Of a stretch of DNA of 64,000 nt, positions 1 through 64,000 are shown in pieces (within the stretch, counting starts at the first letter, position 1; every line of letters begins with the position of its first letter). The notes under the pieces were generated by a model. That model was not told the origin of the DNA, did not search any database, and was given only the letters and a program-made list of their open reading frames with translations. The DNA is from a virus, in IMG/VR virus record IMGVR_UViG_3300020222_002168, positions 1 to 64,000 of that record; one strand, given 5' to 3'. Position numbers and translations under genes: made by a program.

Positions 1-6
1 AGTTCT

Positions 7-207
7 TCAATTCCACTGTCTGAATCGTTCATTTATCTTCTCCCTTTTAATTTCTTGTTGCCGGCGATGCCGCCACTCTCGGCGCAGCCACCACTTGAAT
101 CTTCGAAAGTATTCCTGCTCAGTAAGCCGAACACCAACTGAATACGTCTGACGCTCCTCGCAGTTTTCGAGCCAGAGATTATGTACCCAATTTCGGAAAG
201 ACATCAT
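7..207 (-). CDS. Small Trp/Arg-rich phage protein
   Basis: A 66-residue soluble protein, very basic in its second half (WWLRREWRHRRQQ) with a WLENCEER segment near residues 12-19. I recognise the style of small conserved marine-myovirus proteins but no function. Its start ATG overlaps the end of the gene upstream by 4 nt, so it is translated as part of the minus-strand operon that begins at the promoter near 1250. Confidence 0.6.
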   Translation of the reverse strand: MMSFRNWVHNLWLENCEERQTYSVGVRLTEQEYFRRFKWWLRREWRHRRQQEIKREKINERFRQWN

Positions 208-404
208 CGTTTTAGGGTTACGAAATACATGATATAGAACAACCCTATAAGGAGAGATATACCCGTCGCACCCCCGGCCTTGAACAAGATGATCAAAAAA
301 CAGGCCACTAGAAATACCAACCAGCGATTTTCAATGGGCTCGAAATTATCCTCTAGCCAATCAAAGGCTGATTGGATCTTATTGAAAATGATTTTTAGGT
401 CCAC
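204..404 (-). CDS. Small two-helix membrane protein
   Basis: 66 residues. An amphipathic N-terminus is followed by two hydrophobic segments (about residues 28-42 and 47-63) joined by a short Gly-rich turn, ending in a basic tail. Likely an inner-membrane protein. It overlaps the upstream 274-aa gene by 10 nt and the downstream gene by 4 nt, which supports a co-translated operon. Function unknown. Confidence 0.6.
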   Translation of the reverse strand: MDLKIIFNKIQSAFDWLEDNFEPIENRWLVFLVACFLIILFKAGGATGISLLIGLFYIMYFVTLKR

Positions 405-1219
405 AGACTTTCTCTTATTTTGATTAATCGGATCATCATTTCTTCATCTTCTTTAGCATATTGTAATTCCAACTCTTGTGATTTGTCAAGAGCGGTTTTA
501 CACATCTCCGCTTCTTCAGGAGTCTTATCTTCCATATCGAGAAACTTATAACCTTTTTCACGGCGCATTTCGCAGTAGGCAGTCCATCCTGAAGCATCGT
601 GGACATCTGGACGATTTGGATAGACTTCTTTCCACCAAGTATAAAGTTCTAGAATTTCTTTGGCTGCTTTGGCCTGATAGGTAGGTTCTGCTAGATGCTT
701 CTCATCTTCGTCTAAGAATTCTTCGTTAGTCAGTGTCATAGCCCACTTCAAGTGATCGACGCCTGCTTCTGAACAGCGCCACGTACGAAAACGAAAGAAA
801 TTTCGACTCCAAGGTGTCTGATATTTTTCACGTGCTTCTTTGTCCCACAGTACATGATGCCAAGCCTGCTCGATTTCTACAAAATCGACTAGTTCGTTAA
901 ACAAGCAAGGCAAGAAACGATTTCCTACGTCTGACCAGGACCCTGGTTTGATATCTCTAGGATGAGCAGTAAGCCTGTGAGTATGGCTGACCCAGCGATT
1001 GTTGATATAATAGCGGATGTCATTAAGTCGATCCGCGGGCCAATTGACGAAATTTTGGAGGTAATCGAGACCCTCTTCGACGATCCAATAACGGATGGGA
1101 TGGCTAGTTTTGGCCTCTTCTTCCCAGAGGCGCCATTCTTTGCCGGTGCCCGCTTTGATTTTAGCGGTACCCCGCAGCCAATCTGCGAACCGTGAACATG
1201 ACCAGTAGTTTGCTCTCAT
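395..1219 (-). CDS. Conserved phage protein of unknown function (274 aa)
   Basis: 274 residues, rich in Trp, Glu and Arg, no signal peptide or membrane segment. The C-terminal third is acidic and probably helical (residues about 230-265). No enzymatic motif was recognised. It is the first gene after a consensus sigma70 promoter at 1247-1275 and heads a three-gene overlapping set. Confidence 0.7.
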   Translation of the reverse strand: MRANYWSCSRFADWLRGTAKIKAGTGKEWRLWEEEAKTSHPIRYWIVEEGLDYLQNFVNWPADRLNDIRYYINNRWVSHTHRLTAHPRDIKPGSWSDVGNRFLPCLFNELVDFVEIEQAWHHVLWDKEAREKYQTPWSRNFFRFRTWRCSEAGVDHLKWAMTLTNEEFLDEDEKHLAEPTYQAKAAKEILELYTWWKEVYPNRPDVHDASGWTAYCEMRREKGYKFLDMEDKTPEEAEMCKTALDKSQELELQYAKEDEEMMIRLIKIRESLWT

Positions 1220-1246
1220 AATATTTTCTCTATGTCGAACAACTTA

Positions 1247-1275
1247 ATTATACGAGATCTTTAAAAACCTGTCAA
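1247..1275 (-). promoter_or_regulatory. Consensus sigma70 promoter
   Basis: On the minus strand TTGACA (1270-1275), a 17-nt spacer, and TATAAT (1247-1252). It lies between thyX and the 274-aa gene and reads into the latter. Both hexamers match consensus exactly. Confidence 0.85.
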
Positions 1276-1277
1276 TA

Positions 1278-1961
1278 TCAATTGGAAATTAATGATTCTG
1301 CCATTGGAAATACTTTGGCTATGGTTTCGGCACAGGCTCGGGCGATGTCCATGTGCTCCTTTTGGGTACCATTGGCTGCACGTAATTCTATATAATGGAT
1401 CCATGAACGCAGTGTGCCGTTCATATACAGCCGGCTTTCAGTATTGCCTTCCGGTAAGACACAGCGAGCCTGCTCCTTGGCTATACCGTTAGATACAGCC
1501 CAAGTGTAGGCTTCTCTACTGGCTCTAATGACAGTCTGTTGTTTTTCCGCCCATAGACGTGCAAGTTCTCTTTGTTTGGGGTCTTGCATATCCAATTCGA
1601 CACTGTTCTGTCTGTTTCTTGTGTCCTGCAACCGTGCTTCTCTAATGTGGAAATTAAGATCCTCGACAGGGTTAGCATATCGCTGTGAGAACTCTTGAAA
1701 ACTGAACGATCTGTGTCTAAGGATCTGTCTTGCGATGTCTCTAGTCGTCGTGATTTCCAAGCAAGCAGAGACCATCTCGAGGGGGCTCCAGTGTGCGTGT
1801 TTAATAAGATATCGGATAAGCTTCTCTGATGTCTCTGAATTGAATTGGTTTGCGGGATTGCTGACACGGGCGCAGAACGCGATGAGTTCCTGCGCATCTT
1901 GGATACCGAGGACTGCAAATTCATCTGAGGGTTTTGAATAGGATACCAAGCGAACATTCAT
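1278..1961 (-). CDS. thyX: Flavin-dependent thymidylate synthase ThyX
   Basis: ThyX makes dTMP from dUMP using FAD, NADPH and methylene-tetrahydrofolate. The 227-residue protein has the signature RHRxxSxxxxSxR (seen as RHRSFSFQEFSQR, about residues 82-94), which contacts FAD and dUMP, and a C-terminal region with ARCVLPEGN typical of the family. Length is normal. A GGAAT purine run precedes the ATG. It lies downstream of, and nearly abuts, the oxygenase gene at 1963, so nucleotide metabolism and the oxygenase are probably co-transcribed. Phages use ThyX to supply dTMP for genome replication. Confidence 0.95.
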   Translation of the reverse strand: MNVRLVSYSKPSDEFAVLGIQDAQELIAFCARVSNPANQFNSETSEKLIRYLIKHAHWSPLEMVSACLEITTTRDIARQILRHRSFSFQEFSQRYANPVEDLNFHIREARLQDTRNRQNSVELDMQDPKQRELARLWAEKQQTVIRASREAYTWAVSNGIAKEQARCVLPEGNTESRLYMNGTLRSWIHYIELRAANGTQKEHMDIARACAETIAKVFPMAESLISN

Positions 1962-1962
1962 G

Positions 1963-2514
1963 TTATTCCTTTATTAAAATATCATAGTTAACGATGCATC
2001 TAGGGCCATTCCTAGGTATTCCACCACCGTGTTTGATCAATCCATCGAAGAATATTACTCTGCCCTTTTTAGGCATTACTTCATCGACGACTTTTCCTTC
2101 CTGATCATAGAATGCTGTAGGTCCATCTGCGTTGTTTACATAATAAAGACAGACATGATGCGGGAAATCAAAATCGGTATGCGCAGCATAATTTTTTAAG
2201 TCTGTCTTATGGGGAACGGTCAGAAAGATCCTTGCGGTGATTATTTCTCTAAGGATAGCATTTTCTTCGCTGCAAACGATCTGCGGAATGAGACCAAAAT
2301 TATCTAGGTGATTCGAAACTTTAGAACTGGATTTTAATACGTGCGTAAAACTTATCGGAGTATGGTCGTTTTCCCTAGACGTGCTTTCGTATTTGCAACG
2401 AAGATCTATGGTGGGATGTAGGCATTCGTCTTCTCTGTCGGTGCGTCCTAGGATAGATAATTCAAAAAAATCCTGCAGATGTACAGGAATGAGATCATCG
2501 TAGACTTTTATCAT
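1963..2514 (-). CDS. 2OG-Fe(II) oxygenase-like protein
   Basis: 183 residues with the pattern of phage 2-oxoglutarate/Fe(II) dioxygenases: HTD in AAHTDFDFPHH (about residues 128-130) for two iron ligands, a distal His in GLIKHGGG, and an Arg in RNGPRCIVNYD that would hold 2-oxoglutarate. The double-stranded beta-helix strand LYYVNNADGPTAFYD lies between. The substrate is unknown; such phage enzymes may hydroxylate proteins or nucleic acids. It overlaps the next upstream gene by 4 nt. Confidence 0.8.
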   Translation of the reverse strand: MIKVYDDLIPVHLQDFFELSILGRTDREDECLHPTIDLRCKYESTSRENDHTPISFTHVLKSSSKVSNHLDNFGLIPQIVCSEENAILREIITARIFLTVPHKTDLKNYAAHTDFDFPHHVCLYYVNNADGPTAFYDQEGKVVDEVMPKKGRVIFFDGLIKHGGGIPRNGPRCIVNYDILIKE

Positions 2515-2984
2515 TTGTTTTCATCATCGATCGGTTCGTCGAAACAGAGGCTTTCCATGGTTTTGTAATGCTCATAGGCTTTTTTAAGTGCTTCAAATTT
2601 TTCTAATTTGGCAGGATCTGGAACTAGGATAGCCAGTCGCTGTTCCATTTTCGTCATAAATTCTTTGAGGCTTTGGTTTCCGATCTTGATGTCCCCGCCT
2701 TCTCGGATATCAATACCGTCATTACCTATACTAACTATACCGTCGTTGAGAATACTTCCACCTAGCGTATAGCCAGATCCGCTGCTGGTAGTAAATGTAT
2801 TAGGGTAATTGTAGTGCGCACTGTATCCTGGTATGGTGATAGTACAAGGTGAGGTTATCGATGTATCTAAAGTTATGGTATCTGAACAATCAAAACTCAG
2901 AACAGATTGTCCAGCGGCACCACCGAGATAATCGATATTGATCATAGTATCTTCATTGCCAATTATTTTGTCTTTGTCGTCCAT
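2511..2984 (-). CDS. Conserved phage protein, beta-rich N-term and helical C-term
   Basis: 157 residues in two parts: a Ser/Thr/Gly-rich beta-like region (residues 15-105) and a charged helical tail with LKEFMTKMEQRLAIL, a motif I associate with conserved marine-phage proteins that sit near methyltransferase and oxygenase genes. Possibly structural or an adaptor; function not known. An AAAGGA ribosome site precedes the ATG. Confidence 0.6.
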   Translation of the reverse strand: MDDKDKIIGNEDTMINIDYLGGAAGQSVLSFDCSDTITLDTSITSPCTITIPGYSAHYNYPNTFTTSSGSGYTLGGSILNDGIVSIGNDGIDIREGGDIKIGNQSLKEFMTKMEQRLAILVPDPAKLEKFEALKKAYEHYKTMESLCFDEPIDDENK

Positions 2985-2995
2985 AAAATCGTCCT

Positions 2996-3544
2996 TTATT
3001 TTTTTCCTATGATCATGAATCTATTGAATCCCCAATCTGGATACCCAAAATGCTTGATGCCAGAATAAAAAACTTCCGATAACGAAAAATCGCCCTTGAA
3101 ATCATCTAGCGATCCGTGATTATGACAATGATCTTCGTGATCCATGTCATTGCTTTGTAATGCTACCAAACACCCGTTTGGTATATTATCAAACCATCGA
3201 TGCGTGTCTATGTGTTCTACGCTGGTGTTTATGACTAGGTTACTGTTAGAATAATCGTGGTCGTTGGCATCAGAATTAATAGATTTGAATTTCCAATTTT
3301 GCCAGACCCAAGTATCGTTAATCTTATCTGCTACGGAACAGGCGTCTGCATCGATATCGATGCTTCTGACAGATTCTATAGACATATTTGATCTCACCCT
3401 TAATATGAAATTAAAAACTCCGTACCAACCGCCTACTAAAACTATCCTGGCTGGATTAGCATGCACTCTAGCGATCGGTTCTAGTTCTTGGGCTAACCAT
3501 AGTTTGCTTACGACCTGACCGCTAGAAAATGCATCGTAGTCCAT
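2996..3544 (-). CDS. Class I SAM-dependent methyltransferase-like protein
   Basis: 182 residues. The Rossmann SAM-binding pattern is visible: strand plus glycine loop IVLVGGWYGVFNFIL (motif I), acidic strand end SIDIDADAC (motif II) and NTSVEHID (motif IV-like). It resembles the 215-aa protein at 24423-25070, with shared GGWYG/GSWIG and NTSxEHI blocks, so the two are paralogues. Acceptor unknown. The start overlaps the histone-like gene's stop by 1 nt (TAATG). Confidence 0.7.
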   Translation of the reverse strand: MDYDAFSSGQVVSKLWLAQELEPIARVHANPARIVLVGGWYGVFNFILRVRSNMSIESVRSIDIDADACSVADKINDTWVWQNWKFKSINSDANDHDYSNSNLVINTSVEHIDTHRWFDNIPNGCLVALQSNDMDHEDHCHNHGSLDDFKGDFSLSEVFYSGIKHFGYPDWGFNRFMIIGKK

Positions 3545-3738
3545 TACCCGGCCTTGGCTTCCTTGCGAGCATTCTTCTCTGCTGTAATTTCATTACGGCG
3601 GGCCTTGACCAGTTTGGCCACTTCTTGCAGTGCTTTGCGAGCACGGGTGCCGGCAGATCCATTGCCTGCTGTAAATTTAGCATCTTCTGCCAGGAATGCG
3701 TCGAATTGTGTTTTTAATTGTTCTACTGTGTTTGACAT
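3544..3738 (-). CDS. Histone H1-like (Hc1-type) DNA-binding protein
   Basis: 64 residues, Lys/Arg/Ala-rich. The block GNGSAGTRARKALQEVAKL matches the small Hc1/histone H1-like proteins of chlamydiae, cyanobacteria and marine phages. Expected to bind DNA non-specifically and perhaps compact it. A TATAAGGA ribosome site precedes the ATG. The tRNA-like element lies just upstream, within about 40 nt. Confidence 0.7.
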   Translation of the reverse strand: MSNTVEQLKTQFDAFLAEDAKFTAGNGSAGTRARKALQEVAKLVKARRNEITAEKNARKEAKAG

Positions 3739-3779
3739 TTTGTTTTCCTTATAAAATGTATTTTACTTATGTTATGTTA

Positions 3780-3891
3780 TGGTGCGGCCGGTAGGTTTCG
3801 AACCTACAAAGACTGCGAGTTATACTCATCGTCCCGTCCCCATTCTGGACTATGGGTCCAGCGGGAGCTTTGCCAATTTGCTCACGACCAC
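3780..3891 (-). tRNA. tRNA-like gene, type II, disrupted anticodon loop
   Basis: The acceptor GTGGTCG pairs with CGGCCGC (7/7 with wobbles), followed by A and an encoded CCA. A D-arm (AGC/GCT with GG in the loop) and a perfect T-arm (GTAGG, loop TTCGAAA, CCTAC) are present. The middle is abnormal: a CCCG/CGGG stem encloses about 25 nt, including the hairpin CTGGACCCATAGTCCAG, followed by a long variable arm with GAG/CTC. At 112 nt it is too long for a normal tRNA and I cannot assign the anticodon. It may contain an intron-like insertion or be degenerate. It marks the edge of the A/T-rich island. Confidence 0.6.
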
Positions 3892-3936
3892 GTTTTTAGT
3901 TTATATTCAGTCAAGTTAAAAATCAATGGAAAATTG

Positions 3937-4869
3937 TTATTTTTTATTTTCTTCAAACTCATAAATTCTTTTAATTGTTCCTTTAGGATTTTTAAGATGT
4001 TTTATTAATGCATCGTATTTTATAACTACACGATTTTTCCTATAATTGTGTTTTGGTCCGTCTATGACATAATCAATACCTTCACACCCTTGATATTTAG
4101 GAAAATATTCTAACTCATTTTTCCAATATTTTCCATATAGAAAGGGTTTGATGTAGATATCCCAGTGATCTTTCATAAAGTTAATTTCTTTTCCTGTAGT
4201 TTTTAGATGGTTACTGGCGATATAGTTATACGAATACATAAATGATGTAGTAATATGATCTGTTAAAATACTTAATAATATAGAACCAGTCCTTTCCCAA
4301 CATATTATTTTTCCTTTCCTTTCCAGCATACCGAACCCTCTCAGCCTAGAAATTTCCATAGAATCTGCACAATCTAGGGAATACCAAGTATTGTTCCTAT
4401 AAAAAATGTCAGGACCGTGTACTCCTTGAACAAAATCGTAGTCTTCTGGTAATTGTTGTAGAAATTTTTTGTGTATCAGTTGATTAGGAGGGATTCCTGT
4501 TTGATTATAGTGATCTAATATTTCTTCTTTAATGTTATTAGGATCAAGTTCTATAATAATAGGATTTATGTTATACTTTTTAGCAACAATTTTTAATTGA
4601 TTGTATTCTATTTCATTAAATTTAGGTTGATATAAAAATGCACATTCGATTTTAATGCCTTGCTCAAAAAAGCTATGTAATACTGCTTGACTATCTAGCC
4701 CAGAACTTAATCCTAACAATATTTTTTTGCTTGCTTTAGATAATTCTACTGCACGTTTTTTAAATTCTTCCCTATAATTTCCAATGTCTGACCCGCACGA
4801 GATATAATCCACAAAAAATTTATTATTATCAAAACCAAAATTAATGCCATAATCAACTATTTCATTCAT
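3937..4869 (-). CDS. PP-loop ATP pyrophosphatase (short type)
   Basis: About 310 residues from the ATG at 4869; an upstream in-frame ATG at 4929 would lie inside the neighbouring gene and is less likely. The ATP-PPase P-loop reads LLGLSSGLDSQ (SGGxDS type). Enzymes of this fold adenylate a carboxylate, amide or carbonyl before amide or thio transfer (asparagine synthetase, TilS, QueC). No glutaminase domain is present, so this is a stand-alone ligase-type domain. It resembles the protein at 14356-15243. A CATAAATA late motif lies 8 nt before the chosen start. Confidence 0.7.
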   Translation of the reverse strand: MNEIVDYGINFGFDNNKFFVDYISCGSDIGNYREEFKKRAVELSKASKKILLGLSSGLDSQAVLHSFFEQGIKIECAFLYQPKFNEIEYNQLKIVAKKYNINPIIIELDPNNIKEEILDHYNQTGIPPNQLIHKKFLQQLPEDYDFVQGVHGPDIFYRNNTWYSLDCADSMEISRLRGFGMLERKGKIICWERTGSILLSILTDHITTSFMYSYNYIASNHLKTTGKEINFMKDHWDIYIKPFLYGKYWKNELEYFPKYQGCEGIDYVIDGPKHNYRKNRVVIKYDALIKHLKNPKGTIKRIYEFEENKK

Positions 4870-4877
4870 TTTTATGA

Positions 4878-4885
4878 TATTTATG
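4878..4885 (-). promoter_or_regulatory. T4-type late promoter CATAAATA
   Basis: CATAAATA on the minus strand, 8 nt before the ATG at 4869. It sits at the very end of the DUF2061 gene. Confidence 0.55.
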
Positions 4886-5330
4886 ATATATTTGTTTCTA
4901 CAGATTTCCCCCATTTTATGCGATTCCAAATCCTTTCATGGCTCCAATATAGAATGATATTGACTACAGTAGCCATTCCCGCAAATAGCGCAGCCTGTCC
5001 CCAACTACCGGTCATGACAAATGGAATCACGAAATTGCTTACGGTGATCAAAATTCTCCAAGATACTACTTTAGAAATAGATCTCGGATGGCCTTCTGCG
5101 AAATTTAATTTTTCGTTCTCTCGACGATTCCACTGAAAAATGTTCCATGCACGTTCATGGATCCAGAACAAAGCACTGTTAATTACCAAGGCAAGTCCTG
5201 CTATCTTAACACCCATTAGCAGACTTCCTGTTACTATGAATGCATTAACCATATGGCTGATTGTTATAAGAACTCTCCAAGAAATAACCTTAGATATAGT
5301 TCGCAAGTGATTTTCTTTAAATTTGTTCAT
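4881..5330 (-). CDS. Tandem DUF2061 membrane protein
   Basis: 149 residues made of two copies of the DUF2061 pattern: SKVISWRVLITISH...IHERAWNIFQW (residues about 12-68) and SKVVSWRILITVSN...SHERIWNRIKWG (about 85-143). Each copy has two hydrophobic helices, so four membrane segments are expected. Function unknown. Base composition is less A/T-rich than the flanking island genes, suggesting a separate origin. It overlaps the upstream radical SAM gene by 14 nt. Confidence 0.8.
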   Translation of the reverse strand: MNKFKENHLRTISKVISWRVLITISHMVNAFIVTGSLLMGVKIAGLALVINSALFWIHERAWNIFQWNRRENEKLNFAEGHPRSISKVVSWRILITVSNFVIPFVMTGSWGQAALFAGMATVVNIILYWSHERIWNRIKWGKSVETNIS

Positions 5331-6804
5331 GTAACAGTTTCCTTAAGTAACTACTATATAGTTCTATTTTATTGTTATAATATTTTTTATACATTTCTAT
5401 TCTATCACTGACAAAACATTCTTCAAAATTTGCACCTAGATTATGGAAATCAAAAATACCAGTCCATGGAAGTTTATTGCCTAGCCTTTTTTCTAATTCT
5501 ATATAAATTTGCCATGCTTGAAACGACGTCATACCTTTATTATTAATCCAATGATTGTTTGGTAACATTTTGTAACCATATTTTATAGGATCTTGATCAA
5601 ATTTGCTTGACCATGGTTTCTGTTTAAAAACTTGATTAATTCCTAAAGAATGAAATCTATAACTATGTAATAAATTTTCATTTTCTAAAGTAGACACCCA
5701 TGATTTAACTGATTCGACAGAATCGTTTGGCAATCCTATTATGAATCCTCCCTCAGTCCTAACATCTTCTTTCCATACGTCTTTTATTTTTTGCAAAGTG
5801 GAAATAATTTTATCTTGTTTAATGCCTTTACCGATAACTCGGTTAGATTCATAATTTAAACTTTCTATGCCAAAAAAACAACTTACTAATCCACTTGATA
5901 ACAATAATTCAATAGTTTCTGGATGAGCATTCAGTAAGTCTAATCTAAGGTAGGTACAAAATTTAATTTTAAACGGTAATTTAGAATAAACTTTATTAAA
6001 TAGTAGTTCTAATTTCTCAGTGCTGTCGTTGTGTGTATCGTCTAAATAAACATAATTTGTAGTCTGGTATTTTTCGTAATTTGAAAGAAATAGTTCTGTT
6101 AATATTTCCGGATTTTTAATATAATCTAATTTCTTTTTACCGTTTAACGGATACGAACAATAACTACAGTTGAATATACATCCCCTAGAAATTTCTATTG
6201 GCAGAGCTTCCATAAAATTTATATGATCCGAATCATGCCAACTGAATTTGGAATTTGAAAAATCATAATTAACTGCCTTTGTATCATTGTTTATTATCAT
6301 TTTTCCTTTGGATAAATTATATTGGAAAAATGGATTTTTGTTTTGACAAAATCTGGTGAATTCTATTACTGATTGATCTGCATATCCTAAAATAAAAACA
6401 TCTATTAGTCCGGAAGTATCTTCTATATATGCTCTGCCGCCCCCTAGAACAAATTTACATTTTGGAGATATTGAATAAACGTAATCTTTAATCTCGGTAA
6501 TTTGTTTGTTATCAAAAATATTGTTTTTAAATGTTTCATCGATTTTATTAATTTTATTTGAATTCTTTTTAGGTTTATGAAAGAAAAAAGTAGTGCTAAA
6601 CCCGATCCATAAGGTATCTTTTGATACATATTTTTCTAATATATTAAGGAAAATGCTATTATTTTTGGAAATAATAGTAGATAACCAATCAACTACCTGT
6701 ACTGTATAGCCTTGTTGTCTTAACGCATTAGCTATTTGATAAGCTCCGATACTCCGGAAAAATCCTCCACTTTCTATACATGTAAACAATACTATTTCTG
6801 CCAT
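5317..6804 (-). CDS. Radical SAM enzyme with N-terminal cobalamin-binding-like domain
   Basis: 495 residues. The N-terminal 150 residues (GGFFRSIGAYQIANALRQQG, then a strand/loop pattern) look like the Rossmann domain of B12-binding radical SAM proteins. The 4Fe-4S motif CxxxCxxC is CIFNCSYC at about residues 208-215, followed by a TIM-barrel-like core (YLDDTHND, GFIIGLPND). Paralogous to the 507-aa protein at 10447-11970. Such enzymes often do methylations or rearrangements of unreactive carbons; the substrate cannot be read here. Confidence 0.8.
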   Translation of the reverse strand: MAEIVLFTCIESGGFFRSIGAYQIANALRQQGYTVQVVDWLSTIISKNNSIFLNILEKYVSKDTLWIGFSTTFFFHKPKKNSNKINKIDETFKNNIFDNKQITEIKDYVYSISPKCKFVLGGGRAYIEDTSGLIDVFILGYADQSVIEFTRFCQNKNPFFQYNLSKGKMIINNDTKAVNYDFSNSKFSWHDSDHINFMEALPIEISRGCIFNCSYCSYPLNGKKKLDYIKNPEILTELFLSNYEKYQTTNYVYLDDTHNDSTEKLELLFNKVYSKLPFKIKFCTYLRLDLLNAHPETIELLLSSGLVSCFFGIESLNYESNRVIGKGIKQDKIISTLQKIKDVWKEDVRTEGGFIIGLPNDSVESVKSWVSTLENENLLHSYRFHSLGINQVFKQKPWSSKFDQDPIKYGYKMLPNNHWINNKGMTSFQAWQIYIELEKRLGNKLPWTGIFDFHNLGANFEECFVSDRIEMYKKYYNNKIELYSSYLRKLLHEQI

Positions 6805-6806
6805 TT

Positions 6807-7475
6807 TTAAAATCTTTTTGAAAGATCTTTTGTATAAATTTGTTCTTTTCTATCATCTGAGTACGCAAGTCGAGTCCAATCGTAATCAAAATCTTCATCT
6901 ATAATTTCGTAACATATCCATTGCTTTGTTTGATTAATAATCAGCGGAAAATCGATTATTTTAAGTCCATTACTGAATAGGTCATTTTTATTTCTATTTG
7001 TAACTCTTTCTTTATTTTCGCCTAATCTATTTCTTTTAAAAACCTGTATTAAATTTTTATTATACTCATTAAATGACAGAAATATTATTTTTGCTTCTTT
7101 CTTTATAGCCCAAGATCGTTGTTCTGGGAAAAAATATTTTTTGTTAATAGATTGATTCCTATACTCTTTTTTGATCCAAGTCCTTACTCCAGCCGAAAAT
7201 ATCAAAGGATGAAATTCGCTTACATGTATACCGCTACATCCAATTACTTCGTTGTTATTGTATAGAATATAAAATTTTCCATTCGGTTCTTTAAATTCAT
7301 TAGTAGATTCTAATCGATATCCCAGAGTCCATGGTTTAACAAAGGTATTTCTAGCCCACATATTAACAGACGCCGATTTTTCCGTTTCTTTCGAAGCATC
7401 TCGGCAAAAATTAAAAAAAAATTCTTTATCTTGGATCGTTAAATTGTCATAAGTTTTTAAGATAAAATCATTCAC
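6807..7475 (-). CDS. GNAT-like acetyltransferase
   Basis: 222 residues. The central part has the GNAT order: strand FYILYNNNEVIGCSGIHV, then AGVRTWIKKEYRNQSINKKYFF where the acyl-CoA loop is expected, then a later strand IIFLSFNEYNKNLIQVFKRN. The Q/RxxGxG/A motif is not canonical. It overlaps the downstream hydroxylase-like gene by 4 nt and sits 2 nt after the radical SAM gene, so all three probably form one operon. Confidence 0.5.
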   Translation of the reverse strand: MNDFILKTYDNLTIQDKEFFFNFCRDASKETEKSASVNMWARNTFVKPWTLGYRLESTNEFKEPNGKFYILYNNNEVIGCSGIHVSEFHPLIFSAGVRTWIKKEYRNQSINKKYFFPEQRSWAIKKEAKIIFLSFNEYNKNLIQVFKRNRLGENKERVTNRNKNDLFSNGLKIIDFPLIINQTKQWICYEIIDEDFDYDWTRLAYSDDRKEQIYTKDLSKRF

Positions 7476-8107
7476 GTAGAAAATTCCTTTTTGAAATAAA
7501 TTTTGTAATCCTCTGGGAAAACGAATTCTGATCTCTTCATTAAAATTTCTATGTTGGTGTATGAATCGTTACCCACCCAAGGAGCTCCGGCTGCTATAGT
7601 CAACTTATAATCATCGTCGAAGTTATTCATTCCGTGAGGCCAACTTCCGTCCATTAAAAATGGTGATGTAATATTTGGAACATACACATCATGCTTATCA
7701 GTTTTAAAATACAGTGTTTCTGTTTTTCCTTTTAAAACTATTCTAAATTTATGTTGTTTTGTGAAGATCGAATTTTTATCACAATCTACATGTTCTAAAT
7801 TTTTAGATTTCTGGTTTGTAAGCAGTGCCATAATTCTGGTTTTAGTTCCCATCCACGGAAAAACGTATGTTTCAAACCAATCTATTATCACTGGGGGAGT
7901 ATAAGCCAACCATTGAAATTCTCCTTGTAGATTATTTTTAGTTCCAAATGGTCCGGGGACAGGATTTTTTGTCATTAGTGAAAGCATATTGGTTGCTCTA
8001 TAGGGATCCCAAAACCAATAAGATTTATCAATCTTCATAATTTCGTATGTAGATTTTTCTTTGTTTAAATCTGGAAAAATGATTTTAGCGAACAAAATAT
8101 CGTCCAT
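7472..8107 (-). CDS. 2OG/Asp-hydroxylase-like protein
   Basis: 211 residues. HVDCD (about residues 107-111) would supply the HxD iron ligands, and a distal His lies in SWPHGMNNF, followed by KLTIAAGAPW. This fits the aspartyl/asparaginyl hydroxylase type of cupin-fold dioxygenase, with moderate certainty. First gene of an operon: an AATAAATA late-type motif ends 5 nt before its ATG. Confidence 0.55.
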   Translation of the reverse strand: MDDILFAKIIFPDLNKEKSTYEIMKIDKSYWFWDPYRATNMLSLMTKNPVPGPFGTKNNLQGEFQWLAYTPPVIIDWFETYVFPWMGTKTRIMALLTNQKSKNLEHVDCDKNSIFTKQHKFRIVLKGKTETLYFKTDKHDVYVPNITSPFLMDGSWPHGMNNFDDDYKLTIAAGAPWVGNDSYTNIEILMKRSEFVFPEDYKIYFKKEFST

Positions 8108-8112
8108 AACTA

Positions 8113-8120
8113 TATTTATT
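8113..8120 (-). promoter_or_regulatory. Late promoter-like AATAAATA
   Basis: AATAAATA on the minus strand, ending 5 nt before the ATG at 8107, the spacing that puts a T4-type late start site on the ATG itself. It is divergent from the plus-strand motif at 8134. Confidence 0.5.
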
Positions 8121-8133
8121 GATAAACTTCGAC

Positions 8134-8141
8134 CATAAATA
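8134..8141 (+). promoter_or_regulatory. Late promoter CATAAATA
   Basis: CATAAATA ends 5 nt before the ATG at 8147. No Shine-Dalgarno sequence lies between, so a leaderless mRNA is predicted. Confidence 0.6.
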
Positions 8142-8146
8142 CGCTT

Positions 8147-8869
8147 ATGGAAATTCCGTTAAATAGTCATCCTTGGAAAATTTTTTCTGGGACCACACAA
8201 GAATGGGAATTATTTGATACGAAGGAAAGATTCGTTCGTAATTTGCAAAAAAATAGAAATTTATTAGCGGTCAACGGTTGGCTAGAAAAAAAAATTTATT
8301 ATAATTTTAATAATGAAGGATTTCGATCAGACGAGTTCTCTCACGATAGAAATTCAATATTATTTTTGGGCTGTAGTTTAACATTTGGAACCGGATTACA
8401 ATTAGAAGAAGTATATGCTTATCAGTTATCTAAATCCCTAAATATGAAATATTATAATCTAGCTCTGGGTGCAAGTTCTAATGATACTTCATTTAGACTT
8501 GCATATTATTACATAGCGAAGTTATTACCAAAGATAGTAATTTGTCTTAGTCCAGAACCAACTAGATTAGAACTCTGGGATGATGAAGATGTGCTATTTT
8601 TTAGGCACGAAAAATCGGAATATTTGAATAATGGATTTTATAAAACGTGGTTGCTGAACAATAATAATTCTTTCCTCAATCAAAAGAAGAACATATTAGC
8701 GATTGAAAATATATGCAATTCATATCGAATTAAATTTAAGACTTACAATTCTAATGAAGTTTTTACAAATGAAATATGGGCAGACAATGATTTTGCGAGA
8801 GATTTAAGTCATCCTGGGAAGCATACCCATAAGTGTGTGCATGATAAAATATTAAGCACGTTAGATTAG
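8147..8869 (+). CDS. SGNH/GDSL-type hydrolase
   Basis: 240 residues. SGNH blocks are visible: block I FLGCSLTFGTG with the nucleophile Ser (about residue 77), block III-like GASSND, and block V DLSHPGKHTH with Asp and His of the triad near the C-terminus. Expected esterase or lipase, possibly a deacetylase of glycans. No signal peptide, so cytoplasmic. It is read opposite to most of the island. Confidence 0.75.
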   Translation: MEIPLNSHPWKIFSGTTQEWELFDTKERFVRNLQKNRNLLAVNGWLEKKIYYNFNNEGFRSDEFSHDRNSILFLGCSLTFGTGLQLEEVYAYQLSKSLNMKYYNLALGASSNDTSFRLAYYYIAKLLPKIVICLSPEPTRLELWDDEDVLFFRHEKSEYLNNGFYKTWLLNNNNSFLNQKKNILAIENICNSYRIKFKTYNSNEVFTNEIWADNDFARDLSHPGKHTHKCVHDKILSTLD

Positions 8870-8870
8870 A

Positions 8871-9365
8871 TTATTGATCAGCAGTTACACCAACAAAATG
8901 CAATCTTTCATAGTCAGAAGTATTAATAAATGTGTGTGCTAGCCTGGTATCAGTTAGCCATATTTTATCTACAGTTAAATGCCTTATTTCCCCGGTCCTA
9001 AATAAAAAATAACATTCTTCATTAGTTATGATAGGAACATGTATTCGAGGAAGTCTATCTCTATGAAAACTATAACATCTATAAGGTAAAACCCACATAA
9101 GTCTACTTCTATATAAATTATATTCTGTTATGATATCTTCAAAAATTGTATTCTTAAAAAAAGGATTTAATTGATCGTAGTCAGTTTCTGCCCCTGTTTG
9201 CCGACCAACAGAACTTGCCCAATGATCTTCTCCTTTTTTGAATTGTACGCTTGTTTGTTTCGAGTTTACAGAACTGTGCCATTGGATTTGTGAATCTAAT
9301 GTCTGGTAAGTACGTAGAATTTCTTCAATGGCTGTTTTATCTAAGTTTTTTAAAATTTTTATCAT
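8871..9365 (-). CDS. 2OG/Asp-hydroxylase-like protein
   Basis: 164 residues. SFHRDRLPRIHVPI gives the HxD iron pair (HRD, about residues 101-103), RLAHTFINTSDYERLHFVG gives the distal His and an Arg. This is the aspartyl/asparaginyl beta-hydroxylase pattern. It lies tail-to-tail with the SGNH gene, 1 nt apart. Confidence 0.65.
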   Translation of the reverse strand: MIKILKNLDKTAIEEILRTYQTLDSQIQWHSSVNSKQTSVQFKKGEDHWASSVGRQTGAETDYDQLNPFFKNTIFEDIITEYNLYRSRLMWVLPYRCYSFHRDRLPRIHVPIITNEECYFLFRTGEIRHLTVDKIWLTDTRLAHTFINTSDYERLHFVGVTADQ

Positions 9366-9403
9366 TTTACATATTATTAAAATTATAAGGATAAATTATA
9401 TTT

Positions 9404-9949
9404 ATGAGCAAATATTACAAGTATTTAGAGATCCCAAACATTGAAGAAATAACCGAAAAATCTCTTAATTTTGTTAAATCTATAGACGAAATATATAATA
9501 GAAGATTGAATAACGCAAGTTATTATATTTTAAATTTTAATAAATTATTAAATTGTTGTCCGATTATACTAGATGCATTTTCTAAACTGAATATGGAGCC
9601 TTATTTCGCATCAATTTTTATTATGTACAATAATAAGCATTCTCCTGTACATACAGACATATCTCCTCCATCTGCCAAAGTATTGATTCCTTTGTTAAAT
9701 GCACATAATACAAGAACAATATTTTATGAATCATCAGATCTAGTTGAATGGATAAATCCCGATTCTGGGGTAAAAAGCTACAAACCAGGAAATAATTACA
9801 GGGCTAGAGATAGTATTGTTATTAAAGGTCCATGGATAATGAGGACAAGCGTACCTCATAACACTATCATGAATGAAAAAAATACTCCGAGAATAACTAT
9901 GGCACTAGAATTTAAAAATGACCCTGTCCACATGCTAGATGAATTATAA
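9404..9949 (+). CDS. 2OG-Fe(II)-like hydroxylase
   Basis: 181 residues. HTD in PVHTDISPPSAKVLIPLLN (about residues 86-88), a distal His in SVPHNTIM and Arg in TPRITMALEF. The same block order recurs in the next gene, which it overlaps by 11 nt, so the pair are tandem paralogues. AAGGATAA lies upstream of the ATG as a ribosome site. Confidence 0.65.
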   Translation: MSKYYKYLEIPNIEEITEKSLNFVKSIDEIYNRRLNNASYYILNFNKLLNCCPIILDAFSKLNMEPYFASIFIMYNNKHSPVHTDISPPSAKVLIPLLNAHNTRTIFYESSDLVEWINPDSGVKSYKPGNNYRARDSIVIKGPWIMRTSVPHNTIMNEKNTPRITMALEFKNDPVHMLDEL

Positions 9950-10469
9950 AAAAATTAATATAAAGAATATAAAAAGTATTCAATCTGAGCTTTTAACCTA
10001 TCTCAAAGTCCATACTGATATTTTAAATGATAAAACTATCGGATTTATACCATTAAACAAACAGAGTGTTATTGATCACTGTGCAGATACTCTATACTTT
10101 TTCTTAAAATTAAATTTGACTCCGGTTAGATTTAATTTATATAAAACAATAAAAAATGGTGATAGTCTAGTTCATATTGATACCTATGAATATAAGACCA
10201 GGATTAATATTCCGATTTTAAACTGTGAGCATAGTCAAACCAAATTTTTTAAAGCCAGACCTAATGTTAAAATAGTACAAAAAAATAAACTTCCATTTAT
10301 TTTATGTGATCAAGAATCTGCAGTTGAAGTGGATAATTTTGTACTGGATATGCCAACTGTATTTAAAGTAATGACACCTCATCAGGTAATAATGGACGAA
10401 AATTTTTCTCCAAGAATAAGCCTCACTGTAAAATGTGATCCTGATCCTATTTTTCTATTACGTGATTGA
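9939..10469 (+). CDS. 2OG-Fe(II)-like hydroxylase, tandem paralogue
   Basis: 176 residues. HID in LVHIDTYEYKTRINIPILN (HxD), distal His in MTPHQVIMDE, and Arg in SPRISLTVKCD. Close in layout to the 181-aa neighbour. Its 3' end overlaps the convergent radical SAM gene by 23 nt. Confidence 0.6.
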   Translation: MNYKKINIKNIKSIQSELLTYLKVHTDILNDKTIGFIPLNKQSVIDHCADTLYFFLKLNLTPVRFNLYKTIKNGDSLVHIDTYEYKTRINIPILNCEHSQTKFFKARPNVKIVQKNKLPFILCDQESAVEVDNFVLDMPTVFKVMTPHQVIMDENFSPRISLTVKCDPDPIFLLRD

Positions 10470-11970
10470 TATTCTTGAGTTGATCTATGTAATCATTTAC
10501 TTTATTATTTCGAAATGATAGTAGATCATATTTTTTTATTATTTCTGATTGAGAGAGATTAGTTATATCATAATCATTAACTATTTCTTGATAAAAAGTC
10601 CATAGCCAACCACCAAATTTCCAATTCGTAAAAGATGATTTACGCCGAATCTCTTTTGATCTTGCAGTGCAGTAATCATAATCTAATCCTGTGTTTTTAT
10701 TGACCCAACCAGATACCTTCCAAAATTCACTAGATGAATCTAAAATCTCATATCCATATTTTTCATAATTTAAATCAAATTCTGATTGATAATATGATTT
10801 TTTCGTATAAGAAGGAAATATTCCTAACGGGAAAACATACCAATAATCTAATGGATTGCTTGAACTTAAAAGCCATGATTCAAAATCATCTATAGTTTCT
10901 TTAGTATCATGCGGCAAGCCGATTATAAAATTCCCAGAAATTAATATATCTTTCCACACGTCCTGTTTAATTTCTCTTACAAAGTCTAATTGTCTTTTTG
11001 GATCCATTCCTTTTCCAATTGACTTAGCAGATTTTGGATTGGTACTTTCTATTCCGCAAACTGCACTTTTTAATCCAGACTCTTTAAGAATTTTTAAGGT
11101 TTCTGGAAAAGTTGTTAATAAATCTAATCTTATGTATGTGGCAAATTTTATCTTAAACGAAAGTTTTGAATAAACTTCGTCATATAAAATTTTAAGTTTG
11201 TCTACACTATCATTGTATGTATCATCGGTAAAGGAATAATTAGTGACGCCAAAGTCATTATAATTCCTTTTTAACTCTTCTTTTAAGACATGGCTTTGTT
11301 TAATCCATTCTCCTTTGGTTTTACCGTTTAAAGGATAACTACAAAATTTGCATTTGAAAATACATCCTCTGGATAGTTCTAATGGAAGTACGTCTTTGGA
11401 ATCAATTATATCTGATTTTGTGTATTTTATTGATGATTTTGTAAACCCTTCGAATTCTTTTCCGACTATATGGTTTGAATAAAATTGAAGGTCTATTTTA
11501 TTGGATTTTCCAGCCAACCAGTTTGTAAAATCTACAATTTCTTTATCGACATATTTTTCAAATTTTATAAACCCCAATTTATCTAATCGGTAATTTCTGG
11601 CTCCACCATATATCATTTTGATTTTAGGATTTATTGATCTAACGAAAGAAATAAGTTTATGTATTTCTTCTTCTAGTGTTTCAAAATTTAACGATTTATA
11701 TCTTTCATCATCTATTAATTGCAAACTAAAAGGGTAACTTAAAATTTTATGTAGAAATGTTACGCTTATACCTATCCACAAAGTTTCTACACCTACAAAC
11801 TTCGTTAAAATATCTTTTAAGTCTTTATCTAGCTTTTTAAAAATTGCTATATCTATCGTCTGTACTGTATACCCGTTATCTCTTAATTCTGACGCTATTC
11901 TAAATGGACCGGCTGCTTTAGGCCCTGTAGGAAAATCTGAGTTACCATAAAGTATGACACAATTAACCAT
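10447..11970 (-). CDS. Radical SAM enzyme with cobalamin-binding-like N-terminus
   Basis: 507 residues. N-terminus GPKAAGPFRIASELRDNGY resembles a B12-binding Rossmann domain; the cluster motif is CIFKCKFC (about residues 207-214) in LSRGCIFKCKFCSYPLNGK. Strong block similarity to the protein at 5317-6804 (shared SRGCIF, CSYPLNGK, TNY, DDTxND, GFIIGLP-like). Two paralogues in one island may act on successive positions of one substrate; that is inference. Confidence 0.8.
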   Translation of the reverse strand: MVNCVILYGNSDFPTGPKAAGPFRIASELRDNGYTVQTIDIAIFKKLDKDLKDILTKFVGVETLWIGISVTFLHKILSYPFSLQLIDDERYKSLNFETLEEEIHKLISFVRSINPKIKMIYGGARNYRLDKLGFIKFEKYVDKEIVDFTNWLAGKSNKIDLQFYSNHIVGKEFEGFTKSSIKYTKSDIIDSKDVLPLELSRGCIFKCKFCSYPLNGKTKGEWIKQSHVLKEELKRNYNDFGVTNYSFTDDTYNDSVDKLKILYDEVYSKLSFKIKFATYIRLDLLTTFPETLKILKESGLKSAVCGIESTNPKSAKSIGKGMDPKRQLDFVREIKQDVWKDILISGNFIIGLPHDTKETIDDFESWLLSSSNPLDYWYVFPLGIFPSYTKKSYYQSEFDLNYEKYGYEILDSSSEFWKVSGWVNKNTGLDYDYCTARSKEIRRKSSFTNWKFGGWLWTFYQEIVNDYDITNLSQSEIIKKYDLLSFRNNKVNDYIDQLKNINHVIEK

Positions 11971-11973
11971 TGA

Positions 11974-12747
11974 TTAAATTTTAATTATTTTTATTATCAT
12001 CGCTGATACATCTATTTCCCACCATGATTCACCGCAACTGTAGTTCTTAGGATGCCTATGATGATTGTTGTGCCATGTTTCTCCCCAGCTAGGAATCGCC
12101 CATAGCCAATTGTTTGTGCTCTGGTCTTTCAAATTATATCGACGATAACTTCCAAACCAATTAGGTTTATGTCCTATGTAGTTTACAACATTACTCATGA
12201 TCCCTGTAAGCAAGGCAGGAGCCCAGTGCAAAAATATCATCAGATATGATCCCCCTAATATGAATAGGATTAGGCTCCATAAAAATAAAATTATAAAATA
12301 GTAACGATGTAAAAATTGTTGATATCTATCTGTTATAAGTTTTCTCATTTTCCATTTAGTGTTACCATCCACCCGTGCATCATACGATAATGAAAATATT
12401 TTGTATCCTCTGTATTTAGGACTATGAGGATCGGTTACTTTATCACTTTTTAAATGATGATTGATATGGATAGCAGTCCATGCTAATGGGCTACCTGTGT
12501 TACCGAAGCATCCCAGTAGTGAAAATAAATTTTTTATTATAGGAGTAGTCTCGTAGCTATTATGGGTGAGATTTCTGTGGAATGTGACCACTATTCCTAG
12601 ACATCCATATAAGAAATATCCAATAACAATAAGTAATAGAGCAAAATAGTCTAATCCATGACTGTAAATTCCTATAATTGTGCCGATTATGCTTATGATA
12701 GCGAATATTTGGACTCCTAAAGTATTACTAGAAAATATATTTTTCAT
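11974..12747 (-). CDS. Delta-9-type fatty acid desaturase
   Basis: About 257 residues from the ATG at 12747; an upstream ATG lies inside the neighbouring gene. Three histidine boxes of membrane acyl-CoA/lipid desaturases are present: HRNLTH, HINHH and HNNHH. Four hydrophobic segments. The enzyme inserts a double bond in an acyl chain with O2 and a di-iron centre. It overlaps the next desaturase by 4 nt; it lies 3 nt before the radical SAM gene. Confidence 0.85.
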   Translation of the reverse strand: MKNIFSSNTLGVQIFAIISIIGTIIGIYSHGLDYFALLLIVIGYFLYGCLGIVVTFHRNLTHNSYETTPIIKNLFSLLGCFGNTGSPLAWTAIHINHHLKSDKVTDPHSPKYRGYKIFSLSYDARVDGNTKWKMRKLITDRYQQFLHRYYFIILFLWSLILFILGGSYLMIFLHWAPALLTGIMSNVVNYIGHKPNWFGSYRRYNLKDQSTNNWLWAIPSWGETWHNNHHRHPKNYSCGESWWEIDVSAMIIKIIKI

Positions 12748-13499
12748 TTTTTTACCAAGTATATAAGGGGGGCTATCAGATCTAATTCCCACCATTTCTC
12801 TTGCATATTCCAATTTTTGGCATTCGAATGATGATTATTATGCCAACCTTCGCCCCAGAGCAATATGCCATATACCCAAAGGTTTTTGCTATTATCTTTA
12901 TACTTATGATTAGTATACCCTAAATTATGACCAAAATAAATGAATGTGTTTAAAACAAAATGAGTAATTGATACCGGGACAAACCAACAAAAATATGCTA
13001 TCCAAGGATCGATGATTATCAAAATAGAGACACAAGATAATACTAGCAACATATAATAGTCATTAATATATATTTGTTTTTTATTAAGTAAATCCCTTAC
13101 CAGTCTTACATTTATTTTTTTACCGTAATCCATCAAATGCGGAAAAAGCACCCGCCATCCTTTTATACTAGGAGAATGAGGATCTTTTTCAGTGTCAGAA
13201 AATGCATGATGTTCTCGATGTACATGAACCCAACCTATAATACTTCCTCGTCCAGACATTAAAGCGAACCAGGTAAACACATATTTTAAAATGGGATATT
13301 TAAATTCAAAACTTTTGTGTGCGTAAAAACGGTGTAGCATCATACTCACTCCGATACCACTATATAGATAGTATGATACGAGAATAACTATAATAGACAG
13401 ATAGTCAAAACTAAACACCCATAGCCCAATTATAGCTCCAATTGTAGAAATTATTTGTATTATAGATAAAGATATAGCCGAAGCTGAAAATAGTTTCAT
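12744..13499 (-). CDS. Delta-9-type fatty acid desaturase, second copy
   Basis: 251 residues, with histidine boxes HRFYAH, HREHH and HNNHH and four membrane segments. Clearly paralogous to the following desaturase but diverged. The full set of eight catalytic histidines looks intact, so both are expected to be active. Overlaps the upstream hydroxylase-like gene by 4 nt. Confidence 0.85.
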   Translation of the reverse strand: MKLFSASAISLSIIQIISTIGAIIGLWVFSFDYLSIIVILVSYYLYSGIGVSMMLHRFYAHKSFEFKYPILKYVFTWFALMSGRGSIIGWVHVHREHHAFSDTEKDPHSPSIKGWRVLFPHLMDYGKKINVRLVRDLLNKKQIYINDYYMLLVLSCVSILIIIDPWIAYFCWFVPVSITHFVLNTFIYFGHNLGYTNHKYKDNSKNLWVYGILLWGEGWHNNHHSNAKNWNMQEKWWELDLIAPLIYLVKK

Positions 13500-14359
13500 A
13501 TATAATTTGCACCTGTTATCTTTTTATTTATTAAACCCGAAATAAGCATTTCGAACGGGTGTATTTTACCATAGAATTCATTGCTGCACCAGCATTGATC
13601 TAAAGGATTGTAATCGAACCATGGGCTAAATCCTAAAACTATATGTATTCTATTTTTTATCGAATTTATATAAGGAAATACTCTGTGGGGAACGTTGGTA
13701 TCCCACGAATACATGTGTCCATATTTTAAATGTAGAGTCGATTTTCCTAATAGTTGAAAAAGATAATTATTGTCAGTTTGGATAGGTATGTTAATTCGTA
13801 TATTTTCAAAAACAGATTCATCTCTGTGCCACCCCCAGGAATTTATAGTTGTTGGATCTAAATGTTGAGAATTTAATATGGCTATCCTACTTCTGATTAA
13901 CGTTCTATCAAAATCTAAAAGAAATGCGTCTAATAGTTCTGCGCAGGGAGATAATTTTCTAAACCCATATGTATCATAATACGTATTTTGTAAGTCATTG
14001 AAATTATGGGTTTGATCAAAGAAATATTCTGTTTTCTGATTGCGATATGTCCCAAGAGTTTGACTATTCTCATTTGAGATATCACGGTACTCGGGATTAT
14101 AAGTTAAGCTTAATCCCCCGTAGGCTTGATCTTCTCCTACATTGTTCTTCCATCCTTGGTATCCAAATGTATCAATAATTTTTGTTGTAGTTTTGGTCAG
14201 ACCTTTAATATCTATATTGTGTATAAGATCTAAAATCGTATATGTTTTTACTGGCGACACTATAGTTGACATTAATTTTTTAATGTCGGTGGTTTTCATT
14301 ATCCACTGCCATACTGTAAACTTTTTCGGAATTTCTGTTATAAAAATTTTATGTTTCAT
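13496..14359 (-). CDS. Asp/Asn beta-hydroxylase-like protein
   Basis: 287 residues. SWGWHRDESVFENIRINIPIQ supplies the HxD pair (HRD), DTNVPHRVFPY the distal His, and NRIHIVLGFSPW the Arg. This is the aspartyl/asparaginyl hydroxylase layout with an extra N-terminal region of about 170 residues. It overlaps the PP-loop gene upstream and the desaturase downstream by 4 nt each, so the order is PP-loop, hydroxylase, desaturase, desaturase, radical SAM in one operon. Confidence 0.7.
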   Translation of the reverse strand: MKHKIFITEIPKKFTVWQWIMKTTDIKKLMSTIVSPVKTYTILDLIHNIDIKGLTKTTTKIIDTFGYQGWKNNVGEDQAYGGLSLTYNPEYRDISNENSQTLGTYRNQKTEYFFDQTHNFNDLQNTYYDTYGFRKLSPCAELLDAFLLDFDRTLIRSRIAILNSQHLDPTTINSWGWHRDESVFENIRINIPIQTDNNYLFQLLGKSTLHLKYGHMYSWDTNVPHRVFPYINSIKNRIHIVLGFSPWFDYNPLDQCWCSNEFYGKIHPFEMLISGLINKKITGANYI

Positions 14360-15243
14360 TGAGTTAATTTTTTTAACAATGAATTATAAGATATTTTAAA
14401 ATACCCATTGTGGGGTATAGAATAATCCATAGGATCAGTTCTGATCATTTGAATATCGGGATGACTAAAAATTTTAGATGTTCGTATAATTTCGAAACCA
14501 TCATATTTGCTTCTTGACCGCATATCTTTAAAATGTCTATCATAAATCATTAATTTACTAGAACTAGTACCTTTTCTGCCTTTAATTTTATTAGACACAA
14601 GATCTTTTATTCTTGGTTCATATAGAAATGATAACAATGTTTCGGGATTGTAATTTAAAAATGATGGGGTTCCGTCTAAATTTTGGTTTTTATACCAATT
14701 ATACCAAACTGATACTATCCTTTCTCTTTCGTCAAAATACCAAGTATCAGAGTTATCATCTTTACAAAGATGGGGTTGATCGCTACCAAATATTATAGTA
14801 CCGTCCAACGTTTTTGATAGTTTTAAGAATACCGGGTATTGATACACAATGCAATTGGCAGATCGAGCCACTTCAAGAAACTCACCCGAAGTTACAAAGT
14901 TATCGAAATCAAAATTTATTATAATAGGTTTTAAATCGTTGTATTTGCAAAAATCTATAGCGTATGAAATATCAAACGAATTATAATTTGGTTCTAATGA
15001 AACGATAATTGGTGTTATTTTAATTTTTTGAGAAAGAAAGATCTTAATTATGTATTCGCTATCTAATCCCCCACTATAGAATACATAAATGTCTTTCTTT
15101 GTATTTTCTTTTAGAAAGATCGCGTTATTAATTAACTCTTCTTGGTATGTACCTACCGCACGAGAACATTTTGATATGTTTAAATTAAAATTTATTCCGG
15201 TACCTTGGATAGTGTAGTAATTTTTGTATCTCGGTGTGATCAT
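14356..15243 (-). CDS. PP-loop ATP pyrophosphatase (short type)
   Basis: 295 residues. P-loop YSGGLDSEYI at about residues 57-66. N-terminal GINFNLNISKCSRAVGTYQEEL matches the equivalent region of the 3937-4869 protein (GINFGF...GNYREEF), so they are paralogues. First gene of a five-gene operon; a perfect TATAAATA lies 22 nt upstream. Confidence 0.7.
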   Translation of the reverse strand: MITPRYKNYYTIQGTGINFNLNISKCSRAVGTYQEELINNAIFLKENTKKDIYVFYSGGLDSEYIIKIFLSQKIKITPIIVSLEPNYNSFDISYAIDFCKYNDLKPIIINFDFDNFVTSGEFLEVARSANCIVYQYPVFLKLSKTLDGTIIFGSDQPHLCKDDNSDTWYFDERERIVSVWYNWYKNQNLDGTPSFLNYNPETLLSFLYEPRIKDLVSNKIKGRKGTSSSKLMIYDRHFKDMRSRSKYDGFEIIRTSKIFSHPDIQMIRTDPMDYSIPHNGYFKISYNSLLKKLTQ

Positions 15244-15265
15244 AATAGATAAGTAATTTACGGAA

Positions 15266-15273
15266 TATTTATA
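15266..15273 (-). promoter_or_regulatory. T4-type late promoter TATAAATA
   Basis: Perfect TATAAATA on the minus strand, 22 nt before the ATG at 15243 of the PP-loop/desaturase/radical SAM operon. Confidence 0.7.
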
Positions 15274-15276
15274 AAC

Positions 15277-15732
15277 ATGCCAGATACTTTTATTTCTTTA
15301 ATGAATTTCAATTTAAATTGGTATCAAGAAATTGATGACAATCTAAATTTATATTATGAATCTATCCATGAAAAATACAAAAATGAAGGATATCAAATGA
15401 TAAACCATGTTCCACCAAGAGCGACAGGAGCTATCATATTTGAAAACTCAGAAGAAAGAGCTGCATCTATTTTTTATGACGAGTTTAAATATAAAAATGC
15501 TATTTGGATTAATATAGCATTTGTTGAAAAAAATCACAGGAAGAAAGGATTATACAAAGTTATGCATGAATATTTAAATCACGTAGCGATTAACCTATCG
15601 AAAAATAGAATATATTCATCTATACATTTACAAAACAAACTAATGATCGACAAAATTTCAAAATCGGTCGGATACGAATCTTTGATGACCATAGTTTACA
15701 AGAATGTTAATCAGACTATTCAGGATCATTAG
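15277..15732 (+). CDS. GNAT acetyltransferase
   Basis: 151 residues. Strand AIWINIAFVEKNHRKKGLYKVMHEYLN carries the acetyl-CoA loop (RKKGLYK resembling Q/RxxGxG/A), then a terminal strand YESLMTIVYKN. Acceptor unknown. The next Met (residue 9) is an alternative start. Convergent with the gene at 15716, overlapping 17 nt. Confidence 0.6.
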   Translation: MPDTFISLMNFNLNWYQEIDDNLNLYYESIHEKYKNEGYQMINHVPPRATGAIIFENSEERAASIFYDEFKYKNAIWINIAFVEKNHRKKGLYKVMHEYLNHVAINLSKNRIYSSIHLQNKLMIDKISKSVGYESLMTIVYKNVNQTIQDH

Positions 15733-16090
15733 AATCGGAAGATCTTGACACAAAAACGATATCTGTTACTAAATCCTTTATACGCATAAAATTCATTATT
15801 ATCCCGTTCTCTTCATTATATTTTTTATTTTCTTCTTGAATTAATAATAAAGTTGGATCATTCTGCCATCTGTCAAAAACATTGTAATTTTTAAAATATA
15901 TTTTTTTATTCTGAACTAATCCATTTCCGCTTGTATTATTTTCTATCAAGATATCGCCAGGAATAATAAAAGTTTCTTCTGTATAAGAGAAAATATCGAC
16001 AAATTTTTCTTTATTGTCTCTTATATAATCGAAAAACCATGGAATTTCAATAGATTCTCTGGTACATTCTATTTCTTTTTCAATTTCCAT
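15716..16090 (-). CDS. Unknown protein, acidic (124 aa)
   Basis: 124 residues, Glu/Ile/Asn-rich, no recognised motif. EETFIIPGDILIENNTSGNG might be a beta-hairpin region. It has an AAAAGGG ribosome site before the ATG, so it is probably translated. Confidence 0.5.
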   Translation of the reverse strand: MEIEKEIECTRESIEIPWFFDYIRDNKEKFVDIFSYTEETFIIPGDILIENNTSGNGLVQNKKIYFKNYNVFDRWQNDPTLLLIQEENKKYNEENGIIMNFMRIKDLVTDIVFVSRSSDSNDPE

Positions 16091-16166
16091 TTTTAGCCCT
16101 TTTTTGAAGATATAAAAGTATTTATCATATAAGTACGATTATGAAATTACTTAAAGGATATTAGTT

Positions 16167-16790
16167 ATGTTCAAGTTAATAAATGATGATTTTGTGCATA
16201 ACGATAGACATAGAATTTATGTCAGTAAAGTAGATGGCAATCGATCATTTGCCAGTAAAGAAACCACTCGATTTATCATGTGTAATGGTGATTTAAAATC
16301 AGAAAAATTTAAATTTTCTGGAGTTTTTGCAGCGTCAGTAAACGTCGAGTTTGAAATAGTAGGCCACGGAATAGTTATAGATTTATTTGGATATAACTTT
16401 CCTGATCAATATATTTGTTTAATTAATCCGGGATTACCTGGGAATTTAAGTTACATAGATGGATGTTCTAATTCTAATCTAGTTTCTCCTTGCAGGAACG
16501 GTGATCCTTGTATAAATTATTTGTATTTTCCAAAATTTATCAAACAAACATTTCATGTTCATCCTAGTATAAGAATAGGAATGATAATTTCAGGATCTGG
16601 TGTAGCAGAATTTAACGATCGATCACAGGAACTTAACATAGGTGATTGTTTTATTTTAAATAGATTTGAATCGCATAGGTTCATTACTAATGAATCAGAT
16701 ATGAGTTTAATTGCTTTTCATCCGGATAGTGATGACGGTCCCACAGACGAATATAATCCTATGAAAAGCAGAACTTACATTCCGAAATAA
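16167..16790 (+). CDS. Cupin-domain protein
   Basis: 207 residues. The C-terminal half is a cupin: FHVHPSIRIGMIISGSGVAEF (HxH plus the Gly-rich strand), LNIGDCFILNRFESHRF (second motif with Gly, Asp and His), ending LIAFHPDSDDGPTDEYNPMKSRTYI. Metal-dependent oxygenase, isomerase or sugar-binding roles are all possible. AAAGGA precedes the ATG. A TATAAGTA motif lies 31 nt upstream. Convergent with the next gene by 16 nt. Confidence 0.65.
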   Translation: MFKLINDDFVHNDRHRIYVSKVDGNRSFASKETTRFIMCNGDLKSEKFKFSGVFAASVNVEFEIVGHGIVIDLFGYNFPDQYICLINPGLPGNLSYIDGCSNSNLVSPCRNGDPCINYLYFPKFIKQTFHVHPSIRIGMIISGSGVAEFNDRSQELNIGDCFILNRFESHRFITNESDMSLIAFHPDSDDGPTDEYNPMKSRTYIPK

Positions 16791-18046
16791 AGGTCTATAA
16801 AATTTTCTGGAATCTTGGTGTCGCTTAATTTTTTTCCAAAAAAAGTTTCTAAATTTATAATTGATTTTAAAGTTTCGCTAGCTGTACAAAATTTTTTTAA
16901 TGGTCCTAAACTATAGGTGTTATGGTACGTGACCAATCCGGATTTTTGTCTATTAAGGTATTTGTAGTCTATTTTATTTAGAAAATTAACTGAATCTGAC
17001 AGCATCATCTGATACGAAGTCGTATCTTTATGTAATTTGTAAAACCAGAAATCATGTTCTCCTAGAAATAGACTAGATGGTTTTTCAGCCTGAAAAACTT
17101 TACGGTAAGTGTTCGGATATATGCAAGGAACAATAGCTCTTTCGTATTTGCTATGTCTCATCCTGTTGTCGACATAACTTGTTTTCATAGCCCTATCGTA
17201 GACAGTTAGGTAACGCAGAGCGTACCAATTTTCTTTTTGAAAAATCCATTTACCTAAAACATGCGCTTGTTTAACCATTAATTCGGGCAAATCAGCTGTC
17301 CAATAAAAAAGAACGTTATCTACATTGGGATAGTTTTCATTGAATGGCGGTCTTTGTACATTAACTGTTAAATCTGAAAAACTAACCGTTAGCGATTCGT
17401 AGTTTTTGCCGACGACTAAAATTGGTTTGTCTATACCATAAACAAATGCTATTTTCTTACCCGATTCAGCTAAATTTTTAAGATGTTTATGCCTTTCAAA
17501 TCTATACCTCGACAAGCTCGAAGGATGGACCCAATCTTCACACAAATACAGCCATTCTTCAGGTTTATAATCTAAAATGTCTTTGAAATAATCATGCAAT
17601 GTTATTCGTATATTGGGATATTTTTGAGATATATCATTGATTAACGGTAGTTGAGCAAATTTTGTTTCAGACATAGTATTATAATGGCTACTGTCTGTAT
17701 CATTGAAATTGTAGTTATTCAAACCTTCTAACGGAGCCGATGCAATTATTTCGTCAGGAAATATATCGTTATTAATAAAACTTTTTACAACATTTGTACT
17801 ATCAGCTCCTCCGCTGCACAATATAACTATATAATCATACTGATCTCTAATCTGGGCCGCTCTTTTTGCATAAAGTTCATCTAACCCGAGATCTGGTTCG
17901 ATTAACCAATTTACTTTATCAAAAATTTCTTGATAAAAATGCCATGTGACGTCTTCTTTGCTTTTATTTGCATATAAAATCGCTTCGATTTTATTATGAA
18001 ATATTTTATCTTTGACTTTATAAAATCGGTTTGTAGGTAGTTCCAT
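16775..18046 (-). CDS. PP-loop ATP pyrophosphatase (long type)
   Basis: 423 residues. N-terminal block KVKDKIFHNKIEAILYANKS, then WLIEPDLGLDELYAKRAAQIRD, then the P-loop ILCSGGADSTN at about residues 75-85. A later FYWTADLPELMVKQAHVLGKW block is shared with two other long-type proteins at 27356 and 29472. No glutaminase or tRNA-binding domain seen. ATP-dependent activation of an unknown substrate. A perfect late motif ends 4 nt before the ATG. Confidence 0.7.
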   Translation of the reverse strand: MELPTNRFYKVKDKIFHNKIEAILYANKSKEDVTWHFYQEIFDKVNWLIEPDLGLDELYAKRAAQIRDQYDYIVILCSGGADSTNVVKSFINNDIFPDEIIASAPLEGLNNYNFNDTDSSHYNTMSETKFAQLPLINDISQKYPNIRITLHDYFKDILDYKPEEWLYLCEDWVHPSSLSRYRFERHKHLKNLAESGKKIAFVYGIDKPILVVGKNYESLTVSFSDLTVNVQRPPFNENYPNVDNVLFYWTADLPELMVKQAHVLGKWIFQKENWYALRYLTVYDRAMKTSYVDNRMRHSKYERAIVPCIYPNTYRKVFQAEKPSSLFLGEHDFWFYKLHKDTTSYQMMLSDSVNFLNKIDYKYLNRQKSGLVTYHNTYSLGPLKKFCTASETLKSIINLETFFGKKLSDTKIPENFIDLYFGM

Positions 18047-18050
18047 CCGA

Positions 18051-18058
18051 TATTTATA
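18051..18058 (-). promoter_or_regulatory. T4-type late promoter TATAAATA
   Basis: Perfect TATAAATA on the minus strand, ending 4 nt before the ATG at 18046. No ribosome site fits between, so a leaderless message is predicted. Confidence 0.7.
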
Positions 18059-18111
18059 GGAAATTTTTTTTGAATTTCTTAAGAATGAATATAATTCAGC
18101 AAATTACAGTG

Positions 18112-19803
18112 TTAAGCACCTACACCAGCATTCAATGTTTTCACTAAGGTGGCCAGTCTATCTAAAGCTTCGCCTACAGTTGTTGGTGCAGAACCACTCC
18201 AATCTCCCGGAACTGTCGCATAATATTTAAGTGATCCATTTGTTCCGTCTACTAACAAAGTAGATGAATCGGAAAAAACTGATCCAACAATATCCCCAAC
18301 AATTGATAAAGTATTAGTAAGGGCTTGTATATTATCAACTTTTAACACACCATTTTTATCTAATTGAGCGTTTTTTATTAGTGTACCTGACGAATTTGCA
18401 GTATAAAATTCTAATCGCCCTGGAACTATTGAACTCGAAATAGATCCGTCTACCGCAGCCCGAATAGATGAGCTATCTCTATAAGCTAAACCGTCGTACC
18501 CAGCATATGTTATATTATAGATAAGATCACCGTCTTGCACAGCAGTTGGGGCTTCTATTGATCCCCTACTTCTTGATAACCCTATCGCTGTGGTTGTCGC
18601 TGAGCTATCATGATGGCAGCTGGCTAAAAGAACTTTAGTACTGGTTAAATTTGTATCAGATAGTATTCTTACTATACCCGAATTTAATATTTTGAGCGGA
18701 GTTAGTAATACACCAAGTGTATTTCTTACGTTAAATTCAAGATTGCCTGGAATATTGGTAGGAGAAATAGTGCTATCAACGTTAGAAGTTATAGCTGCCG
18801 CTGTCAGTTCTGTGGATCCGTTAAATCCTCTGAATAATATATTTCCTAATCGGTCTCCTATATTCACGGTAGATGGTGATGACGTTGTTCCTCTGGATTT
18901 GTTAAAACTAATTATAGATGCGGATGTATCTGAGGTAAAATTAGCCAGTGAAAAAGTACGTACTGAGTTTCCCCTTAATGTTGCGTCACCAGATAGATAC
19001 AGATCTCGGAATGAATTGGTATTTGATCCTAGATCATGACTTGCATTCTGATTTGGTATCACGTCTCCCTGTACGGTGCCATCTAAATTGATCGAACCAT
19101 TTGTCGCATCAACCATTATGGACGAATTTTCTGCAAATACAGAACCTTTGACATCTCCTGTTAAATTACCCGAAACGTCACCCAAAACATTACCCGAAAC
19201 GTTACCCAAAACGTTACCCAAAACGTTACCCGCAACGGTTCCTACTAATGTTCCCCTAAGAACACCGTCTACAGCATCTACCAAAAGAGTTGAATCGTCT
19301 GCGAAAACGGAACCTTTGACATCGCCGGTGACGGTTCCTACTAATGTTCCCCTAAGAACACCGTCTATAGCATCTACCAAAAGAGTTGAATCGTCTGCGA
19401 AAACGGAACCTTTGACATCGCCGGTGACACTTCCGATCAACGTGCCATTAACTGTCGCAGTATCTACATCAATGACCACCGTAGATGCTGTGTTAAAAAT
19501 TTTATCTGTCACGATAGCATCAGATACGATCGTTTCGTGAGTTAAAATATCAACAGTAGCGCTCAGTGTTTTTGCAACACTATCATAAGAAAAACTTATA
19601 TTTTTGTGTGTTCCCGCTAGAATCGAGGCAGCAGCAGCATCTTTAGATTCGTTTAATGACACTCCGGCGATAGGCACGCCGCCAGCAGTTCCCCCGTCAC
19701 CGACAAGAACACTTCCTGTCTGTGTATTGTAAATCAGTTCACCTACTAATGGTGTTATACTGTTAACTTCAGCGGTAGTTCCTCTACGGATCTGTAATGG
19801 CAT
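18112..19803 (-). CDS. Repeat-rich tail fibre or adhesin
   Basis: 563 residues. The N-terminus MPLQIRRGTTAEVNSITPL...GELIYNTQTGSVLVGDGGTAGG is typical of phage tail-fibre and tail-tip proteins. Residues about 115-250 are repeats of VKGSVFADDSTLLVDA...GVLRGTLVGT (32 residues, 96-bp DNA period) and of the short NVLG/NVSG unit. The rest is beta-rich (Ser/Thr/Gly). Expected on the virion, binding the host surface; repeat number probably varies. An AGGAG ribosome site precedes the ATG. Confidence 0.8.
   Translation of the reverse strand: MPLQIRRGTTAEVNSITPLVGELIYNTQTGSVLVGDGGTAGGVPIAGVSLNESKDAAAASILAGTHKNISFSYDSVAKTLSATVDILTHETIVSDAIVTDKIFNTASTVVIDVDTATVNGTLIGSVTGDVKGSVFADDSTLLVDAIDGVLRGTLVGTVTGDVKGSVFADDSTLLVDAVDGVLRGTLVGTVAGNVLGNVLGNVSGNVLGDVSGNLTGDVKGSVFAENSSIMVDATNGSINLDGTVQGDVIPNQNASHDLGSNTNSFRDLYLSGDATLRGNSVRTFSLANFTSDTSASIISFNKSRGTTSSPSTVNIGDRLGNILFRGFNGSTELTAAAITSNVDSTISPTNIPGNLEFNVRNTLGVLLTPLKILNSGIVRILSDTNLTSTKVLLASCHHDSSATTTAIGLSRSRGSIEAPTAVQDGDLIYNITYAGYDGLAYRDSSSIRAAVDGSISSSIVPGRLEFYTANSSGTLIKNAQLDKNGVLKVDNIQALTNTLSIVGDIVGSVFSDSSTLLVDGTNGSLKYYATVPGDWSGSAPTTVGEALDRLATLVKTLNAGVGA
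19237..19428. repeat. Two tandem 96-bp repeats in the tail-fibre gene
   Basis: Copy 1 is 19237-19332 and copy 2 is 19333-19428, differing at very few bases. They encode two 32-residue units of the fibre. Immediately before (about 19170-19236) lie shorter 12-bp units based on ACGTTACCCAAA. Confidence 0.85.
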
Positions 19804-19919
19804 GTTTTGACTCCTAAGATTGCTAATCCATGTATTTATTGTTTAGTTCTAAATTACTGCAGTCAATAATACTAAGAATTTTTATCACTACGATACTTAT
19901 TTTTTTAAATAAACGTTAT

Positions 19920-20585
19920 ATGATTAGGAAATTATTGCTTTTGACCATGATAAAATACCAAAAACTATTCTATGAATACGATAAAAATAAGTTAATAAAT
20001 GAAATTTTAAGCAATCGACCCTATTTTCACCACATGCCGCCGGATTTTTTAACTCTAAAACGTAGAAAATTCAGTTTGATCGATGGAAAAGATTATAACG
20101 ATTTGACCATAGTTCACGAAAGCAATATTATTGCAGGAAAAATAAATTCTTGGCAAGGAGTATCTTTTACTTATAAAAAGGGTTTAAATGAATCAAAATC
20201 GGGAAAAAATTCTTTAAGAAGTCAATATGATGAATGGAATTGGCGGTATGAACTTAACTCGAATTACCTTCAAGAAATCGTTAAAGAACTTGGATTTTAC
20301 GAAGTTCAGAACGTGAGGGCAATGATAATAGATCCCCCAGGTTTCGGACCCGTGCATAAGGATGCCTGCCAACCTGGATATTATGATAAAAATATAAGTG
20401 TAACATTAAATTTGCAAAATGGTTCTAAACCATTAGTTGCACTGCTTGATGATTCATTGGTTGAAATAGACGAAGATGTATTCATTTTTCAAGACGACTG
20501 TTGGCATGGAGTAGGAACCGTTGTTTCCCAGAGAATACAAGTAAGAATTAATGGAAAGGTTAAAGACATTGATCAATTCTTTTAA
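19920..20585 (+). CDS. 2OG-Fe(II)-like hydroxylase
   Basis: About 222 residues. GFGPVHKDACQPGYY gives the HxD pair (HKD), CWHGVGTVVSQRIQVRING the distal His and Arg. The start is uncertain: ATG at 19920 or 19947; a still earlier ATG at 19830 would add an implausible hydrophobic leader in very A/T-rich DNA. It ends 4 nt from the convergent SDR gene. Confidence 0.6.
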   Translation: MIRKLLLLTMIKYQKLFYEYDKNKLINEILSNRPYFHHMPPDFLTLKRRKFSLIDGKDYNDLTIVHESNIIAGKINSWQGVSFTYKKGLNESKSGKNSLRSQYDEWNWRYELNSNYLQEIVKELGFYEVQNVRAMIIDPPGFGPVHKDACQPGYYDKNISVTLNLQNGSKPLVALLDDSLVEIDEDVFIFQDDCWHGVGTVVSQRIQVRINGKVKDIDQFF

Positions 20586-20589
20586 ATAA

Positions 20590-21093
20590 CTATATATTAC
20601 ATTTTGATTGTATCAAATCGGCAGCTCGATCTACAGAAATATAATCTTTTTCCATCATGTTAGGATATTTTTTTAATATTGTTGGAGTACCAACATATCC
20701 AAAAGAAACATATTCTACTTTACACCTGCCTGATACTCTGACCGACATCTCTTTTAGTATTACTTTTTCTGCTTGATATTTTATTAAATTGTGTCTTTCT
20801 GGCGTGAGACATTTAACATCAGCTATCCTACTACCAACATTGATTATTGTTTTTTTAGGTTCGTTCTTCCATATATTCCATAATTCTAAAAACATCAAGG
20901 TTTGATCAAAGCCGTTGTGAGCATTGTTTATAAAGATATCAACGTTCTTAGACATTTCTATAATTTTTTTCCGTGTTTCTGCATTAGAAATATCGAAGCC
21001 ATTTGATCTGCTGAAACCTATTATGTTAGGGGATAATCTGTTATAAATTTCTAAACCAATCCCATGTGTATGACCTGTGATAGAATATTTCAT
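20590..21093 (-). CDS. Short-chain dehydrogenase/reductase (short form)
   Basis: 167 residues, shorter than the usual 240-260. It keeps the NAD(P) glycine motif ITGHTHGIG at the N-terminus, NNAHNG (the NNAG motif), INVGSRI with the catalytic Ser region, and YQAEK as YxxxK. The C-terminal substrate region is reduced. Overlaps the upstream oxygenase gene by 4 nt. Confidence 0.7.
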   Translation of the reverse strand: MKYSITGHTHGIGLEIYNRLSPNIIGFSRSNGFDISNAETRKKIIEMSKNVDIFINNAHNGFDQTLMFLELWNIWKNEPKKTIINVGSRIADVKCLTPERHNLIKYQAEKVILKEMSVRVSGRCKVEYVSFGYVGTPTILKKYPNMMEKDYISVDRAADLIQSKCNI

Positions 21094-21707
21094 TTGAATC
21101 TTAATGCCAACCCTATTTTTTCACCTTTCATTTTTGCCGTGCAATGTATCGTTTGTGTATCGAATACGATTAAACTACCGGGATCAAATTTATACGAGTT
21201 ACCACTTAACCCAAACAGTGTGTCTTTGGGGTAATGCGTGAGGAAATCTTTATATAACTTATCGTCTATAGGATGGTTTGTAAGGTTTTCTACAGGATAT
21301 TCATAAGGGCAGCCTTTAACTCCTATGTTAATTTCAAATCGTTGAACAGGTAAATGCATACACCATGTAACACTATCAAGACTCCATGTTTGGTCGAATA
21401 TAACAAGATGGGGTAACGACTCGGTGTAATGTAAAGGAATGACTATGTTGATAATTCCATTTTGGAAACTTTTATAATCTGTATGAGGAAGATAGGGTGA
21501 ATTGTGTTTATAAAAGTTTCCCTGTGTATACTCTAATTTTTTATTAAGACATGTTTCGATTATATCTTGGCATACGCTTAAAACTTTGCCAACCGGGGCT
21601 TTATTCATAGTCGGCGTGTCATATTTCCCTATTGAATGATAATAATCAATAATATTTGATATAATAGTTTTATCTATAGCATTAAAATATTGTTTAGTTT
21701 CTATCAT
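21090..21707 (-). CDS. 2OG-Fe(II)-like hydroxylase
   Basis: About 205 residues from the ATG at 21707. HTD in SPYLPHTDYKSFQNGIINIVIPL, distal His in FDTQTIHCTAKM and a basic residue in LALRFK. The start lies 14 nt inside the end of the radical SAM gene, suggesting translational coupling. Confidence 0.65.
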   Translation of the reverse strand: MIETKQYFNAIDKTIISNIIDYYHSIGKYDTPTMNKAPVGKVLSVCQDIIETCLNKKLEYTQGNFYKHNSPYLPHTDYKSFQNGIINIVIPLHYTESLPHLVIFDQTWSLDSVTWCMHLPVQRFEINIGVKGCPYEYPVENLTNHPIDDKLYKDFLTHYPKDTLFGLSGNSYKFDPGSLIVFDTQTIHCTAKMKGEKIGLALRFK

Positions 21708-22731
21708 TGTATTCTTTAACCCAATAAAATAGTCTGTCCGCCCACCCCGGAGTATTCCAAATTGAATCCCATTTATTAGCCCGTTCCACATATATATCTA
21801 TATTATTGTCTTCAGAGTATGAATTAAATGGTATCTTGTCGTAATCTTTGATACTTTGTATAATAGATTTTGGAAAATTAATTAAACTGCTATAAGATGG
21901 ACTGACTATAGGTATTGCGGTAATATTAAACTTCCAAAAATCTTTAGATTTTATATAGTCTTGCACAGTAAAAGGAGTCAATGAATAGTTAATTGAGATA
22001 TCACTATATTTTTTTAACCTGCTAACGCCAGACAATATTTTTTCCCAAGAGCTACCTCGTCTAAACCATTCGTAGCTTTCTTCGTATCCGTCGACACTGA
22101 CCGAGCAATTAATTGATTTCCATCCTTCCCACAACTCTGGGTTAAATGGTGTTACCCCATTCGTGATATACTGCAATTCACAATGTTTTCTGTTAAATTT
22201 TTTGAGATATTCTAAAATTTTCCAATGGTTTTTATCTAAAAAAGGTTCACCTCCTGTAAATTTTATAATTGATAAAGTAGGTAAAAGCTCCGATAGCTCG
22301 TTAAGAAACTTAATAGAAATTTCTATAGAATCTTTTATTATAGGCTTTACATGGAATTTTTTCGCATAAGTTGAACTCTGATCAGGACCACAATGAAAAC
22401 AAGCTAATTGACATCTATTGCTTAATTTAAATTGTATCATTTTTAATTCTCTAGATTCACTTAAAAACGGCGTCATATTTCTTAAACTTTTCTGTCCTCT
22501 ATTTTCTAATTCTTCGCATCTATGACAGAACGATCTAGAGTATTGGGTAAACCCAGTAGACAAATTGTCTCTTAGTTTGATCAACTTCTCATGGTTAAAT
22601 GCCTTTACTAGCCCTTGAGAGGCATCAGCTATTCTGGCTTTAGTGCTGTTTTCTAAACAGCAAGGTCGGGTAAACCCATCTGTTTCGATAGATATCATAT
22701 TTTCTATCCAGGCACACTTATATTTTTCCAT
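21694..22731 (-). CDS. Radical SAM protein, twitch-type
   Basis: 345 residues. N-terminal Cys-rich segment FTRPCCLEN and FCHRCEE, then the cluster motif CQLACFHC (about residues 109-116) in LSNRCQLACFHCGP, and KFTGGEPFLDK, the SAM-binding GGE motif. Resembles the 440-aa protein at 25067 and the phage twitch-domain radical SAM group. Substrate unknown. Co-transcribed with a hydroxylase and an SDR downstream. Confidence 0.8.
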   Translation of the reverse strand: MEKYKCAWIENMISIETDGFTRPCCLENSTKARIADASQGLVKAFNHEKLIKLRDNLSTGFTQYSRSFCHRCEELENRGQKSLRNMTPFLSESRELKMIQFKLSNRCQLACFHCGPDQSSTYAKKFHVKPIIKDSIEISIKFLNELSELLPTLSIIKFTGGEPFLDKNHWKILEYLKKFNRKHCELQYITNGVTPFNPELWEGWKSINCSVSVDGYEESYEWFRRGSSWEKILSGVSRLKKYSDISINYSLTPFTVQDYIKSKDFWKFNITAIPIVSPSYSSLINFPKSIIQSIKDYDKIPFNSYSEDNNIDIYVERANKWDSIWNTPGWADRLFYWVKEYNDRN

Positions 22732-22816
22732 CGATTATTTCTCTATTTTTTATATTGATGAATGAATTCAGTCGATAATATAGGAACGTTTAGGTAACTA
22801 TAGAGACCAAGTAAAT

Positions 22817-23014
22817 CTATTTATTTTTCAAAAAATGACATTCTGTTTCATCGACTATTTTTTTTGCTAACCTATAAGGTGTGAATGGAAAAAGGAAAGG
22901 AAACAAACTGTGTATAACTCCAGTGATCAGTATCAACACCGCAAGTAGATTAAAATAATTGGCATAGAAAAAGTGTTTAAAGTAACCTGAGTTGACGTCT
23001 TTAAGATGTTGCAT
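22817..23014 (-). CDS. Small membrane protein, DUF6356-like
   Basis: About 65 residues from the ATG at 23014. SGYFKHFFYANYFNLL followed by a helix ending VIHSLFPFLFPFT is the layout of the DUF6356 family. One membrane segment. Unknown function; begins 14 nt inside the preceding gene. Confidence 0.6.
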   Translation of the reverse strand: MQHLKDVNSGYFKHFFYANYFNLLAVLILITGVIHSLFPFLFPFTPYRLAKKIVDETECHFLKNK

Positions 23015-23684
23015 ATTTCTTCTTATAATGATTCTCAAGATAATTAAAATCATTTATTTGATATAATTGGTCAGTATTGTCATATATCTGAACAAATTCT
23101 TTAGCATCAAGATAGCCTTGATATGCCCATGCTGCGTTTTCTATTTCGATGTTTTTAGTACTAGCCCATCTATCAATATAAAGATTTATGCTTAAAGCCT
23201 TTGGCCTATTTCTAAATATGCAAGACATTAATTTTACACAATGACGGAATGAAGTCTTCCATGCGTCAAACGGACTAGAATTATATTTACTTATGGAATA
23301 TACTTCGTCTACAATTTGTTTATTTTTAGTTGCATTAAGACTGAAATCACCTTTACTTAAGTTAGGATTGATAATAGAATTCTTTTTCCATAACTTCACT
23401 CCTCCTAATAAAGTAATTTTTTGGAACAGCGGATCAATAGACTTAAACATGAGTAAATCATGTTCTATTTGCTTTGCATATTTTAAAGGGGATATTAATT
23501 CATTATCTCCATCGATTGTCCAGAAAAATTCAGTGGTTGAAATCATGTCGCAAATTAAATGTGCTTTATCGATACCATTGATTCCGTGTACTCGTTTAGC
23601 ATTAGGATGAAAAGAAAGAACATTAATCCAATTATTTTCACAATTAGATTCCTTGTAACTTATGAAAAAAATATCTATATCCAT
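23001..23684 (-). CDS. Glycosyltransferase-like protein (GT-A type)
   Basis: 227 residues. IDIFFISYKESNCENNW and a later acidic TIDGDNEL, a DxD-like metal site, fit a nucleotide-sugar binding fold, in the style of virus-encoded glycosyltransferase-like proteins that begin with a YKE block. No membrane segment. Low-sequence similarity call. Confidence 0.5.
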   Translation of the reverse strand: MDIDIFFISYKESNCENNWINVLSFHPNAKRVHGINGIDKAHLICDMISTTEFFWTIDGDNELISPLKYAKQIEHDLLMFKSIDPLFQKITLLGGVKLWKKNSIINPNLSKGDFSLNATKNKQIVDEVYSISKYNSSPFDAWKTSFRHCVKLMSCIFRNRPKALSINLYIDRWASTKNIEIENAAWAYQGYLDAKEFVQIYDNTDQLYQINDFNYLENHYKKKYATS

Positions 23685-23733
23685 AGGTATTATAATTAAT
23701 TGTTTTTAATTAATTATCTAATTTCATAGATTT

Positions 23734-24426
23734 TTATAAGTTTTCTAAGCTTATTGTTTTTTTTGGAGTCATAAAATCTTTCCAAACACCCTCAAACCCA
23801 TTTTCTATAATAGAAAGATATTCTTGGCTGACATCTATGTTGTAATTTAATCTAGTTGGATGAAATTTTTTTAAAGTTTCGTAATAGTTTACCACATTTA
23901 GTTCCCATTTAGTTTGAGGAGTGCTATAAAATATTCCATCTCCTGCATATTTTACAATTTTCGTTTTTTCTAGCAACTGTAAGATTCTGTGAGTCCTTTT
24001 CATTTTACCACTGGCATCATGATCGCCATTGCTTGTAGTAATATAGAAATGTTCAACTCCTTCTCGTAAACCTTTGTTAATTTGATAAGGAAGAAGTACG
24101 CCGAAAGGTAAACTGTTCATATGGTTTTTGCTAAGACCACTAATTAATTTTTGATATTCTGGTAATGTAGCACTCCTAAAAAGGCATCTCATGAATGGAA
24201 CCCCTTCTAGCTCCCCTTGTCCATACCAACAATGGGAACCACTGATTGAAATTAACTTCTTGTCATGGTAAATTCCCCAAAAACACGGAATTTCTTTGAG
24301 ATCATATTCTCCATTAAATTTCATTAATTTTAACGAACTGTTATTTAAATAACCATGCTTTTTACATTCATCACAGAATTCTTGAACTAATTTTGTATGA
24401 TCTCCAGTCAAAAATATAGACTTCAT
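23734..24426 (-). CDS. GNAT-like protein
   Basis: 230 residues. CFWGIYHDKKLISISGSHCW followed by VPFMRCLFRSATLPEYQ fits the first half of a GNAT fold, but the acetyl-CoA loop is not obvious. Overlaps the methyltransferase gene upstream by 4 nt; three overlapping genes (radical SAM, methyltransferase, this) look like one functional module. Confidence 0.45.
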   Translation of the reverse strand: MKSIFLTGDHTKLVQEFCDECKKHGYLNNSSLKLMKFNGEYDLKEIPCFWGIYHDKKLISISGSHCWYGQGELEGVPFMRCLFRSATLPEYQKLISGLSKNHMNSLPFGVLLPYQINKGLREGVEHFYITTSNGDHDASGKMKRTHRILQLLEKTKIVKYAGDGIFYSTPQTKWELNVVNYYETLKKFHPTRLNYNIDVSQEYLSIIENGFEGVWKDFMTPKKTISLENL

Positions 24427-25070
24427 TCTTTGTGTCCTATCAACATGAATCTATCATAATTCCCTAATTCCAGTCTTCCTTGAAACATTAAATTCATTTT
24501 GTATTTGAGAATCATTTCTTCAAGATTCTTACAGATATTAACATGATCATATCCTTCGAGGTTGTTGCTGTGCAAGAAAATTAAAGTGCGATTTGAGATA
24601 TTATCAAACCATTGATTATTTTTGATATGTTCGCAGCTGGTATTCACAATATAGTCGTAATTTTCAATATCTATATTATTAACGTCATCAGTGTAATGCT
24701 TAAAAAATCGATTATGCCTATTTAGGAAATTTGAAAACTTTTCTAACCTCGGATCAGGATCAATTTCATCAATGTGATTAAAACCTAATTTTTTTAAACA
24801 AAAACTAGTAAATCCGATCCATGATCCTATGACTAATATTTTTTTATCAGAGATATCCACATTGCTATCTATAGTAAATTTTTTTATATAATTTAGTAAC
24901 CAAGCTTTTGATTGTATTTGTTTAAGTCGGAATGCATCTCTTATCTCTTCGAATTTTATCTCTGATGATATTTCATCGTGGTAGAGACAATTTATTACGT
25001 AGGGTATACAATTAGAAGGAAAATCAATGTTGACATCTTTAGCTATTTTAGCAATATTTTCTACGGTCAT
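24423..25070 (-). CDS. Class I SAM-dependent methyltransferase-like protein
   Basis: 215 residues. ILVIGSWIGFTSFCL (motif I), DEIDPDPRLEKF (acidic motif II) and YIVNTSCEHIKNN. Paralogue of the 182-aa protein at 2996-3544, but A/T-rich. Overlaps both neighbours by 4 nt. Confidence 0.7.
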   Translation of the reverse strand: MTVENIAKIAKDVNIDFPSNCIPYVINCLYHDEISSEIKFEEIRDAFRLKQIQSKAWLLNYIKKFTIDSNVDISDKKILVIGSWIGFTSFCLKKLGFNHIDEIDPDPRLEKFSNFLNRHNRFFKHYTDDVNNIDIENYDYIVNTSCEHIKNNQWFDNISNRTLIFLHSNNLEGYDHVNICKNLEEMILKYKMNLMFQGRLELGNYDRFMLIGHKE

Positions 25071-26389
25071 AAATTAACATCTTTACAGTGGCGTTTGATA
25101 AGATCAGTTACATCAGACAATGTATGTCTCCAATTAGTACCTCTACTAACATCTAATATATCCATTACTCTTACAAATTCTTGTATTTCTTTTTGATTCT
25201 CAACATCAAGATATTTTTTTAATATATTAATTTCTGATGATACCCATTTTTTGTATCTATAATCATAATCAAATTTTTCTAAATTTTCTATGATTTCTAA
25301 CTTAGCATTTTTTGGAAAATGTCTTATATCAAAGTGTGTAGGAATTTCTAAAAATCTTAAGTACGCTTCTATATCATATTGAGCGGCTATTTCTATAACT
25401 CGTTGTACGGAATACGGTGACGCCACTCCTATACACCCAGAAAGATAGGCTATTGGTATTTTATTTTTCACAAGTAAATCTAAATTATCGATAAATTTAT
25501 TGTAATTTCCGGGAAATCGTATTAAGTTGAACCTTTCGTTAGTATCATCTAAACTTATACATAATATTACTTTTTTGAAGTTTTTCCATTTATCTATGAT
25601 TTTATTGTTAAGCACACTTAAATTGGTATCGTACCGTAATTGGATATTTTTTGCATATCCCTTAGTTATTAACCTGTCTAAACATTCTTGCATGGCAGGG
25701 ACCAGTAATGGTTCCCCGCCGGTAAAATAAATGTATCTTAAATCTGATGATATTTTATCAAACTTTTCCCACCATATAGGGTTATTCCACCATTCATCAA
25801 ATCCTTGCATGTGCAATTTTCCATGATTATCTTTTTCAAACGGATAAATTTTATATTTGCCTTTTTGTATTTTATGACCAATTTTAGATATTTTTATGTA
25901 ATCTTCGTACCAAAGACTGCTATCTCTAGGACCACACATAATACATTTTTGATTACATAAGTTACTAAATCTTATATCTAAATTCACGACTTTAGAATTT
26001 ACAGAACCGTCGTCGTTAGTGTGTTCATTTACATTTTGAATTGTAACATATTCTGATATAGTAGGACTAGTTTGAGTGAGCACACGTTGTCTTTTACTAA
26101 TACCCGGCCAACCACCTCTGCGAGTGCTTTCCTCGGAATCATAACAATTTCTGCATCTAGTAGGTTTGATATTATCTTTCAGCCATAATCTATGTTCTTT
26201 ATGTGTCTTGCTATTAATAGCCTCTTCTATAGAATCCGTAAGAATATTCATCACCCTGTCATTATCATCTCTAGCCATTCCAAAATCGTCGCTGAGATTA
26301 GCTAAACAGCACAATTTAAAATCTCCTGAAAAATCAATTTCTAATTGAGACCATAATTCCGGGCAGAAGCTTTCTATGTTATAGGCCAT
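25067..26389 (-). CDS. Radical SAM protein, twitch-type
   Basis: 440 residues. N-terminal FKLCCLANLSDD and RCRNCYDSEES supply extra cysteines, then CNQKCIMC (about residues 145-152) in FSNLCNQKCIMCGP, then YFTGGEPLLVP. Same class as the 345-aa protein at 21694. First of three overlapping genes with a methyltransferase and a GNAT-like protein. Confidence 0.8.
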   Translation of the reverse strand: MAYNIESFCPELWSQLEIDFSGDFKLCCLANLSDDFGMARDDNDRVMNILTDSIEEAINSKTHKEHRLWLKDNIKPTRCRNCYDSEESTRRGGWPGISKRQRVLTQTSPTISEYVTIQNVNEHTNDDGSVNSKVVNLDIRFSNLCNQKCIMCGPRDSSLWYEDYIKISKIGHKIQKGKYKIYPFEKDNHGKLHMQGFDEWWNNPIWWEKFDKISSDLRYIYFTGGEPLLVPAMQECLDRLITKGYAKNIQLRYDTNLSVLNNKIIDKWKNFKKVILCISLDDTNERFNLIRFPGNYNKFIDNLDLLVKNKIPIAYLSGCIGVASPYSVQRVIEIAAQYDIEAYLRFLEIPTHFDIRHFPKNAKLEIIENLEKFDYDYRYKKWVSSEINILKKYLDVENQKEIQEFVRVMDILDVSRGTNWRHTLSDVTDLIKRHCKDVNL

Positions 26390-26405
26390 TTTATTATTTT
26401 TCCAA

Positions 26406-27347
26406 TTACATTCTGTATTTCTTTGGTATTATTTTACAACCATGTGTTTTTCTTCCATTGTAAAATATCCAATCATTGATTTTATGAACACAATCGCCCG
26501 TATGAAGCCATCCGTCTTTATGCACATTTTTTCCTTTTAAAATAAGTTCTGAGTTTAAAATCGTAAAGTCACACCAGCATTTATCTCCTAACGGAATACC
26601 TTGATCAAAAATTTCTAATTCTGTTCTTTCACTGAAGATGTGATTTATTATAATAGGACCAGCTTCAGTCAAGCCGTAGTTACACATAAAATTGACACCA
26701 TTTTGTAAAAAAAAATCTACATGTTCTTTTTTAATACAATCGCTACCTGCTACAACTAATTTTAACATGTTTGATTGAAAATTATTTAACTTAATTAATG
26801 TGTCTATCATTGCAGGAACTAAATGAGTCTTAGTTATATTGTAATTTTTAACGTCTTTAAAAAATGAGAATCCATTAAATTTTTTAATGATTACACTTGA
26901 TCCTGCTAATAACGCAGGAAGTGTTTGAGCATTGATTCCACCGGTGTGATTTAACGAACAGACTGTGAAGATATTATCATCAACAGATAATTTTTGTGAA
27001 TTAATAGCTATTTCTGAATTTTTTAAAATCATATCTTCGGGGATTTTTATTGCTTTTCTAATAGTGCCCGTGCTACCGCTACTATAAAGATATAATTCAA
27101 ACACATTATTTAAATCATCCGGTATTAATATATTATCAGAATCATATTTTGGAGGAATAATTAACGGTAAATTCCTATAAGACGCATGCAGAATATCGAT
27201 GATAATATTCTCATCTACTGCCGATGAAATAAGTTTGTATTCATTGTTGTGGATCAAATTTAACAAATCGTTAAATGAACAATCATTAACGGCTCGTTTT
27301 GATGGAAATTTTTTAGCAATATTTAAAAAAAGATTATATAGTTTCAT
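26406..27347 (-). CDS. AMP-forming acyl/aryl-adenylating enzyme, C-terminally short
   Basis: 313 residues. ANL-superfamily motifs are clear: P-loop YSSGSTGTIRKAI (A3), CNYGLTEAGP (A5) and GWLHTGDCV (A7). The family normally has about 500 residues with a C-terminal lid of about 110; here the protein stops soon after FYNGRKTHG, so the lid with its catalytic Lys is missing. It could still adenylate with a separate partner or be non-functional. Adjacent to the PP-loop gene upstream (9 nt apart). Confidence 0.75.
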   Translation of the reverse strand: MKLYNLFLNIAKKFPSKRAVNDCSFNDLLNLIHNNEYKLISSAVDENIIIDILHASYRNLPLIIPPKYDSDNILIPDDLNNVFELYLYSSGSTGTIRKAIKIPEDMILKNSEIAINSQKLSVDDNIFTVCSLNHTGGINAQTLPALLAGSSVIIKKFNGFSFFKDVKNYNITKTHLVPAMIDTLIKLNNFQSNMLKLVVAGSDCIKKEHVDFFLQNGVNFMCNYGLTEAGPIIINHIFSERTELEIFDQGIPLGDKCWCDFTILNSELILKGKNVHKDGWLHTGDCVHKINDWIFYNGRKTHGCKIIPKKYRM

Positions 27348-27355
27348 ATGCCGCC

Positions 27356-28543
27356 TTAGTAAACTGGATTGTATATTTTTTTTAAATCGATAGAAGGATT
27401 CATTTGTCCTATGAAATAATTATATGAAAAAGTTATTAAACCATCGGCTTTGTTATCATCTATGTTAACAAATTTAGCTGCATACTTTTCCACATATCTA
27501 ATTCCTTCTAGCCAAACATTATGATGATCAGTTCCAGAAAGATTGTTAATAAACCAAGAATCAAATTCACTATACCAATCTTTGGTTGCTTTATCGCACT
27601 GAAACCATGTGTTATCCCATGTAGTATAAATTAATGTTCTCAAAATTCTTTCATGAACTAATCTATACATATGTTTAGTCATGTTTTTATGGAACCATAT
27701 AGAATAATTTATTGGGTCTTTTTCTAGCCAACGTTTAATTATATGTGCTTGTTTACATAGTATATCGCAACTGTCAGGACTCCAATAAAAAAATTCTACG
27801 GTTGAATTAACGTAATCTTTGAAATAATCTGCTATACCAACGATATTAGCAGCACGATCAGTAAATCTTAAGTAAAATTTATTATTAGAATGGATGAACG
27901 TTCGAGGTTTTTCAATCCCTAAAATAACTGCAATTTTTTTATCTTTATCAAATTTTTTCCTTACTTCGTTGAAATGGAGATAATTAAACCTAGTGACATT
28001 TAACGGATTGAGTCCTTCTTTTTTGTTTAGAATCCACGATGCATCATTGTTAGATAACCAATGTGTGAAAAGATGATCAGTAAGATCTAAGATAGTTATT
28101 TTTGTCTTTGGTGATCTATTTTTGATTTCGTTTAATCGAGGTATAGTTTGCAAATAGTGTTCTGACGCGGCATTTTCGGGATTCTTTATCTTAGGATCGA
28201 GTATTGTAAATTTACTATTACCTTTTTCCATCGTGTTGATTATTAGTTCGTCTATATGTAATCCTTGACGAATAAAACTTTCAACTATGTTATGACTGTC
28301 CGCTCCGCCACTATAGCTTATGATGATATAGTCATACATTTCTCGTAATTGTCTAGATCTTTTGTCGTACAACTGGTCTAGCGTAAAATCAGGTTCTACA
28401 GTCCAATTATATTTTTCAAATACATCATTGTTGAATATCCATTTTATATCTTTATTAGATTTCGTCCCCTCTATACAGGCTAGAATTTTAGAATCATATA
28501 GACATTTATCAATTGCATAGTATCCTAATTTGTTGTTTATCAT
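27356..28543 (-). CDS. PP-loop ATP pyrophosphatase (long type)
   Basis: 395 residues. WTVEPDFTLDQLYDKRSRQLRE, then P-loop SYSGGADSHN (about residues 75-84), later FFYWSPDSCDILCKQAHIIKRW. Same architecture as the proteins at 16775 and 29472. It pairs with the adenylating-enzyme gene downstream. Confidence 0.7.
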   Translation of the reverse strand: MINNKLGYYAIDKCLYDSKILACIEGTKSNKDIKWIFNNDVFEKYNWTVEPDFTLDQLYDKRSRQLREMYDYIIISYSGGADSHNIVESFIRQGLHIDELIINTMEKGNSKFTILDPKIKNPENAASEHYLQTIPRLNEIKNRSPKTKITILDLTDHLFTHWLSNNDASWILNKKEGLNPLNVTRFNYLHFNEVRKKFDKDKKIAVILGIEKPRTFIHSNNKFYLRFTDRAANIVGIADYFKDYVNSTVEFFYWSPDSCDILCKQAHIIKRWLEKDPINYSIWFHKNMTKHMYRLVHERILRTLIYTTWDNTWFQCDKATKDWYSEFDSWFINNLSGTDHHNVWLEGIRYVEKYAAKFVNIDDNKADGLITFSYNYFIGQMNPSIDLKKIYNPVY

Positions 28544-28549
28544 ATGGGA

Positions 28550-28557
28550 TATTTATT
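28550..28557 (-). promoter_or_regulatory. Late promoter-like AATAAATA
   Basis: AATAAATA on the minus strand, ending 6 nt before the ATG at 28543. No ribosome site fits in the gap. Confidence 0.5.
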
Positions 28558-28586
28558 AAATACTACATCTTAATCAAATATTTTAT

Positions 28587-29468
28587 ATGTATAAATTTTT
28601 TAACTGTAGATATCCCATAGTTGCGGTAGCGATGAATTCGGTATCTAATTTAAATTTGGCCTTGGCCTGTTATAATGCAGGAATAATTCCTAGTATTTCT
28701 TTTTATAACTATTATACTGATAATCTACAGATCTCTGATTATGATTTACAAAAATTCGAAGAAGATGTAAAAATTTTCGTTGAACAGACTAACAGCGGAG
28801 AATTAATAATTAGCATGAGTGCTAATCATCTTTTTGATATTAAAGTACAAAATTTAATTAAAAAATATGATTTACAGTATATAGAATTATGCCAAGATGT
28901 TAATCCCAGCACTTTTGATTCTATCAAAAAGATAAAAAATAATTTAAATTTTAGATTAATAATTAAGTGTATGTATTCAACGCCATTAATGCGCTGTGAT
29001 GCAGTGATTCTTAAAGGTCCATTAGGCGCCGGAAGATCTATTCCGGATGGTGAATCTCTTATAGATATGACGATAGCTCTAAGAAAAGCACATCCAAATT
29101 TAACAATAATTGCCTCTGGGGGAATAACAAATAAATCTGATATTGAAACAGTATTATCAGCAGGAGCAGATTTAGTCGGTATAGGGAGTCTGTTCGCTGC
29201 TTCACTAGAAAGTCCTGTTAGCGATGAAACTAAAGATAAAATTGTAAATTCTACGTATAGAGATTTAACACGTATTGGTAAATTTAAACAGCAAGGTCTG
29301 TTTTTCGGATCAATAGATCAAAAAGACAATATGAATCAATCAAATGGTTTAAATATCGGAATAAAAGATCCAACATCTGGTGGCCATATCTATTTAGGTA
29401 AAGCGGTAGATGAGATAGGGGAAGTGCTTAGAGTTGAGGATATCGTAAAAAAATTAATGTTTGGTTGA
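28587..29468 (+). CDS. Nitronate monooxygenase-like FMN TIM-barrel protein
   Basis: 293 residues. N-terminus YPIVAVAMNSVSNLNLALACYNAG fits the first barrel strand of nitronate monooxygenase and enoyl-ACP reductase-II types. TIIASGGITNKSDIETVLSAGADLVGIGSLF is the phosphate-binding region for FMN. Between are ISMSANH and DAVILKGPLGAGRS. It may oxidise nitroalkanes or act as another flavin oxidoreductase. Read opposite to its neighbours. Confidence 0.7.
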   Translation: MYKFFNCRYPIVAVAMNSVSNLNLALACYNAGIIPSISFYNYYTDNLQISDYDLQKFEEDVKIFVEQTNSGELIISMSANHLFDIKVQNLIKKYDLQYIELCQDVNPSTFDSIKKIKNNLNFRLIIKCMYSTPLMRCDAVILKGPLGAGRSIPDGESLIDMTIALRKAHPNLTIIASGGITNKSDIETVLSAGADLVGIGSLFAASLESPVSDETKDKIVNSTYRDLTRIGKFKQQGLFFGSIDQKDNMNQSNGLNIGIKDPTSGGHIYLGKAVDEIGEVLRVEDIVKKLMFG

Positions 29469-29471
29469 TTT

Positions 29472-30665
29472 TTATAAATCATAGGACATCGTAGATATAA
29501 CTTTCAATTGACTAGGCCGGTTATCTGAATCAAAAGTTAAAAAATTATAATTTACACCATGCAGAATTTCATTTAATTGTCCTTGATGATATTTTTTAAT
29601 TTTATCATCAATATAATTATCTTTATAAAACCAATATCCTACTTCTGAATAATACATACTGAATATTTTTTTAACCTGGAACACTTCAGTATTCCAATCT
29701 TTGTATAATATTTTTTTTATTGGATCTGAATGAACATTAAACACAATTTTAAGATTTTTATTACCTTGAGGATTTTCTAAACATAAATCTTTACATTGAT
29801 AGATATTCTTTGATAGTAATATATTTTCTATATATTGTTTGATAAGCTGAGATTGTTTTATTACTATTTGTGGCATGTCGGGGGTATAATAAAAATATTC
29901 TACCTGCGGAACGTATTCAAAGTTTAACTCATCAAAATGACCGTACACACCGTTGATGTCTATAAAAAAACTTTCGAATTTTTTATTTTCTCGGTTGAAT
30001 CTTATCCTGGGTTTATCTATACCGTAAACTATAGCGGCTTTGTTTTTGTTTTTTAAATGAGAAAAAATACTGTATTGCCAACCTGTTGCTACAGATAAGA
30101 GTACTCCACTTTGTGAAAATTTATGAAATTCATTGTTTTTTATAATTTCTAAAGTTTCGTCTATGTAATCTAATACAGTAATTTTTATTCCAGGATAATA
30201 CGTGTTAACATATTTTATCAATGGATATGCAGCATGAGTATATTCAAACATGTAATTTTTAGGATCATCGTCTCTAGGATCAAAATTTTTTATATATTTT
30301 TCTATAGCCTTAATTGGAAATGAACAAATTATTTCGTCAACTTTAATATTATTTTTTAAAAAACTCATTAGCATATTTGTAGAATCTGCACCCCCACTTA
30401 TAGCCAAAGCTAGATATCTATAGTTGTCTCTGAGTTGAATAGCACGTTGTTTATAGATATCATCGATAGAATCGTTTATTTCTTTTTTCCAATCGAAAGA
30501 ATTATAGATTTCATCAAAAAGATGAAATCTAATCTGATTATTACAAATTTTGTTAGCGTATTTTAAACATTCAATTTTGTTAAAAAAACATTTCTGGTTC
30601 ACTTGCCAGAATCCTCTTTTTTTTAACATTGATAGATTAACGGCTGTTTGATAATCATAAATCAT
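29472..30665 (-). CDS. PP-loop ATP pyrophosphatase (long type)
   Basis: 397 residues. QVNQKCFFNKIECLKYANKICN, DDIYKQRAIQLRDNYRYLALAISGGADSTN with the P-loop near residue 92, and a later FYYTPDMPQIVIKQSQLIKQY. Third long-type copy. A weak late-like AGTAAATA ends 5 nt before its ATG. Tail-to-tail with the flavin enzyme gene, 3 nt apart. Confidence 0.7.
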   Translation of the reverse strand: MIYDYQTAVNLSMLKKRGFWQVNQKCFFNKIECLKYANKICNNQIRFHLFDEIYNSFDWKKEINDSIDDIYKQRAIQLRDNYRYLALAISGGADSTNMLMSFLKNNIKVDEIICSFPIKAIEKYIKNFDPRDDDPKNYMFEYTHAAYPLIKYVNTYYPGIKITVLDYIDETLEIIKNNEFHKFSQSGVLLSVATGWQYSIFSHLKNKNKAAIVYGIDKPRIRFNRENKKFESFFIDINGVYGHFDELNFEYVPQVEYFYYTPDMPQIVIKQSQLIKQYIENILLSKNIYQCKDLCLENPQGNKNLKIVFNVHSDPIKKILYKDWNTEVFQVKKIFSMYYSEVGYWFYKDNYIDDKIKKYHQGQLNEILHGVNYNFLTFDSDNRPSQLKVISTMSYDL

Positions 30666-30669
30666 AATT

Positions 30670-32157
30670 TTATTTACTAATAGACTTTGTATATAGCCAC
30701 AATTTTATAGATATAAAAATCATTGTCAGGATAATAATTGAAAAAGAGATAGGTTTATCTATAAAAATCATTAGGCTTCCGTCACTTAGCATAAGCGATT
30801 TTCGAAAATATTCTTCAAATAATCTTCCGATAAGGAATCCTATTACTAAAGGTGATAAATCGCAATCTAAAAATTTTAAAATATATCCAAGTATGGCCGA
30901 AAATATTAATATATAAAATCCGAATAGGTTGTTTGATATTATATAAGCTCCGAAGAAGCAGGTTATTACTATAAAAGAGAATAGCATTTTTTGAGGAATT
31001 TTCAAAATAGATATCCATATTCCAATTAATGGTAAATTAAGTATTAATAAAAATAAATTACCTACCCACATAGAAACTATTAATCCCCAAAAAATTTCAG
31101 AATTATTTTGAACCAGAGTTGGACCAACTGCTATTCCGTTTATTATTAATACAGCTAAGATGATAGACATAGCTGGAGTAGTTGGTATTCCTAATGCCAA
31201 AGTTGGAACGAAGTTAGTCTGAGATGCGGCATTGTTAGCACTTTCCGGAGATGCCACTCCTTCTATTGCCCCTTTACCAAATTTTTCTGGAGTTTTGCTA
31301 AAATATTTTTCTGCATAATAGCTAATGTAAGATGTTATCAGCGGTCCTATTCCTGGCAAAAATCCTAAAATTGATCCTATAAAAGTTCCTCTTAATATAG
31401 GGCGAATAGATTTATTGATATCAGATCTATCTGGATAAATTTTTTGGATATGAGGTATTTTTAAAGAAGTTTTCGCGTGGAAAAAATTATAAAGAATTTC
31501 ACCAAGACCAAAAACTCCCATAGCGATGATGGCAATTTGTAATCCATCATATAAATCTATAAGACCAAAGGTAAATCTTTCTTGACCAGAATTATTATCT
31601 ACTCCTATTAATCCTAATAGAATTCCGATACAAACTACTCCTAAGGATTTGTAAAAATTATTATTATTAGCAAATATAATAGATAATAATAAACACATGA
31701 TCATAAACATTGTGTATTCGACCGGTCCAAATATTAATGATACTTTTGCTATCCAACCCCCTAAAATAATAATTAAAAATGTAGAAATAGTGCCCGCGAT
31801 AAAAGATCCAATGACTGATATTGATAATGCTGAGCCTGCTTGATTATTTTTAGTCATCGGATATCCATCTATTGTAGTAATGACTGAGCTTGGTTCTCCA
31901 GGTAAATTCATTAATATAGATGAAACAGATCCACCATATTGGCTTCCGTAATATACTCCTGCCAGAAAAACAATTGATGACAATGGGGAAGAAATGTAAA
32001 ACGTAATAGGCAGAAGGATAGATAAAGTTGCTAAACTTCCTAGACCAGGAAGAACTCCTACAAATGTTCCAATGAATACTCCTGCGAAACAGAGTAAAAT
32101 GTTATCGAGAGTAAAAAAATGCAAGACTCCTAGAGAAACACCACTAATTAGTTCCAT
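30670..32157 (-). CDS. tctA: Tripartite tricarboxylate transporter, large permease TctA
   Basis: 495 residues, around 11-12 hydrophobic helices. Family hallmarks: GVFIGTFVGVLPGLGSLATL near the N-terminus, YYGSQYGGSVSSILMNLPGEPSSV, and the second half repeat LGFLPGIGPLITSY with ASQTNFVPTLALGIPTTPAMS. It would move a carboxylate across the inner membrane, driven by an ion gradient, together with TctB and the binding protein TctC. Length is normal. Overlaps tctB by 10 nt. Confidence 0.9.
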   Translation of the reverse strand: MELISGVSLGVLHFFTLDNILLCFAGVFIGTFVGVLPGLGSLATLSILLPITFYISSPLSSIVFLAGVYYGSQYGGSVSSILMNLPGEPSSVITTIDGYPMTKNNQAGSALSISVIGSFIAGTISTFLIIILGGWIAKVSLIFGPVEYTMFMIMCLLLSIIFANNNNFYKSLGVVCIGILLGLIGVDNNSGQERFTFGLIDLYDGLQIAIIAMGVFGLGEILYNFFHAKTSLKIPHIQKIYPDRSDINKSIRPILRGTFIGSILGFLPGIGPLITSYISYYAEKYFSKTPEKFGKGAIEGVASPESANNAASQTNFVPTLALGIPTTPAMSIILAVLIINGIAVGPTLVQNNSEIFWGLIVSMWVGNLFLLILNLPLIGIWISILKIPQKMLFSFIVITCFFGAYIISNNLFGFYILIFSAILGYILKFLDCDLSPLVIGFLIGRLFEEYFRKSLMLSDGSLMIFIDKPISFSIIILTMIFISIKLWLYTKSISK

Positions 32158-32339
32158 TTAACATTTTTAAAAATTAAAATTGATCCTGTTAATGAAAGAA
32201 GAATAGATATTATTAAGGGAAAAAAACCTGTGCCTATATCTGCTATGTTCCCTATATTGTAATGTAAAGAATATATTAAAAAAGTAATACCGATAATTAA
32301 AAATAAAACACCGGTCGTAATGTTTTTTATGTTATTCAT
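32148..32339 (-). CDS. tctB: Small permease TctB, shortened
   Basis: 63 residues with two hydrophobic helices. The FxxY..NIGNIADIGTGFFPLIISILL segment matches the N-terminus of TctB (DxGPGFFP-type motif), but the usual protein has about 150 residues and four helices. It sits between tctC and tctA and overlaps tctA, so it is likely translated; it may be a reduced but working form. Confidence 0.65.
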   Translation of the reverse strand: MNNIKNITTGVLFLIIGITFLIYSLHYNIGNIADIGTGFFPLIISILLSLTGSILIFKNVKWN

Positions 32340-32342
32340 TTT

Positions 32343-33173
32343 TTATAATCCATAATTCTGAAGATATTTTATATATTCTTCTAAGAGATTTGTACTAACA
32401 TTTTTGTCTACTTTGAGATGAGGAATATTATTCTTAATAACATACTCGCTGAACTTTTGATTGTTAGTGGCCTGGTCTAAACAGTTATCAATAATCATTT
32501 CTTCTTCTTTTGTTAACCCTTTATTCGTAAAGATAGCAGCAAACGAAAGATTTTTTAATTTTATTTCACCTATATTAATAGTCTCATTGAATGGTATTTC
32601 ACCGATTACTTTTATGTTATCAAACATTTTCGTCCATGCGTCAACATTTGGACCTGTGCTAAAATAAACATCTAAATCTCCATTCATTATCATCGGAAGA
32701 GCCTTTACATCACTTCCAGTTATTACGATTATGATTTTTGTATTTTTGTTTTTAATTTCTTTAGCAAATGCTTCAAATTGACTGCCTGGGTTATGGATGC
32801 CTATTTTTAGAGGTTTAGTCAAAAGGTCATTCAGAGTGTAGTTCTTGATAGTAATAATTTTAACTGATGATCCGAACACTATTCTATTCATCTTCACATT
32901 GAGATCCTTATTAGGATTATTTGCTGAATACATCATAGCAGGTGATAATAAAAATGTATTCTTAGATTTGTTCATATAATTGATTGCACTATTCCCATAA
33001 GCTCCTGGTTTGTATTCAATACCAATATTACTATTACCTATTTGTAAACTTCTAGCATTTATTTCGCTAGCACCCCCGGGGGGGAAAGGAATTAACAGTG
33101 TGCATTTTTCGTTAGCGCTTGCTAATGATATAGTAGATGACAACAATAATAAAATTAAAATAAAATTTTTCAT
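32343..33173 (-). CDS. tctC: TctC/BUG-type periplasmic binding protein
   Basis: 276 residues, a little shorter than the usual 300-330. N-terminal signal peptide (residues 1-20, ending near LASANE), then TLLIPFPPGGASEINAR, the BUG-family ligand loop. It would bind a carboxylate in the periplasm. Order tctC-tctB-tctA on one strand is the standard operon order. AAGGATAA precedes the ATG. Confidence 0.85.
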   Translation of the reverse strand: MKNFILILLLLSSTISLASANEKCTLLIPFPPGGASEINARSLQIGNSNIGIEYKPGAYGNSAINYMNKSKNTFLLSPAMMYSANNPNKDLNVKMNRIVFGSSVKIITIKNYTLNDLLTKPLKIGIHNPGSQFEAFAKEIKNKNTKIIIVITGSDVKALPMIMNGDLDVYFSTGPNVDAWTKMFDNIKVIGEIPFNETINIGEIKLKNLSFAAIFTNKGLTKEEEMIIDNCLDQATNNQKFSEYVIKNNIPHLKVDKNVSTNLLEEYIKYLQNYGL

Positions 33174-33192
33174 AATTTATCCTTATTAATAC

Positions 33193-33708
33193 TTATATAT
33201 TTAAATCCGTCTGAATAAAAGATTTTACCTGACAAAATTTGGTTTTTAATGGAAAGGTTAGAGTTAGTAGAATTCTATCTCTGGTGTCTAGATTTATTAC
33301 TGAATGAGTAATTTGAGAATTGAAAAGATACCATTTATATTTTTGATATTTTAATTCTACTATATCATTCAATAATTTTTTTCCGGGGTCAGGCATAAAA
33401 ATAGTTTTAGAATTGTAATCATCTAGTACCATGTTAAGTGAACATCCTACGTTTTTGTCTTTGTGCCATGTATAAAAGGTCATAGATGGAAATTTGTATA
33501 AGTGTAAATGTGTTTCTCTAAAATGTTCTTGTAATGATCGTAAAAAATTATCTTTATCAATAAAATGCTGGCTGAAATTTTTCTTAAAATCTTTGCAGGT
33601 ATATACGAAAGGTACCCAGGACCATGTGACACCATTTTGGATGTAATCATGTATTTCGTGTAGAATATTACATTGATTATCTATATAGTAAAATAATTCC
33701 GTTTCCAT
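33193..33708 (-). CDS. 2OG-Fe(II)-like hydroxylase
   Basis: 171 residues. TFYTWHKDKNVGCSLNMVL supplies HxD (HKD), FNSQITHSVINLDTRDRILLTLTFP the distal His and Arg. Ends 19 nt before the tctC start, so it may be co-transcribed with the transporter. Confidence 0.6.
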   Translation of the reverse strand: METELFYYIDNQCNILHEIHDYIQNGVTWSWVPFVYTCKDFKKNFSQHFIDKDNFLRSLQEHFRETHLHLYKFPSMTFYTWHKDKNVGCSLNMVLDDYNSKTIFMPDPGKKLLNDIVELKYQKYKWYLFNSQITHSVINLDTRDRILLTLTFPLKTKFCQVKSFIQTDLNI

Positions 33709-33741
33709 TCCTGATTATTCTAAAATTTTAGGTTATTAATT

Positions 33742-34320
33742 TCAAATAACATATTGAACATCCGCAGCCAAGATGAATCTAAAATTTTCGCTCTGTGGAA
33801 TGCCCGGTCTGTGCCATTGATTGCTGGGATAGATCAACCAATTTCCGTCTGTGGGGCTGACGAAAAACTTACCGTCTTTTTCAGGACCATTTGGAGCCAT
33901 CTCTGTGCCACAGTAATCTCGGTCTCGGACATCTTCAGGTATGTGCAGATACCAAACTCCGCTGAGCATTTTGGCATTTGGATTTTGGGAATGCCAATGA
34001 TTGTGCCAGAGTTTATCTCTGTCTTCGTGCGTCTCGAGATTAGTCATGTACGACCAGGCCATCATGTTAGACACACGGACTTCACGGCCCAAATACATAA
34101 AAACAGAAAACAAAAAACTCATTCTGTACTTTAACCACACGGCTTCTTGCCTTCCAAATATGTTTTCTTTGGTCTGGAATCGTGGACTGTTAGTAAAGTA
34201 ATTACCGTCTGCGATTATGTCTTTGATTATACCGCAGGCCTCTGCGTCGTCTCTCTTTGTTATCAGCGAACTGAAGTCGAATTTGCGGAATGTTTGGTCT
34301 TGATCGATTACGGGATTCAT
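33742..34320 (-). CDS. 2OG-Fe(II) oxygenase-like phage protein
   Basis: 192 residues. LWHNHWHSQNPNAKMLSGVWYLHIP, GTEMAPNGPE and WLIYPSNQWHRPGIPQSENFRFILAADV give the iron His, the beta strands, the distal His and Arg of the phage oxygenase type. Its base composition is clearly less A/T-rich than the genes around it, so it probably belongs to the phage backbone or came separately. Confidence 0.7.
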   Translation of the reverse strand: MNPVIDQDQTFRKFDFSSLITKRDDAEACGIIKDIIADGNYFTNSPRFQTKENIFGRQEAVWLKYRMSFLFSVFMYLGREVRVSNMMAWSYMTNLETHEDRDKLWHNHWHSQNPNAKMLSGVWYLHIPEDVRDRDYCGTEMAPNGPEKDGKFFVSPTDGNWLIYPSNQWHRPGIPQSENFRFILAADVQYVI

Positions 34321-34333
34321 TAAATATTTTACC

Positions 34334-34945
34334 TTATAAGTTTAATATTTTTTTTGCATCGTCAAAATACATAAATCCGGGATTCGTTACCCTTAAGGTT
34401 AAAATTTTTCTAGAATAAGAAGATTCATTTTTCCAAGAATGGAAAATTTCTGTATTAAATAATATCATTTCTCCAACAGATGCTACCATAGACTTACTAT
34501 GAGTAAACTTATTCATAGAATTGAAGTCGGGATATATATTACGAGTATAACTTTTTAGTCTATTGATGTTGTGATTAAAATGATCAAATTGATCGTTATC
34601 ATACCAATAAGTTGTGCATAAGGTATCATGAATTTCTATAGGTATATTAAAACTTACCCTATGATCTTTCCCATCCTTATGGATTCCACATCCTCCGCCC
34701 GGCGGAGTTTCGAAAATTGAAACTCTATCTAAAATAAAATCAAATTTAAAATCATCCGGAAGCAAAGAAATTATTTCTTTAGAAATTTCGACTGGAAAAT
34801 CTTTATGGAAATAGGTACTGGTATGTCTAATTTTTAGTGTATATAATTTAGAAATTACAAATTGAATAATTGAGTCTAATTTATCGAAAGTAAATCGTAT
34901 GTAAAAAGGGCTACAATCTTCCAAAGTTTGAATCTTTGAATACAT
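34334..34945 (-). CDS. 2OG-Fe(II)-like hydroxylase
   Basis: 203 residues. PPGGGCGIHKDGKDHRVSFNIPI supplies HxD (HKD), GEMILFNTEIFHSWKNESSYSRKILTLR the distal His and Arg. Last gene of the A/T-rich island on this side. Confidence 0.65.
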   Translation of the reverse strand: MYSKIQTLEDCSPFYIRFTFDKLDSIIQFVISKLYTLKIRHTSTYFHKDFPVEISKEIISLLPDDFKFDFILDRVSIFETPPGGGCGIHKDGKDHRVSFNIPIEIHDTLCTTYWYDNDQFDHFNHNINRLKSYTRNIYPDFNSMNKFTHSKSMVASVGEMILFNTEIFHSWKNESSYSRKILTLRVTNPGFMYFDDAKKILNL

Positions 34946-35320
34946 ATTTTTTCCTAAATTAACAGTGCTAAGATATTATATTTTCTTTATTTATGGGATA
35001 TTTACTGCATCTTCTATATTTGATTTTGTGTAATAGATGATTAGAGATTATAAATCTTCTTGGATCGCAAATCGACTTGTGGAGTTTCTCTTGCTCAGGT
35101 ATAACCATCTCGTCAATCTACTCTTCGAATATGTCTGGCTAACAATTCCAGATGGACCCAGGCTGGGCAGTTACTCCGTCCGTCATCTCAGTTTATGGCA
35201 TGGATATGCACACATCTACGGTAATCTCAAGGCCCGGCTCGCGGCATCGACCGTATGCGCCGTGTCAGTATGGCTGCGGCAATCGCCCCCTATAATCACG
35301 GGTAGGGATCCCGGGGTCGA
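34946..35320. other. Intergenic stretch spanning the composition boundary
   Basis: About 375 nt with no gene I can support. The left 90 nt is A/T-rich; the rest is clearly more GC-rich, with a palindromic GGGATCCC near 35306-35313. An open frame runs on the plus strand but overlaps the real minus-strand gene and has no recognisable protein character. It may hold a gene remnant or RNA. Confidence 0.5.
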
Positions 35321-35890
35321 TTACAGCAATCCTTCTGCTGTCAAAGTATTTACTACATCGTCGCTCAGAGGAATTTCGGTCTTGATGTTTAGTTCGAGGA
35401 TTTCGTCGTTGATCTTCTGCTTCTGCTTTTTGAGGTTTTTGATCTCGTCGCGGATCTGCTTGAGTTGATCCTGACCGATCACTGAAGTATTAACAGATTC
35501 ATCTCGACCGTAGAGGCTGCGACTGTCATCCTTGCGATTACGGATCTTGTCTAACCGACCATTGATCACTGCGAGATCAGTCACAGGCTTGACCTGAGCC
35601 AGTTCTTCTAATTGAGACACACGTTTGTCTACGAATGCGGCTGTGGCTAATTTCACGTCGATTTCGCTCTGCGAGTTGGCAGCACCTACTAGACCACGGA
35701 TATTGTAAAGCGCCAGCAATAATTTCTGTCGGCGAGCGTCATTGGCGAACAGAGAATTGTTGGCGGACTGCAACTCTGCAGTAACATCCTGGAATTCGTT
35801 GATATCGATATGGGTTTTGATCTCGATGCCGCGGATAGTTTCTTGGATAGCGTTTTGTACGGCGTTGGCTTTGCGCAGTGTGATGTTCAT
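35321..35890 (-). CDS. Coiled-coil conserved phage protein
   Basis: 189 residues, nearly all helical. The C-terminal part IRDEIKNLKKQKQKINDEILELN is a clear coiled coil; the N-terminus MNITLRKANAVQNAIQ is a form I have seen in conserved marine-phage proteins. Possibly structural. It begins 4 nt inside the end of the rpoZ-like gene. Confidence 0.65.
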   Translation of the reverse strand: MNITLRKANAVQNAIQETIRGIEIKTHIDINEFQDVTAELQSANNSLFANDARRQKLLLALYNIRGLVGAANSQSEIDVKLATAAFVDKRVSQLEELAQVKPVTDLAVINGRLDKIRNRKDDSRSLYGRDESVNTSVIGQDQLKQIRDEIKNLKKQKQKINDEILELNIKTEIPLSDDVVNTLTAEGLL

Positions 35891-36102
35891 TTGTTTTTTC
35901 CTTTAAGAGATTTCATATAATCTTGTTTGGTATAAAGACCTTGTTCTACTTCTTTCAGAGCGGTAACTACCGGACCGTTGTCGCAGACGATTTTGGGAGA
36001 GGAGCCTCTCCTGAGTTCTCGAGCCCGTTGGCTAGCACCTAGTACCAGATCGAACAATCCACCATATACCTGTGCTGCTTTCTGCGAAGTAATCCTAGCC
36101 AT
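35887..36102 (-). CDS. rpoZ: RNA polymerase omega subunit homologue
   Basis: 71 residues. MARITSQKAAQVYGGLFDLVLGASQRARELRRG followed by VVTALKEVEQG matches bacterial omega, which helps fold and retain the beta-prime subunit: the FDLVLxAxxRAR and ALKExExG blocks are the conserved core. Length fits. It has its own near-consensus sigma70 promoter and an AAAGGATAGAGG ribosome site, so it is probably expressed early. Confidence 0.85.
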   Translation of the reverse strand: MARITSQKAAQVYGGLFDLVLGASQRARELRRGSSPKIVCDNGPVVTALKEVEQGLYTKQDYMKSLKGKNK

Positions 36103-36116
36103 CCTCTATCCTTTAT

Positions 36117-36145
36117 ATTATAGTGACGGATCGACGAAAGGTCAA
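36117..36145 (-). promoter_or_regulatory. Near-consensus sigma70 promoter for the omega gene
   Basis: Minus strand TTGACC (36140-36145), 17-nt spacer, TATAAT (36117-36122), ending 15 nt before the ATG of the omega homologue. Confidence 0.8.
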
Positions 36146-36399
36146 GTAATAGACCGGACAATGTACAAGCGGGATCTGTTAAGATTTCCCTAGACAAGCC
36201 ACAATGCACAAAGCACAGAGGCCTGCTTATATCCGATCAGCAAATGACAGGTCTGTATAGGATCGGAGCACACGGGCACGGAGCGATTTCAAGTCGCTTT
36301 GCCAGTATTGTCGTCTCGGGCATGAAGCCTGAAACTATTGTGTCTATCCTCATCTACCCTTCGCTTCACCGGTCCAGTATCGCTACTGGACAAAACTTA
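36146..36399. other. Noncoding stretch with several hairpins
   Basis: About 250 nt without a supported gene. It holds a perfect 8-bp hairpin (GTCCAGTA, loop TCGC, TACTGGAC at 36373-36392), an AGCGA/TCGCT hairpin and a CCGATC/GATCGG long-range pair. TATAAT on the minus strand at its left upstream edge (about 36395) could start an RNA here. I could not match a known RNA family. Confidence 0.4.
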
Positions 36400-36612
36400 T
36401 TATACAGTCTCTGAGACTGAGTCTGCAACCGGTTCTTGTGGTAATTTGAAACCCATTTTCTCCAAAGCACGGATCCTGTTTTGGATCCTACCCTTGTTCT
36501 TGGATCTGGTTTCTTTGGCTAACATTTCTGTCAATTGTCGGAGATTCAGAGGACCCAATCTAGTCTTGCCTGTTTTGGTCTTCATTGGATCTCTGTGTTG
36601 TACATTTGCCAT
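36400..36612 (-). CDS. Small basic phage protein
   Basis: 70 residues. TGKTRLGPLNLRQLTEMLAK followed by KNKGRIQNRIRALEKMG looks like a small conserved phage protein with two helices. Function unknown. Start overlaps the upstream stop by 1 nt (TAATG). Confidence 0.6.
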   Translation of the reverse strand: MANVQHRDPMKTKTGKTRLGPLNLRQLTEMLAKETRSKNKGRIQNRIRALEKMGFKLPQEPVADSVSETV

Positions 36613-36737
36613 TATTCTGCGTCCTTTTCATCTCTTTTAGTTTTTATTACTCTAGGTTGGATCAGGGATGCCAATTGTGCTTCGATCATCGAACGTTTAT
36701 ATTCTCCTCTCTTGTGAGGATCAAGATAGGTAGCCAT
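36612..36737 (-). CDS. Very small basic protein (41 aa)
   Basis: 41 residues, beginning MATYLDPHKRGEYKRSM and ending KRDEKDAE. Accepted because its stop codon overlaps the next start (TAATG) and it fills the gap after the serine tRNA. No family recognised. Confidence 0.5.
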   Translation of the reverse strand: MATYLDPHKRGEYKRSMIEAQLASLIQPRVIKTKRDEKDAE

Positions 36738-36812
36738 GATCCTTTTTGACTGCTGATTTAATCGAAATGCTGCTGTGGGTTTTAGAAACATATCAGTCCT
36801 TTGTAAAAATAT

Positions 36813-36900
36813 TGGTGGAGGGACGGGGACTTGAACCCCGAAGCCGCTTGCGCAACCGACAGATTAGCAATCTGCTCCAATACCATTATGGGACCCCTCC
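36813..36900 (-). tRNA. tRNA-Ser(GCT)
   Basis: Type II tRNA: acceptor GGAGGGG/TCCCTCC, anticodon stem-loop with GCT, long variable arm, T-loop TTCAAGT, encoded CCA. Last tRNA of the array in the direction of transcription. Confidence 0.9.
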
Positions 36901-36901
36901 A

Positions 36902-37060
36902 TTAATTTGGGACTACACGAGGCAGATAGGGAACTGATCTCGGCCCGTAGAGCTGCTGTAGCAGCCTGCGGGCTTCTTCGGCGCTTTCGGCACCTATCCG
37001 AACCTTGCGTTCTTCTGTGCCAGGCCCGGGTTCTCTGATCGTCGCTTCGTATAGTTTCAT
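36902..37060 (-). CDS. Small phage protein between tRNAs (52 aa)
   Basis: 52 residues starting MKLYEATIREPGPG, with IGAESAEEARRLLQQLYG, a pattern seen in small marine-phage proteins. Upstream in-frame codons are inside tRNA-Leu, so the ATG at 37060, only 5 nt after the tRNA's CCA, is the start. Function unknown. Confidence 0.6.
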   Translation of the reverse strand: MKLYEATIREPGPGTEERKVRIGAESAEEARRLLQQLYGPRSVPYLPRVVPN

Positions 37061-37065
37061 ATCTT

Positions 37066-37148
37066 TGGTGCCCCAGGAGAGACTCGAACTCTCACGCACT
37101 AGGCAACGGCTTCTAAGACCGTCATGTCTACCATTCCACCACCGGGGC
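37066..37148 (-). tRNA. tRNA-Leu(TAG)
   Basis: Anticodon arm ACGGT, loop CTTAGAA, GCCGT; acceptor GCCCCGG pairs with CTGGGGC; T-loop TTCGAGT; encoded CCA. Confidence 0.9.
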
Positions 37149-37163
37149 ATTAATCTTAATAGT

Positions 37164-37192
37164 ATTATGTATTCTAAATCTTCAGTTGTCAA
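37164..37192 (-). promoter_or_regulatory. Sigma70 promoter inside the tRNA array
   Basis: Minus strand TTGACA (37187-37192), 17-nt spacer, CATAAT (37164-37169). It lies between tRNA-Phe and tRNA-Leu(TAG) and reads into the latter. Confidence 0.7.
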
Positions 37193-37200
37193 CGGAAATA

Positions 37201-37276
37201 TGGTCCCAACTCTTGGAATCGAACCAAGCCCTTCTGTGCTTCAAACAGACGCTTCCACCAGGTTAGCTTAATCGGG
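37201..37276 (-). tRNA. tRNA-Phe(GAA)
   Basis: Acceptor CCCGATT pairs with AGTTGGG; anticodon arm TCTGT, loop TTGAAGC, ACAGA; T-arm CTTGG/CCAAG; encoded CCA. Loop ends in GC rather than AA, slightly unusual. Confidence 0.8.
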
Positions 37277-37278
37277 TT

Positions 37279-37354
37279 TGGGCAGGTGGACGGGAGTTGA
37301 ACCCTATCTTACTGTTTCACAGACAGTTGTGCGCACCGGTACACTATCCCCTGC
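37279..37354 (-). tRNA. tRNA-His(GTG), mismatched 3' half
   Basis: Anticodon arm ACTGT, loop CTGTGAA, ACAGT. The 5' G opposite discriminator C matches the His identity element. The acceptor has two mismatches and the T-stem (TAGGG/CCCGT) two more, so the 3' part may have come from another tRNA. Confidence 0.75.
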
Positions 37355-37360
37355 ATTGTT

Positions 37361-37435
37361 TGGCACCGCCGCCACGAGTCGAACGTGAAACTAAACCTTC
37401 GCAAAGTTTCGTGATATCCCTTTCACCACGGCGGT
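37361..37435 (-). tRNA. tRNA-Arg(GCG)
   Basis: Acceptor ACCGCCG/CGGCGGT perfect; anticodon arm AAACT, loop TTGCGAA, GGTTT; T-arm TCACG/CGTGG; encoded CCA. A protein gene's 3' end overlaps it. Confidence 0.85.
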
Positions 37436-37594
37436 ATCTTTCTCCAGCGCATCTCTGCGCATCTTGAATGAGCGATGCTCGTCGGGACGATGGACTATGA
37501 GATATTCTACTCCGTCAATCTGCTCGACGGCACGAGTATCTTCGCAGACGAATCGCTCACCATTCAATCGATTTCTAAATGTTACGGGTTTCAT
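37391..37594 (-). CDS. Small phage protein running into a tRNA gene
   Basis: 67 residues starting MKPVTFRNRLNGERFVCED, with VEYLIVHRPDEHRSFKMRRDALEK, a conserved marine-phage small protein. The last 15 or so residues are read from the 5' half of tRNA-Arg(GCG), on the same strand. An AAAGGAGA ribosome site precedes the ATG. Confidence 0.7.
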   Translation of the reverse strand: MKPVTFRNRLNGERFVCEDTRAVEQIDGVEYLIVHRPDEHRSFKMRRDALEKDTAVVKGISRNFAKV

Positions 37595-37612
37595 ATCATT
37601 CTCCTTTATGTT

Positions 37613-37687
37613 TGGCCGGTCCGGAGAGATTCGAACTCCCGACTGCTGGTTTCGAAGACCAGAACTCTTCCACTGAGCTACGGACCG
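37613..37687 (-). tRNA. tRNA-Arg(TCG)
   Basis: Acceptor CGGTCCG/CGGACCG; anticodon arm CTGGT, loop CTTCGAA, ACCAG; T-loop TTCGAAT; encoded CCA. Confidence 0.9.
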
Positions 37688-37782
37688 ATGTTCCCGAGAT
37701 GCTGCTTACCCGCGACAGCATAGTCTCTACTAACCTTATAGGCACCCGGCTGGATTCACTGTACAAAGACTGGAACATAGTT

Positions 37783-37872
37783 TGGTGGAAGCGGTGAGAT
37801 TCGAACTCACGGACCCTTTCGGATCGTCTGTTTTCAAGACAGGTGCATTCAGCCAGGCTCTGCCACACTTCC
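37783..37872 (-). tRNA. tRNA-Ser(TGA)
   Basis: Type II. Acceptor GGAAGTG/CGCTTCC; anticodon arm CCTGT, loop CTTGAAA, ACAGA (outer pair mismatched); long variable arm; encoded CCA. Its 5' 20 nt recur in the chimeric tRNA-Cys copy at 37965. Confidence 0.88.
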
Positions 37873-37879
37873 ATAATAC

Positions 37880-37960
37880 TGGTGCCCCTAATCGGATTCG
37901 AACCGATAGTTATGACACTCCTTTTGAGAGAGCCGCCTTTACCTATTTGGCCATAGGGGC
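37880..37960 (-). tRNA. tRNA-Leu(CAA), intact copy 1
   Basis: Acceptor GCCCCTA/TAGGGGC; anticodon arm GCTCT, loop CTCAAAA, GGAGT; T-arm ATCGG/CCGAT; encoded CCA. Compact variable arm for a leucine tRNA. Confidence 0.85.
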
Positions 37961-37964
37961 ATAC

Positions 37965-38042
37965 TGGAGTGAGGAGTCGGATTCGAACCGACGGCTTTAG
38001 AGTTTTGCAGACTCTTGCATTGGGCCTCTCTGCCACACTTCC
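37965..38042 (-). tRNA. Chimeric tRNA-Cys(GCA), copy 1
   Basis: Body and anticodon (loop CTGCAAA) equal the intact copy at 38655, but the 5' acceptor GGAAGTG is that of tRNA-Ser(TGA) and cannot pair with the 3' strand TCCTCAC. The junction is the shared TGGCAGAG of the two D-arms. Probably not functional. Confidence 0.7.
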
Positions 38043-38050
38043 ATAATCTT

Positions 38051-38122
38051 TGGTGCCCCCAATCGGATTCGAACCCTCATAACCTGGCTTAGAAGGCCTG
38101 GCACAGCTCCATCTGCAGAGGC
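38051..38122 (-). tRNA. Chimeric tRNA-Arg(TCT)-like gene, copy 1
   Basis: Anticodon loop CTTCTAA with TCT, closed by CAGGC/GCCAG (one A-A mismatch). The T-stem 5' strand GAGGG does not fit CCGA T on its 3' side; that 3' end matches tRNA-Leu(CAA) instead. The acceptor can pair with wobbles. D-arm is short. Forms one boundary of a putative cassette. Confidence 0.6.
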
Positions 38123-38124
38123 AT

Positions 38125-38132
38125 TATAAATA
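38125..38132 (+). promoter_or_regulatory. T4-type late promoter TATAAATA
   Basis: Perfect TATAAATA ending 5 nt before the ATG at 38138; no room for a ribosome site. Confidence 0.7.
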
Positions 38133-38137
38133 CTTGT

Positions 38138-38344
38138 ATGAAAAAAATTAATACATTCTTTAGTCTTGCTCCGGCACCTGTGTTTCTACTAGGAGCCGTG
38201 ATAAGTTATTTGAATTCTCATCATGGTATAGAAATGCCCATGATGTGGTTAGTAATGTGTCTGGCTCACATAAGTCCGTGGCTTATGTGGTGGCAACAAA
38301 GATCTTTTCAAAAATTCCAAACTCTGCCCGACAAGCAACAGTGA
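38138..38344 (+). CDS. Small two-helix membrane protein
   Basis: 68 residues with two hydrophobic segments (about residues 7-25 and 35-51), ending in a Gln-rich basic tail. One of two genes inside the putative cassette in tRNA-Leu. Plus strand in an otherwise minus-strand region; a perfect late promoter supports it. Its 3' end overlaps the convergent gene by 37 nt. Confidence 0.55.
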   Translation: MKKINTFFSLAPAPVFLLGAVISYLNSHHGIEMPMMWLVMCLAHISPWLMWWQQRSFQKFQTLPDKQQ

Positions 38345-38556
38345 TAGTGTCCTGCTAGTACAGCAAGTATATCCAGGTAAAGATCCCATAACCGATCTGG
38401 ATACTGCTCATAGTACCCATCAGTGATAAAGCCTATGTCGTAGGCTCTGACCGTACCTTGAGGTCCACGGATATATAACCAAGTAACTGGTCCGTGATCA
38501 CTGTCTCGGACTACTTCTTGAGCAAATTCAAGACTGTTAATTTTTATCCAGTTCAT
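38308..38556 (-). CDS. Small cassette protein (82 aa)
   Basis: 82 residues starting MNWIKINSLEFAQEV; contains WLYIRGPQGTVRAYDIGF and ends near CCLSGRVWNF. No family recognised. Follows the 3' end of the interrupted tRNA-Leu by 13 nt, with an ATTAAATA late-like motif 4 nt before the ATG. Confidence 0.5.
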   Translation of the reverse strand: MNWIKINSLEFAQEVVRDSDHGPVTWLYIRGPQGTVRAYDIGFITDGYYEQYPDRLWDLYLDILAVLAGHYHCCLSGRVWNF

Positions 38557-38569
38557 TGAATATTTAATA

Positions 38570-38650
38570 TGGCCTCCCCGGTAGGAATCGAACCGATAGT
38601 TATAACACTCCTTTTGAGAGAGCCGCCTTTACCATTTTGGCCATAGGGGC
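38570..38650 (-). tRNA. Chimeric tRNA-Leu(CAA), copy 2
   Basis: 5' two-thirds match the intact copy 1 (acceptor GCCCCTA, loop CTCAAAA), but after the T-loop the sequence switches to CCTACCGGGGAGG plus CCA, which pairs with neither its T-stem nor its acceptor. The fitting 3' end (CCGAT, TGGGGGC) is found at 38051-38072. Confidence 0.7.
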
Positions 38651-38654
38651 GTTC

Positions 38655-38732
38655 TGGAGCAACGGGTGAGATTCGAACTCACGGTTTTAGAGTTTTGCAG
38701 ACTCTTGCATTGGGCCTCTCTGCCACCGTTGC
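38655..38732 (-). tRNA. tRNA-Cys(GCA), intact copy 2
   Basis: Acceptor GCAACGG/CCGTTGC perfect; anticodon arm AGAGT, loop CTGCAAA, ACTCT; T-arm GTGAG/CTCAC; encoded CCA. Confidence 0.9.
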
Positions 38733-38742
38733 ATGCATTTGG

Positions 38743-38772
38743 TCTCGGTTTTTATTTAGAAGAGAACCGAGA
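38743..38772. other. Perfect 8-bp hairpin
   Basis: TCTCGGTT and AACCGAGA with a 14-nt loop, downstream of the phosphoesterase gene on the minus strand. No U-tract follows, so it may be a processing or weak termination hairpin. Confidence 0.45.
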
Positions 38773-38778
38773 AAAACT

Positions 38779-39387
38779 CTAATCTACGATAGGGCCATTA
38801 CCGCTGCGGAAACCTATTTCGCCACCTTCCTCTTGGATACGCTTTATGACATCTTCGAATAAGATTGGTGCGAAATCGGGAGTTTGTTCTACACAGACAC
38901 AATGGTATCTAGGATCGATCTCATCGCTGTACAAAACAGCACCCGTTCTGGCATCAACTCCGCGGGCTTTCTTTACACGGTTGGCGTGTAAGTGTCCGTG
39001 AATGTTGGTACCGAAGCGACCCAAACTGTCACTGTGTACAGGAATGTGTGACAAGATCATTCCATTCATCACATGGTAAGCACGTAACTCACGGAAGTAT
39101 TCGCGGTATTCGTCATCACGAAAGATATCGTGATTACCGCGGATCAAAACCTTATCACCGTTCAAACGAGCCAAGGTTTTCATAGCCTTACGATTGATCA
39201 CCACATCACCGAGGTGGTAGACCTTGTCTGTGGGCTTAATCCTGTCGTTCCAGGCCTTGACCATGGCTTCGTCCATCTCATCTGGATCTGTCCAAGGTCT
39301 TAACTTCGTTACTCCGTCATTTCGAGTGAATCGGCACACGCCAGCGTGTCCGAAGTGCGTGTCCGATACTAAAAATACGCTAGGCAT
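38779..39387 (-). CDS. Calcineurin-like metallophosphoesterase
   Basis: About 202 residues from MPSVFLVSDTHFGHAG; longer in-frame codons upstream are tRNA sequence, and AAGGAGG sits 5 nt before this ATG. Metal motifs of the family: DTHFGH, LGDVV, RGNHD, SHIPVH and HGHLH in order. Expected to hydrolyse phosphodiesters or phosphomonoesters (cyclic nucleotides, RNA ends). Similar phage enzymes are common beside tRNA arrays; RNA-end repair is only a guess. Confidence 0.85.
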   Translation of the reverse strand: MPSVFLVSDTHFGHAGVCRFTRNDGVTKLRPWTDPDEMDEAMVKAWNDRIKPTDKVYHLGDVVINRKAMKTLARLNGDKVLIRGNHDIFRDDEYREYFRELRAYHVMNGMILSHIPVHSDSLGRFGTNIHGHLHANRVKKARGVDARTGAVLYSDEIDPRYHCVCVEQTPDFAPILFEDVIKRIQEEGGEIGFRSGNGPIVD

Positions 39388-39408
39388 CATGCCCTCCTTT
39401 CTTGAATG

Positions 39409-39483
39409 TGGCGTACCGGGAAGGATTCGAACCCTCACTAGCAGTTTTGGAGACTGTCGTGCTGCCGTTGACACTACCGATAC
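39409..39483 (-). tRNA. tRNA-Trp(CCA)
   Basis: Acceptor GTATCGG/CCGGTAC; anticodon loop CTCCAAA; T-arm GAGGG/CCTTC; encoded CCA. Confidence 0.88.
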
Positions 39484-39489
39484 ATAAAA

Positions 39490-39584
39490 TGGTACTCCCA
39501 CTAGGATTCGAACCTAGATCATCCCCTCATCTAGAGGCATCGCCCGGATATAAGCCGGGAGCTTTACCGTTAAGCTATGGGAGC
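39490..39584 (-). tRNA. Type II tRNA with TAT anticodon (Ile, AUA)
   Basis: All arms are regular: acceptor GCTCCCA/TGGGAGT, D-arm GCT/AGC, anticodon arm CCCGG, loop CTTATAT, CCGGG, T-arm CTAGG/CCTAG, CCA. The variable arm is about 25 nt with a CCTC/GAGG hairpin, which is normal for Leu, Ser or Tyr tRNAs and not for Ile. Amino-acid identity is therefore open. Confidence 0.85.
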
Positions 39585-39590
39585 AAAACT

Positions 39591-39665
39591 TGGAGCGGGT
39601 AGTCGGATTCGAACCGACGGCATTTTCCTTGGCAAGGAAACATTCTACCCCTGAATTATACCCGC
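39591..39665 (-). tRNA. tRNA-Gly(GCC)
   Basis: Acceptor GCGGGTA/TACCCGC; anticodon arm TTTCC, loop TTGCCAA, GGAAA; encoded CCA. Confidence 0.92.
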
Positions 39666-39666
39666 A

Positions 39667-40311
39667 TCATAATTTACTGATTTTAAAACCATAGACATGA
39701 CTCTTTACCGTTTCTGGTAAGAAATTCATGCTCATCGACACCCTAGGCACAGCGACTTTCTGTTGATCGTACCCATGCATCAGTTCGCTGGGCCATATTA
39801 ATAGATCCCCTTGGGACACAGGTATCAGATGTTTGTGTTTACTGTGCTCAGTTTCCTTGCTGCCGTTAACGTCTAGATAAGGTTTGAACAGACTGCTAGG
39901 TGACCTAGGGTTATGAAACTCTAGACCGCTGTGTATCTCAGAATCAAACTGTATGTAGTATGTGGCGCTGAAGAGACTATTTCCGTGGTTATGGGGATGC
40001 TGGAAACCTCCTATGTTAGCATTGATCCATACATTTAGATCTAGGAATTCTGTCTCTGTGATGCCAAAAAATTTCTCGCCGTAATCTTTCACACTGGATA
40101 AAATCCATCGATGTAGATCATGAAATTGTTCGTATTGCCGGAGATCAAGATCGCCATTTTGGAAAAAATGTATCAGCCCCGGCGTCTCACAGTAGGCTCG
40201 TTCTTTGGCATATTGGTCTAATATCGTTAGGAATTTGATCCTTAGATCTTCATTATCATCTCTGTGATATCTAGCGATAGGTACAGGAAAAAGGTCTACA
40301 TAGTTCTTCAT
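39667..40311 (-). CDS. 2OG-Fe(II) oxygenase (TIGR02466-type)
   Basis: 214 residues. LNVWINANIGGFQHPHNHGNSLFSATYYIQ, SGLEFHNPR, GDLLIWPSELMHGYDQQ and RVSMSMNF are the family's blocks; the His-x-His region and the distal His would hold iron. Cyanophages and pelagic phages often carry this type. It sits between tRNA-Glu and tRNA-Gly; a TATAAGTA motif ends 5 nt before the ATG. Confidence 0.8.
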   Translation of the reverse strand: MKNYVDLFPVPIARYHRDDNEDLRIKFLTILDQYAKERAYCETPGLIHFFQNGDLDLRQYEQFHDLHRWILSSVKDYGEKFFGITETEFLDLNVWINANIGGFQHPHNHGNSLFSATYYIQFDSEIHSGLEFHNPRSPSSLFKPYLDVNGSKETEHSKHKHLIPVSQGDLLIWPSELMHGYDQQKVAVPRVSMSMNFLPETVKSHVYGFKISKL

Positions 40312-40316
40312 TATTA

Positions 40317-40324
40317 TACTTATA
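40317..40324 (-). promoter_or_regulatory. Late promoter-like TATAAGTA
   Basis: One mismatch from TATAAATA, ending 5 nt before the ATG at 40311, just after the CCA of tRNA-Glu. Confidence 0.45.
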
Positions 40325-40332
40325 GTTGATAT

Positions 40333-40407
40333 TGGTACACGGTACGGGAGTCGAACCCGTCTCTACAGCGTGAAAGGCTGTTGACCTAACCGATAGTCGA
40401 ACCGTGC
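40333..40407 (-). tRNA. tRNA-Glu(TTC)
   Basis: Acceptor GCACGGT/ACCGTGT; anticodon arm ACAGC, loop CTTTCAC, GCTGT; T-arm GACGGG with TTCGACT; encoded CCA. Confidence 0.9.
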
Positions 40408-40414
40408 ATAACAC

Positions 40415-40487
40415 TGGTGCGTCGTGAAGGAATCGAACCCTCAGATAGCTGGCTTAGAAGACCTGCTCCCAATCTATTGGCAGAGGT
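40415..40487 (-). tRNA. Chimeric tRNA-Arg(TCT)-like gene, copy 2
   Basis: Anticodon loop CTTCTAA. The 5' acceptor ACCTCTG does not pair with its 3' strand ACGACGC (3 of 7). ACGACGC instead pairs perfectly with the 5' strand of the tRNA-Val gene 650 nt upstream. The D-arm is short. Boundary of a putative cassette. Confidence 0.65.
40426..40439. repeat. 14-bp direct repeat, T-loop of tRNA-Arg copy 2
   Basis: GAAGGAATCGAACC on the plus strand (T-arm of the tRNA on the minus strand), identical to 41150-41163. The two copies bound the 724-bp segment that would be exchanged. Confidence 0.75.
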
Positions 40488-40488
40488 A

Positions 40489-41127
40489 TTAATTCTTTAC
40501 TAACTGTTGAACAAAATTACGCAGCAGTAAATGATGTCTATATTCATGCCAGTGGGGTTTTAGATAACCTTTAGCATACCAATAGATATCACTTTCGGGA
40601 TGAGGTCCTATTAGGCCTATGTTGTTTTGTATAATAGCAGCTGGATCTTTATTAGCATATCTAGCTACTATATTGTAATCACCACCTTGATCCTCAAAGG
40701 TGCATCCGTCATAGAAATACATAGATTCAGTTTCACCTAACCAATCTATTTCTGCAACTGTTCCAAAACTTCTTTTAATTTCAGATCTAGGTCTTTTTAT
40801 GTATTGTACAGGTTCAACGCCTTGAAGTGCATTAAGATAATACGAGCCTGCCCAGTATGCACCCATACAAATACCAAGATACTTTTTGTTTCTTGCCAAA
40901 AAATTTAGCACAGTATCTTTGAAAGGTTCCATTATATTGTGCCAAGTATCACTATCTCCTAGTCCGCCCGGCACAGCTAAAACTTCATATTTTTTTAAAA
41001 TAGAATCTCTCAGATGATGACGTTCTATGCAATCTATTTCCCAGTCGTCGCTTAATGCTCTTATAATTCCGTGTGCGCTTTGCACACTACATTGAGGATG
41101 ATTTAAAAAAACAGATAACTTTTTCAT
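40489..41127 (-). CDS. Class I glutamine amidotransferase-like (BPL_N type) protein
   Basis: 212 residues from the ATG at 41127; earlier in-frame codons are tRNA-Val sequence. Blocks: LAVPGGLGDSDTW, KKYLGICMGAYWAG with the nucleophile Cys, and IGLIGPHPESD with His and Glu of the triad. This fits the BPL_N/DJ-1-like glutamine amidotransferase fold. Substrate unknown. It is the single gene of a putative tRNA cassette; its stop TAA abuts the 5' end of tRNA-Arg. Confidence 0.7.
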   Translation of the reverse strand: MKKLSVFLNHPQCSVQSAHGIIRALSDDWEIDCIERHHLRDSILKKYEVLAVPGGLGDSDTWHNIMEPFKDTVLNFLARNKKYLGICMGAYWAGSYYLNALQGVEPVQYIKRPRSEIKRSFGTVAEIDWLGETESMYFYDGCTFEDQGGDYNIVARYANKDPAAIIQNNIGLIGPHPESDIYWYAKGYLKPHWHEYRHHLLLRNFVQQLVKN

Positions 41128-41132
41128 AACCC

Positions 41133-41140
41133 TATTTATG
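41133..41140 (-). promoter_or_regulatory. T4-type late promoter CATAAATA overlapping a tRNA CCA
   Basis: CATAAATA on the minus strand, ending 5 nt before the ATG at 41127. Its first bases are the CA of the preceding tRNA's CCA. Confidence 0.6.
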
Positions 41141-41212
41141 GCACCCCCGGAAGGAATCGAACCTCCGTCTGTGCCTTGTAAGGGCACGGCCCTACCATTA
41201 GACGAACGACGC
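41139..41212 (-). tRNA. Chimeric tRNA-Val(TAC)
   Basis: Anticodon arm GTGCC, loop CTTACAA, GGCAC; D-arm and T-arm (GGAGG/CCTTC) fold. The acceptor does not: 5' GCGTCGT against 3' CGGGGGT pairs at 4 of 7. The 3' strand that fits GCGTCGT perfectly is at 40418-40424; the present 3' strand fits tRNA-Arg copy 2. Confidence 0.75.
41150..41163. repeat. 14-bp direct repeat, T-loop of tRNA-Val
   Basis: GAAGGAATCGAACC, identical to 40426-40439. Confidence 0.75.
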
Positions 41213-41216
41213 AAAA

Positions 41217-41295
41217 TGGTCCGAGTGGCAAGATTCGAACTTGCGACATCCTGCTCCCAAAGCAGGCGGAATGAACCAGGCTATCCTACACTCGG
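41217..41295 (-). tRNA. tRNA-Pro(TGG)
   Basis: Acceptor CCGAGTG/CACTCGG; anticodon arm CCTGC, loop TTTGGGA, GCAGG; encoded CCA. Confidence 0.9.
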
Positions 41296-41303
41296 AAAAA
41301 CTA

Positions 41304-41378
41304 TGGTGGAGATGGAGAGAATCGAACTCTCAATTCCTGCTTGCAAAACAGGTGTGTTCCCATTAGCACTACATCCCC
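41304..41378 (-). tRNA. tRNA-Ala(TGC)
   Basis: Acceptor GGGGATG/CATCTCC; anticodon arm CCTGT, loop TTTGCAA, GCAGG; encoded CCA. Confidence 0.9.
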
Positions 41379-41385
41379 ATTATAT

Positions 41386-41461
41386 TGGCTCCGGAGGCTG
41401 GGCACGATCCAGCGACATTTGGTTTAACAGACCAACGCTCTACCAACTGAGCTACTCCGGA
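41386..41461 (-). tRNA. tRNA-Asn(GTT)
   Basis: Acceptor TCCGGAG/CTCCGGA; anticodon arm TTGGT, loop CTGTTAA, ACCAA. The T-loop is ATCGTGC instead of the usual TTCRANN. Confidence 0.88.
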
Positions 41462-41471
41462 ACGGAAAACT

Positions 41472-41545
41472 TGGAGCGGCGAAAGGGAATCGAACCCTTG
41501 TCGTGAGATTGGAAGTCTCTCATTCTACCATTGAACTACCGCCGC
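41472..41545 (-). tRNA. tRNA-Gly(TCC)
   Basis: Acceptor GCGGCGG/TCGCCGC; anticodon loop CTTCCAA; T-arm AAGGG/CCCTT; encoded CCA. Confidence 0.92.
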
Positions 41546-41555
41546 ATCTAAAACT

Positions 41556-41630
<75 letters not shown>

Positions 41631-41653
41631 GTAAATCTACTTATCACAATCCT

Positions 41654-41728
41654 TGGCGGTCCCAACGGGAGTCGAACCCGTCCCTGCGCCGTGACAGGGC
41701 GCTATACTAACCGATATACTATGGAACC
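41654..41728 (-). tRNA. tRNA-Asp(GTC)
   Basis: Acceptor GGTTCCA/TGGGACC; anticodon arm with loop CTGTCAC; T-arm ACGGG/CCCGT; encoded CCA. Confidence 0.92.
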
Positions 41729-41866
41729 ATTAAGTGATAGCACGGTTTACTATCCTCTTGCTACCTGATGTTGGCAGATTATATCTGCCGTTTACCGGTA
41801 TCACAGGCTTCCCGCTTCGGACAAGGTTGGGATTGATCGATCCCTACGAGCCATGCTATCACTTAA
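41729..41866 (-). ncRNA. Structured RNA filling the tRNA-Tyr/tRNA-Asp gap
   Basis: About 138 nt exactly between the CCA of tRNA-Tyr and G1 of tRNA-Asp. Ends form a perfect 13-bp stem (TTAAGTGATAGCA with TGCTATCACTTAA). Inside: hairpins GGGAT/ATCCC and GGCAGAT/ATCTGCC (7 bp, 3-nt loop) plus a CTT-CCG/CGG-AAG stem. It would be cut free by tRNA processing. T4's tRNA region encodes similar stable RNAs of about 120-140 nt of unknown role. Confidence 0.75.
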
Positions 41867-41952
41867 TGGTGGATGCGGTAGGACTCGCACCTACGATGTT
41901 TCCCTGTCACGGTTTTACAGACCGCTGCCTTCGCTGCTCGGCACACGCATCC
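41867..41952 (-). tRNA. tRNA-Tyr(GTA)
   Basis: Type II. Acceptor GGATGCG/CGCATCC; anticodon arm GCGGT, loop CTGTAAA, ACCGT; long variable arm. The T-loop is TGCGAGT rather than TTCGAGT. First tRNA after the main promoter. Confidence 0.9.
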
Positions 41953-41960
41953 AGTGAAAA

Positions 41961-41989
41961 ATTATAACACTCTCCCGCTATGCTGTCAA
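41961..41989 (-). promoter_or_regulatory. Perfect sigma70 promoter for the tRNA array
   Basis: Minus strand TTGACA (41984-41989), 17-nt spacer, TATAAT (41961-41966), 8 nt before tRNA-Tyr. Confidence 0.9.
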
Positions 41990-42090
41990 CCGCTGTGCAG
42001 GCGGAGGTGGAGAGTGTGTAGTAAAATGCTCTCCGCGACTATGTCGGGTGTCCTCCTTGTCAACGGGAGTAGGAAAACATTTTACTACTC
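41968..42090. repeat. Nested inverted repeats upstream of the tRNA promoter
   Basis: ACACTCTCC (41968-41976) with GGAGAGTGT (about 42010-42018) encloses the -35 region, and GTAGTAAAATG (42019-42029) with CATTTTACTAC (42080-42090) forms an 11-bp pair. Could be operator-like or RNA structure. Confidence 0.6.
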
Positions 42091-42187
42091 TACCATTTTT
42101 TTATCCACACAAGGATAAGCCATCCGGTAGGCCGCCCGTTTATTTTTTAGAGTGCTGAAAGGACCTCGTTTCCACATGCACTGTGAT

Positions 42188-42219
42188 AAAAAAACCCCAG
42201 GTCTTTCGATCCTGGGGTT
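42188..42219 (-). terminator. Strong intrinsic terminator
   Basis: Minus strand stem AACCCCAGG/CCTGGGGTT with a 9-nt loop and a 7-U tract. It ends the leader RNA that starts near 42356. Confidence 0.85.
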
Positions 42220-42356
42220 CCGTGTAATCTTGTATCGTCCTAGACTATGCGGAACCCCTTGTACGATCATTTCCTAGGCCAAAACAGGGCTCTGACCAAT
42301 ATGTTATGGCCATCTGTTTTGCACTGGTTCTAATCGAATGAAGTTGTTTCATCATA
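42188..42356 (-). ncRNA. Leader/attenuator-type structured RNA
   Basis: Starts at a perfect sigma70 promoter and ends at the strong terminator, about 170 nt, no convincing ORF. A 9-bp antiterminator (GGGGTTCCG at 42250-42258 with CGGAACCCC at 42214-42222) overlaps the terminator's 5' stem, so the two exclude each other. A CAAAACAG/CTGTTTTG hairpin and a GACTATG/CATAGTC long pair add structure. Either a stand-alone small RNA or a regulated leader of the downstream tRNA region. Confidence 0.6.
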
Positions 42357-42362
42357 GTCCCT

Positions 42363-42391
42363 ATTATATAGACACTTTATTTAGTTGTCAA
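42363..42391 (-). promoter_or_regulatory. Perfect sigma70 promoter for the leader RNA
   Basis: Minus strand TTGACA (42386-42391), 17-nt spacer, TATAAT (42363-42368). Confidence 0.9.
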
Positions 42392-42428
42392 CGATTTTTT
42401 CGTAGTGAAATGTGGCTTTTTTGTCCGT

Positions 42429-42665
42429 TTAGTCGATCTCACGCTGGATCAGTAAGTGCTTACCAACTTCGAACAGACCCACACCACCCACATGGTCTAG
42501 GCAGCTGGCATGTATCTTACATTCCCCATTGCCTGTGGAACAGGCCACGAATTCTTCGATCTCCCCTGTTTCTACCATGCGTTTCATTTCGTCTAGGACT
42601 TCTAGCATCTCGGTCTTTCTCTTTTCGTCGATTTTGATCTTAGGATCGATAGATACCACTTTCAT
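42429..42665 (-). CDS. Small phage protein (78 aa)
   Basis: 78 residues starting MKVVSIDPKIKIDEKRK; helical charged middle, then ACSTGNGECKIHASCLDHVGG with Cys/His that could bind a metal. Unknown function. Starts 1 nt after the ClpP-like gene's stop. Confidence 0.6.
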   Translation of the reverse strand: MKVVSIDPKIKIDEKRKTEMLEVLDEMKRMVETGEIEEFVACSTGNGECKIHASCLDHVGGVGLFEVGKHLLIQREID

Positions 42666-42666
42666 G

Positions 42667-43242
42667 TCATCCCCTTTCTAATATCTGATCGGCAGCGCCG
42701 AACTCGATCATCTCTTCTGAGGTCATGTAGACATCGTGTGCAGGCAGAAGTCGGGTCTTGATGATGCGACCATCTAGTCCTGTGGTTTCTTTCAGGACAT
42801 TGTACATGGCTTGATTAAGTCGATCTGTTTCTTTTCTCTGTGCTTTGATATCATGATACTTGCCCATCTCTTCTGTGGATGACATCTGATGGCACATGAT
42901 ACCGCAGTTTTTGGTAACATAACGTTCACTCTTTGAACCGGAAGCCACGATGAGGAAAGCGGCACTCATCACAGATCCATATCCGATAGTCCGTATGGGA
43001 ATCCGGCTGTTCCTCATCATGTCTATGAGTCCAAGTGCTTCGTAGAGATCTCCTCCTTGGCTATTGACATAAAGAGTCAGCACTCGATCTGGTCTAGGAT
43101 CTATGTTCTCGTAGGCCAGCCATTTAACAGTTTCGTTTACGCTTTCCTCATCTATCTCCCCGACGAGGAAATGTACTCCTGCATCTTGGAATTTAACATT
43201 CTGGCGGTCTTGGGCGTTGAAATCGTCCAATCTTTTTGACAC
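42667..43242 (-). CDS. clpP: ClpP-like serine protease
   Basis: 191 residues, GTG start behind AAGGAGATATC. The ClpP fold is clear: YVNSQGGDLYEALGLIDMM, GYGSVMSAAFLIVASG with the catalytic Ser, NCGIMCHQ with the His and AHDVYMTSEEMIEFGAADQI with the Asp. The proteolytic barrel needs an ATPase partner such as host ClpX or ClpA, not encoded here. In T4-like phages related proteases can also act in prohead maturation; the chaperone and ClpS genes favour proteolysis. Confidence 0.85.
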   Translation of the reverse strand: MSKRLDDFNAQDRQNVKFQDAGVHFLVGEIDEESVNETVKWLAYENIDPRPDRVLTLYVNSQGGDLYEALGLIDMMRNSRIPIRTIGYGSVMSAAFLIVASGSKSERYVTKNCGIMCHQMSSTEEMGKYHDIKAQRKETDRLNQAMYNVLKETTGLDGRIIKTRLLPAHDVYMTSEEMIEFGAADQILERG

Positions 43243-43282
43243 GATATCTCCTTAACGTTCACTACTACTTATCACTGTGATA

Positions 43283-43288
43283 ATTATA
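43283..43288 (-). promoter_or_regulatory. Extended -10 promoter for the ClpP-like gene
   Basis: TGC then TATAAT on the minus strand, 41 nt before the GTG start; no good -35. Confidence 0.55.
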
Positions 43289-43296
43289 GCATAGTA

Positions 43297-43482
43297 TTAT
43301 TCAACTACCGGGCGAAATCTAGCCAAAAAACTCTCTTCAAAACAGCTGAATTCGTTGGGCAAATGCGCTTCCGAAGTTTCCGATCTGTAGTAGACCCATC
43401 GTTTACCCTCTAGATCCACGGTGCCCAAAACTATAAAAATCTTTCCATCGCTGCTGGTCCATTTGCTGCCCATTTTGATCAT
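43297..43482 (-). CDS. Small phage protein (61 aa)
   Basis: 61 residues, beta-rich, MIKMGSKWTSSDGKIFIVLGTVD then RWVYYRSETSE. Looks like a small conserved phage protein; function unknown. Confidence 0.6.
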   Translation of the reverse strand: MIKMGSKWTSSDGKIFIVLGTVDLEGKRWVYYRSETSEAHLPNEFSCFEESFLARFRPVVE

Positions 43483-43492
43483 AGTCCACTCC

Positions 43493-43897
43493 TTATGTCC
43501 TGAAAACCTCCGTGGCCTCTGTGTCCACGTTTTCTACCATATGTAGCATAAATCTGTAGGCGGACCAAGCGTTCTTGACCGCTTCGTTTTCGCTGAGTTC
43601 CGTGGGGAACATGTCCACCCAAATGCTATTTTCTGGCTGTGCGTGGCGATGTAGACCCTGTTTTCTGGGCTGTAGGATTCGATTCGAATCCCAGAGCTGC
43701 TCCGCCACAGCCAGGCATTGTTGATGGTCTAGTCCTTGGAGATACCTGGGTTCTGATCTGTACATCAGGATCACGTTGCCCAGTTGTTCTCTCTCCGAGA
43801 TACTGGTAGCGGTGATGATGAAGGCCACATCGTCGATGCTGACTTCTCCGTTTACTATGTCTCTAACACAGCGACCTAGGCTAAATCCTATTTTCAT
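43493..43897 (-). CDS. Conserved phage protein (134 aa)
   Basis: 134 residues from MKIGFSLGRCVRDIVNGEVSIDD, the typical start of a conserved marine-phage family; codons before it overlap the next gene. ITATSISEREQLGNVI and LDHQQCLAVAEQLWDSNRILQPR follow. Unknown function. Overlaps the upstream gene by 17 nt. Confidence 0.7.
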   Translation of the reverse strand: MKIGFSLGRCVRDIVNGEVSIDDVAFIITATSISEREQLGNVILMYRSEPRYLQGLDHQQCLAVAEQLWDSNRILQPRKQGLHRHAQPENSIWVDMFPTELSENEAVKNAWSAYRFMLHMVENVDTEATEVFRT

Positions 43898-44300
43898 ATC
43901 GTTCGTCTCTTTCTCGTCTATGGGTTTCACAGAGCGTTTTGATCCAGCCCCCGTCGTTCTGTGTGCCCGGTGCTCCACATTCTTCGCAGGCCACCGCAGA
44001 CCAGGATTCTGCCATACTGACCAGTCCAGAGATGTAGTCATCCCCGCCGTCATAGTAGAATCTCAGCGTTCCAAACTTTTCTTTGACCTGAGTGGCCACT
44101 ACCTGAGCAATCTCATTGCCCATCTTTTCTTGCCAATCGATGTGATTCTGTATGTTGGCACAGAGGCTGTCGATGATATCGTACCATCCATCACCGTGTT
44201 CGAATCCCCAGCACATGGCCGTGGTCTTCATGTCAGCGTACCGGTTGGCAAATATCTTAGGATATTTTTCTACCAATCTTTGATCTAATCGTTCGTTCAT
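43881..44300 (-). CDS. Conserved phage protein with CxxC
   Basis: 139 residues. DGWYDIIDSLCANIQNH, VKEKFGTLRFYYDGG and ACEECGAPG...LCETH, a family common in phages. The C-terminal Cys/His set suggests a zinc site. Function unknown. Confidence 0.75.
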   Translation of the reverse strand: MNERLDQRLVEKYPKIFANRYADMKTTAMCWGFEHGDGWYDIIDSLCANIQNHIDWQEKMGNEIAQVVATQVKEKFGTLRFYYDGGDDYISGLVSMAESWSAVACEECGAPGTQNDGGWIKTLCETHRRERDERYENRI

Positions 44301-44331
44301 TCTTCAACTCCGAAATGTTCTTTGATGATAT

Positions 44332-44360
44332 ATTATACTATCAAAACGATATCCAGTCAA
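44332..44360 (-). promoter_or_regulatory. Sigma70 promoter
   Basis: Minus strand TTGACT (44355-44360), 17-nt spacer, TATAAT (44332-44337), upstream of the gene starting at 44300. The -35 overlaps the previous gene's stop. Confidence 0.75.
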
Positions 44361-44545
44361 CTCCACCGTAGTCCAAAAAGCATATAACCATAGTCGTTCA
44401 ATGCAGTGACAACCATGCCCTTACGCTGACAGAAATTTTTCGCACACCACGCATCCAATTCCTGCTCATGCTCTGCCCAAAATTGAAAATCGGCGAGGAA
44501 GAATGTTTTGGTTTCGAGAATGGCTACGTATCGACGATCAGTCAC
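44357..44545 (-). CDS. LRW-tail small protein
   Basis: 62 residues ending GYMLFGLRWS. Contains AEHEQELDAWCAKNFCQ, a segment also seen in related members (AEAWCRKHF, HEWCEQHHC). Member of the local small-protein family with a C-terminal LxLRW motif. Confidence 0.6.
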   Translation of the reverse strand: MTDRRYVAILETKTFFLADFQFWAEHEQELDAWCAKNFCQRKGMVVTALNDYGYMLFGLRWS

Positions 44546-44564
44546 CTATCCTCCAATGTAGACT

Positions 44565-44780
44565 TCAAGCCCATTTTAACCGAAACATCAATGCATCTCG
44601 TTCTTCACGGAATAGGTAAAGGGCGATGTTGTCATAGTAATAACTGACATCCGAAACATCTTGGACGTCGTGGCTGACATAACTCTCACAATGTTCTCGT
44701 GCCCAATGATCGGCATTATGGAAATGCCGTTCCGATTCATCGTAGTCCATACGAGCATCATTGAGATATACTTCGAACAT
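44565..44780 (-). CDS. LRW-tail small protein
   Basis: 71 residues, acidic/His-rich (DADHWAREHCESY), ending REERDALMFRLKWA. Family member; function unknown. Confidence 0.6.
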   Translation of the reverse strand: MFEVYLNDARMDYDESERHFHNADHWAREHCESYVSHDVQDVSDVSYYYDNIALYLFREERDALMFRLKWA

Positions 44781-44784
44781 CTGT

Positions 44785-45051
44785 CTATGCTCCCTCCCAA
44801 CATTGATGGCCAGCCTGATGCTCGAATGTTAGAAGTCCCACACGCTGGCTGTGGACGTTGGCACAGACTCCCCAATCTGCATCTTCTAGGCCTGGTTCCA
44901 AATCGCTGGACAATCTGCGGAAGTGCCTGCATCCTGATGAGCAGTCGGGATAGTTTTCTGTGGGATCTGCCCAGCGTTCCACGCCCCCACCATAGTCCGT
45001 GTAGTCGGTGGGCAGGATCTGTACCACCTGCCAGAGATGATCGCGTATCAT
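44785..45051 (-). CDS. Conserved phage protein with Cys pairs
   Basis: 88 residues. NYPDCSSGCRHFRRL and GLEDADWGVCANVHSQRVGLLTFEHQAG match a small phage family. Cysteines could bind a metal. Unknown function. Confidence 0.65.
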   Translation of the reverse strand: MIRDHLWQVVQILPTDYTDYGGGVERWADPTENYPDCSSGCRHFRRLSSDLEPGLEDADWGVCANVHSQRVGLLTFEHQAGHQCWEGA

Positions 45052-45299
45052 TTTTTCCCTTTCTGTGCTAGATCATCAAACCAAAGTGCCGCGCAGACTA
45101 TCTCTAAACGATCGCTGGCGGGATTGACCTTTAGTGCTTCGTCGTGGCCCGTTTGGTAGGCCTTGGCCATATCTGCTCTAGAGTATCCACGATCCCAATA
45201 TTGCGCCATCATTGGTAGGAATCCCACGAGGAATCCTGCCACTACCGCTATGATCAATCTCTTAGATTCTTCATTCATAAAATCCATCATCACCCCCAT
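45048..45299 (-). CDS. Single-pass membrane protein
   Basis: 83 residues, one hydrophobic helix (about residues 14-32), soluble C-terminus facing probably the periplasm or cytosol. An internal Met at residue 5 is an alternative start. Overlaps neighbours by 4 and 10 nt. Confidence 0.6.
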   Translation of the reverse strand: MGVMMDFMNEESKRLIIAVVAGFLVGFLPMMAQYWDRGYSRADMAKAYQTGHDEALKVNPASDRLEIVCAALWFDDLAQKGKK

Positions 45300-45586
45300 C
45301 GTAATAAAAATACAGTCATTTCTTTCTTGCTTTTAAACTGGAATGTGTCGAAACTGGTCCTTCGTCCGCAATGGTGCTGTTCGCACCATTCGTGGACAGC
45401 ATCCATTTCTGCCTGTGTTAAACCTACCTCCCATCCGAGAGGCTGTATTTCTGCACGAGCAGCCAAACGTAGTTTACCTTCACTCTGTATCCATTTGATC
45501 TTTTTATCTATGGCAGCCATCTCATCTATCCATACGCTATGGAACTTACGTCCACCGTAGAGCGAACAGTGCTGCATCTTGTTCAT
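45290..45586 (-). CDS. LRW-tail small protein
   Basis: 98 residues with DAVHEWCEQHHCGRR and ending KEMTVFLLRWG. The start is uncertain: overlap with the preceding gene is 41 nt, so an internal Met near 45520 may be used. Confidence 0.55.
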   Translation of the reverse strand: MNKMQHCSLYGGRKFHSVWIDEMAAIDKKIKWIQSEGKLRLAARAEIQPLGWEVGLTQAEMDAVHEWCEQHHCGRRTSFDTFQFKSKKEMTVFLLRWG

Positions 45587-45809
45587 TTTGGAAATACCAT
45601 GCCCTTCCTCTCGTGTCGCTCAAATCTCGGAATTTACACTGGCAATGCTGCAAGCACCAGGTCAGTTTTTCAGAAAAGTCTTCATCGGGCAATCTTATCA
45701 TGTGATACGATGCGAGCAGATCCATCAACTTCTCGTCAACTTTGACATGCTCTTCTGCCCTCTGTGCCCGCATTATGCTCAGGGTGGGATTATCTTCTAG
45801 TGTGGCCAT
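45546..45809 (-). CDS. LRW-tail small protein
   Basis: 87 residues ending FQNEQDAALFALRWT. Family member; unknown function. Confidence 0.6.
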   Translation of the reverse strand: MATLEDNPTLSIMRAQRAEEHVKVDEKLMDLLASYHMIRLPDEDFSEKLTWCLQHCQCKFRDLSDTRGRAWYFQNEQDAALFALRWT

Positions 45810-46146
45810 ATCTCAGCAACCATTCTGTCAGTGCAGGTCCCGTGAGTTTGGCGCGGATCTGATATTTGTAGCCCATCATGGCCACATCCGCCATCCTGTG
45901 CCACGAGGGAGTCTCTACGGCATTGTTCATCACCCACTGCCCCTGTTCGCTTTTCTCCCACGTGATCAAAGGGTCGGCAGCGTAGAGATCTGGATCTTCT
46001 ACATCGCCCATAGAGAACTCATGCACGACGATATTTCTAACTTCTTCCACCCTATCTCCTACTCGCATATACTTGTATGTATGCTTGGTGGGAGCGGGAC
46101 CTATATAACCGTGGCGATAAGCGGAGCCCGAATCAATCCCGGTCAT
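45790..46146 (-). CDS. Conserved phage protein (118 aa)
   Basis: 118 residues from the Met of MTGIDSGSAYRHGYIG. FSMGDVEDPDLYAADPLITWEKSE and NAVETPSWHRMAD then ALTEWLLRYG mark a conserved marine-phage family. Overlaps both neighbours. Confidence 0.65.
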   Translation of the reverse strand: MTGIDSGSAYRHGYIGPAPTKHTYKYMRVGDRVEEVRNIVVHEFSMGDVEDPDLYAADPLITWEKSEQGQWVMNNAVETPSWHRMADVAMMGYKYQIRAKLTGPALTEWLLRYGHTRR

Positions 46147-46528
46147 ATAACTCCAGCATGATCTGCTCCAGATCTTTTTCAAACACGGCCCAACCCAATC
46201 TCACTCTAGGTAGATTCTTCCTTGGCTGTACGGTCATATATCCATCTTCATCGTAGCCGGGATTCCACCGCGAGTATCTGGTATTGTATAGGCTGTCTTG
46301 ATTATACAGGAGATAGTCCTCGGGAATCAACCACGATCCGCCACGAGGCATCTGTTCACCCTTGAGACCTCGCATGATCATATCTCGTTCAATGTCTTCT
46401 CGGGTCAGGGGCCGCCATTCCGCACGATCGTAGAGTACATCGACTCCTATAGGCATGAAAGCCCGATGCTTGACTTTAGCGAAATCCGTTTCGCGGATGA
46501 TGACTTTTCGTTTCAATGTTCTCGTCAT
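46133..46528 (-). CDS. Conserved phage protein (131 aa)
   Basis: 131 residues from the ATG at 46528, which overlaps the previous stop (ATGA). Basic, ends LELYDRD. Contains GVDVLYDRAEWRPLTRED and GGSWLIPEDYLLYN. Unknown function. Confidence 0.6.
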   Translation of the reverse strand: MTRTLKRKVIIRETDFAKVKHRAFMPIGVDVLYDRAEWRPLTREDIERDMIMRGLKGEQMPRGGSWLIPEDYLLYNQDSLYNTRYSRWNPGYDEDGYMTVQPRKNLPRVRLGWAVFEKDLEQIMLELYDRD

Positions 46529-46749
46529 GATGTCCACTTCAAACTAAACAACAGCATATCTCGTTCGTCAGCGAAATGATATCTGTAGCCACCAAATCGT
46601 TCACGGCCTGTCCAGAAACAACACCACCTGCCATCCAGATTGCCTATGGCCGCCCACCTCGGTCCAAAATGCTTACGGCACCACGCTTCTGCTTCATAAT
46701 GACGTGACTTATGTATGATCACTTCATAGGGGAACCGATCAGTGTTCAT
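46525..46749 (-). CDS. LRW-tail small protein
   Basis: About 74 residues from MNTDRFPYEVIIHKSRHYEAEAWCRKHFGPRWAA, ending DERDMLLFSLKWTS. The ATG at 46749 overlaps the stop of the 33-aa ORF (ATGA). Confidence 0.65.
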   Translation of the reverse strand: MNTDRFPYEVIIHKSRHYEAEAWCRKHFGPRWAAIGNLDGRWCCFWTGRERFGGYRYHFADERDMLLFSLKWTS

Positions 46750-46847
46750 GACCACCTCAACAGAAACATGATATATGCTTTTTCATCAGGAAAATTTACC
46801 AGTCTGGTGGCCAAGATCTCATGGATGTCAGCAGTCTTCACCGCCAT
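46746..46847 (-). CDS. Tiny LRW-tail protein (33 aa)
   Basis: 33 residues: MAVKTADIHEILATRL then NFPDEKAYIMFLLRWS. Its ATG overlaps the previous stop and its TGA overlaps the next ATG, strong signs of translation. Confidence 0.55.
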   Translation of the reverse strand: MAVKTADIHEILATRLVNFPDEKAYIMFLLRWS

Positions 46848-47053
46848 CGTAGTGTGAACAAGGTAGCATCCGAATCTCTGCGGAATCGTAGAAATGTGTT
46901 ACCAAAGATCTGATTGATGCTCCACTGGATGTCTCGATCCTCGCGAAACTCTGACCTAGTGGCCCAATCACCCGCACCGACATTATCTCGGCACCACCGT
47001 TCAATATCTCGGATATGGTGATAGTATTCGCGGCCCAGTTTTATTTCAGTCAT
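46838..47053 (-). CDS. LRW-tail small protein
   Basis: 71 residues from MTEIKLGREYYHHIRDIERWC, ending RRDSDATLFTLRWR. ATGA overlap with the carboxypeptidase stop sets the start. Confidence 0.65.
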   Translation of the reverse strand: MTEIKLGREYYHHIRDIERWCRDNVGAGDWATRSEFREDRDIQWSINQIFGNTFLRFRRDSDATLFTLRWR

Positions 47054-47874
47054 TGTGTGCCAAACATTCTTTCTATGATTTTCTGCCACATAGATATTTC
47101 TTTCTGCTCTAAGACCTTGGTGTATTCTATGTCTGCGAAATGCCGGATTATCATAGATCTAGCTAGGTTGTATCTTTCTACCTTGTCGCGGGCACCTAGG
47201 ACAATGACCACGAATCTCTGTCCATTACGTTCTAAGATCATGGCCACGTTCCAACCTGCGGCTCCAGTGAATCCAGTCTTTGAAAACTTGATCTCGTTGA
47301 AGTCCGCGATCAGCATCTTGTTGGTGTTATCCAGCAGGACTTTGTACTTCTTGTTCTTGACCTCCACCTGAGGCAACACTGAAGTATCTGCGATGATGGG
47401 CTGTAGTGCGGCAAACTTGACTAAGGTAGCCATCTCTCCGATCTTGGCCATGTTATTCGCACCCAGTCCCGAAGGATCTACGAACTTGGTGAAATCCATG
47501 CCTAGAGATCTAGCCTTGCGATTCATGGCAGCGATGAATGCTTTTCTCCCTCCGGGATAATCCTGGGCCAGTATCTCCGCAGCCTGATTATCGCTGCGCA
47601 CCAGCAGGGCCGCGAAAAGATCTCCGCGAGTAGTGATGCCAGGCGGGATCTTGGAACCTGTTCCTATCCGCACTGGTTTTGAGAGATTGCTGTCATACTC
47701 TAGAGCGATTATCGCGGTCATCACTTTGGTGAGGCTAGCGATGGGTCTAGGTATGTTGCACTCTCGGCATTCTATGATCTCGTCCTTGTTCTGGTCGAAG
47801 ATCAGTGTGCTGGGCGGTTTGGCCCATACAGACATAGACGCCGCTAATAAAATCACAGATATCCCAATTTTCAT
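47050..47874 (-). CDS. D-alanyl-D-alanine carboxypeptidase (S11 type)
   Basis: 274 residues from MKIGISVILLAASMSVWA, a signal peptide. Penicillin-binding motifs in order: ASLTK (SxxK, about residue 46), SDN (SxN) and KTGFTG (KTG). It would trim the terminal D-Ala from peptidoglycan stem peptides in the periplasm, which could alter wall cross-linking during infection. The PBP5-like C-terminal domain and amphipathic anchor are short or absent. Confidence 0.85.
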   Translation of the reverse strand: MKIGISVILLAASMSVWAKPPSTLIFDQNKDEIIECRECNIPRPIASLTKVMTAIIALEYDSNLSKPVRIGTGSKIPPGITTRGDLFAALLVRSDNQAAEILAQDYPGGRKAFIAAMNRKARSLGMDFTKFVDPSGLGANNMAKIGEMATLVKFAALQPIIADTSVLPQVEVKNKKYKVLLDNTNKMLIADFNEIKFSKTGFTGAAGWNVAMILERNGQRFVVIVLGARDKVERYNLARSMIIRHFADIEYTKVLEQKEISMWQKIIERMFGTQ

Positions 47875-48191
47875 GACCAAGTCCTGTGTGCCTCCGCTAC
47901 CCATTCTGCACCATCGTATTCCTGTATCAACCATTCAATATCCCCGGGTATCTCTACGATCTTGAGATTGCTGTGTCGACCGTTGGCAGCCATGCCCATT
48001 TCTTTGATCACTTTGACCAGATAGGGATCGTCTCTGGGTATATCGCGATCATAGAATTCTGGGTCAGTGATGCCTGCCAGTTTCTTGTATTCTGTGAGAG
48101 CGCGATCTGAAAGGCCGAATCCGCCATAGCAGTCGTTGATGACTACACGGCGCAGGCCTTTCAGGGCTTCAAACATACGCTCCTTATTCAC
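47871..48191 (-). CDS. Conserved phage protein
   Basis: 106 residues. RRVVINDCYGGFGLSDRAL and FYDRDIPRDDPYLVKVIKEMGMAANGRHSNLKIVEIP mark a family widespread in phages. Unknown function. ATGA overlap with the carboxypeptidase start. Confidence 0.75.
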   Translation of the reverse strand: MNKERMFEALKGLRRVVINDCYGGFGLSDRALTEYKKLAGITDPEFYDRDIPRDDPYLVKVIKEMGMAANGRHSNLKIVEIPGDIEWLIQEYDGAEWVAEAHRTWS

Positions 48192-48194
48192 GAT

Positions 48195-48902
48195 TTATCC
48201 TTTCTGCTTTTTCTTTTTCTTGGCTTTCATCTTGGCTGCTGGTTTAAAATCTTGAAGATCACTGGGCATTTCGTCCCCGTCATCATCCCAGCGATCTTCT
48301 GCGATCTCATCCCAACCGTCTTCGTCTCGCCAATAGCCATCACCGTCAGGATATTGGCTGTCTAAGACTTCTTCTCTATCAAACGATTTTCTTTTGGATT
48401 CTTCGGCACGGATGGCTTCCCATAGGACCTGTTCTACCAACTGGTTCAGCGTGATGTCCTGTTCGTGCGCCCGTTTCATCAATTCAAAAAGTACGTCGTC
48501 GGGCACGGTCAACGGAACATTTACACGGGTGTCATATTCTATGCCGTCACGTATGGCCTCTGCTTTTTCACAGAAGTCCTCGTCATCTTCCAGATCTACA
48601 TATTTAACATCGTCCCAGGCTTCTTTGGCATTGACACCACCATCACGTGCTTCTTCATCGTGCGCCTGCTTGAAATCGGGATTAATCATGCGGTAAGCAC
48701 GGTCACGAGCATAGTCGCAGACTTCCACGGTGTAGACGGTCTGTGTTTGGGTGTCAAACACCATGTTCATGCTCCAACCTTTATGATCGCCGTTCCATGC
48801 GCTGAGGCTGAATGCATTGTCGCCAAAACACCGCCACAGATAACTGTCACCTTCAGTGATACGATACTCTACCAACTCCATCCATTCTTTAACTGTAATC
48901 AT
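48195..48902 (-). CDS. Phage protein with ribbon-helix-helix-like segment
   Basis: About 235 residues from MITVKEWMELVEYRITEG. Middle block NVPLTVPDDVLFELMKRAHEQDITLNQLVEQVLWEAI looks like an Arc/MetJ ribbon-helix-helix, followed by a long acidic region and a Lys-rich end (KKKKKQKG). Possible DNA-binding or regulatory role. Confidence 0.6.
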   Translation of the reverse strand: MITVKEWMELVEYRITEGDSYLWRCFGDNAFSLSAWNGDHKGWSMNMVFDTQTQTVYTVEVCDYARDRAYRMINPDFKQAHDEEARDGGVNAKEAWDDVKYVDLEDDEDFCEKAEAIRDGIEYDTRVNVPLTVPDDVLFELMKRAHEQDITLNQLVEQVLWEAIRAEESKRKSFDREEVLDSQYPDGDGYWRDEDGWDEIAEDRWDDDGDEMPSDLQDFKPAAKMKAKKKKKQKG

Positions 48903-48906
48903 CGCT

Positions 48907-49122
48907 TCATCCTTTCTTAGTTGCGATACCATGTTGAAACTGCGGAGGCTGATCCTTGACCTCCCAAGAACGCCAATAGAACTGCTCGCCTAGGCTGTCG
49001 ATCTCCGACTGTGGATAGCCCTGCTCTACTAACCACGCCAAGATGTCTCCATCTTTGCTGCCATCGTGGATCTTAGGGAATCCATAACGCCAACCACTGG
49101 GAGGATCGATATATGTTTTCAT
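48907..49122 (-). CDS. Small soluble protein (71 aa)
   Basis: 71 residues: PPSGWRYGFPKIHDGS, DILAWLVEQGYP, WRSWEVKDQPP. No family assigned. Confidence 0.55.
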   Translation of the reverse strand: MKTYIDPPSGWRYGFPKIHDGSKDGDILAWLVEQGYPQSEIDSLGEQFYWRSWEVKDQPPQFQHGIATKKG

Positions 49123-49352
49123 TTGTCGTCTTTCTTATCAGTCTTTTGTTTTTCCAACGAGTGCTTTAATTCTTCTATGACCTTGTGGTCTACGACAGTT
49201 ATATCATGAGGATCAAAAATCTGCCATTTGATAGATTTCCAATATCTGCTGAATAGATTATTTAAAGCCAAAATTGCTAATCCAATGACGATCAGTGATA
49301 CTGAAAATAATACCGATCCTACTAAAAAATTTACTGCTGATTGAATATCCAT
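49119..49352 (-). CDS. Single-pass membrane protein
   Basis: About 77 residues from MDIQSAVNFL. One long hydrophobic helix, then a charged, Lys-rich tail. Confidence 0.55.
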   Translation of the reverse strand: MDIQSAVNFLVGSVLFSVSLIVIGLAILALNNLFSRYWKSIKWQIFDPHDITVVDHKVIEELKHSLEKQKTDKKDDK

Positions 49353-49354
49353 TT

Positions 49355-49603
49355 TTATCCCCGATTTAACTCGGCCCAAGTTAGAAACTGTTTAAAAGCA
49401 TTATACACGGTTTCTGCTTCTTTGTCATCCACAGGAACCTTGATACCTCGAACATAGAACCCATCTGGCGCCACACGCATCATTTCGCATCCGCCTGCGA
49501 TCATAGTGAGGCTATTTTGGTGCTGCTCATATTCTGGATCAATACCGATGTTAACATTGGTACTAGCAATAGGATAGTTTGGTTGATAATTAAAATTATT
49601 CAC
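49355..49603 (-). CDS. Small phage protein (82 aa)
   Basis: 82 residues: MIAGGCEMMRVAPDGFYVRGIKVPVDDKEAETVYNAFKQFL. Unknown; start 8 nt inside the next gene. Confidence 0.55.
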   Translation of the reverse strand: MNNFNYQPNYPIASTNVNIGIDPEYEQHQNSLTMIAGGCEMMRVAPDGFYVRGIKVPVDDKEAETVYNAFKQFLTWAELNRG

Positions 49604-49826
49604 TGCTCAGTCCTCCAAACAGCAGTTCTCGTTCCGTCATGTATGCCACAGGTTTCAGCCAACCGTTGTTGATACATTCCTGTAGAACTACCTTGTATTC
49701 TGCGGGACAGCGATCTGAGATCTCAAATCCTGCTCTGGTAGCCATAAAAAACTCATCCTGGATTTGGAATCTGGGATCATCTTGGCGGATGGTCCGGATC
49801 TGGCTTTTACGAGTTTTGATATTCAT
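49596..49826 (-). CDS. Small phage protein (76 aa)
   Basis: 76 residues: FFMATRAGFEISDRCPAEYKVVLQECINNGWLKPVAYM. No family recognised. Confidence 0.55.
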   Translation of the reverse strand: MNIKTRKSQIRTIRQDDPRFQIQDEFFMATRAGFEISDRCPAEYKVVLQECINNGWLKPVAYMTERELLFGGLSSE

Positions 49827-50274
49827 TTTCTTTCGCCAATTTGCACATCAGTTGAAAATGTTCGTAGGCACGACGCACAGATTCATGCGCCATGAGTTTA
49901 TCTGCTTCAGCCATCATAGCCTTGACACCTGCTTCCGCTACATCACGCATGGCGGGTCTGCGTAGGCTACGGGCTTCGTCGCCCCATACAGCGATGAGAT
50001 TGTTCCAGGCATCTCGCTCTGCTTCAGTCATCGCACGACGGGTCGGCTGTATCTCGTCCGCCTTGACCATGGCGGTACAGACCGCATCTTCCGCCACACG
50101 ACCTGCGGCGATCATTGCCGCATAGGCAGGATCAATGTTGAAGCGACGGCTGGAACCACCGGGGTACGACATGACCAGATGTGTACCTTTAGGGAAACTG
50201 TCTAGCCAATCGTTGTCATACTCTGCCACGGGAACGTATCTTCGTCCCTGCTTTTCGTAGTAAGTTTTTTTCAT
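49807..50274 (-). CDS. Conserved phage protein (155 aa)
   Basis: 155 residues, helical, MSYPGGSSRRFNIDPAYAAMIAA and a C-terminal coiled segment. Conserved in marine phages; unknown. Overlaps neighbours. Confidence 0.6.
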   Translation of the reverse strand: MKKTYYEKQGRRYVPVAEYDNDWLDSFPKGTHLVMSYPGGSSRRFNIDPAYAAMIAAGRVAEDAVCTAMVKADEIQPTRRAMTEAERDAWNNLIAVWGDEARSLRRPAMRDVAEAGVKAMMAEADKLMAHESVRRAYEHFQLMCKLAKENEYQNS

Positions 50275-51074
50275 AGTTCAATGACTTTCTCCGGATCCCA
50301 TCCGGTATCTTCGCTCCAACCATTGGTCTGATGGTAACCACGAGGATTACACACAACACGACAATCACCCACCATATAGTCAAAACAATGATGCGTATGT
50401 CCATGCGTCCAAAGTTTGATCTGAGGATGATCTAACATGATGTCGGTAAGATCGCTGTGGTAAGCACCGTTCATGATATGATCGTTGCCGTACATCTCGT
50501 GACAACTTAGATGGCTAGGGGTATGATGACCAACTACCACTACTCGCTTATCTTGATTTTCTTTAGCGATCAGTTCGATATATTGACGAGTCTCGAGGTG
50601 ACGATCAGCGGTACGAGACGGTTTCAATTTAGTATAACCTAATCCATCATCGGTAATAGCACGAAAATCGTTCATCATATCACGGACCGCGTGTAGAGTC
50701 AAGGGATCGCCACGGTTCATATCCGTCCAAAGCGTGCCTCCTATGAACACCACATCATCTATGATTTTGGTTTCACGCTCGAGGAAGTAGATGTTATCGT
50801 GGACCGAACAGGCCGCACGTAGATTGTCTATGCTCTTTGACCAGTAGCCACCATAGAACTCGTGGTTGCCAGCGATGTAGATCACGTGGGGGAATTGGAA
50901 ACTGCATCGCTTGAGGAAATCTCTGAAACGGACGCCTAGTTCGCTTTCGGGCTTTAAAACTTTCTCAGCCAGCATGATATCACCTCCGAGGATCAACACA
51001 TCCGCATTTTGGGTGTTTTTGATGTTGATGTCGGAGAATTCTAGATGTAGATCAGATACTAATTGTATTTTCAT
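50271..51074 (-). CDS. Metallophosphoesterase (calcineurin-like)
   Basis: 267 residues. QLVSDLHLEF, LILGGDIM, YIAGNHEFYGG, VVVGHHTPS and WTHGHTHHC are the metal-binding motifs in order. Probably a phosphodiesterase acting on a nucleotide or nucleic acid. Driven by the promoter at 51084. Confidence 0.85.
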   Translation of the reverse strand: MKIQLVSDLHLEFSDINIKNTQNADVLILGGDIMLAEKVLKPESELGVRFRDFLKRCSFQFPHVIYIAGNHEFYGGYWSKSIDNLRAACSVHDNIYFLERETKIIDDVVFIGGTLWTDMNRGDPLTLHAVRDMMNDFRAITDDGLGYTKLKPSRTADRHLETRQYIELIAKENQDKRVVVVGHHTPSHLSCHEMYGNDHIMNGAYHSDLTDIMLDHPQIKLWTHGHTHHCFDYMVGDCRVVCNPRGYHQTNGWSEDTGWDPEKVIEL

Positions 51075-51083
51075 ACTAATATT

Positions 51084-51112
51084 ATTATACTATCAGTATG
51101 TTAGATTGTCAA
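51084..51112 (-). promoter_or_regulatory. Perfect sigma70 promoter
   Basis: Minus strand TTGACA (51107-51112), 17-nt spacer, TATAAT (51084-51089), upstream of the phosphoesterase. Confidence 0.9.
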
Positions 51113-51201
51113 CTAAAGAGATCCGATGATTCTGTAAGGAAGATACCAAAATTCCAAAGAAAAACGCACCCAATTATCGAACCAAATTTCCCAGGGAGTC
51201 A

Positions 51202-51528
51202 TCATTGTCCGCTTAGTGGACGAAAACCTTCACCTACGGCTACGACGCAATACATATCTTTGGTAAATCGTTCAACGATAGTCCAAGACTGTGTTTTTGG
51301 GTTGACGAATATGACTAGGTTGTTTTTTACCAAACCTACTCCAGGCAGGTCTCTCATCGAAACTCCGCCAGCGAAACTCAGTTCTTCGAACTCTGTAATG
51401 GTCTGGGTGATACCTCGTTTATCTACGCACATCAGGCTGGTAGGAAACTGAGTTATCTCACTGGCTGTTGAAGGGTGGATTATGCCCGCAGTCAAGGCTA
51501 TTAGTGTTAAGATTTTTTTCAACATCAC
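51202..51528 (-). CDS. Exported small protein
   Basis: 108 residues with a signal peptide (about 22 residues, STASE). Mature part holds two cysteines (MCVDKRG and YCVVAVGEG), likely disulphide-bonded. Unknown periplasmic role; an internal Met at residue 2 may be the start. Confidence 0.65.
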   Translation of the reverse strand: MMLKKILTLIALTAGIIHPSTASEITQFPTSLMCVDKRGITQTITEFEELSFAGGVSMRDLPGVGLVKNNLVIFVNPKTQSWTIVERFTKDMYCVVAVGEGFRPLSGQ

Positions 51529-51560
51529 TGCGCTCCTTTTTCAAACCACAGTATTATTTA

Positions 51561-51589
51561 ACAAAAAAGCCCGGATAATCCGGGCTTTT
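51561..51589 (-). terminator. Intrinsic terminator
   Basis: AAAAGCCCGGAT/ATCCGGGCTTTT stem with U-tract on the minus strand, 22 nt after the stop at 51612. Confidence 0.85.
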
Positions 51590-51611
51590 CATGATCGACT
51601 ATTATCTGCTT

Positions 51612-52124
51612 TTATTTTCCCGCCAGCGGATTATCCACAGCTTCTTTGATCTTCTTTTCGAGATCTGCTTTTTGATTACGCATCTCGCGATCTACTTCTT
51701 TGCGTGTATCACGGAGCTCGTTCCGCATGTCTTTGACATCTGCCAGTGTTTCTCTCTGTAGTTGTTTTGAGCTACGCTCTACTGATTCTACTACACCTTC
51801 TAGCCTGCGGATATCCTGTTTTAAATCATTTTTGATTTCGTTGGTAAATTGCATAGTCTTTTCGGTGTTTTGTACAGCCAACTCTATCTTCTTGTTGAGT
51901 TCGGATAGATCTGGAGCCACATAGGTCTGTATGGCTTCTTTCATTGACATGTAGTCTTTGTACACTTCGAAGGCACCCCAAAGACCACCTAGCACCGATG
52001 ATAGGATACCGCCTGCTATCATTAGTTTAGCAGGAGTGAAATTGTATCCTCCTATCGAGATCACTGTGTTAGGGTCGACTGCGGCTTCTAGTTTGTCTAC
52101 TTGTTCGTCGATGTTTTTTGACAT
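51612..52124 (-). CDS. Membrane-anchored coiled-coil protein
   Basis: 170 residues from MSKNIDEQVDKLEAA. One hydrophobic helix (about residues 40-55), then a long coiled coil (residues 75-165) with an acidic-basic heptad pattern. Function unknown; typical anchor/spacer design. Confidence 0.65.
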   Translation of the reverse strand: MSKNIDEQVDKLEAAVDPNTVISIGGYNFTPAKLMIAGGILSSVLGGLWGAFEVYKDYMSMKEAIQTYVAPDLSELNKKIELAVQNTEKTMQFTNEIKNDLKQDIRRLEGVVESVERSSKQLQRETLADVKDMRNELRDTRKEVDREMRNQKADLEKKIKEAVDNPLAGK

Positions 52125-52261
52125 TATTTCTCTCCTTTCCAAAACCCCCACGGGTCATGTATTTTCTTTTCTACTTGTTTAGGTTCTCGATAGTACCATA
52201 CAGCCACCGATGTCAGCACTAAAATTTCTAACAGATAAAAAACCATAAACGCCTCAAACAT
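52124..52261 (-). CDS. Small single-pass membrane protein (45 aa)
   Basis: 45 residues: MFEAFMVFYLLEILVLTSV then VAVWYYREPKQ, hydrophilic tail ending WGFWKGEK. Its stop TAA overlaps the next ATG by 1 nt. No family known. Confidence 0.55.
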   Translation of the reverse strand: MFEAFMVFYLLEILVLTSVAVWYYREPKQVEKKIHDPWGFWKGEK

Positions 52262-52262
52262 A

Positions 52263-54623
52263 TCACTGTCCTATGTTATACTGCTGATCGACCATGCGCT
52301 GATGTAATCTATCAGAGCCTAGCCCTCTGAGAGCGGCAGCGTTATCCACGTTTCTCTGCCCTCTGTAAATCTCTCTGCTGGTATAGAACTGGCTGTCTTT
52401 CAACTGTGAATTTAGATAGGTATTGAAATCTGCTGGTGCTGCTGCCAGTGTGCTCATATCTGCTCCGCCTTCCATACCTTCTACAGCACCGCCTCGTCGA
52501 ACACTAGGTCCGGTTGGTGGCTGTGATCCCGGCACTTCATTGGTTTTGGTATTATTGTTGGCCTGTAGATTTAGATTATTCTGCGAAGAGGATCTTTCAG
52601 ATGTTCTAGATTCTTCTGAAGAATCTTGACTCACACCTATAGGACGGAATCCCTGTAGGGTGATGCCAGTGCCCAAACCTGCCGCTTCGCTCACAGACTG
52701 ATCCAACTGTGAAATTTCAACTGCTTCTTGCGCACGAGACTCTGCTAGTCTAGTAGCAGCAGCGGCTGCCGATCTAGCCACGGCCACGGCCCTAGGATTA
52801 GACTGTTTTTTCTCTTCTTCCTTTTTGGTTTCTTGTTTTTCAGCATCCTTGGCTGCTTCTTTGATAGATTCTTTGGCTGATCCAGTCTGACCGGTTGGGG
52901 CAGATATTTCTCCAGTAGTCGATAGTTCTACTCCGCCAGCATCTACCACTACTGTAGATTCATTCCTAGTTGGATCTGCTACGATCAGAGAACTGGTCGT
53001 CGAAGGCTGTTCTACGACCGCGATCTTGGATTCTACGGCGGTAGAGGGAGAATTCTGGAGTACGAAGGCAGCGGCATATCCCGGACATTGGCTGTTGTAA
53101 AGAGCATTTAGTTGGCATTGTTGATCGAAGTATGCCTGTGCATATCCCGGACAACTTTCATTGTATAGAGGATTCAGACTGCACTGTTGATTGAAATAAG
53201 CCTGTGCATATCCCGGACAACTTTCATTGTATAGAGAATTCAGGCTGCACTGTTGATTGAAATAAGCCTGCTGATATCCTGGACACGAAGCGCTGTACAG
53301 AGTGTTTATAGAACACTGTTGAGTTAAGTATGCTGCGGCATATCCGGGACAGCCGCTGTCGTACAGAGCACTCGTGCTACATTGTTGGTCGTAATAGGCC
53401 TGTGCATATCCGGGACAGGTCTGATCATATAACGGATTAGCAGAACATTGTTGTTGAAAGAAAGCTTCTGCATAACCAGTACAGCTAACACTAAACAAAG
53501 GATTCATCACGCATTGATCTGGAGTATATCTAGCATTGACATAGATATTTTGTATTTCTGCATTGTCCCAAGTTTGACCTTGTATTGAAAAATTTCCTAA
53601 ACTTAAACTATTTGTACTGTTGGGTAAATTGTATGAATATGATTTACTTTGATAGCTATTGATATCATTGTAATCTCTGGTAACAGAATAAATGCTTTGA
53701 CCCGCACTATCCGTAATATTAACAGTTGTTCTGGCCAAAGGATCTCTTTTATCTAAACATAATATCAACCAAACAGCACAATACGGATCATTGCTTTTTA
53801 CATCGTAGCCCCAATTAAATCCATGTACTTTTACTCCCAAGCCACCATGTTGTAGTGCTGTGCTTATGGCTATGATTTCATTGAAAGACTGCCCCCAGCT
53901 TATCGATGGATTACTGCCCATCAAATTGCCTGATGTAACTATGTCATTGAATCCCGGACAACTGCTAGAATACAACGGATTGGCTACACAAGGATCTACA
54001 GAGTATTTTAATCTTACATCTACGTCTTTGATCTGCGGACCGTAATATCCTGCCCACCAACGATCATCTTTACCGGTTAAACTGAGATTTAAACTACCTA
54101 GAGACAAGGGATTATATTGAACTCCAAAATTCTGTACACCACTGACATTGGTCCAACCGGCGGTTGTCTGAGGCATGTTGTAATTATAACTGTGTAGTAC
54201 AGCGCCTGTGTTACTTCTTATATTGATGTTGGCAGATAATGTACCTCTACTGAAGTCTTGATTGAGGTAATTCCAACTGTAGGTATATCCATCAACTAAT
54301 ACGCCAGAACCTGCGTTAGCAAAGGCAACAGGTATTGACGTAGAATAAGATACAGTACCTTGATTATAGCCAAACATCCATGTGCCAGTAGCGGGATTAA
54401 ATCCTGGTACATTGCCACCAGAAGTTCCGCCACCGTTTGAATTAGTACCGACAAATGATCCAGACCAGGATGCACCCTGAGCGGCATATCCACCAGGCGG
54501 CGGATTAGCATCAGTATAGATTAGATTACCTGTGGTGGGATCTATCTGCTGTGCGTTAGAATATTGCGAAAAGCAAAGCACCAAGCAAAGCGCCGAAGCC
54601 AGTTTTCTTATAGAAGTCATCAC
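52263..54623 (-). CDS. Large exported Cys-repeat protein
   Basis: 786 residues with a signal peptide (LCFSQYSNAQQ). The N-terminal half is beta-rich. Residues about 370-530 hold nine or so copies of a 20-residue repeat, CxxNPLYxxxCPGYAQAYFD, with two cysteines each. The C-terminal part is Gln/Ser/Ala-rich. A similar repeat architecture occurs in large marine phages; probably a virion-surface or envelope protein. Confidence 0.75.
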   Translation of the reverse strand: MMTSIRKLASALCLVLCFSQYSNAQQIDPTTGNLIYTDANPPPGGYAAQGASWSGSFVGTNSNGGGTSGGNVPGFNPATGTWMFGYNQGTVSYSTSIPVAFANAGSGVLVDGYTYSWNYLNQDFSRGTLSANINIRSNTGAVLHSYNYNMPQTTAGWTNVSGVQNFGVQYNPLSLGSLNLSLTGKDDRWWAGYYGPQIKDVDVRLKYSVDPCVANPLYSSSCPGFNDIVTSGNLMGSNPSISWGQSFNEIIAISTALQHGGLGVKVHGFNWGYDVKSNDPYCAVWLILCLDKRDPLARTTVNITDSAGQSIYSVTRDYNDINSYQSKSYSYNLPNSTNSLSLGNFSIQGQTWDNAEIQNIYVNARYTPDQCVMNPLFSVSCTGYAEAFFQQQCSANPLYDQTCPGYAQAYYDQQCSTSALYDSGCPGYAAAYLTQQCSINTLYSASCPGYQQAYFNQQCSLNSLYNESCPGYAQAYFNQQCSLNPLYNESCPGYAQAYFDQQCQLNALYNSQCPGYAAAFVLQNSPSTAVESKIAVVEQPSTTSSLIVADPTRNESTVVVDAGGVELSTTGEISAPTGQTGSAKESIKEAAKDAEKQETKKEEEKKQSNPRAVAVARSAAAAATRLAESRAQEAVEISQLDQSVSEAAGLGTGITLQGFRPIGVSQDSSEESRTSERSSSQNNLNLQANNNTKTNEVPGSQPPTGPSVRRGGAVEGMEGGADMSTLAAAPADFNTYLNSQLKDSQFYTSREIYRGQRNVDNAAALRGLGSDRLHQRMVDQQYNIGQ
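53070..53510. repeat. Cys-repeat coding array
   Basis: About seven tandem 60-bp units coding for the CPGYA-type repeat of the 786-aa protein; neighbours differ mainly at third positions. Confidence 0.7.
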
Positions 54624-55350
54624 CCTTTATCACCTCAGGTTTTGGAACTTTGTCGGGATTGTTGGTCCAGGCAACTTTGGCCTTATCTCCGATCATGCCT
54701 TCGTAAGGACAAGGCGTGCCAGCGTTCCACATGGCATCAAACACTCTGCGGTCTTGACATAAGGTTGCCACAGCGGCCACTTTCATGCCCATGTCATATA
54801 GAGTCTTGGCGTTTTTCAATCTTTCGCAGTTCATATCACGGACCGTGCCGCCTGAACTGACTCCAAGGATCTGTGTCTGTACAGCACCGCTGGTGCCAAC
54901 TGTACATAGATCGTTGTTGCCTCCGCTCATCATAGCAGGTGCTATAGCAGTCGGGGGAGGTTGTTCTATCTTTTGATTTATGGTCGAATCGTTGATATTA
55001 CGATTAGTCATATCTCCAGAATTGATATTACGATTGGTATTATCGCTGGTGCTGGTGTTGTTATTATTGTTAGTATTCGTGTTAGCGCTGGTCGTATGAC
55101 CAGTATTGACATTGTTGTTGGTATTAGTACTGGTACTAGTGCTGACGTTGTTATTGTTGTTTGTATTGGTACTAACACTGTTAACGGTAGTTTCGTTAAT
55201 ATTGGTGTTTGTATTGGTGCTGGTGCTGTTAACTGTGCTCGTTGATGTGCTGTTATTATTGGTGTTAACAGTGGTCGCATCTTGGGCCACAGCAATGCTA
55301 GGGATAGAAAACAATCCCGCAACAATGCTCGTTATTATAACTTTTTTCAT
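54556..55350 (-). CDS. Exported Asn/Thr/Ser-rich protein with conserved C-terminus
   Basis: 264 residues with signal peptide (SIPSIAVAQ). Residues about 28-130 are low-complexity Asn/Thr/Ser (TNTNNNN). The C-terminal domain, GTVRDMNCERLKNAKTLYDMG, QDRRVFDAMWNAGTPCPYEG, matches a conserved marine-phage protein. It overlaps the next gene by 68 nt. Virion or periplasmic role. Confidence 0.75.
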   Translation of the reverse strand: MKKVIITSIVAGLFSIPSIAVAQDATTVNTNNNSTSTSTVNSTSTNTNTNINETTVNSVSTNTNNNNNVSTSTSTNTNNNVNTGHTTSANTNTNNNNNTSTSDNTNRNINSGDMTNRNINDSTINQKIEQPPPTAIAPAMMSGGNNDLCTVGTSGAVQTQILGVSSGGTVRDMNCERLKNAKTLYDMGMKVAAVATLCQDRRVFDAMWNAGTPCPYEGMIGDKAKVAWTNNPDKVPKPEVIKGDDFYKKTGFGALLGALLFAIF

Positions 55351-55416
55351 TCTATTCGCTCCCGGGTTGGGTTGTATATTATTTAACGGAGCGAACTAAA
55401 GAATTATCAGCTGTGA

Positions 55417-56799
55417 TTATGAAGGATCAAATGCGAATGTGTAACGACCATTAGTACCGGTTGAATAGTAAACCTTGCTGGCATCTAGAGATATCTTGCC
55501 TTTAAAGTTAGGAGGATATAATGCATCAAAACCTGTGACAGCGACATCATTACCTTGTTTGGCAGTTTGAGTATAGATTTGCACGATAGGAGACGAGTTG
55601 ACTAATTTAATACAGGTGTCTCCAAACCCCTTAATTTTGTTTACTTCTGATGCCATATCCTCAGCGATGACCGATAATACTTGATAACCTATATTATATC
55701 TAGGATTCTTTTTGTCTGCTTTTTTCCTACTGGCATAGGATTCTAGAACAGATTGATATTGAGGATAGGCGTTGAAGTCCGGTGGGTTTTTAGCGATCAG
55801 ATCTTTGATGATCGGCTGAAGAGCAACGACGTCCGGTTTTTTTAATTCTTCGGCAATAGCGAACGGTCCATTAACAGACGACGCTTCCGCGACTATTTTG
55901 ATTATGGCTATAGCTTCTGGGTTGTTTGTTATTAAAGATTGGTCTTGCTGCTTTTCTATGACTTTGATTCCGTCATAGATGTTTTTTATACTAGCTTTTG
56001 CTCCGTCCTTACCTTTGCTGGATATTCCTAGTGTTATTCCTGTTGGCAATTCTATTTCACTATCGACCAATCCGCTGGTTTTCTGATTCGAAAACTTGAT
56101 AGTTCCAGACCAAGGCGCATTGTTGTTTAAAGTTTCCCTCGCTTCTTCGGAACCTGGTGTTTTAATTGAGCCGACCAACAATGCTATAGGAGCGAGTACT
56201 TCACCAAAATCATCTCTGATTGCAGTTTCTTTTTCAGCCATACCTTTGAACATCGGTAATTGACCTCGTAATATTACAGCGGCATCGGCTGCCAATGGTT
56301 GTCCGTTTGGTGATGCAGATAGTTCTTTGATCAGTGCCTGTGGTGTTGCAAATTCCGAACCAGGTGCGAAAATATCTAATGGTTTCATTTTATAACTAGA
56401 TTTAAGGCTAGAAGCCTTTTGCAATTGATAATTACCAGGAAGACCGTCGTTCTTCCATTGTCCTGTCATGTCATTGGTAATTTGTTTGAAATATCTAGCA
56501 AAATATACCATCTTGTTGGTCTTGGTATCTTTGAACTCTAGAACAGCCACTGCCCGCATAGAATTATCTTGATTGTTTACAAACACTACATTCGGATAGT
56601 TTTTCTTTAGTTGCTCGACCCCCGCATCTAATTCTTCTTTGGTCTTATAGGCACCAGGTTGGCTTGGTATATAAGCGACCTGTTGGAATTCGATTTCCTG
56701 CCCTTGCGGATTGACAAACTTGTCACCTCTATCTCTGTACAAGAGACCTCGGGCTTTTTCTAAAAGTATTGATTCAGATAAAAATTCAAATGCTCGCAT
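55417..56799 (-). CDS. Conserved phage protein (about 460 aa)
   Basis: 460 residues from MRAFEFLSESILLEKARGLL; a GATAAATA late promoter ends 5 nt before this ATG. Domains unknown; the N-terminal block is common in marine T4-like phages and suggests a virion or accessory role. Confidence 0.7.
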   Translation of the reverse strand: MRAFEFLSESILLEKARGLLYRDRGDKFVNPQGQEIEFQQVAYIPSQPGAYKTKEELDAGVEQLKKNYPNVVFVNNQDNSMRAVAVLEFKDTKTNKMVYFARYFKQITNDMTGQWKNDGLPGNYQLQKASSLKSSYKMKPLDIFAPGSEFATPQALIKELSASPNGQPLAADAAVILRGQLPMFKGMAEKETAIRDDFGEVLAPIALLVGSIKTPGSEEARETLNNNAPWSGTIKFSNQKTSGLVDSEIELPTGITLGISSKGKDGAKASIKNIYDGIKVIEKQQDQSLITNNPEAIAIIKIVAEASSVNGPFAIAEELKKPDVVALQPIIKDLIAKNPPDFNAYPQYQSVLESYASRKKADKKNPRYNIGYQVLSVIAEDMASEVNKIKGFGDTCIKLVNSSPIVQIYTQTAKQGNDVAVTGFDALYPPNFKGKISLDASKVYYSTGTNGRYTFAFDPS

Positions 56800-56804
56800 T
56801 AGAG

Positions 56805-56812
56805 TATTTATC
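56805..56812 (-). promoter_or_regulatory. Late promoter GATAAATA
   Basis: GATAAATA on the minus strand, ending 5 nt before the ATG at 56799. Confidence 0.6.
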
Positions 56813-57494
56813 GTATTTCTGGGAACAGACAATCCTGGATAAACACACGGACATCTTTTTCTGACAGACCCAGGCTGACCATGACTCTAGGTGTGTGCGG
56901 ATTCTGCTTTTGGTTCTGTGCGTAATAGTTTTGTTCGAATGTATTGTCTGTGATGGTCCATGCAGTGTCCATAACTGTGGCAGTATAGTTATATACGCAC
57001 TTTTCTGCTAGCTCTCGGATCTGTGCCAGTTCGGTTTCGTCCTGTACATTGCCCGCGGCCACCATCGAGGGACTGAATATGCGCTGAGCCCAATCTGGCA
57101 GAGCACGTTCTTTTCGCCACTCTAGGCTAGCTACTTCTTCTGCGAACCATTCGCACATAGGATGTTCACGATCTGAGGTAGGTGAATAATCTACGAAACA
57201 GCCCGTGATCTTGTTTTTACCTGCGATGACATCAAATCCGAATATAGGAGCAGGATTGTTTGTGTGTGGAAATACGCAACAGTGCATCATCCACAGTCCC
57301 TTGGTTTCTCGGGCGTCGACTACGTCTACGTGTGCCCTTCGATAGAATGTTCCAGTCCACACTCTATTGACCCAACCGGGCTGATTGAATCTGTCCATAC
57401 CCGGTTCGAATATTTCTAATCCTGTCCGAGAAAAATGATTTATGAATAGATCTTGTATCTCAATCAGCGTCTGCCAGACATTACTGTTTGACAT
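56808..57494 (-). CDS. Ferredoxin-dependent bilin reductase (PcyX/PebS-type)
   Basis: 228 residues. VDVVDARETKGLWMMHCCVFPHTNNPAPIFGFDVIAG and ITGCFVDYSPTSDRE match the FDBR core; the Asp in FGFDVIAG equals the proton donor of PcyA-type enzymes. It would reduce biliverdin to a phycobilin using ferredoxin. Together with the heme oxygenase next door this is a viral pigment cassette of the ho1-pcyX/pebS kind, known from marine phages. The exact product cannot be read. Confidence 0.8.
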   Translation of the reverse strand: MSNSNVWQTLIEIQDLFINHFSRTGLEIFEPGMDRFNQPGWVNRVWTGTFYRRAHVDVVDARETKGLWMMHCCVFPHTNNPAPIFGFDVIAGKNKITGCFVDYSPTSDREHPMCEWFAEEVASLEWRKERALPDWAQRIFSPSMVAAGNVQDETELAQIRELAEKCVYNYTATVMDTAWTITDNTFEQNYYAQNQKQNPHTPRVMVSLGLSEKDVRVFIQDCLFPEIR

Positions 57495-58020
57495 ACTGCA
57501 TCATCTCTTCAAAAAATCTAGCAGCGTATCCGAAACATAATTTTGCTTCGTCAGCCATCGAGTCGTCGACTTTGGCACGTATCTTTGTTTTTAAATCATC
57601 GACGTTCTCGAATTGATAATATTTTCCGCTGCCTGGGATTCTTTTAGCGATCATCTGACCGCCAGCTAGATCTCCCATATGTCTGACATAGATATGGGAC
57701 ATTAGTTTTCTAACATCATCTTTGATACTGATGATATATTTTGTATAATCTTTAACTACTGGACACAGTGCTGGTGCAACTTCACCTTTCCATAGTTCTT
57801 CGAAATCTGTTCGGATCGCTTTGCTACGTAAAATTCCCGGAACATCGTTTAAAATTCCGTGAGGCATAGTACAGACCTCTAATATTTCATACATAGGAAA
57901 TTGATTATATAGATACGTCGCGTATAATTGAGGATCGATATCACCTTTAAACAAAATTTTAACAAATGGTCTTGTTTCGGCGAATTTGTGTTCTTCGTAA
58001 GTAAGTTCTTTTAGGCTCAT
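57481..58020 (-). CDS. ho1: Heme oxygenase
   Basis: 179 residues. YVRHMGDLAGGQMIAKRI is the distal helix of heme oxygenases; His near the N-terminus (TYEEHKFAE) can be the proximal ligand. It cleaves heme to biliverdin IX-alpha, Fe and CO, the substrate of the adjacent bilin reductase, whose start overlaps it by 14 nt. Confidence 0.85.
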   Translation of the reverse strand: MSLKELTYEEHKFAETRPFVKILFKGDIDPQLYATYLYNQFPMYEILEVCTMPHGILNDVPGILRSKAIRTDFEELWKGEVAPALCPVVKDYTKYIISIKDDVRKLMSHIYVRHMGDLAGGQMIAKRIPGSGKYYQFENVDDLKTKIRAKVDDSMADEAKLCFGYAARFFEEMMQYVKQ

Positions 58021-58031
58021 AATATATGTAT

Positions 58032-58292
58032 TTAATCTTTAAGCCTTAACAACAAAAATAATAAATCTTTTTCGTCATTTAATTTCAGAATATATTCTCG
58101 ATCAGTCCTTTGATAATTCCATTTTTTTCCCAGTGGTCCTAGGCTTTCTTCAAAAAATTGCAACATCTTTTTTCGACCTCGGGTACCATTAGATTCAGAT
58201 ACTGGACGCCTGTCTCTAAAATGCACCCAAAATCCGAATCTACGGGCTCCGGTTGATTTATATTTTAATAATTTAACATCATCGAATGTCAT
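58032..58292 (-). CDS. Small protein, LRW-like C-terminus
   Basis: 86 residues, ends LNDEKDLLFLLLRLKD, resembling the LRW family. N-terminus basic, with RRFGFWVHFRDRRP. Overlaps clpS by 4 nt. Confidence 0.55.
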   Translation of the reverse strand: MTFDDVKLLKYKSTGARRFGFWVHFRDRRPVSESNGTRGRKKMLQFFEESLGPLGKKWNYQRTDREYILKLNDEKDLLFLLLRLKD

Positions 58293-58591
58293 TGTTCCAT
58301 TTCTAAAGTAATTTGCAAAGGAAAACCATGACTGCGAGCTAATGTGGTAGATTCGATTCCTTTTGTTTCTGCTATCTCGTGCGTATAAACACCTACTACC
58401 GCGCTGCCTGTTTGATGTATTTCTAAAGTTAAATTTTTAGCAGTGGTTTCGTCGTGTCTAAAAATCTGAGTTAACAGATCGATAACGAACTCCATCGGCG
58501 TTTTATCATCGTTCAAAAATATAACTTTCCACATTTTCGGAGGTTGTAGACTAGTTGTTATTTTTTCGTCGATTTGTGCATCTATAGACAT
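58289..58591 (-). CDS. clpS: ClpS-type adaptor
   Basis: 100 residues. WKVIFLNDDKTPMEFVIDLL and the C-terminal VVGVYTHEIAETKGIESTTLARSHGFPLQITLEMEQ fit ClpS, which delivers N-degron substrates to ClpA(P). Key pocket residues (NDD, GVYTxExAExK) are present. With the ClpP-like gene it suggests control over targeted proteolysis. Confidence 0.9.
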   Translation of the reverse strand: MSIDAQIDEKITTSLQPPKMWKVIFLNDDKTPMEFVIDLLTQIFRHDETTAKNLTLEIHQTGSAVVGVYTHEIAETKGIESTTLARSHGFPLQITLEMEQ

Positions 58592-58643
58592 CTTTTCTCC
58601 CGAGTTGAGTTCGGAGTCTCCCCCGAACTCTGTGACTAATACT

Positions 58644-59081
58644 TTATTTGATTTCGACGATATCGATTACTCGAGGTTTCATTTCTTCTGGAATTTCTCG
58701 CTCGATTCTGATCTGTAGAATACCGTTTTTAATAGTTGCGCTGACGATTTTCATATGTTCAGCGAGAGTAAACTTACGCTCGAAATCTCTAAGAGCCAAC
58801 CCTCTATGTAAAAACTCTACTGTAACATCATCGTTCTTATCTCTTTCGCCAATGATGGTAAGTTCGTTTTGTTCTACAGTGACCTTGATTTCGTCTTTTT
58901 CGAAGCCAGTGACAGCCATCTCGATCTCGTAGAGATTTTCCTGTAGTTTGGCTACATTGTATGGAGGATAATTATTGCTGATCTGGTTGGAGAATCGACG
59001 CTCCATGTCATCGAAAATCCTATCAAAGCCAACTAATGCTCTGTTTAATGCCTGTGTGTCAAAACGTTGTAATTGTGTCAT
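58644..59081 (-). CDS. Small heat-shock protein Hsp20/IbpA type
   Basis: 145 residues. The alpha-crystallin domain (residues about 35-125) has VAKLQENLYEIEMAVTGFEKDEIKVTVEQNELTIIGE, the GL motif as HRGLALRDFERKFTL, and the C-terminal IRIEREIP. A common marker gene of T4-like marine phages. Shares the chaperone leader with groES and dnaK. Confidence 0.9.
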   Translation of the reverse strand: MTQLQRFDTQALNRALVGFDRIFDDMERRFSNQISNNYPPYNVAKLQENLYEIEMAVTGFEKDEIKVTVEQNELTIIGERDKNDDVTVEFLHRGLALRDFERKFTLAEHMKIVSATIKNGILQIRIEREIPEEMKPRVIDIVEIK

Positions 59082-59088
59082 TTTAAAA

Positions 59089-59107
59089 TCTCCTTAAAAA
59101 GTAAGAT
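59089..59107 (-). promoter_or_regulatory. Chaperone leader copy (hsp20)
   Basis: ATCTTACTTTTTAAGGAGA on the minus strand, 18 of 19 identical to the groES and dnaK leaders, with the ribosome site AAGGAGA 7 nt before ATG. Confidence 0.8.
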
Positions 59108-59158
59108 AAGTTTGGGCCCTATGCCCTTGTGCTGAACCCATATAGGTGTCCTGCAACA

Positions 59159-59166
59159 TATTTATA
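59159..59166 (-). promoter_or_regulatory. T4-type late promoter TATAAATA (hsp20)
   Basis: Perfect TATAAATA on the minus strand, 77 nt upstream of the hsp20 ATG. Confidence 0.65.
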
Positions 59167-59192
59167 TTTTACTGTCTCTGTCTGTGCGAGTC

Positions 59193-59213
59193 AATGGGGG
59201 ACTGGCCCCCATT
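59193..59213 (-). other. GC-rich hairpin after groEL
   Basis: AATGGGGG/CCCCCATT with a 5-nt loop, 6 nt after the groEL stop. No clear U-tract; terminator-like or stability hairpin. Confidence 0.55.
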
Positions 59214-59219
59214 GGATCA

Positions 59220-61143
<1,924 letters not shown>

Positions 61144-61151
61144 TCGTATTT

Positions 61152-61170
61152 TCTCCTTATAAAGTAAGAT
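61152..61170 (-). promoter_or_regulatory. Chaperone leader copy (groES)
   Basis: ATCTTACTTTATAAGGAGA on the minus strand; identical to the dnaK copy. A GGGAC/GTCCC hairpin lies just upstream. Confidence 0.85.
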
Positions 61171-61199
61171 TAACGAGGGACCCGATGGTGTCCCTATTA

Positions 61200-63092
61200 T
61201 TAATTCTTGGTTTCTGTGTATGTAGCATCGACTACATTATCATCCTGTGATTCCGGATTGGGTTTTTCTGCTTGTTCTTTAGCAGTACGTTTTTCCAAAA
61301 GAATCTTCATCGCAGGATAAACTTTTTCTAGTTCAGATTTAATCTTATCTGTGTCATCCCCTTTGACTGCTTGTTCAACTGAGGCAACAGCAGATTCGAT
61401 TTCTGATTTTTCTGAGTCTGTGAGTGTGTCTTTAAATTCCTCTACGTCACGTTTTACTTCATATACAGTAGATTCTGCTTGATTCCGTGCTTCTATTAAT
61501 TCTCTGGCTTTTTTGTCTGCATCAGCATTGGCTTCGGCTTCTTTGATCATTTTTTCGATTTCTTCTTTGCTAAGACCAGAGTCAGACTTAATCGTGATCT
61601 TATTTTCTTTTCCTGTGCCTTTGTCTTTGGCAGAGATGTGCATGATGCCATTAGCATCGATGTCGAAAGTAACTTCGATCTGTGGCATACCTCTACGTGC
61701 CGGTGCGATTCCTTCGAGGTTGAATTCGCCTAGCATTTTGTTATGTTGAACTAACTCTCTTTCTCCCTGGAATACCTTGATAGTTACAGCAGGTTGATTG
61801 TCTTCTGCGGTGGAAAATGTCTGCTGCCCCTTAGTAGGAATAGTGGTATTTTTTTGGATGATCTTGGCCATCACACCGCCCAATGTCTCGATACCGAGGC
61901 TCAGCGGAGTGACATCTAGCAGAAGAACATCTGTTCGATCACCGCCTAGCACAGCACCTTGTACTGCGGCACCAACTGCTACCGCTTCGTCGGGGTTAAC
62001 GTCTTTACGAGGAGCCTTGCCGAACAATTTCTCGACTTCTTCCTGGACCTTAGGCATACGGGTCTGACCGCCAACGAGGATGACTTCATCGATGTCTGCA
62101 GCCGTAACAGCAGCATCCTTCATAGCGATGCGGCAGGGTTCTAGGCTGCGTTGGATAAGATCCTCAACTAGGCTTTCTAGTTTAGACCTAGAAATCTTAA
62201 CTACTAGATGTTTCGGACCAGACGCATCTGCGGTTACATAAGGTAAGTTAACTTCTGTCTGAGCGCTGTTCGACAGTTCGATCTTGGCTTTTTCTGCAGC
62301 ATCTTTAAGACGTTGCAATGCTAGGACGTCGTTCTTGAGATCTACACCGTTTTCTTTCTTAAACTCATCGACCAAGAAATCCATGATACGTTGATCAAAG
62401 TCTTCGCCTCCCAGGAATGTATCACCATTAGTCGACAACACTTCGATCTGCTTGTCACCGTCGACATTTGCGATTTCAATGATCGAAACGTCAAATGTAC
62501 CGCCTCCTAGATCATACACGGCGATTTTTCGATCTTTCTTATCAGTTTTATCAACACCATAAGCCAGCGCGGCCGCTGTAGGTTCGTTGATGATACGCAG
62601 AACTTCTAGACCAGCGATCTGTCCAGCATCTTTGGTTGCCTGTCTTTGACTGTCATTGAAGTAAGCAGGAACTGTGATAACTGCTTTGGTAACAGTTTCG
62701 CCTAGATAATCTTCTGCGGTCTTCTTCATCTTGCGAAGGACTTCAGCAGAGATTTGGGGCGGTGCTAGTTCTTTGCCCTGTGCTCGAACCCATGCATCTC
62801 CGTTTTTAGATTCCATAATTTCGTATGGCATTAAATCGATATCTTTTTGTACAGCCTGTTCTTTGAACTTGCGACCGATCAACCGTTTGGCTGCATAAAT
62901 GGTGTTTTTGGGATTAGTTACGGCCTGTCTTTTAGCGCTGGCTCCGACCAGGATTTCGTTTTCTGTGTAGGCAACGATGCTAGGTGTAGTGCGAGCACCT
63001 TCTGAATTTTCGATTACTTTGGATTTTCCTGCCTCGATGATGGCCACGCACGAATTGGTGGTTCCGAGGTCAATACCGATGATCTTAGACAT
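61200..63092 (-). CDS. dnaK: Hsp70 chaperone DnaK
   Basis: 630 residues, full length. [41 protein letters not shown] (ATPase), [14 protein letters not shown], then the substrate domain and a C-terminal lid ending DATYTETKN; the final EEVKD-like tail is altered. No dnaJ or grpE lies in the window, so host partners are assumed. Confidence 0.97.
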
Positions 63093-63097
63093 ACATA

Positions 63098-63116
63098 TCT
63101 CCTTATAAAGTAAGAT
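63098..63116 (-). promoter_or_regulatory. Chaperone leader copy (dnaK)
   Basis: ATCTTACTTTATAAGGAGA on the minus strand, identical to the groES copy; a GGGC/GCC-type hairpin lies upstream. Confidence 0.85.
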
Positions 63117-63174
63117 CTATTTTTTAGGCTCTATGCCCTGAAAATTGCCCTAATAGTGGTACAATTTACGATTT

Positions 63175-63182
63175 TATTTATC
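63175..63182 (-). promoter_or_regulatory. Late promoter GATAAATA (dnaK)
   Basis: GATAAATA on the minus strand, about 83 nt upstream of the dnaK ATG. Confidence 0.55.
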
Positions 63183-63197
63183 TCTGAGATTATACAG

Positions 63198-63353
63198 CTA
63201 GATAAAAATATTTACGATACCTACGATGTAGATCACAGTGATCACAGCCTGGACGATGAATAGGCTATGTTTCCGCCAAATTACAGCCTGCATGACCCAG
63301 CTGACGATCTCTGTCAGCGTATTCTCGATCTCGGTTGGCTCTCCACCATTCAA
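63198..63353 (-). CDS. Small membrane protein, start uncertain
   Basis: C-terminal segment TEIVSWVMQAVIWRKHSLFIVQAVITVIY resembles SNLGWAIQAIMWRKWSLLTVQTVITVIY of the gene at 63517, so it is a paralogue. The start is unclear; a TTG near 63353 or an earlier codon in another gene's frame is possible. Confidence 0.4.
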   Translation of the reverse strand: MNGGEPTEIENTLTEIVSWVMQAVIWRKHSLFIVQAVITVIYIVGIVNIFI

Positions 63354-63501
63354 GATACAGATTCCAATCGCCGCCAAACTTTTCACGCTTGACAATTTCT
63401 GTGATTTCGATGCAGGGCATGATTTCGGTATTGGGCAGCAGGGCTCTTGATGCTGCCCAATCACAATGCCAAAAAATTACTAGAACAGCAGCCAAATTCA
63501 T
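63265..63501 (-). CDS. Small protein overlapping a membrane-protein gene
   Basis: 78 residues: MNLAAVLVIFWHCDWAASRALLPNTEIMPC then EWWRANRDREYADRDRQ. Its 3' part overlaps the paralogue above in another frame, so either two overlapping genes or a frameshift. Confidence 0.45.
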   Translation of the reverse strand: MNLAAVLVIFWHCDWAASRALLPNTEIMPCIEITEIVKREKFGGDWNLYLEWWRANRDREYADRDRQLGHAGCNLAET

Positions 63502-63516
63502 GACTGTTAATATCCT

Positions 63517-63759
63517 TCATGTTAATATACTCTTGATCAAGGGCGGCAAATAGATCACTGTGATCACTGTCTGTACAGTGAGAAGACTCCACTTGCGCCA
63601 CATGATGGCCTGTATGGCCCAACCTAGATTGGAAACAAACAGGAACCATATATTTAGTGGATAGATATTCATAGAAGTCAAAACCGCACCTACTATTAGG
63701 ATTGCGGTTATTGACCACTCAAACCAGAATTGCCAGGGTTTTCTAATCCATTCGATCAC
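63517..63759 (-). CDS. Small multi-helix membrane protein
   Basis: 80 residues, two to three hydrophobic helices, ending YLPPLIKSILT. Paralogue of the segment at 63198. Overlaps the next gene by 4 nt (ATGA). Confidence 0.6.
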   Translation of the reverse strand: MIEWIRKPWQFWFEWSITAILIVGAVLTSMNIYPLNIWFLFVSNLGWAIQAIMWRKWSLLTVQTVITVIYLPPLIKSILT

Positions 63760-64000
63760 TTCATGGCCCTAGCTTCTTCACGCCATGGTGCAAGACTGAC
63801 CAAAGGTGTCAGTGCCAAGATCACTCCTAGTTTGAACAGGGTGCTGCCGCTCACGATCCTAGCGATGGCCTTGTTGAGATCCATGGCATCACCACCCAAC
63901 AGCGGAGGAATAAACACAAAGGCAAACAGTACAAATAAAACAGCATCCACTGGCAAGCTGACTAGGTTGCTGACAAATGTTCTTGCCCACGAACCCCAGT
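63756..64000 (-). CDS. Queuosine-precursor transporter-like (VUT family), truncated at the window edge
   Basis: The frame continues past the window end. Visible part: RTFVSNLVSLPVDAVLFVLFAFVFIPPLLGG and ARIVSGSTLFKLGVILALTPLVSL, C-terminal helices of the YhhQ/COG1738-type permease. The 5' part is outside, so no start is given. Confidence 0.5.
   Translation of the reverse strand, partial: WGSWARTFVSNLVSLPVDAVLFVLFAFVFIPPLLGGDAMDLNKAIARIVSGSTLFKLGVILALTPLVSLAPWREEARAMK

Follow-up and report, generated by a model that had tools for sequence, protein, structure and literature searches.

The window, 64,000 nucleotides of DNA from a large uncultivated virus of bacteria, contains an AT-rich island (3937-34945) whose gene set was also found, as linked portions, in dozens of additional giant viruses of aquatic habitats. 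The recurrent core consists of stand-alone PP-loop synthetases (PPa and PPb) and parts of a tripartite tricarboxylate transporter, and the phages concerned, which are T4-like and often jumbo, bear it in a variable metabolic island near their tail-fibre and ThyX genes. The data suggest that, during infection, these viruses import small acids and use them as building material. We tentatively propose, as a plausible reading that falls short of probable, a phage cassette in which carboxylates are captured and then activated to acyl-AMP for the formation of amides, accompanied by tailoring of a lipid type. A literature search found no paper describing this gene inventory, in line with a preliminary description of the sequence, whose author knew of no phage counterpart.

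Among foreign viral loci (96 after dereplication), the set recurred as linked sub-modules. PPa and TctC were neighbours 28 times compared with 5.9 expected, a count reached in 0 of 500 shuffles, and PPa directly adjoined 37 of the 50 TctC genes. A scan anchored on TctC recovered PPa in 27/27 loci, whereas the control scan anchored on NrdB recovered it in 0/80. PPa was also directly adjoined by TctA in L064, L071, and L151, and TctC-TctB-TctA lay close to it in L112. The other linked sub-modules were PPb1-NMO-DUF2061 and desaturase-PPb2-GNAT-radical SAM-Rieske. T4-type capsid genes were present in 17 of 28 long contigs carrying the set. Island genes were under purifying selection (pN/pS of 0.20 to 0.58), and this, together with the recurrence, the conserved neighbours, and the linked sub-modules in other large phages, argues against the possibility raised in the preliminary description that the genes are unrelated hitch-hikers. 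Gene content, linkage, and selection thus belong to the observed part of the proposed explanation, as do the fold and the borders discussed below. Searches of 50,697 phage records gave no match, either by megablast with 25 kb or by tblastn with two PPa sequences, rSB2, PPb1, and TctC; matches of TctA and DctP in phage records were discounted because the records look like bacterial DNA.

The transporter genes form an operon with the order TctC-TctB-TctA-PP-loop (29472-33173, minus strand), in which genes overlap and PPa3 is last. TctA, the large membrane subunit (30670-32157), matched PF01970 with 463.6 bits over the whole profile (1-423 of 423). The putative small membrane subunit TctB (32148-32339) is half-length at 63 aa, with a PF07331 match of 24.5 bits (cut-off, 29.1) that covers the first half of the profile. 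The TctC-like, putatively exported solute receptor (32343-33173) had no Pfam match of its own; it clustered with 66 phage TctC proteins, hhalign gave 94% to the TctC set A7, and its relatives passed the PF03401 cut-off. Its N terminus is hydrophobic, as in 64 of the 67 TctC receptors. These three genes (30670-33173) were absent from the preliminary description, as were DUF2061, DUF6356, and a mid-island tail-fibre-like protein (Mtd_N). With the transporter genes found, the likeliest reading moves from a modified macromolecule to carboxylate uptake and ATP-dependent activation with lipid-type tailoring. TctC was present in 22 and TctA in 2 of 28 phages of the set, most of them having TctC without TctA; this counts against the proposed cassette, since uptake would have to rely on host subunits unless TctC has another role. 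Some relatives carry DctP-type receptors that lack a signal segment and fit simple uptake poorly.

All five PP-loop ATPases named in the preliminary description contain S[SG]GxDS, and the SGGxDS motif was invariant in alignments A5 and A6. They are PPb1 (3937-4869; SSGLDS), PPb2 (14356-15243), PPa1 (16775-18046; SGGADS; 27% identical to PPa2 in A5), PPa2 (27356-28543), and PPa3 (29472-30665; SGGADS; A5), all on the minus strand. PPb1 probably starts at the internal ATG at 4869 rather than at the TTG at 4929 of the open reading frame list, since its relatives begin at the later ATG. The PPb2 model (pLDDT 94.1) has the asparagine synthetase fold (Z 13.8 over 257 residues), and that of PPa2 (pLDDT 95.7) has the carbapenam, beta-lactam, or asparagine synthetase fold (Z 11.1). 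PPa and PPb are thus predicted, from high-confidence models, to be stand-alone synthetase domains with the asparagine synthetase B/beta-lactam synthetase fold. The N-terminal Ntn (glutaminase-type) domain is absent: the proteins have 295 to 423 aa, and the models start at most with its last part. Pfam hardly detected the five proteins. PPa and PPb2 had no Pfam match and thus no Asn_synthase membership, and hhalign gave 11% for PPa with AsnB and 91% over 96 columns for PPb2 with AsnB. The sole match, QueC for 3937-4929, was rejected at 17.8 bits (cut-off, 22). PPa matched nothing in protein family libraries, and a strict-pattern scan of prokaryote genome contigs found none; 398 genomes of one phylum gave one partial match of 21.9 bits. 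When PPa and TctC were searched against PDB sequences, only chance-like matches resulted. By these searches, the PPa family appears so far to be viral only, being absent from the isolate phages and essentially absent from the prokaryote genomes searched.

In the proposed cassette, TctC would be exported and bind a small acid, probably a dicarboxylic one; in bacterial relatives, the ligand is aspartate, glutamate, citrate, or nicotinate. The acid would enter through the phage TctA/TctB in the window phage and through host membrane subunits in most relatives. PPa and PPb would then use ATP to convert the carboxylate to acyl-AMP and would link it, through an amide or comparable bond, to either ammonia or a substrate amine, while a second sub-module comprising the desaturases, GNAT, B12 radical SAM, and PPb2 (in relatives also a Rieske protein and a fatty-acid hydroxylase) may make or tailor an acyl or lipid-like part. 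We infer the ligand, the transport, the reaction, the product, and the feeding of one sub-module by another. The preliminary description had envisaged a single pathway; at least two or three sub-modules are present in the data, and since these are linked in part only, the evidence falls short of one common pathway. Counting against the proposed cassette are the half-length TctB, an AMP-binding protein that is truncated and private to the window phage, and the failure of PPa to be recognized as Asn_synthase by sequence.

The transporter resembles the TctCBA systems of proteobacteria in its TctA, which covers the whole profile, its TctC with an export signal, and its C-B-A order. It differs in lying in a phage genome, in its half-length TctB, and in having a PP-loop enzyme as partner, and phage TctA was just 38 to 43% identical to the closest bacterial TctA found (tree support, 0.28). 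A further likeness is to the proteobacterial orphan TctC/Bug receptors, which often lack membrane subunits and adjoin enzymes that use the ligand or carboxylated substrates; the ligands of bacterial TctC are mostly dicarboxylates (PMC5812351, PMC4996985). The PP-loop proteins share a predicted synthetase-half fold and the SGGxDS ATP motif with asparagine synthetase B and the beta-lactam and carbapenam synthetases, but PPa and PPb lack the glutaminase half and PPa has no significant sequence-family match. The sole earlier report of a phage tctA that we found concerns a SUP05 viral contig, where it was a protein-domain match only, on a contig from non-reference methods, and had no PP-loop link (PMC4164917).

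The island is a repeated linked set of organic-acid receptors, at times with a whole transporter, and an enzyme family absent from the prokaryotes and isolate phages searched. The metabolic genes of phages mostly duplicate individual steps of host metabolism. If the coupling is true, these phages would choose and import their own substrates, beyond redirecting host metabolites, and with TctC and PPa so tightly paired, the ligand of TctC should lead to the substrate of PPa. In a bolder version, which we consider distinctly unlikely, giant T4-like phages would possess a genuine biosynthetic cluster for small molecules, complete with a dedicated importer. A dicarboxylic building block would be brought in by exported TctC together with TctAB of the phage or the host; the phage-only family of stand-alone beta-lactam/asparagine-synthetase-like enzymes would convert it to an amide or lactam; and tailoring into the final compound, e.g., a lipoamino-acid amide, would fall to the desaturases, B12 radical SAM, Rieske, and 2OG oxygenases. 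The compound might target the host, or competing phages or cells.

The other enzymes of the inventory bear on a different explanation, host membrane remodelling, in which the desaturases, hydroxylases, B12 radical SAM, NMO/FabK-like, and AMP-binding proteins would alter the acyl chains of host lipids, with the transporter and PP-loop proteins forming a separate nutrient or amino-acid module. The two desaturases previously noted, DES1 (11974-12813, minus strand; 60.3 bits) and DES2 (12744-13499, minus strand; 57.8 bits), are of the membrane type, exceed the Pfam cut-off of 29.7, and retain all three histidine boxes (scored as HR...H, H..HH, and H..HH); they match acyl-CoA desaturases, in the case of DES1 4ymk by profile. 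In relatives, the set also includes fatty-acid hydroxylases, and the desaturase-GNAT-radical SAM linkage is likewise consistent with remodelling. Membrane desaturase genes are also found in other aquatic phages: that of Pelagibacter phage Mosig is 31% identical to an island desaturase, and cyanophages carry lipid desaturases, for which alteration of host membrane lipids has been proposed. In the island, unlike in these phages, two desaturases lie side by side and show linkage to PPb2, GNAT, and a B12 radical SAM. The strongest desaturase partner is PPb2 (20 of 21 loci), which has an amide-forming type of fold, and GNAT, Rieske, and 2OG enzymes are unusual for membrane lipids. We therefore regard membrane remodelling as rather unlikely.

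All four radical SAM proteins reported previously contain CxxxCxxC. Pfam identified rSB1 (5317-6804, minus strand), with a weak B12-binding domain (17.2 bits; cut-off, 32.1), and rSB2 (10447-11970, minus strand), of putative B12 type but with no match to that domain; NCBIfam models (PhpK, ladderane, and HpnJ for rSB1) were below cut-off for both. The GNAT-like acyltransferase GNATa (6807-7475, minus strand), linked with the desaturases, was weakly supported (Pfam 19.7 bits; cut-off, 20.7), and the methyltransferase-like proteins at 24423-25070 and 23001-23684 fell into no family in family searches. The adenylating enzyme and flavin oxidoreductase were both recovered by Pfam, as a truncated AMP-binding protein (26406-27347, minus strand; 69.8 bits, profile 167-348 of 384; SSGSTG) and an NMO/FabK/IMPDH-like FMN barrel protein (28587-29468, plus strand; NMO 52.4 bits) that adjoins PPa in other phages. 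A membrane protein with two DUF2061 repeats (4881-5330, minus strand; Pfam 94.9 bits) adjoins PPa or PPb1 in other phages; bacterial DUF2061 loci, which were returned at just 3 kb, contained no other island homologue.

Alternatively, independent metabolic genes might accumulate at a hot spot close to the ThyX and tail-fibre genes, their recurrence reflecting frequent exchange among large aquatic phages rather than one pathway. Gene content varies strongly among relatives, there are several sub-modules, and the AMP-binding protein and two other island genes had no homologue in the foreign loci. The GC content differs from the flanks in the window phage only: in relatives, module genes are just 2.5 GC points below their neighbours (59 of 68 loci), so low GC does not characterize the gene set as such, and the window phage therefore probably acquired its version from a phage of AT-rich composition, like the one represented by L095. 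A hot spot of independent genes is nevertheless unlikely, as neighbour pairs and co-occurrence far exceed those in shuffles, PPa accompanies TctC in every TctC-anchored locus, and the window shares long collinear runs with L095/L110. An SGNH-hydrolase-like protein (8147-8869, plus strand) and an SDR-like protein (20590-21093, minus strand; 68% identical), both assigned by eye, are conserved in L095/L110.

A further explanation, in which the oxygenases and the twitch radical SAM, PP-loop, and methyltransferase-like proteins would modify tail fibres, virion proteins, or DNA, the targets being the island-encoded tail fibre or the genome, appears very unlikely. A tail-fibre-like protein with an Mtd_N domain (18112-19803, minus strand; Pfam 38.2 bits) lies inside the island, and its homologues adjoin the set in L028, L031, L037, L052, L070, and L132. 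Two twitch-type radical SAM proteins, rSS1 (21694-22731, minus strand) and rSS2 (25067-26389, minus strand), scored 165.5 and 280 bits against NF033640 (cut-off, 170). Putative Fe(II) oxygenases are numerous: the roughly ten cupin-type hydroxylases of the preliminary description are ten small proteins that all contain HxD...H...R/K, compared with 23% of shuffles and 10 of 52 other open reading frames, and Pfam names two of them. On the minus strand are 7472-8107 (67% identical in L095/L110), the Asp/Asn beta-hydroxylase-like 8871-9365 (Pfam 24.8 bits, above cut-off), 13496-14359 (homologue in L037), 21090-21791 (63 to 64% identical in L095/L110, where it follows the same order with the SDR-like gene), 33193-33708, 33742-34320 (weak Pfam 2OG-FeII_Oxy_5 match), and 34334-34945; on the plus strand are 9404-9949 (conserved in L095/L110), 9939-10469, and 19830-20585. 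The one true cupin of the island is a separate protein (16167-16790, plus strand; AraC_binding 28.6 bits). Such modification, however, leaves no place for exported TctC receptors and TctA, membrane desaturases act on neither proteins nor DNA, and the families detected include no specific known base-modification enzyme.

The base composition, as noted previously, is unlike that of the flanks (GC about 30% versus 44%). The profile is 0.28 to 0.33 across most of 4 to 34 kb and 0.40 to 0.48 on both sides, with exceptions at the tail-fibre-like gene (0.41) and the oxygenase at 33742-34320 (0.44). The sharp GC shifts at both borders might point to an assembly chimera, or to a fusion of bacterial DNA with a phage contig, but this is vanishingly improbable and is ruled out at 3.9 and 35 kb, short of the same misassembly recurring in each data set, because the IMG/VR contigs G001 (both borders) and G002 (left border) span the junctions at 99.9% identity, the island encloses a fibre gene, and this gene set is flanked in other phages too by the genes 35321/33742/38779 and 2511/ThyX/395. 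Relative to G001, the island has 7 synonymous and 7 nonsynonymous SNPs, too few for selection tests.

An Rfam search gave no match. A comparison of ten proteins with PADLOC defence models yielded only weak, partial matches, none of them convincing: QueC stayed under 20 bits, and viperin and a candidate model did not exceed 26.8 bits. The late-type promoters proposed earlier were not borne out as an enriched feature, as the T4-type sequence TATAAATA occurred four times in the window compared with 9.6 expected. Two of the four copies lie just upstream of 14356-15243 and 16775-18046.

The preliminary description had reported an A/T-rich island (positions 3937-34945) crowded with chemistry genes, and both its base-composition step and, with corrections, its gene inventory were borne out. 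The main addition to the inventory was a minus-strand operon, tctC-tctB-tctA-PPa3 (33173 to 29472), encoding the receptor (TctC) and membrane subunits (TctB, TctA) of a tripartite tricarboxylate transporter together with a PP-loop synthetase-like protein. An iron-ligand pattern was found in all 10 island oxygenases, most of which escape Pfam; because this pattern is loose, being present in 23% of shuffles, the single assignments are tentative. A tail-fibre-like gene carries a tandem 98-bp duplication (19235-19428; copies 99% alike). The TATAAATA site occurs four times in the whole window, twice on the minus strand just upstream of PP-loop genes, PPb2 (15266-15273) and PPa1 (18051-18058).

The predicted models of PPa2 (27356..28543, minus strand; pLDDT 95.7) and PPb2 (14356..15243, minus strand; pLDDT 94.1) both best matched the synthetase half of asparagine, beta-lactam, and carbapenam synthetases; the glutaminase half was missing. 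PPa is itself related to PPb (hhalign, 94.7%). Sequence comparison did not place PPa within the Asn_synthase family; it is therefore not filed as such an enzyme and at most works like one. PPa had no match in isolate phages (tblastn, 50,697 phage records) and essentially none in the prokaryote genomes searched (strict-pattern contig scan; 398 genomes of one phylum).

When IMG/VR was scanned, PPa retrieved 240 relatives and the B12-type radical SAM protein 73. PPa, radical SAM, desaturase, PPb, NMO, GNAT, and DUF2061 homologues were common across 142 foreign loci, and no GroEL or DnaK homologue was found there. In 96 dereplicated loci, same-strand neighbour pairs were compared with shuffling inside loci, giving 28 PPa-TctC pairs (5.9 expected), 17 desaturase-radical SAM pairs (3.3), 9 NMO-PPa pairs (2.3), and 7 DUF2061-PPa pairs (1.6), with other pairs also above expectation. 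Two more linked groups were seen inside PPa loci, PPb1-NMO-DUF2061 and desaturase-PPb2-GNAT-radical SAM-Rieske. The run DES2-DES1-rSB2-OG-AspH-SGNH-OG-GNAT-rSB1 (DES, desaturase; rSB, B12-type radical SAM; OG, putative Fe(II) oxygenase) was kept, with one inversion, in an AT-rich phage contig (L095, of which L110 is a near copy), as was the trio SDR-OG-rSS1 (rSS1, twitch-type radical SAM). In L037/L052 and L028/L031, the same gene set is bordered by the flank genes 35321/33742/38779 and, on the other side, 2511/ThyX/395; the locus itself is therefore conserved.

The TctC family comprised 67 members over 37 dereplicated loci, window included; 64 had a hydrophobic N-terminus, and most of those tested scored above the Pfam TctC cut-off. 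A new TctC-anchored scan, designed to remove the bias of PPa-based fishing, found PPa in 27/27 loci, adjoining TctC in nearly all, with PPb1 the next gene along in most. In an NrdB-anchored control of similar phages, PPa, TctC, PPb, NMO, and desaturase were absent from 80/80 loci, and 17 longer contigs from this set held no TctC and one PPa. Among long contigs bearing the gene set (n=28), the T4-type Gp23 capsid gene was present in 17, TctC in 22, and TctA in 2. TctA immediately adjoined PPa in three further contigs, and L112 had a TctC-TctB-TctA series close to PPa. We infer that receptor-only phages rely on host TctAB. Some relatives had DctP-type (TRAP) receptors near PPa or another PP-loop enzyme (L021:6843-7775, L035:5530-6486, L084:8396-9355, and L089:8030-8971; 139-200 bits); 19/20 such phage proteins lacked a hydrophobic N-terminus, and they seem to be retained in the cytoplasm.

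Carboxylate activation is an established activity of asparagine-synthetase-like enzymes. Bacterial TctC receptors bind mostly dicarboxylates, aspartate and glutamate among them, and orphan receptors tend to adjoin genes of enzymes using carboxylated substrates (PMC5812351, PMC4996985). By analogy, the TctC-PPa pairing suggests that TctC would capture an acid, which PPa would activate as acyl-AMP and convert to an amide. The desaturase group, for its part, points to an acyl-chain component. Phage desaturases are already known, as are 2OG oxygenases as single parts. For tctA there is one earlier, doubtful phage report (PMC4164917); no description of TctC or PPa in phages, or of their link, was found in open-licence literature. 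We rate the window's set as a phage metabolic island around a new enzyme family.

In a coding comparison with the nearest relatives, with synonymous sites near saturation, pN/pS was 0.20 to 0.58 in every gene tested. Module genes in relatives are only slightly AT-richer than their neighbours, so the window's sharp GC step probably reflects acquisition from an AT-rich phage.

The source phage is large and T4-like, with a genome that is not closed. Its IMG/VR record is 99,528 bases long, and a second contig, G001 (99,685 bases), matches window 6-49687 without gaps at 99.92% identity, spanning both island borders and extending 50 kb beyond the overlap on the left; a third, G002, spans window 6-31436. 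Because a single sampling series may underlie all three, they count as separate assemblies and not certainly as separate phages. Outside the island they encode a T4-type clamp loader, baseplate-fibre connector, PhoH, and endolysin, and ThyX, NrdA/B, GroEL, and DnaK were identified by eye from ORF lists. GroEL, DnaK, a COQ7-like di-iron hydroxylase, and peroxiredoxin were read by eye at window 59220-63092 and, in the same phage record, L001 1612-2136 and 12613-13170. Twenty-two tRNA genes lie within 5 kb (36813-41952), with apparent Leu-CAA and Cys-GCA duplicates (143-bp repeats, 89.5%). A KdsA-like gene comes directly after one resembling FAD amino-acid oxidases (by eye; L009:14434-16426, G001 54434-56426), a hint of LPS-related functions in this phage. 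A third desaturase (97255-97965) lies in a higher-GC region at the contig end (L002:13545-17526, record 95545-99526), adjoining DNA polymerase III alpha-, class II aldolase-, and isocitrate lyase-like genes (by eye). SNPs between the window and G001 form tight clusters at 28661-28679 and 48780-48792, some exactly 3 bases apart, a pattern that points to mixed strains or to recombination with a relative.

Follow-up and report, generated by a model that had tools for sequence, protein, structure and literature searches.

Exchanged tRNA 3′ ends around two one-gene cassettes in a phage tRNA array

Within the window analysed here, the 64,000 nt at positions 1 to 64,000 of the viral record IMGVR_UViG_3300020222_002168, a tRNA-Val(TAC) and a tRNA-Arg(TCT) gene on the minus strand have exchanged their 3′ ends around a 724-bp segment that carries a single gene. 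How can a segment enter a tRNA gene in such a way that both flanking tRNAs become chimeric, and where might it have come from? The genome encodes a DNA polymerase, a ribonucleotide reductase, a head protease, an endolysin and GroEL, and the locus is part of a phage tRNA array in which 22 tRNAs were called within 5 kb of the minus strand, besides the chimeras. The array reads Tyr, Asp, Thr, Gly, Asn, Ala, Pro, the chimeric Val and Arg with a gene between them (cassette 1), Glu, gene, Gly, Ile, Trp, gene, Cys, a chimeric Leu and Arg with another gene between them (cassette 2), Cys, Leu, Ser, Arg and further tRNAs.

Swapped 3′ ends of tRNA-Val and tRNA-Arg

The tRNA-Val gene (41212–41139, minus strand) has the 5′ acceptor strand GCGTCGT and the anticodon TAC, and forms 4/7 pairs with its own 3′ strand CGGGGGT. 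The tRNA-Arg gene (40487–40415, minus strand) starts with ACCTCTG, has the anticodon TCT and ends in the 3′ strand ACGACGC. Crosswise, the Val 5′ strand pairs with the downstream 3′ end at all seven positions, exclusively through Watson-Crick pairs, and the Arg 5′ strand pairs 7/7 with the upstream 3′ end, including two G-U pairs. The fits of the acceptor and T-arm are poor locally and good crosswise, in agreement with an initial annotation made from the sequence, which had described the acceptors in this way. The same annotation placed the switch points inside an identical 14-bp T-arm tract, and this was found as described: GAAGGAATCGAACC (on the coding strand GGTTCGATTCCTTC) is present at 41150–41163, the left junction of the cassette, and identically at 40426–40439, the right junction, with a spacing of 724 bp. 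The swap of the two 3′ ends is confirmed.

The individual parts can be traced in other genomes. The 5′ part of tRNA-Val (41164–41212, minus strand), consisting of the acceptor strand, D arm, anticodon arm and the 5′ strand of the T-stem, has an identical counterpart in L084–L086 and a near-identical one in viral contig L088. The sequence that now closes Val, CGGGGGT-G-CCA at 41139–41149 (minus strand; TTCCGGGGGTGCC), is of the tRNA-Arg type: it was found in 15 other viral contigs, and in most of them it terminates an intact tRNA-Arg. The 5′ part of tRNA-Arg (40440–40487, minus strand), with the acceptor ACCTCTG and a CCAA/TTGG D arm, has an intact orthologue in L116. It now ends in the true 3′ end of tRNA-Val, ACGACGC-A-CCA (40415–40425, minus strand), and the corresponding junction GGAGGTTCGATTCCTTCACGACGCACCA occurs also in L088, which carries GACGGAGGTTCGATTCCTTCACGACGCACCA together with the same 5′ acceptor as Val.

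Neither chimera was called when ARAGORN was run on the window, and Rfam matched the Val body alone of this pair (model positions 10–63). The restored Val was drawn by ARAGORN with a 7/7 acceptor. Folding of the combinations had been proposed as a check, with a divided result: a cloverleaf is obtained for the restored Val, at z = −3.2, compared to −1.6 for the present Val, whereas the z-score does not separate the Arg combinations. The restored Val also exists in nature. It is ~70/74 identical to a tRNA in L088, with the predicted junction exact, and sequences in 15 records of isolated phages can be aligned with 81–100% of the 74-nt fusion; nine of these alignments are full-length, among them that of Pseudomonas phage 16Q at 90.5%. 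The proposed insertion into the T-arm of tRNA-Val is borne out by these uninterrupted forms. In the syntenic relative L104, Pro, Val and Glu are packed without a gene or Arg between them, but there the insert-free Val differs in sequence.

To what extent such fits occur by chance was estimated from intact tRNAs with different anticodons within 72 records. None of 3,139 pairs was reciprocally as good, and one-way fits of the same quality were found in 4 of 6,278 cases. The thresholds of the swap scanner had been adjusted until the known Val/Arg case was detected, which then served as the positive control. Scans of all loci fetched found reciprocal swaps exclusively in this phage lineage.

The passenger gene of cassette 1 (40489–41127, minus strand) encodes a protein of 212 aa resembling BPL_N and class I glutamine amidotransferases (PF09825, E = 6e-7). 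It starts 11 nt past the CCA of Val, and its stop codon lies 1 nt before the 5′ end of Arg. Among 80 viral loci with relatives of this gene, 17 have it ≤120 nt from a tRNA, with varying neighbours (Leu/Gly, His/Val, Phe/Ser, Pro/Thr, Asn/Ala, Pro/Leu); where two tRNAs are close, it starts 8–18 nt past one of them and ends ~10 nt or less from the next, or overlaps it slightly. The BPL_N gene is a recurrent guest of tRNA arrays. Besides those in viral contigs, many relatives are located in freshwater Burkholderiales MAG contigs, which suggests, from sequence similarity, a possible host range of the phage. The contig search with the passenger gene yielded no further swaps. In annotated phages, searches with the protein gave no match, and near and distant DNA searches detected no homologous cassette.

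The Arg 5′ part belongs to a family of short tRNA-Arg(TCT) genes of ~72 nt, in which the D arm is shifted and no linker follows the acceptor. This family is frequent in viral contigs (L103, L104, L107, L116, L141–L156 and the window cassettes), with no match in the annotated phage collection. Some members were scanned as poor fits, which turned out to be a misplacement by the scanner: by eye, GCCTCTG and CAGAGGC pair. In intact members the acceptor strands are matched by class.

A second cassette and further joints in the array

Cassette 2 (38051–38650) lies 2 kb from cassette 1 and has the same build. A tRNA-Leu(CAA) at 38650–38570 has the wrong 3′ end, with which it forms 5/7 pairs in the acceptor and 3/5 in the T-stem; its T-loop is interrupted by an insert of 519 bp that holds a further gene and the 5′ part of a further Arg(TCT). 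The Leu 5′ part (38593–38650, minus strand; acceptor GCCCCTA, T-stem ATCGG) runs into a standard tRNA-Arg(TCT) 3′ end (TTCGATT CCTAC CGGGGAG G CCA; 38570–38592, minus strand), which is also the end of intact Arg(TCT) genes in L129 and L130. The correct Leu 3′ end (TTCGAAT CCGAT TGGGGGC A CCA; 38051–38073, minus strand) is found 519 bp downstream and fits the Leu 5′ part with 5/5 T-stem and 7/7 acceptor pairs. It is attached to the 5′ part of a second short tRNA-Arg(TCT) (38074–38122, minus strand; acceptor GCCTCTG, T-stem GAGGG), a gene with intact relatives in L103, L104, L107 and L110. An intact copy of tRNA-Leu(CAA) is present at 37880–37960 (minus strand), and the second swap is confirmed because this copy ends in the same sequence as the displaced Leu end (22/23 nt).

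The passenger gene of cassette 2 (38308–38556, minus strand) encodes 82 aa of no known family, without a match in Pfam or NCBIfam, and has relatives with 73–88% identity in L132–L137. The DNA of a 68-aa reading frame on the opposite strand (38138–38344, plus strand) is conserved downstream of the gene in the same contigs. In L132 an intact standard Arg(TCT) directly precedes this gene with nearly the same spacer; the contig stops before its expected downstream tRNA. The two Arg pieces of cassette 2 stem from different sources, the 3′ piece from the standard Arg(TCT) and the 5′ piece from the short family, and they fit poorly together (6.6 on a scale of 12). Reading cassette 2 as carrying one intact Arg was therefore rejected, and the inserted piece is the segment between the T-loops of two tRNAs. 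The order Arg-gene-Arg(TCT) occurs in L103, and L110 has the same tRNA pair without the gene. Both cassettes are insertions with ends of tRNA origin, joined to the resident tRNAs in their T-loops, and the same architecture arose twice independently in one array.

Recombination between tRNAs left additional traces. In the syntenic relatives L104 and L114, a chimera of an Ile 5′ and a Gln 3′ part is joined at GGTTCGA, whereas in L110 both Ile and Gln are intact, with HNH and other genes in between. Judged by this comparison, the chimera appears to be a deletion at GGTTCGA, the same T-loop joint. In the window, the second tRNA-Cys (37965–38042, minus strand) begins with GGAAGTGTGGCAGAG, the 5′ end of the tRNA-Ser next to it, and its acceptor is mismatched. 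The Ser part is joined in the D arm at GTGGCAGAG and matches a duplicated stretch from the Leu 3′ to the Ser 5′ end, so that this gene would be the product of a D-arm crossover which duplicated that stretch. All junctions examined fall in the longest tract common to the partner tRNAs, with one tie, as predicted for microhomology recombination. These tracts measure 17–19, 7, 11 and 7 bp, and the Ser/Cys chimera has a D-arm tract of 9 bp; the direct repeats flanking the inserts measure 14 bp in cassette 1 and 7–11 bp in cassette 2. HNH endonuclease-like genes occur in related arrays, and no endonuclease gene was recognised in the tRNA array of the window. An HNH-like gene between Trp and Gln in L012 was considered as a further case; it is accompanied by a T-loop-like remnant, yet without a clean swap.

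The array has several other peculiarities. A tRNA-His (37279–37353, minus strand) with 5/7 acceptor and 3/5 T-stem pairs, of the same sequence in L104 and L114, is either a long-standing chimera or a functional tRNA with unusual features. At 37437–37596 (minus strand) a small gene appears to end within tRNA-Arg(gcg), with the in-frame stop in the anticodon arm. Between tRNA-Tyr and tRNA-Asp there is a 20-nt inverted repeat (95%) with a 105-nt loop (41726–41870), part of which is common to L104 and L114. Moreover, an element of 85–100 nt is conserved in three phage tRNA arrays (window 37693–37779, minus strand; L104 ~1335–1420; L088, minus strand). It is closed by GTTCC/GGGAAC and contains a nearly invariant GTCGCGGGTAAGC hairpin, whose flanking stems change on both sides (ATGCTG/CAGCAT, GTGCCG/CGGTGC, ATCGTG/CACGGT). 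No Rfam match was obtained at the gathering score or with E up to 5, and single-sequence folds were no better than shuffles; the element may represent an RNA of such arrays that has not been described before.

Routes of entry into the tRNA genes

On balance, we lean towards the view that two array segments were copied in from other phages by short-homology recombination (7–19 bp) at T-arms. Each segment would begin in the T-loop of one tRNA-Arg, include the gene and stop in the T-loop of another, short tRNA-Arg(TCT). The T-loops that received the segments are those of resident tRNAs, Val for cassette 1 and Leu for cassette 2. The simplest route would be break repair or template switching in which a co-infecting phage supplied the donor DNA: a broken end would have annealed to the T-arm of a donor Arg, the segment would have been copied, and the copy re-annealed across the break. 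As the outcome, the host tRNA would be split, the donor 3′ and 5′ pieces joined to its halves, and the gene left intact. The chimeric tRNAs at both cassette ends are probably dead.

This copying-in is favoured because the reciprocal fits have no equal in the control pairs, the natural tRNA-Val equals the restored form, and the foreign 3′ ends close tRNA-Arg genes in other phages. It is further favoured by the repetition of the architecture, the second instance of which is backed by the intact Leu copy and L132, by the Arg-gene-Arg(TCT) order in L103 next to the gene-free pair in L110, by the use of the same joint in the Ile/Gln deletion, and by the position of each junction in the longest shared tract. 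Finally, no tyrosine integrase (PF00589) or serine resolvase (PF00239) was detected in 99.5 kb of a genome that is perhaps incomplete, which also speaks for it. On the other hand, a complete donor (Arg, BPL_N gene, short Arg) was sought and not found, and 7 bp of microhomology is little for recombination in phages. Both inserts returned to the exact tRNA that they had entered, which a single integration of a circle would explain equally well, and the Arg pieces of cassette 1 do pair 7/7, compatible with one intact Arg.

The last two points lead to the reading originally proposed, a small circle with one intact tRNA-Arg and a gene that entered the T-loop of Val by a single crossover and could be released via the 14-bp repeats. 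We regard it as unlikely, though it accounts for the net one-point insertion in both cases, the identical repeats and the complete pairing of the Arg 5′ strand with the foreign 3′ end, in which A1 of Arg matches T72. The T-arm insertion itself stood; the intact Arg was not established, and a circle carrying it is not required because the upstream 3′ end of cassette 2 comes from a different, standard Arg(TCT). The two cassette 2 Args share a 13-bp tract in the anticodon arm, the expected joint for a circle, which was not used. Similarly, of the claim that recombination would restore both tRNAs, the Val half holds, but in Arg a CCTCT-type 5′ part meets a GGGG-type 3′ end only through the two wobbles, in contrast to the class-matched intact family. 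The recombinases mentioned above were not found, and no circle or excised form of this phage was seen among the contigs searched.

It is quite improbable that a dedicated site-specific recombinase acting on the T-loop motif GGTTCGANTCC moves gene cassettes through phage tRNA arrays in an integron-like manner. Every T-loop junction, in the two cassettes and the Ile/Gln deletion, is at GGTTCGA, the BPL_N gene sits between many different tRNA pairs, typically 14–18 nt past the first tRNA and ~10 nt or less from the second, and mycobacteriophage Ms6 provides a precedent for integration in a tRNA T-loop (PMC1762012). However, GGTTCGA is merely the longest tract shared by the partners, the Ser/Cys chimera used a D-arm tract, the swaps are limited to one lineage, the tRNAs flanking the BPL_N gene elsewhere can be called as intact, and the 99.5 kb contain neither type of recombinase. 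An ancestral order Val-gene-Arg, with the 3′ ends exchanged in place by gene conversion or double crossover, would result in the same final sequence, and array tRNAs do recombine, as in Ser/Cys and Ile/Gln. It is nevertheless very doubtful: the reciprocal event would be required twice, for Val/Arg and for Leu/Arg, the packed Pro-Val-Glu of L104 has neither gene nor Arg, and the upstream 3′ piece of cassette 2, from the Arg that precedes the gene in L132, would be left unexplained.

A functional arrangement, in which a split tRNA-Val holds a circularly permuted tRNA-Arg and the parts are joined as RNA, is highly improbable, even though the fit between the 5′ and 3′ parts, 724 nt apart, is perfect and permuted and split tRNAs are known in algae and archaea (PMC3978253). 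The joint is a tract of DNA homology rather than a splice motif, Rfam searches returned no group I or II intron or similar family, and for the Arg of cassette 2 the window contains no 3′ end that fits. To our knowledge, the known tRNA splicing endonuclease is absent from bacteria. An assembly artefact, named from the start as a possible refutation, can practically be dismissed despite the metagenomic origin of the contig and its short repeats, because a second, 99.8% identical contig from sample 3300021424 (IMGVR 3300021424_002547; L087, L115, L131) has the same Val/Arg chimera and both cassettes without internal mismatch, with 15–19 SNPs elsewhere, while typical assembly k-mers exceed the repeats in length and L132 independently supports the origin of cassette 2.

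Relation to known systems and biological meaning

Integration sites in T-loops (PMC1762012) and microhomology-mediated amplification of tRNA regions (PMC13096335) are already known. With tRNA-targeting integrative elements such as Ms6, the cassettes share the insertion inside a T-loop and the identical short flanking repeats; Ms6 vectors needed a perfect 26-bp core (PMC1762012). In contrast, no integrase is present in the 724-bp insert or the 99.5 kb, and the insert itself carries tRNA pieces. Classical elements restore their target tRNA, whereas here both tRNAs are chimeric and the targets remain mispaired (Val 4/7 in the acceptor; Leu 5/7 in the acceptor and 3/5 in the T-stem). In phage T6, a 718-bp region with segB and tRNA-Tyr underwent microhomology-mediated tandem amplification beside a homing endonuclease gene (PMC13096335). 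Alike are the short homology, the end of a tRNA gene as a partner and the movement of a tRNA together with a gene of similar size; the T6 case is a tandem amplification, whereas here foreign segments entered T-arms and tRNA 3′ ends were exchanged. SegB of T6 offers a precedent for a break-driven, microhomology-mediated change in a tRNA region (PMC13096335).

The PeSLs of T4-type phages (Arbiol et al. 2010, Comeau et al. 2014), in the account given of them in PMC4503421, likewise use short repeats as the points at which accessory genes are shuffled from phage to phage; those repeats are regulatory sequences, while here the joint is a tRNA T-arm and itself becomes hybrid. Integron gene cassettes are similar in that individual genes, each ending in a structured RNA-like element, occur in variable order, but in the present case there is no IntI, no attC and no sign of a dedicated recombinase, and the gene ends run straight into a tRNA. 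The initial annotation was aware of no description of a tRNA-carrying cassette, inside a phage tRNA array, that leaves both tRNAs chimeric. A literature search of partial coverage found none of inserted array segments that bring about a reciprocal exchange of 3′ ends.

Like bar codes, acceptor stems tell which 3′ end goes with which 5′ part and make the joints readable, and readable joints bear on the gain, loss and reordering of accessory genes and tRNAs in phage arrays. A mismatched acceptor stem with a matching partner nearby is a simple computational test applicable to any genome, and standard tRNA callers overlook such chimeras. A bolder idea, to which we give little credence, is that T-arms form a general integron-like joint system in large phages: genes would travel as T-loop-to-T-loop modules between arrays, via a dedicated recombinase or endonuclease-triggered repair, and chimeric tRNAs would be scars of failed or recent transfers. 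The scars described here record insertion as well as deletion at T-arm microhomologies and link tRNA turnover with the gain of passenger genes. They suggest that rows of tRNA genes serve as joints where phages swap genes.

Follow-up and report, generated by a model that had tools for sequence, protein, structure and literature searches.

There is debate over why large phages maintain long tRNA arrays, which tend to be interpreted as nothing more than sets of tRNAs. One such array, in a viral record of 99.5 kb (IMG/VR record IMGVR_UViG_3300020222_002168), contains a gap between tRNA-Tyr and tRNA-Asp and raises the question of whether that gap encodes an RNA of its own. We analyzed positions 1 to 64,000 of the record, the whole stretch being referred to here as the window.

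The gap between tRNA-Tyr and tRNA-Asp

ARAGORN placed 22 tRNA genes in the window, all on the minus strand. The predicted ends of tRNA-Asp and tRNA-Tyr, at 41728 and 41867, leave a gap of exactly 138 nt (41729-41866), in agreement with an earlier note, made from the sequence alone, that had placed a new structured RNA precisely there. Because both flanking tRNAs lie on the minus strand, this is the RNA strand to consider. The features of the locus, in the direction of transcription, are as follows.

41961 to 41989, minus strand: predicted sigma-70 promoter TTGACA-17-TATAAT, a 12/12 consensus match, just upstream of tRNA-Tyr
41867 to 41952, minus strand: tRNA-Tyr (gta; ARAGORN), directly upstream of the structured RNA
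41729 to 41866, minus strand: structured RNA, 138 nt, 5' end at 41866, filling the tRNA-Tyr/tRNA-Asp gap
41654 to 41728, minus strand: tRNA-Asp (gtc; ARAGORN), directly downstream of the structured RNA

Given the position of the promoter, transcription of the operon would yield tRNA-Tyr and the window RNA first.

Several other features of the array were recorded. A tRNA-Leu(CAA)/tRNA-Cys pair is duplicated (37880-38038 and 38570-38732; 89.5% identity over 143 bp), and a tRNA-Ile with anticodon TAT (39490-39584) is unusually long at 95 nt, similar long forms being present in related arrays. A second likely small RNA lies at 42391-42183 on the minus strand, where a perfect sigma-70 promoter (42391-42363) is followed by a strongly folded region of ~175 nt (z = -6.1) that ends, at about 42219-42183, in a GC-rich hairpin and TTTTTTT. 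Another phage contig, L672, carries a homologue of it (78%, over q43-171), and Rfam has no match. Upstream of tRNA-Tyr, at ~42093-42016 (minus strand), a stem-closed stretch of ~78 nt, GTAGTAAAATG...CATTTTACTAC, resembles short stem-closed inserts of related arrays.

A long terminal helix closes the element

The perfect 13-bp terminal stem that the earlier note had described was confirmed: 13 Watson-Crick pairs form inside the gap, followed inward by U.G, G-C and G-C, and four more pairs extend outward through the tRNA ends to give 17 uninterrupted Watson-Crick pairs. The minimum free energy of the 138-nt element on the minus strand was -52.5 kcal/mol (z = -4.98, with no shuffle folding as well); a repeat with 500 shuffles gave z = -5.54. 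The 106-nt interior alone was only marginal (z = -1.83, p = 0.044), so that the folding excess comes mostly from the terminal stem. From one sequence, therefore, the closing stem is established, whereas the inner hairpins are not; the fold of the interior rests on alignment.

Homologues occupy different slots in other tRNA arrays

Scans of viral contigs with 14- and 20-mers of the 138-nt element yielded no homologue; the 14-mer matches were due to chance, most lying outside tRNA arrays and one contig (L551) having no tRNA. A ClpP-neighbour search likewise gave no homologue, a single-sequence model found no member among 100 array loci, and in annotated phages a blastn search with the element matched the flanking tRNAs alone. 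A phosphoesterase gene located within the array (38779-39501) gave access to closer relatives, whose whole contigs were then searched.

Full-length homologues (E values from 8e-32 to 2e-11) were found in this way in the tRNA arrays of other contigs. L658 is 81% identical to the window element and sits between tRNA-Glu and Leu; L659 and the identical L660 (78%) sit between Leu and Val; and L661 (74% over the matched part) sits between Thr and Ser. A further contig, L465, starts inside the element, its first 50 nt matching the 3' end of the window copy at 49 of 50 positions, and runs into an identical tRNA-Asp (75/75), the next tRNAs being far more diverged. When L658 and L659 were compared with the window array by BLAST, the matches consisted of the element plus those tRNA ends that pair; DNA next to them did not align. 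The fact that the element aligns and its immediate flanks do not implies that it is a discrete unit found in varied tRNA-array slots.

The window copy, L658, L659 (= L660) and L661 at full length, together with the partial L465, share a five-helix fold with compensatory changes, conserved loops and a location in tRNA arrays, and we refer to them as family W. Its carriers are the window phage, its near-twin (L002, which is 99.9% identical and adds no comparative information), L465, and the contigs of L459, L461, L469 and L503, with an identical element in those of L459 and L461. No Rfam 15 family matched the window element (cmscan of the window at the gathering score and of the region to E 5), L661 had no Rfam match either, and at the sensitivity of blastn the annotated-phage collection contained no family W member.

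Compensatory changes support five helices

RNAalifold, applied to an alignment of the four full-length sequences, independently recovered all five helices. In window coordinates, and all on the minus strand, they are as follows.

41851 to 41870: P1 5' arm, with 41866-41851 in the gap and 41870-41867 forming the ACCA end of tRNA-Tyr
41726 to 41745: P1 3' arm, with 41745-41729 in the gap and 41728-41726 forming the 5' end of tRNA-Asp
41829 to 41844: P2 hairpin, GGGAU/AUCCC in the window copy
41819 to 41824: P3 5' strand, UUGUYC, pairing with 41755-41750 (RNAalifold and pair counts)
41750 to 41755: P3 3' strand, GRAUAG; C-G and U-A alternate in P3
41764 to 41807: P4 and P5; P4 pairs 41807-41804 with 41767-41764 and closes P5
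41789 to 41783 with 41779 to 41773: P5, closed by P4

The comparative data therefore give an interior made of the P2 hairpin and one arm in which P3, P4 and P5 stand in series. The earlier note had proposed at least three internal hairpins; internal helices are indeed present, but as one hairpin and a serial arm rather than as three independent hairpins. A T-loop-like hairpin (CUUG-UYCRAAG-CGGG) in the conserved middle was also considered and rejected in favor of a longer P3, in which Y51 and R118 covary and constrained energies are lower.

In this structure 97.0% of the alignment cells pair, compared with 84.5% after shuffling and 25-49% when partners are slid, and both sides change in 16 of 42 pairs, compared with 0-2 in the slid controls; none of 500 shuffles reached these values, which come from four full-length sequences whose shared lineage can inflate pair counts, the shuffles leaving ancestry in. 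Two-sided changes affect 6 of the 19 pairs of P1, which reads CCAUUAAGUGAUAGCAUGG, CCAUUUAGUAGUAGCAUAG or CCAUUAGUUAGUAGCAUAG with a complementary 3' arm in each case. P2 is GGGCU/AGCCU, GGCCU/AGGCU or GGGCC/GGCC in the relatives, P3 is UUGUCC/GGAUAG or UUGUUC/GAAUAG, and P4 is CCUG/CAGG or CCUA/UAGG. P5 has four different sequences, that of L659 being one column off in register in the alignment and read by eye. Read on the plus strand, the G.U alternatives (GC/GU, UG/UA) would become A.C, which argues that the minus strand is the functional one. Unpaired columns are invariant in 48 of 61 cases (79%) and paired columns in 45 of 84; the conserved loops are AGCUCGU, RAAGCGGGAAG, UGAUAC and GGUAGCAAGA. 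The compensatory changes that the earlier note had named as a check on its proposal are thus present in the stems among four phage sequences, and we consider covariation evidence from an alignment of this size to be good, but not final.

Two further explanations of the locus bear on this evidence. The window copy contains a 17-codon open reading frame with an AUG start, and the folding could be incidental to a short coding sequence. We regard this as scarcely credible: no small open reading frame is conserved in the family W relatives, where the AUG of the longest AUG-initiated frame is AUA, neither start nor frame is kept, and insertions or deletions break the frame. The element could also be a small self-folding mobile or degenerate element of no function, such as an inverted-repeat insertion or a decayed tRNA; its inverted-repeat ends and its presence in different gaps look element-like, and some other stem-closed inserts carry tRNA T-arm-like sequence. 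Compensatory changes and invariant loops point to purifying selection, however, no second copy was found within the 99.5-kb record, and neither ARAGORN nor Rfam gave a tRNA or tmRNA model match inside 41729-41866 (a permuted-tmRNA hit of 14.8 bits, against a cut-off of 47, lay half inside tRNA-Tyr), so that we hold this explanation to be very improbable. The window element is almost certainly a real, conserved structured RNA.

A second RNA family in the same niche

Related contigs were also fetched through a 241-amino-acid open reading frame inside the array, and their inter-tRNA gaps were folded. Several of these gaps were closed by long helices, which led us to suspect a class rather than a lone oddity. 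Two of the gaps, in L014 and L027, share the motif CTGATATAACT, and a gapped pattern derived from them retrieved IMG/VR homologues. The resulting family A comprises at least 66 distinct members with a P1 of at least 15 bp, mostly in tRNA arrays.

L346:3215-3366, L302:5747-5901 and at least 64 others: family A, RNA of ~150 nt

Family A has the core CUGAUAUAACU, the P2 loop GACG and a covarying terminal helix of 17-23 bp. Among the members listed, a P1 arm lies within 6 nt of a tRNA end in 55 of 66, 97.2% of alignment cells pair (71% with 3' letters shuffled, 37-43% with partners slid), and two-sided changes occur in 36 of 45 pairs, with covariation along the whole of P1. Several sequence types of P2, P3 and P5 occur interchangeably in these members, a pattern suggestive of recombining modules. 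Rfam 15 held no matching family, representatives had no blastn match in annotated phages, and in bacterial genomes none of 56 pattern hits scored as a member.

Like the window element, family A has a covarying terminal helix that usually abuts a tRNA, a P2 hairpin near the 5' side, and a similar size and genomic niche; its core and topology differ. By eye the window element seemed a likely member (P2 loop GATCGATCAATC versus GATCTGATCAATC), but the covariance model rejects it. The window element does have a long covarying P1 between tRNA genes, and the family A model R1 scored it at 16.1 bits through P1 only, its interior reaching at most 1.3 bits, compared with 61-69 bits over the whole model for divergent true members. 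Both the core and the GACG loop are absent from the window element, and a family A sequence profile gave no hit there. Family W was absent from 50 contigs of family A phages and from ~90 further contigs, family A was absent from the contigs carrying family W, and no contig searched with both models held the two together; since the contigs are fragments, this is only a hint of mutual exclusivity.

Stem-closed inserts (at least 14 Watson-Crick pairs enclosing a loop of 30-300 nt) numbered 161 in 108 array-bearing loci, 79 of them belonging to family A. Flush stems of at least 10 bp were present in 13 of 289 gaps without family A and in none of the shuffles. The following were recorded alongside these counts, the first, third and fourth groups being among the inserts outside family A.

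L027:3872-4098, L299:2137-2368, L395:7568-7811 and others: stem-closed group of 220-245 nt, typically after tRNA-Glu, with conserved pieces including CCAGTAGGT and CACGAAA
L476:1208-1446, L490:747-984, L494:290-527, L526:1032-1276: separate stem-closed group of ~240 nt near tRNAs, with conserved CCATGTTRGGC...GACWATAGAAGC
L378:7738-7816, L345:6609-6686, L384:2425-2518 and others: inserts of 65-125 nt with a nearly constant stem CCATATAAAAACACATT...AATGTGTTTTTATATGG and unrelated interiors, some with tRNA T-arm-like sequence
L363:5600-5698, L374:5396-5492, L356:9274-9373: a few tRNAs (His, Asn) whose acceptor stems extend into a helix of ~20 bp formed by leader and trailer
L003:6641-6840, L014:5727-5945, L241 Tyr/Asp gap: stretch found repeatedly between tRNAs and marked by a conserved GACAGGG(Y)AACAACTCA-like segment
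L004:419-879, L124:8669-9037: permuted tmRNA genes on viral contigs, predicted by ARAGORN

Comparison with known phage RNAs

The nearest known RNAs in place and size are RNA C and RNA D of T4, the stable RNAs of species 1 and 2, whose function is still called unknown (PMC9697503). Like the window RNA, they are small RNAs within a phage tRNA cluster and next to a tRNA; in T4 (AF158101) RNA C is 139 nt and RNA D 119 nt, beside tRNA-Arg. RNA C differs in having separate hairpins and a tRNA T-arm-like 3' end without a long flush terminal helix, and RNA D folds no better than chance. The earlier note had seen no evident match to either, and indeed neither of the covariance models built here, R3 and R1, matched rnaC or rnaD (AF158101), the best score being 6.9 bits to a short stem-loop.

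GOLLD and ROOL, two structured RNAs of unknown function, are encoded by phages and prophages, frequently close to tRNA islands, and GOLLD often exceeds 800 nt (PMC12286853). Both are several times larger than the window element, and cmscan with the Rfam models of GOLLD (RF02032) and ROOL gave no match to the window element or to L661. A GOLLD RNA (194 bits) with tRNA-Lys inside was observed at L014:8964-9424, in a related phage tRNA array. In the open-access literature searched, we found no description of family W, of family A or of the stem-closed class.

Release and possible role

Given the flush ends of the predicted RNA, release by tRNA processing is plausible. The consensus promoter ahead of tRNA-Tyr would drive transcription of both tRNA-Tyr and the RNA. 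RNase P cleavage where tRNA-Asp begins, together with maturation of the tRNA-Tyr 3' end, would free the RNA, after which the long, nearly blunt P1 helix would shield it from exonucleases. Not every family member is placed for flush excision on both sides: the P1 3' arm stops 9-12 nt short of the next tRNA in two relatives, and the P1 5' arm begins ~70 nt past the previous tRNA in one. For the window RNA itself, processing into a discrete, stable RNA is quite probable.

The terminal helix could also serve its neighbors. Long helices formed by sequences that flank a mature RNA unit are familiar as the processing stems of bacterial rRNA operons, and P1, which is likewise a long helix formed by flanking sequences, might hold the tRNA-Tyr 3' end and the tRNA-Asp 5' end together for accurate cleavage by RNases, the interior being filler. 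P1 is flush with both tRNAs and able to pair with their ends, and many array gaps have long flush stems that enclose unrelated interiors. Unlike the rRNA stems, however, the window helix sits between tRNAs and encloses a conserved, covarying interior; it is the interior that is most conserved, with P2 to P5 covarying and 79% of the unpaired columns invariant. The same interior recurs between different tRNAs, and most neighboring tRNAs of the array are processed without such an insert. Because the interior is conserved, a purely cis-acting role accounts for P1 but not for what it encloses, and we think such a role unlikely.

We lean instead toward a trans-acting function, beyond tRNA maturation alone, as a fairly probable one. 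On balance we favor the reading that the gap is a gene for a noncoding RNA that represents a new structured family and is cotranscribed with the tRNAs, excised and then trans-acting. Most likely, the stable RNA would present its conserved loops to a protein or RNA partner, for which a host factor or host defence is our first guess. A rival proposal is that it protects tRNAs or counters defence, as a decoy or inhibitor of host nucleases that attack tRNAs or of another abortive-infection system. An RNA of this kind would arrive together with replacement tRNAs, as its location in a tRNA array would allow, and the patchy, modular distribution and the occupation of the same niche by several unrelated RNA families are consistent with it; the element resembles no known inhibitor RNA in sequence, and we regard this proposal as rather improbable.

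Two independent families supported by covariation, and many stem-closed inserts between tRNAs, lie outside Rfam and the annotated-phage collection searched. With them, the puzzle of T4 RNAs C and D becomes open to comparison, there being dozens of examples, loops whose conservation makes them targets for mutation, and covariance models ready for use. They also offer a simple, testable route of biogenesis in which tRNA-processing enzymes excise the RNA and its helix caps it. We tentatively suggest that phage tRNA arrays may serve broadly as a platform from which many trans-acting RNAs, unrelated to one another, are delivered, each carried as a helix-capped cassette between tRNAs, freed by tRNA processing and used against or instead of host functions. 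On this view the window RNA and family A would be two alternative occupants of such a platform.
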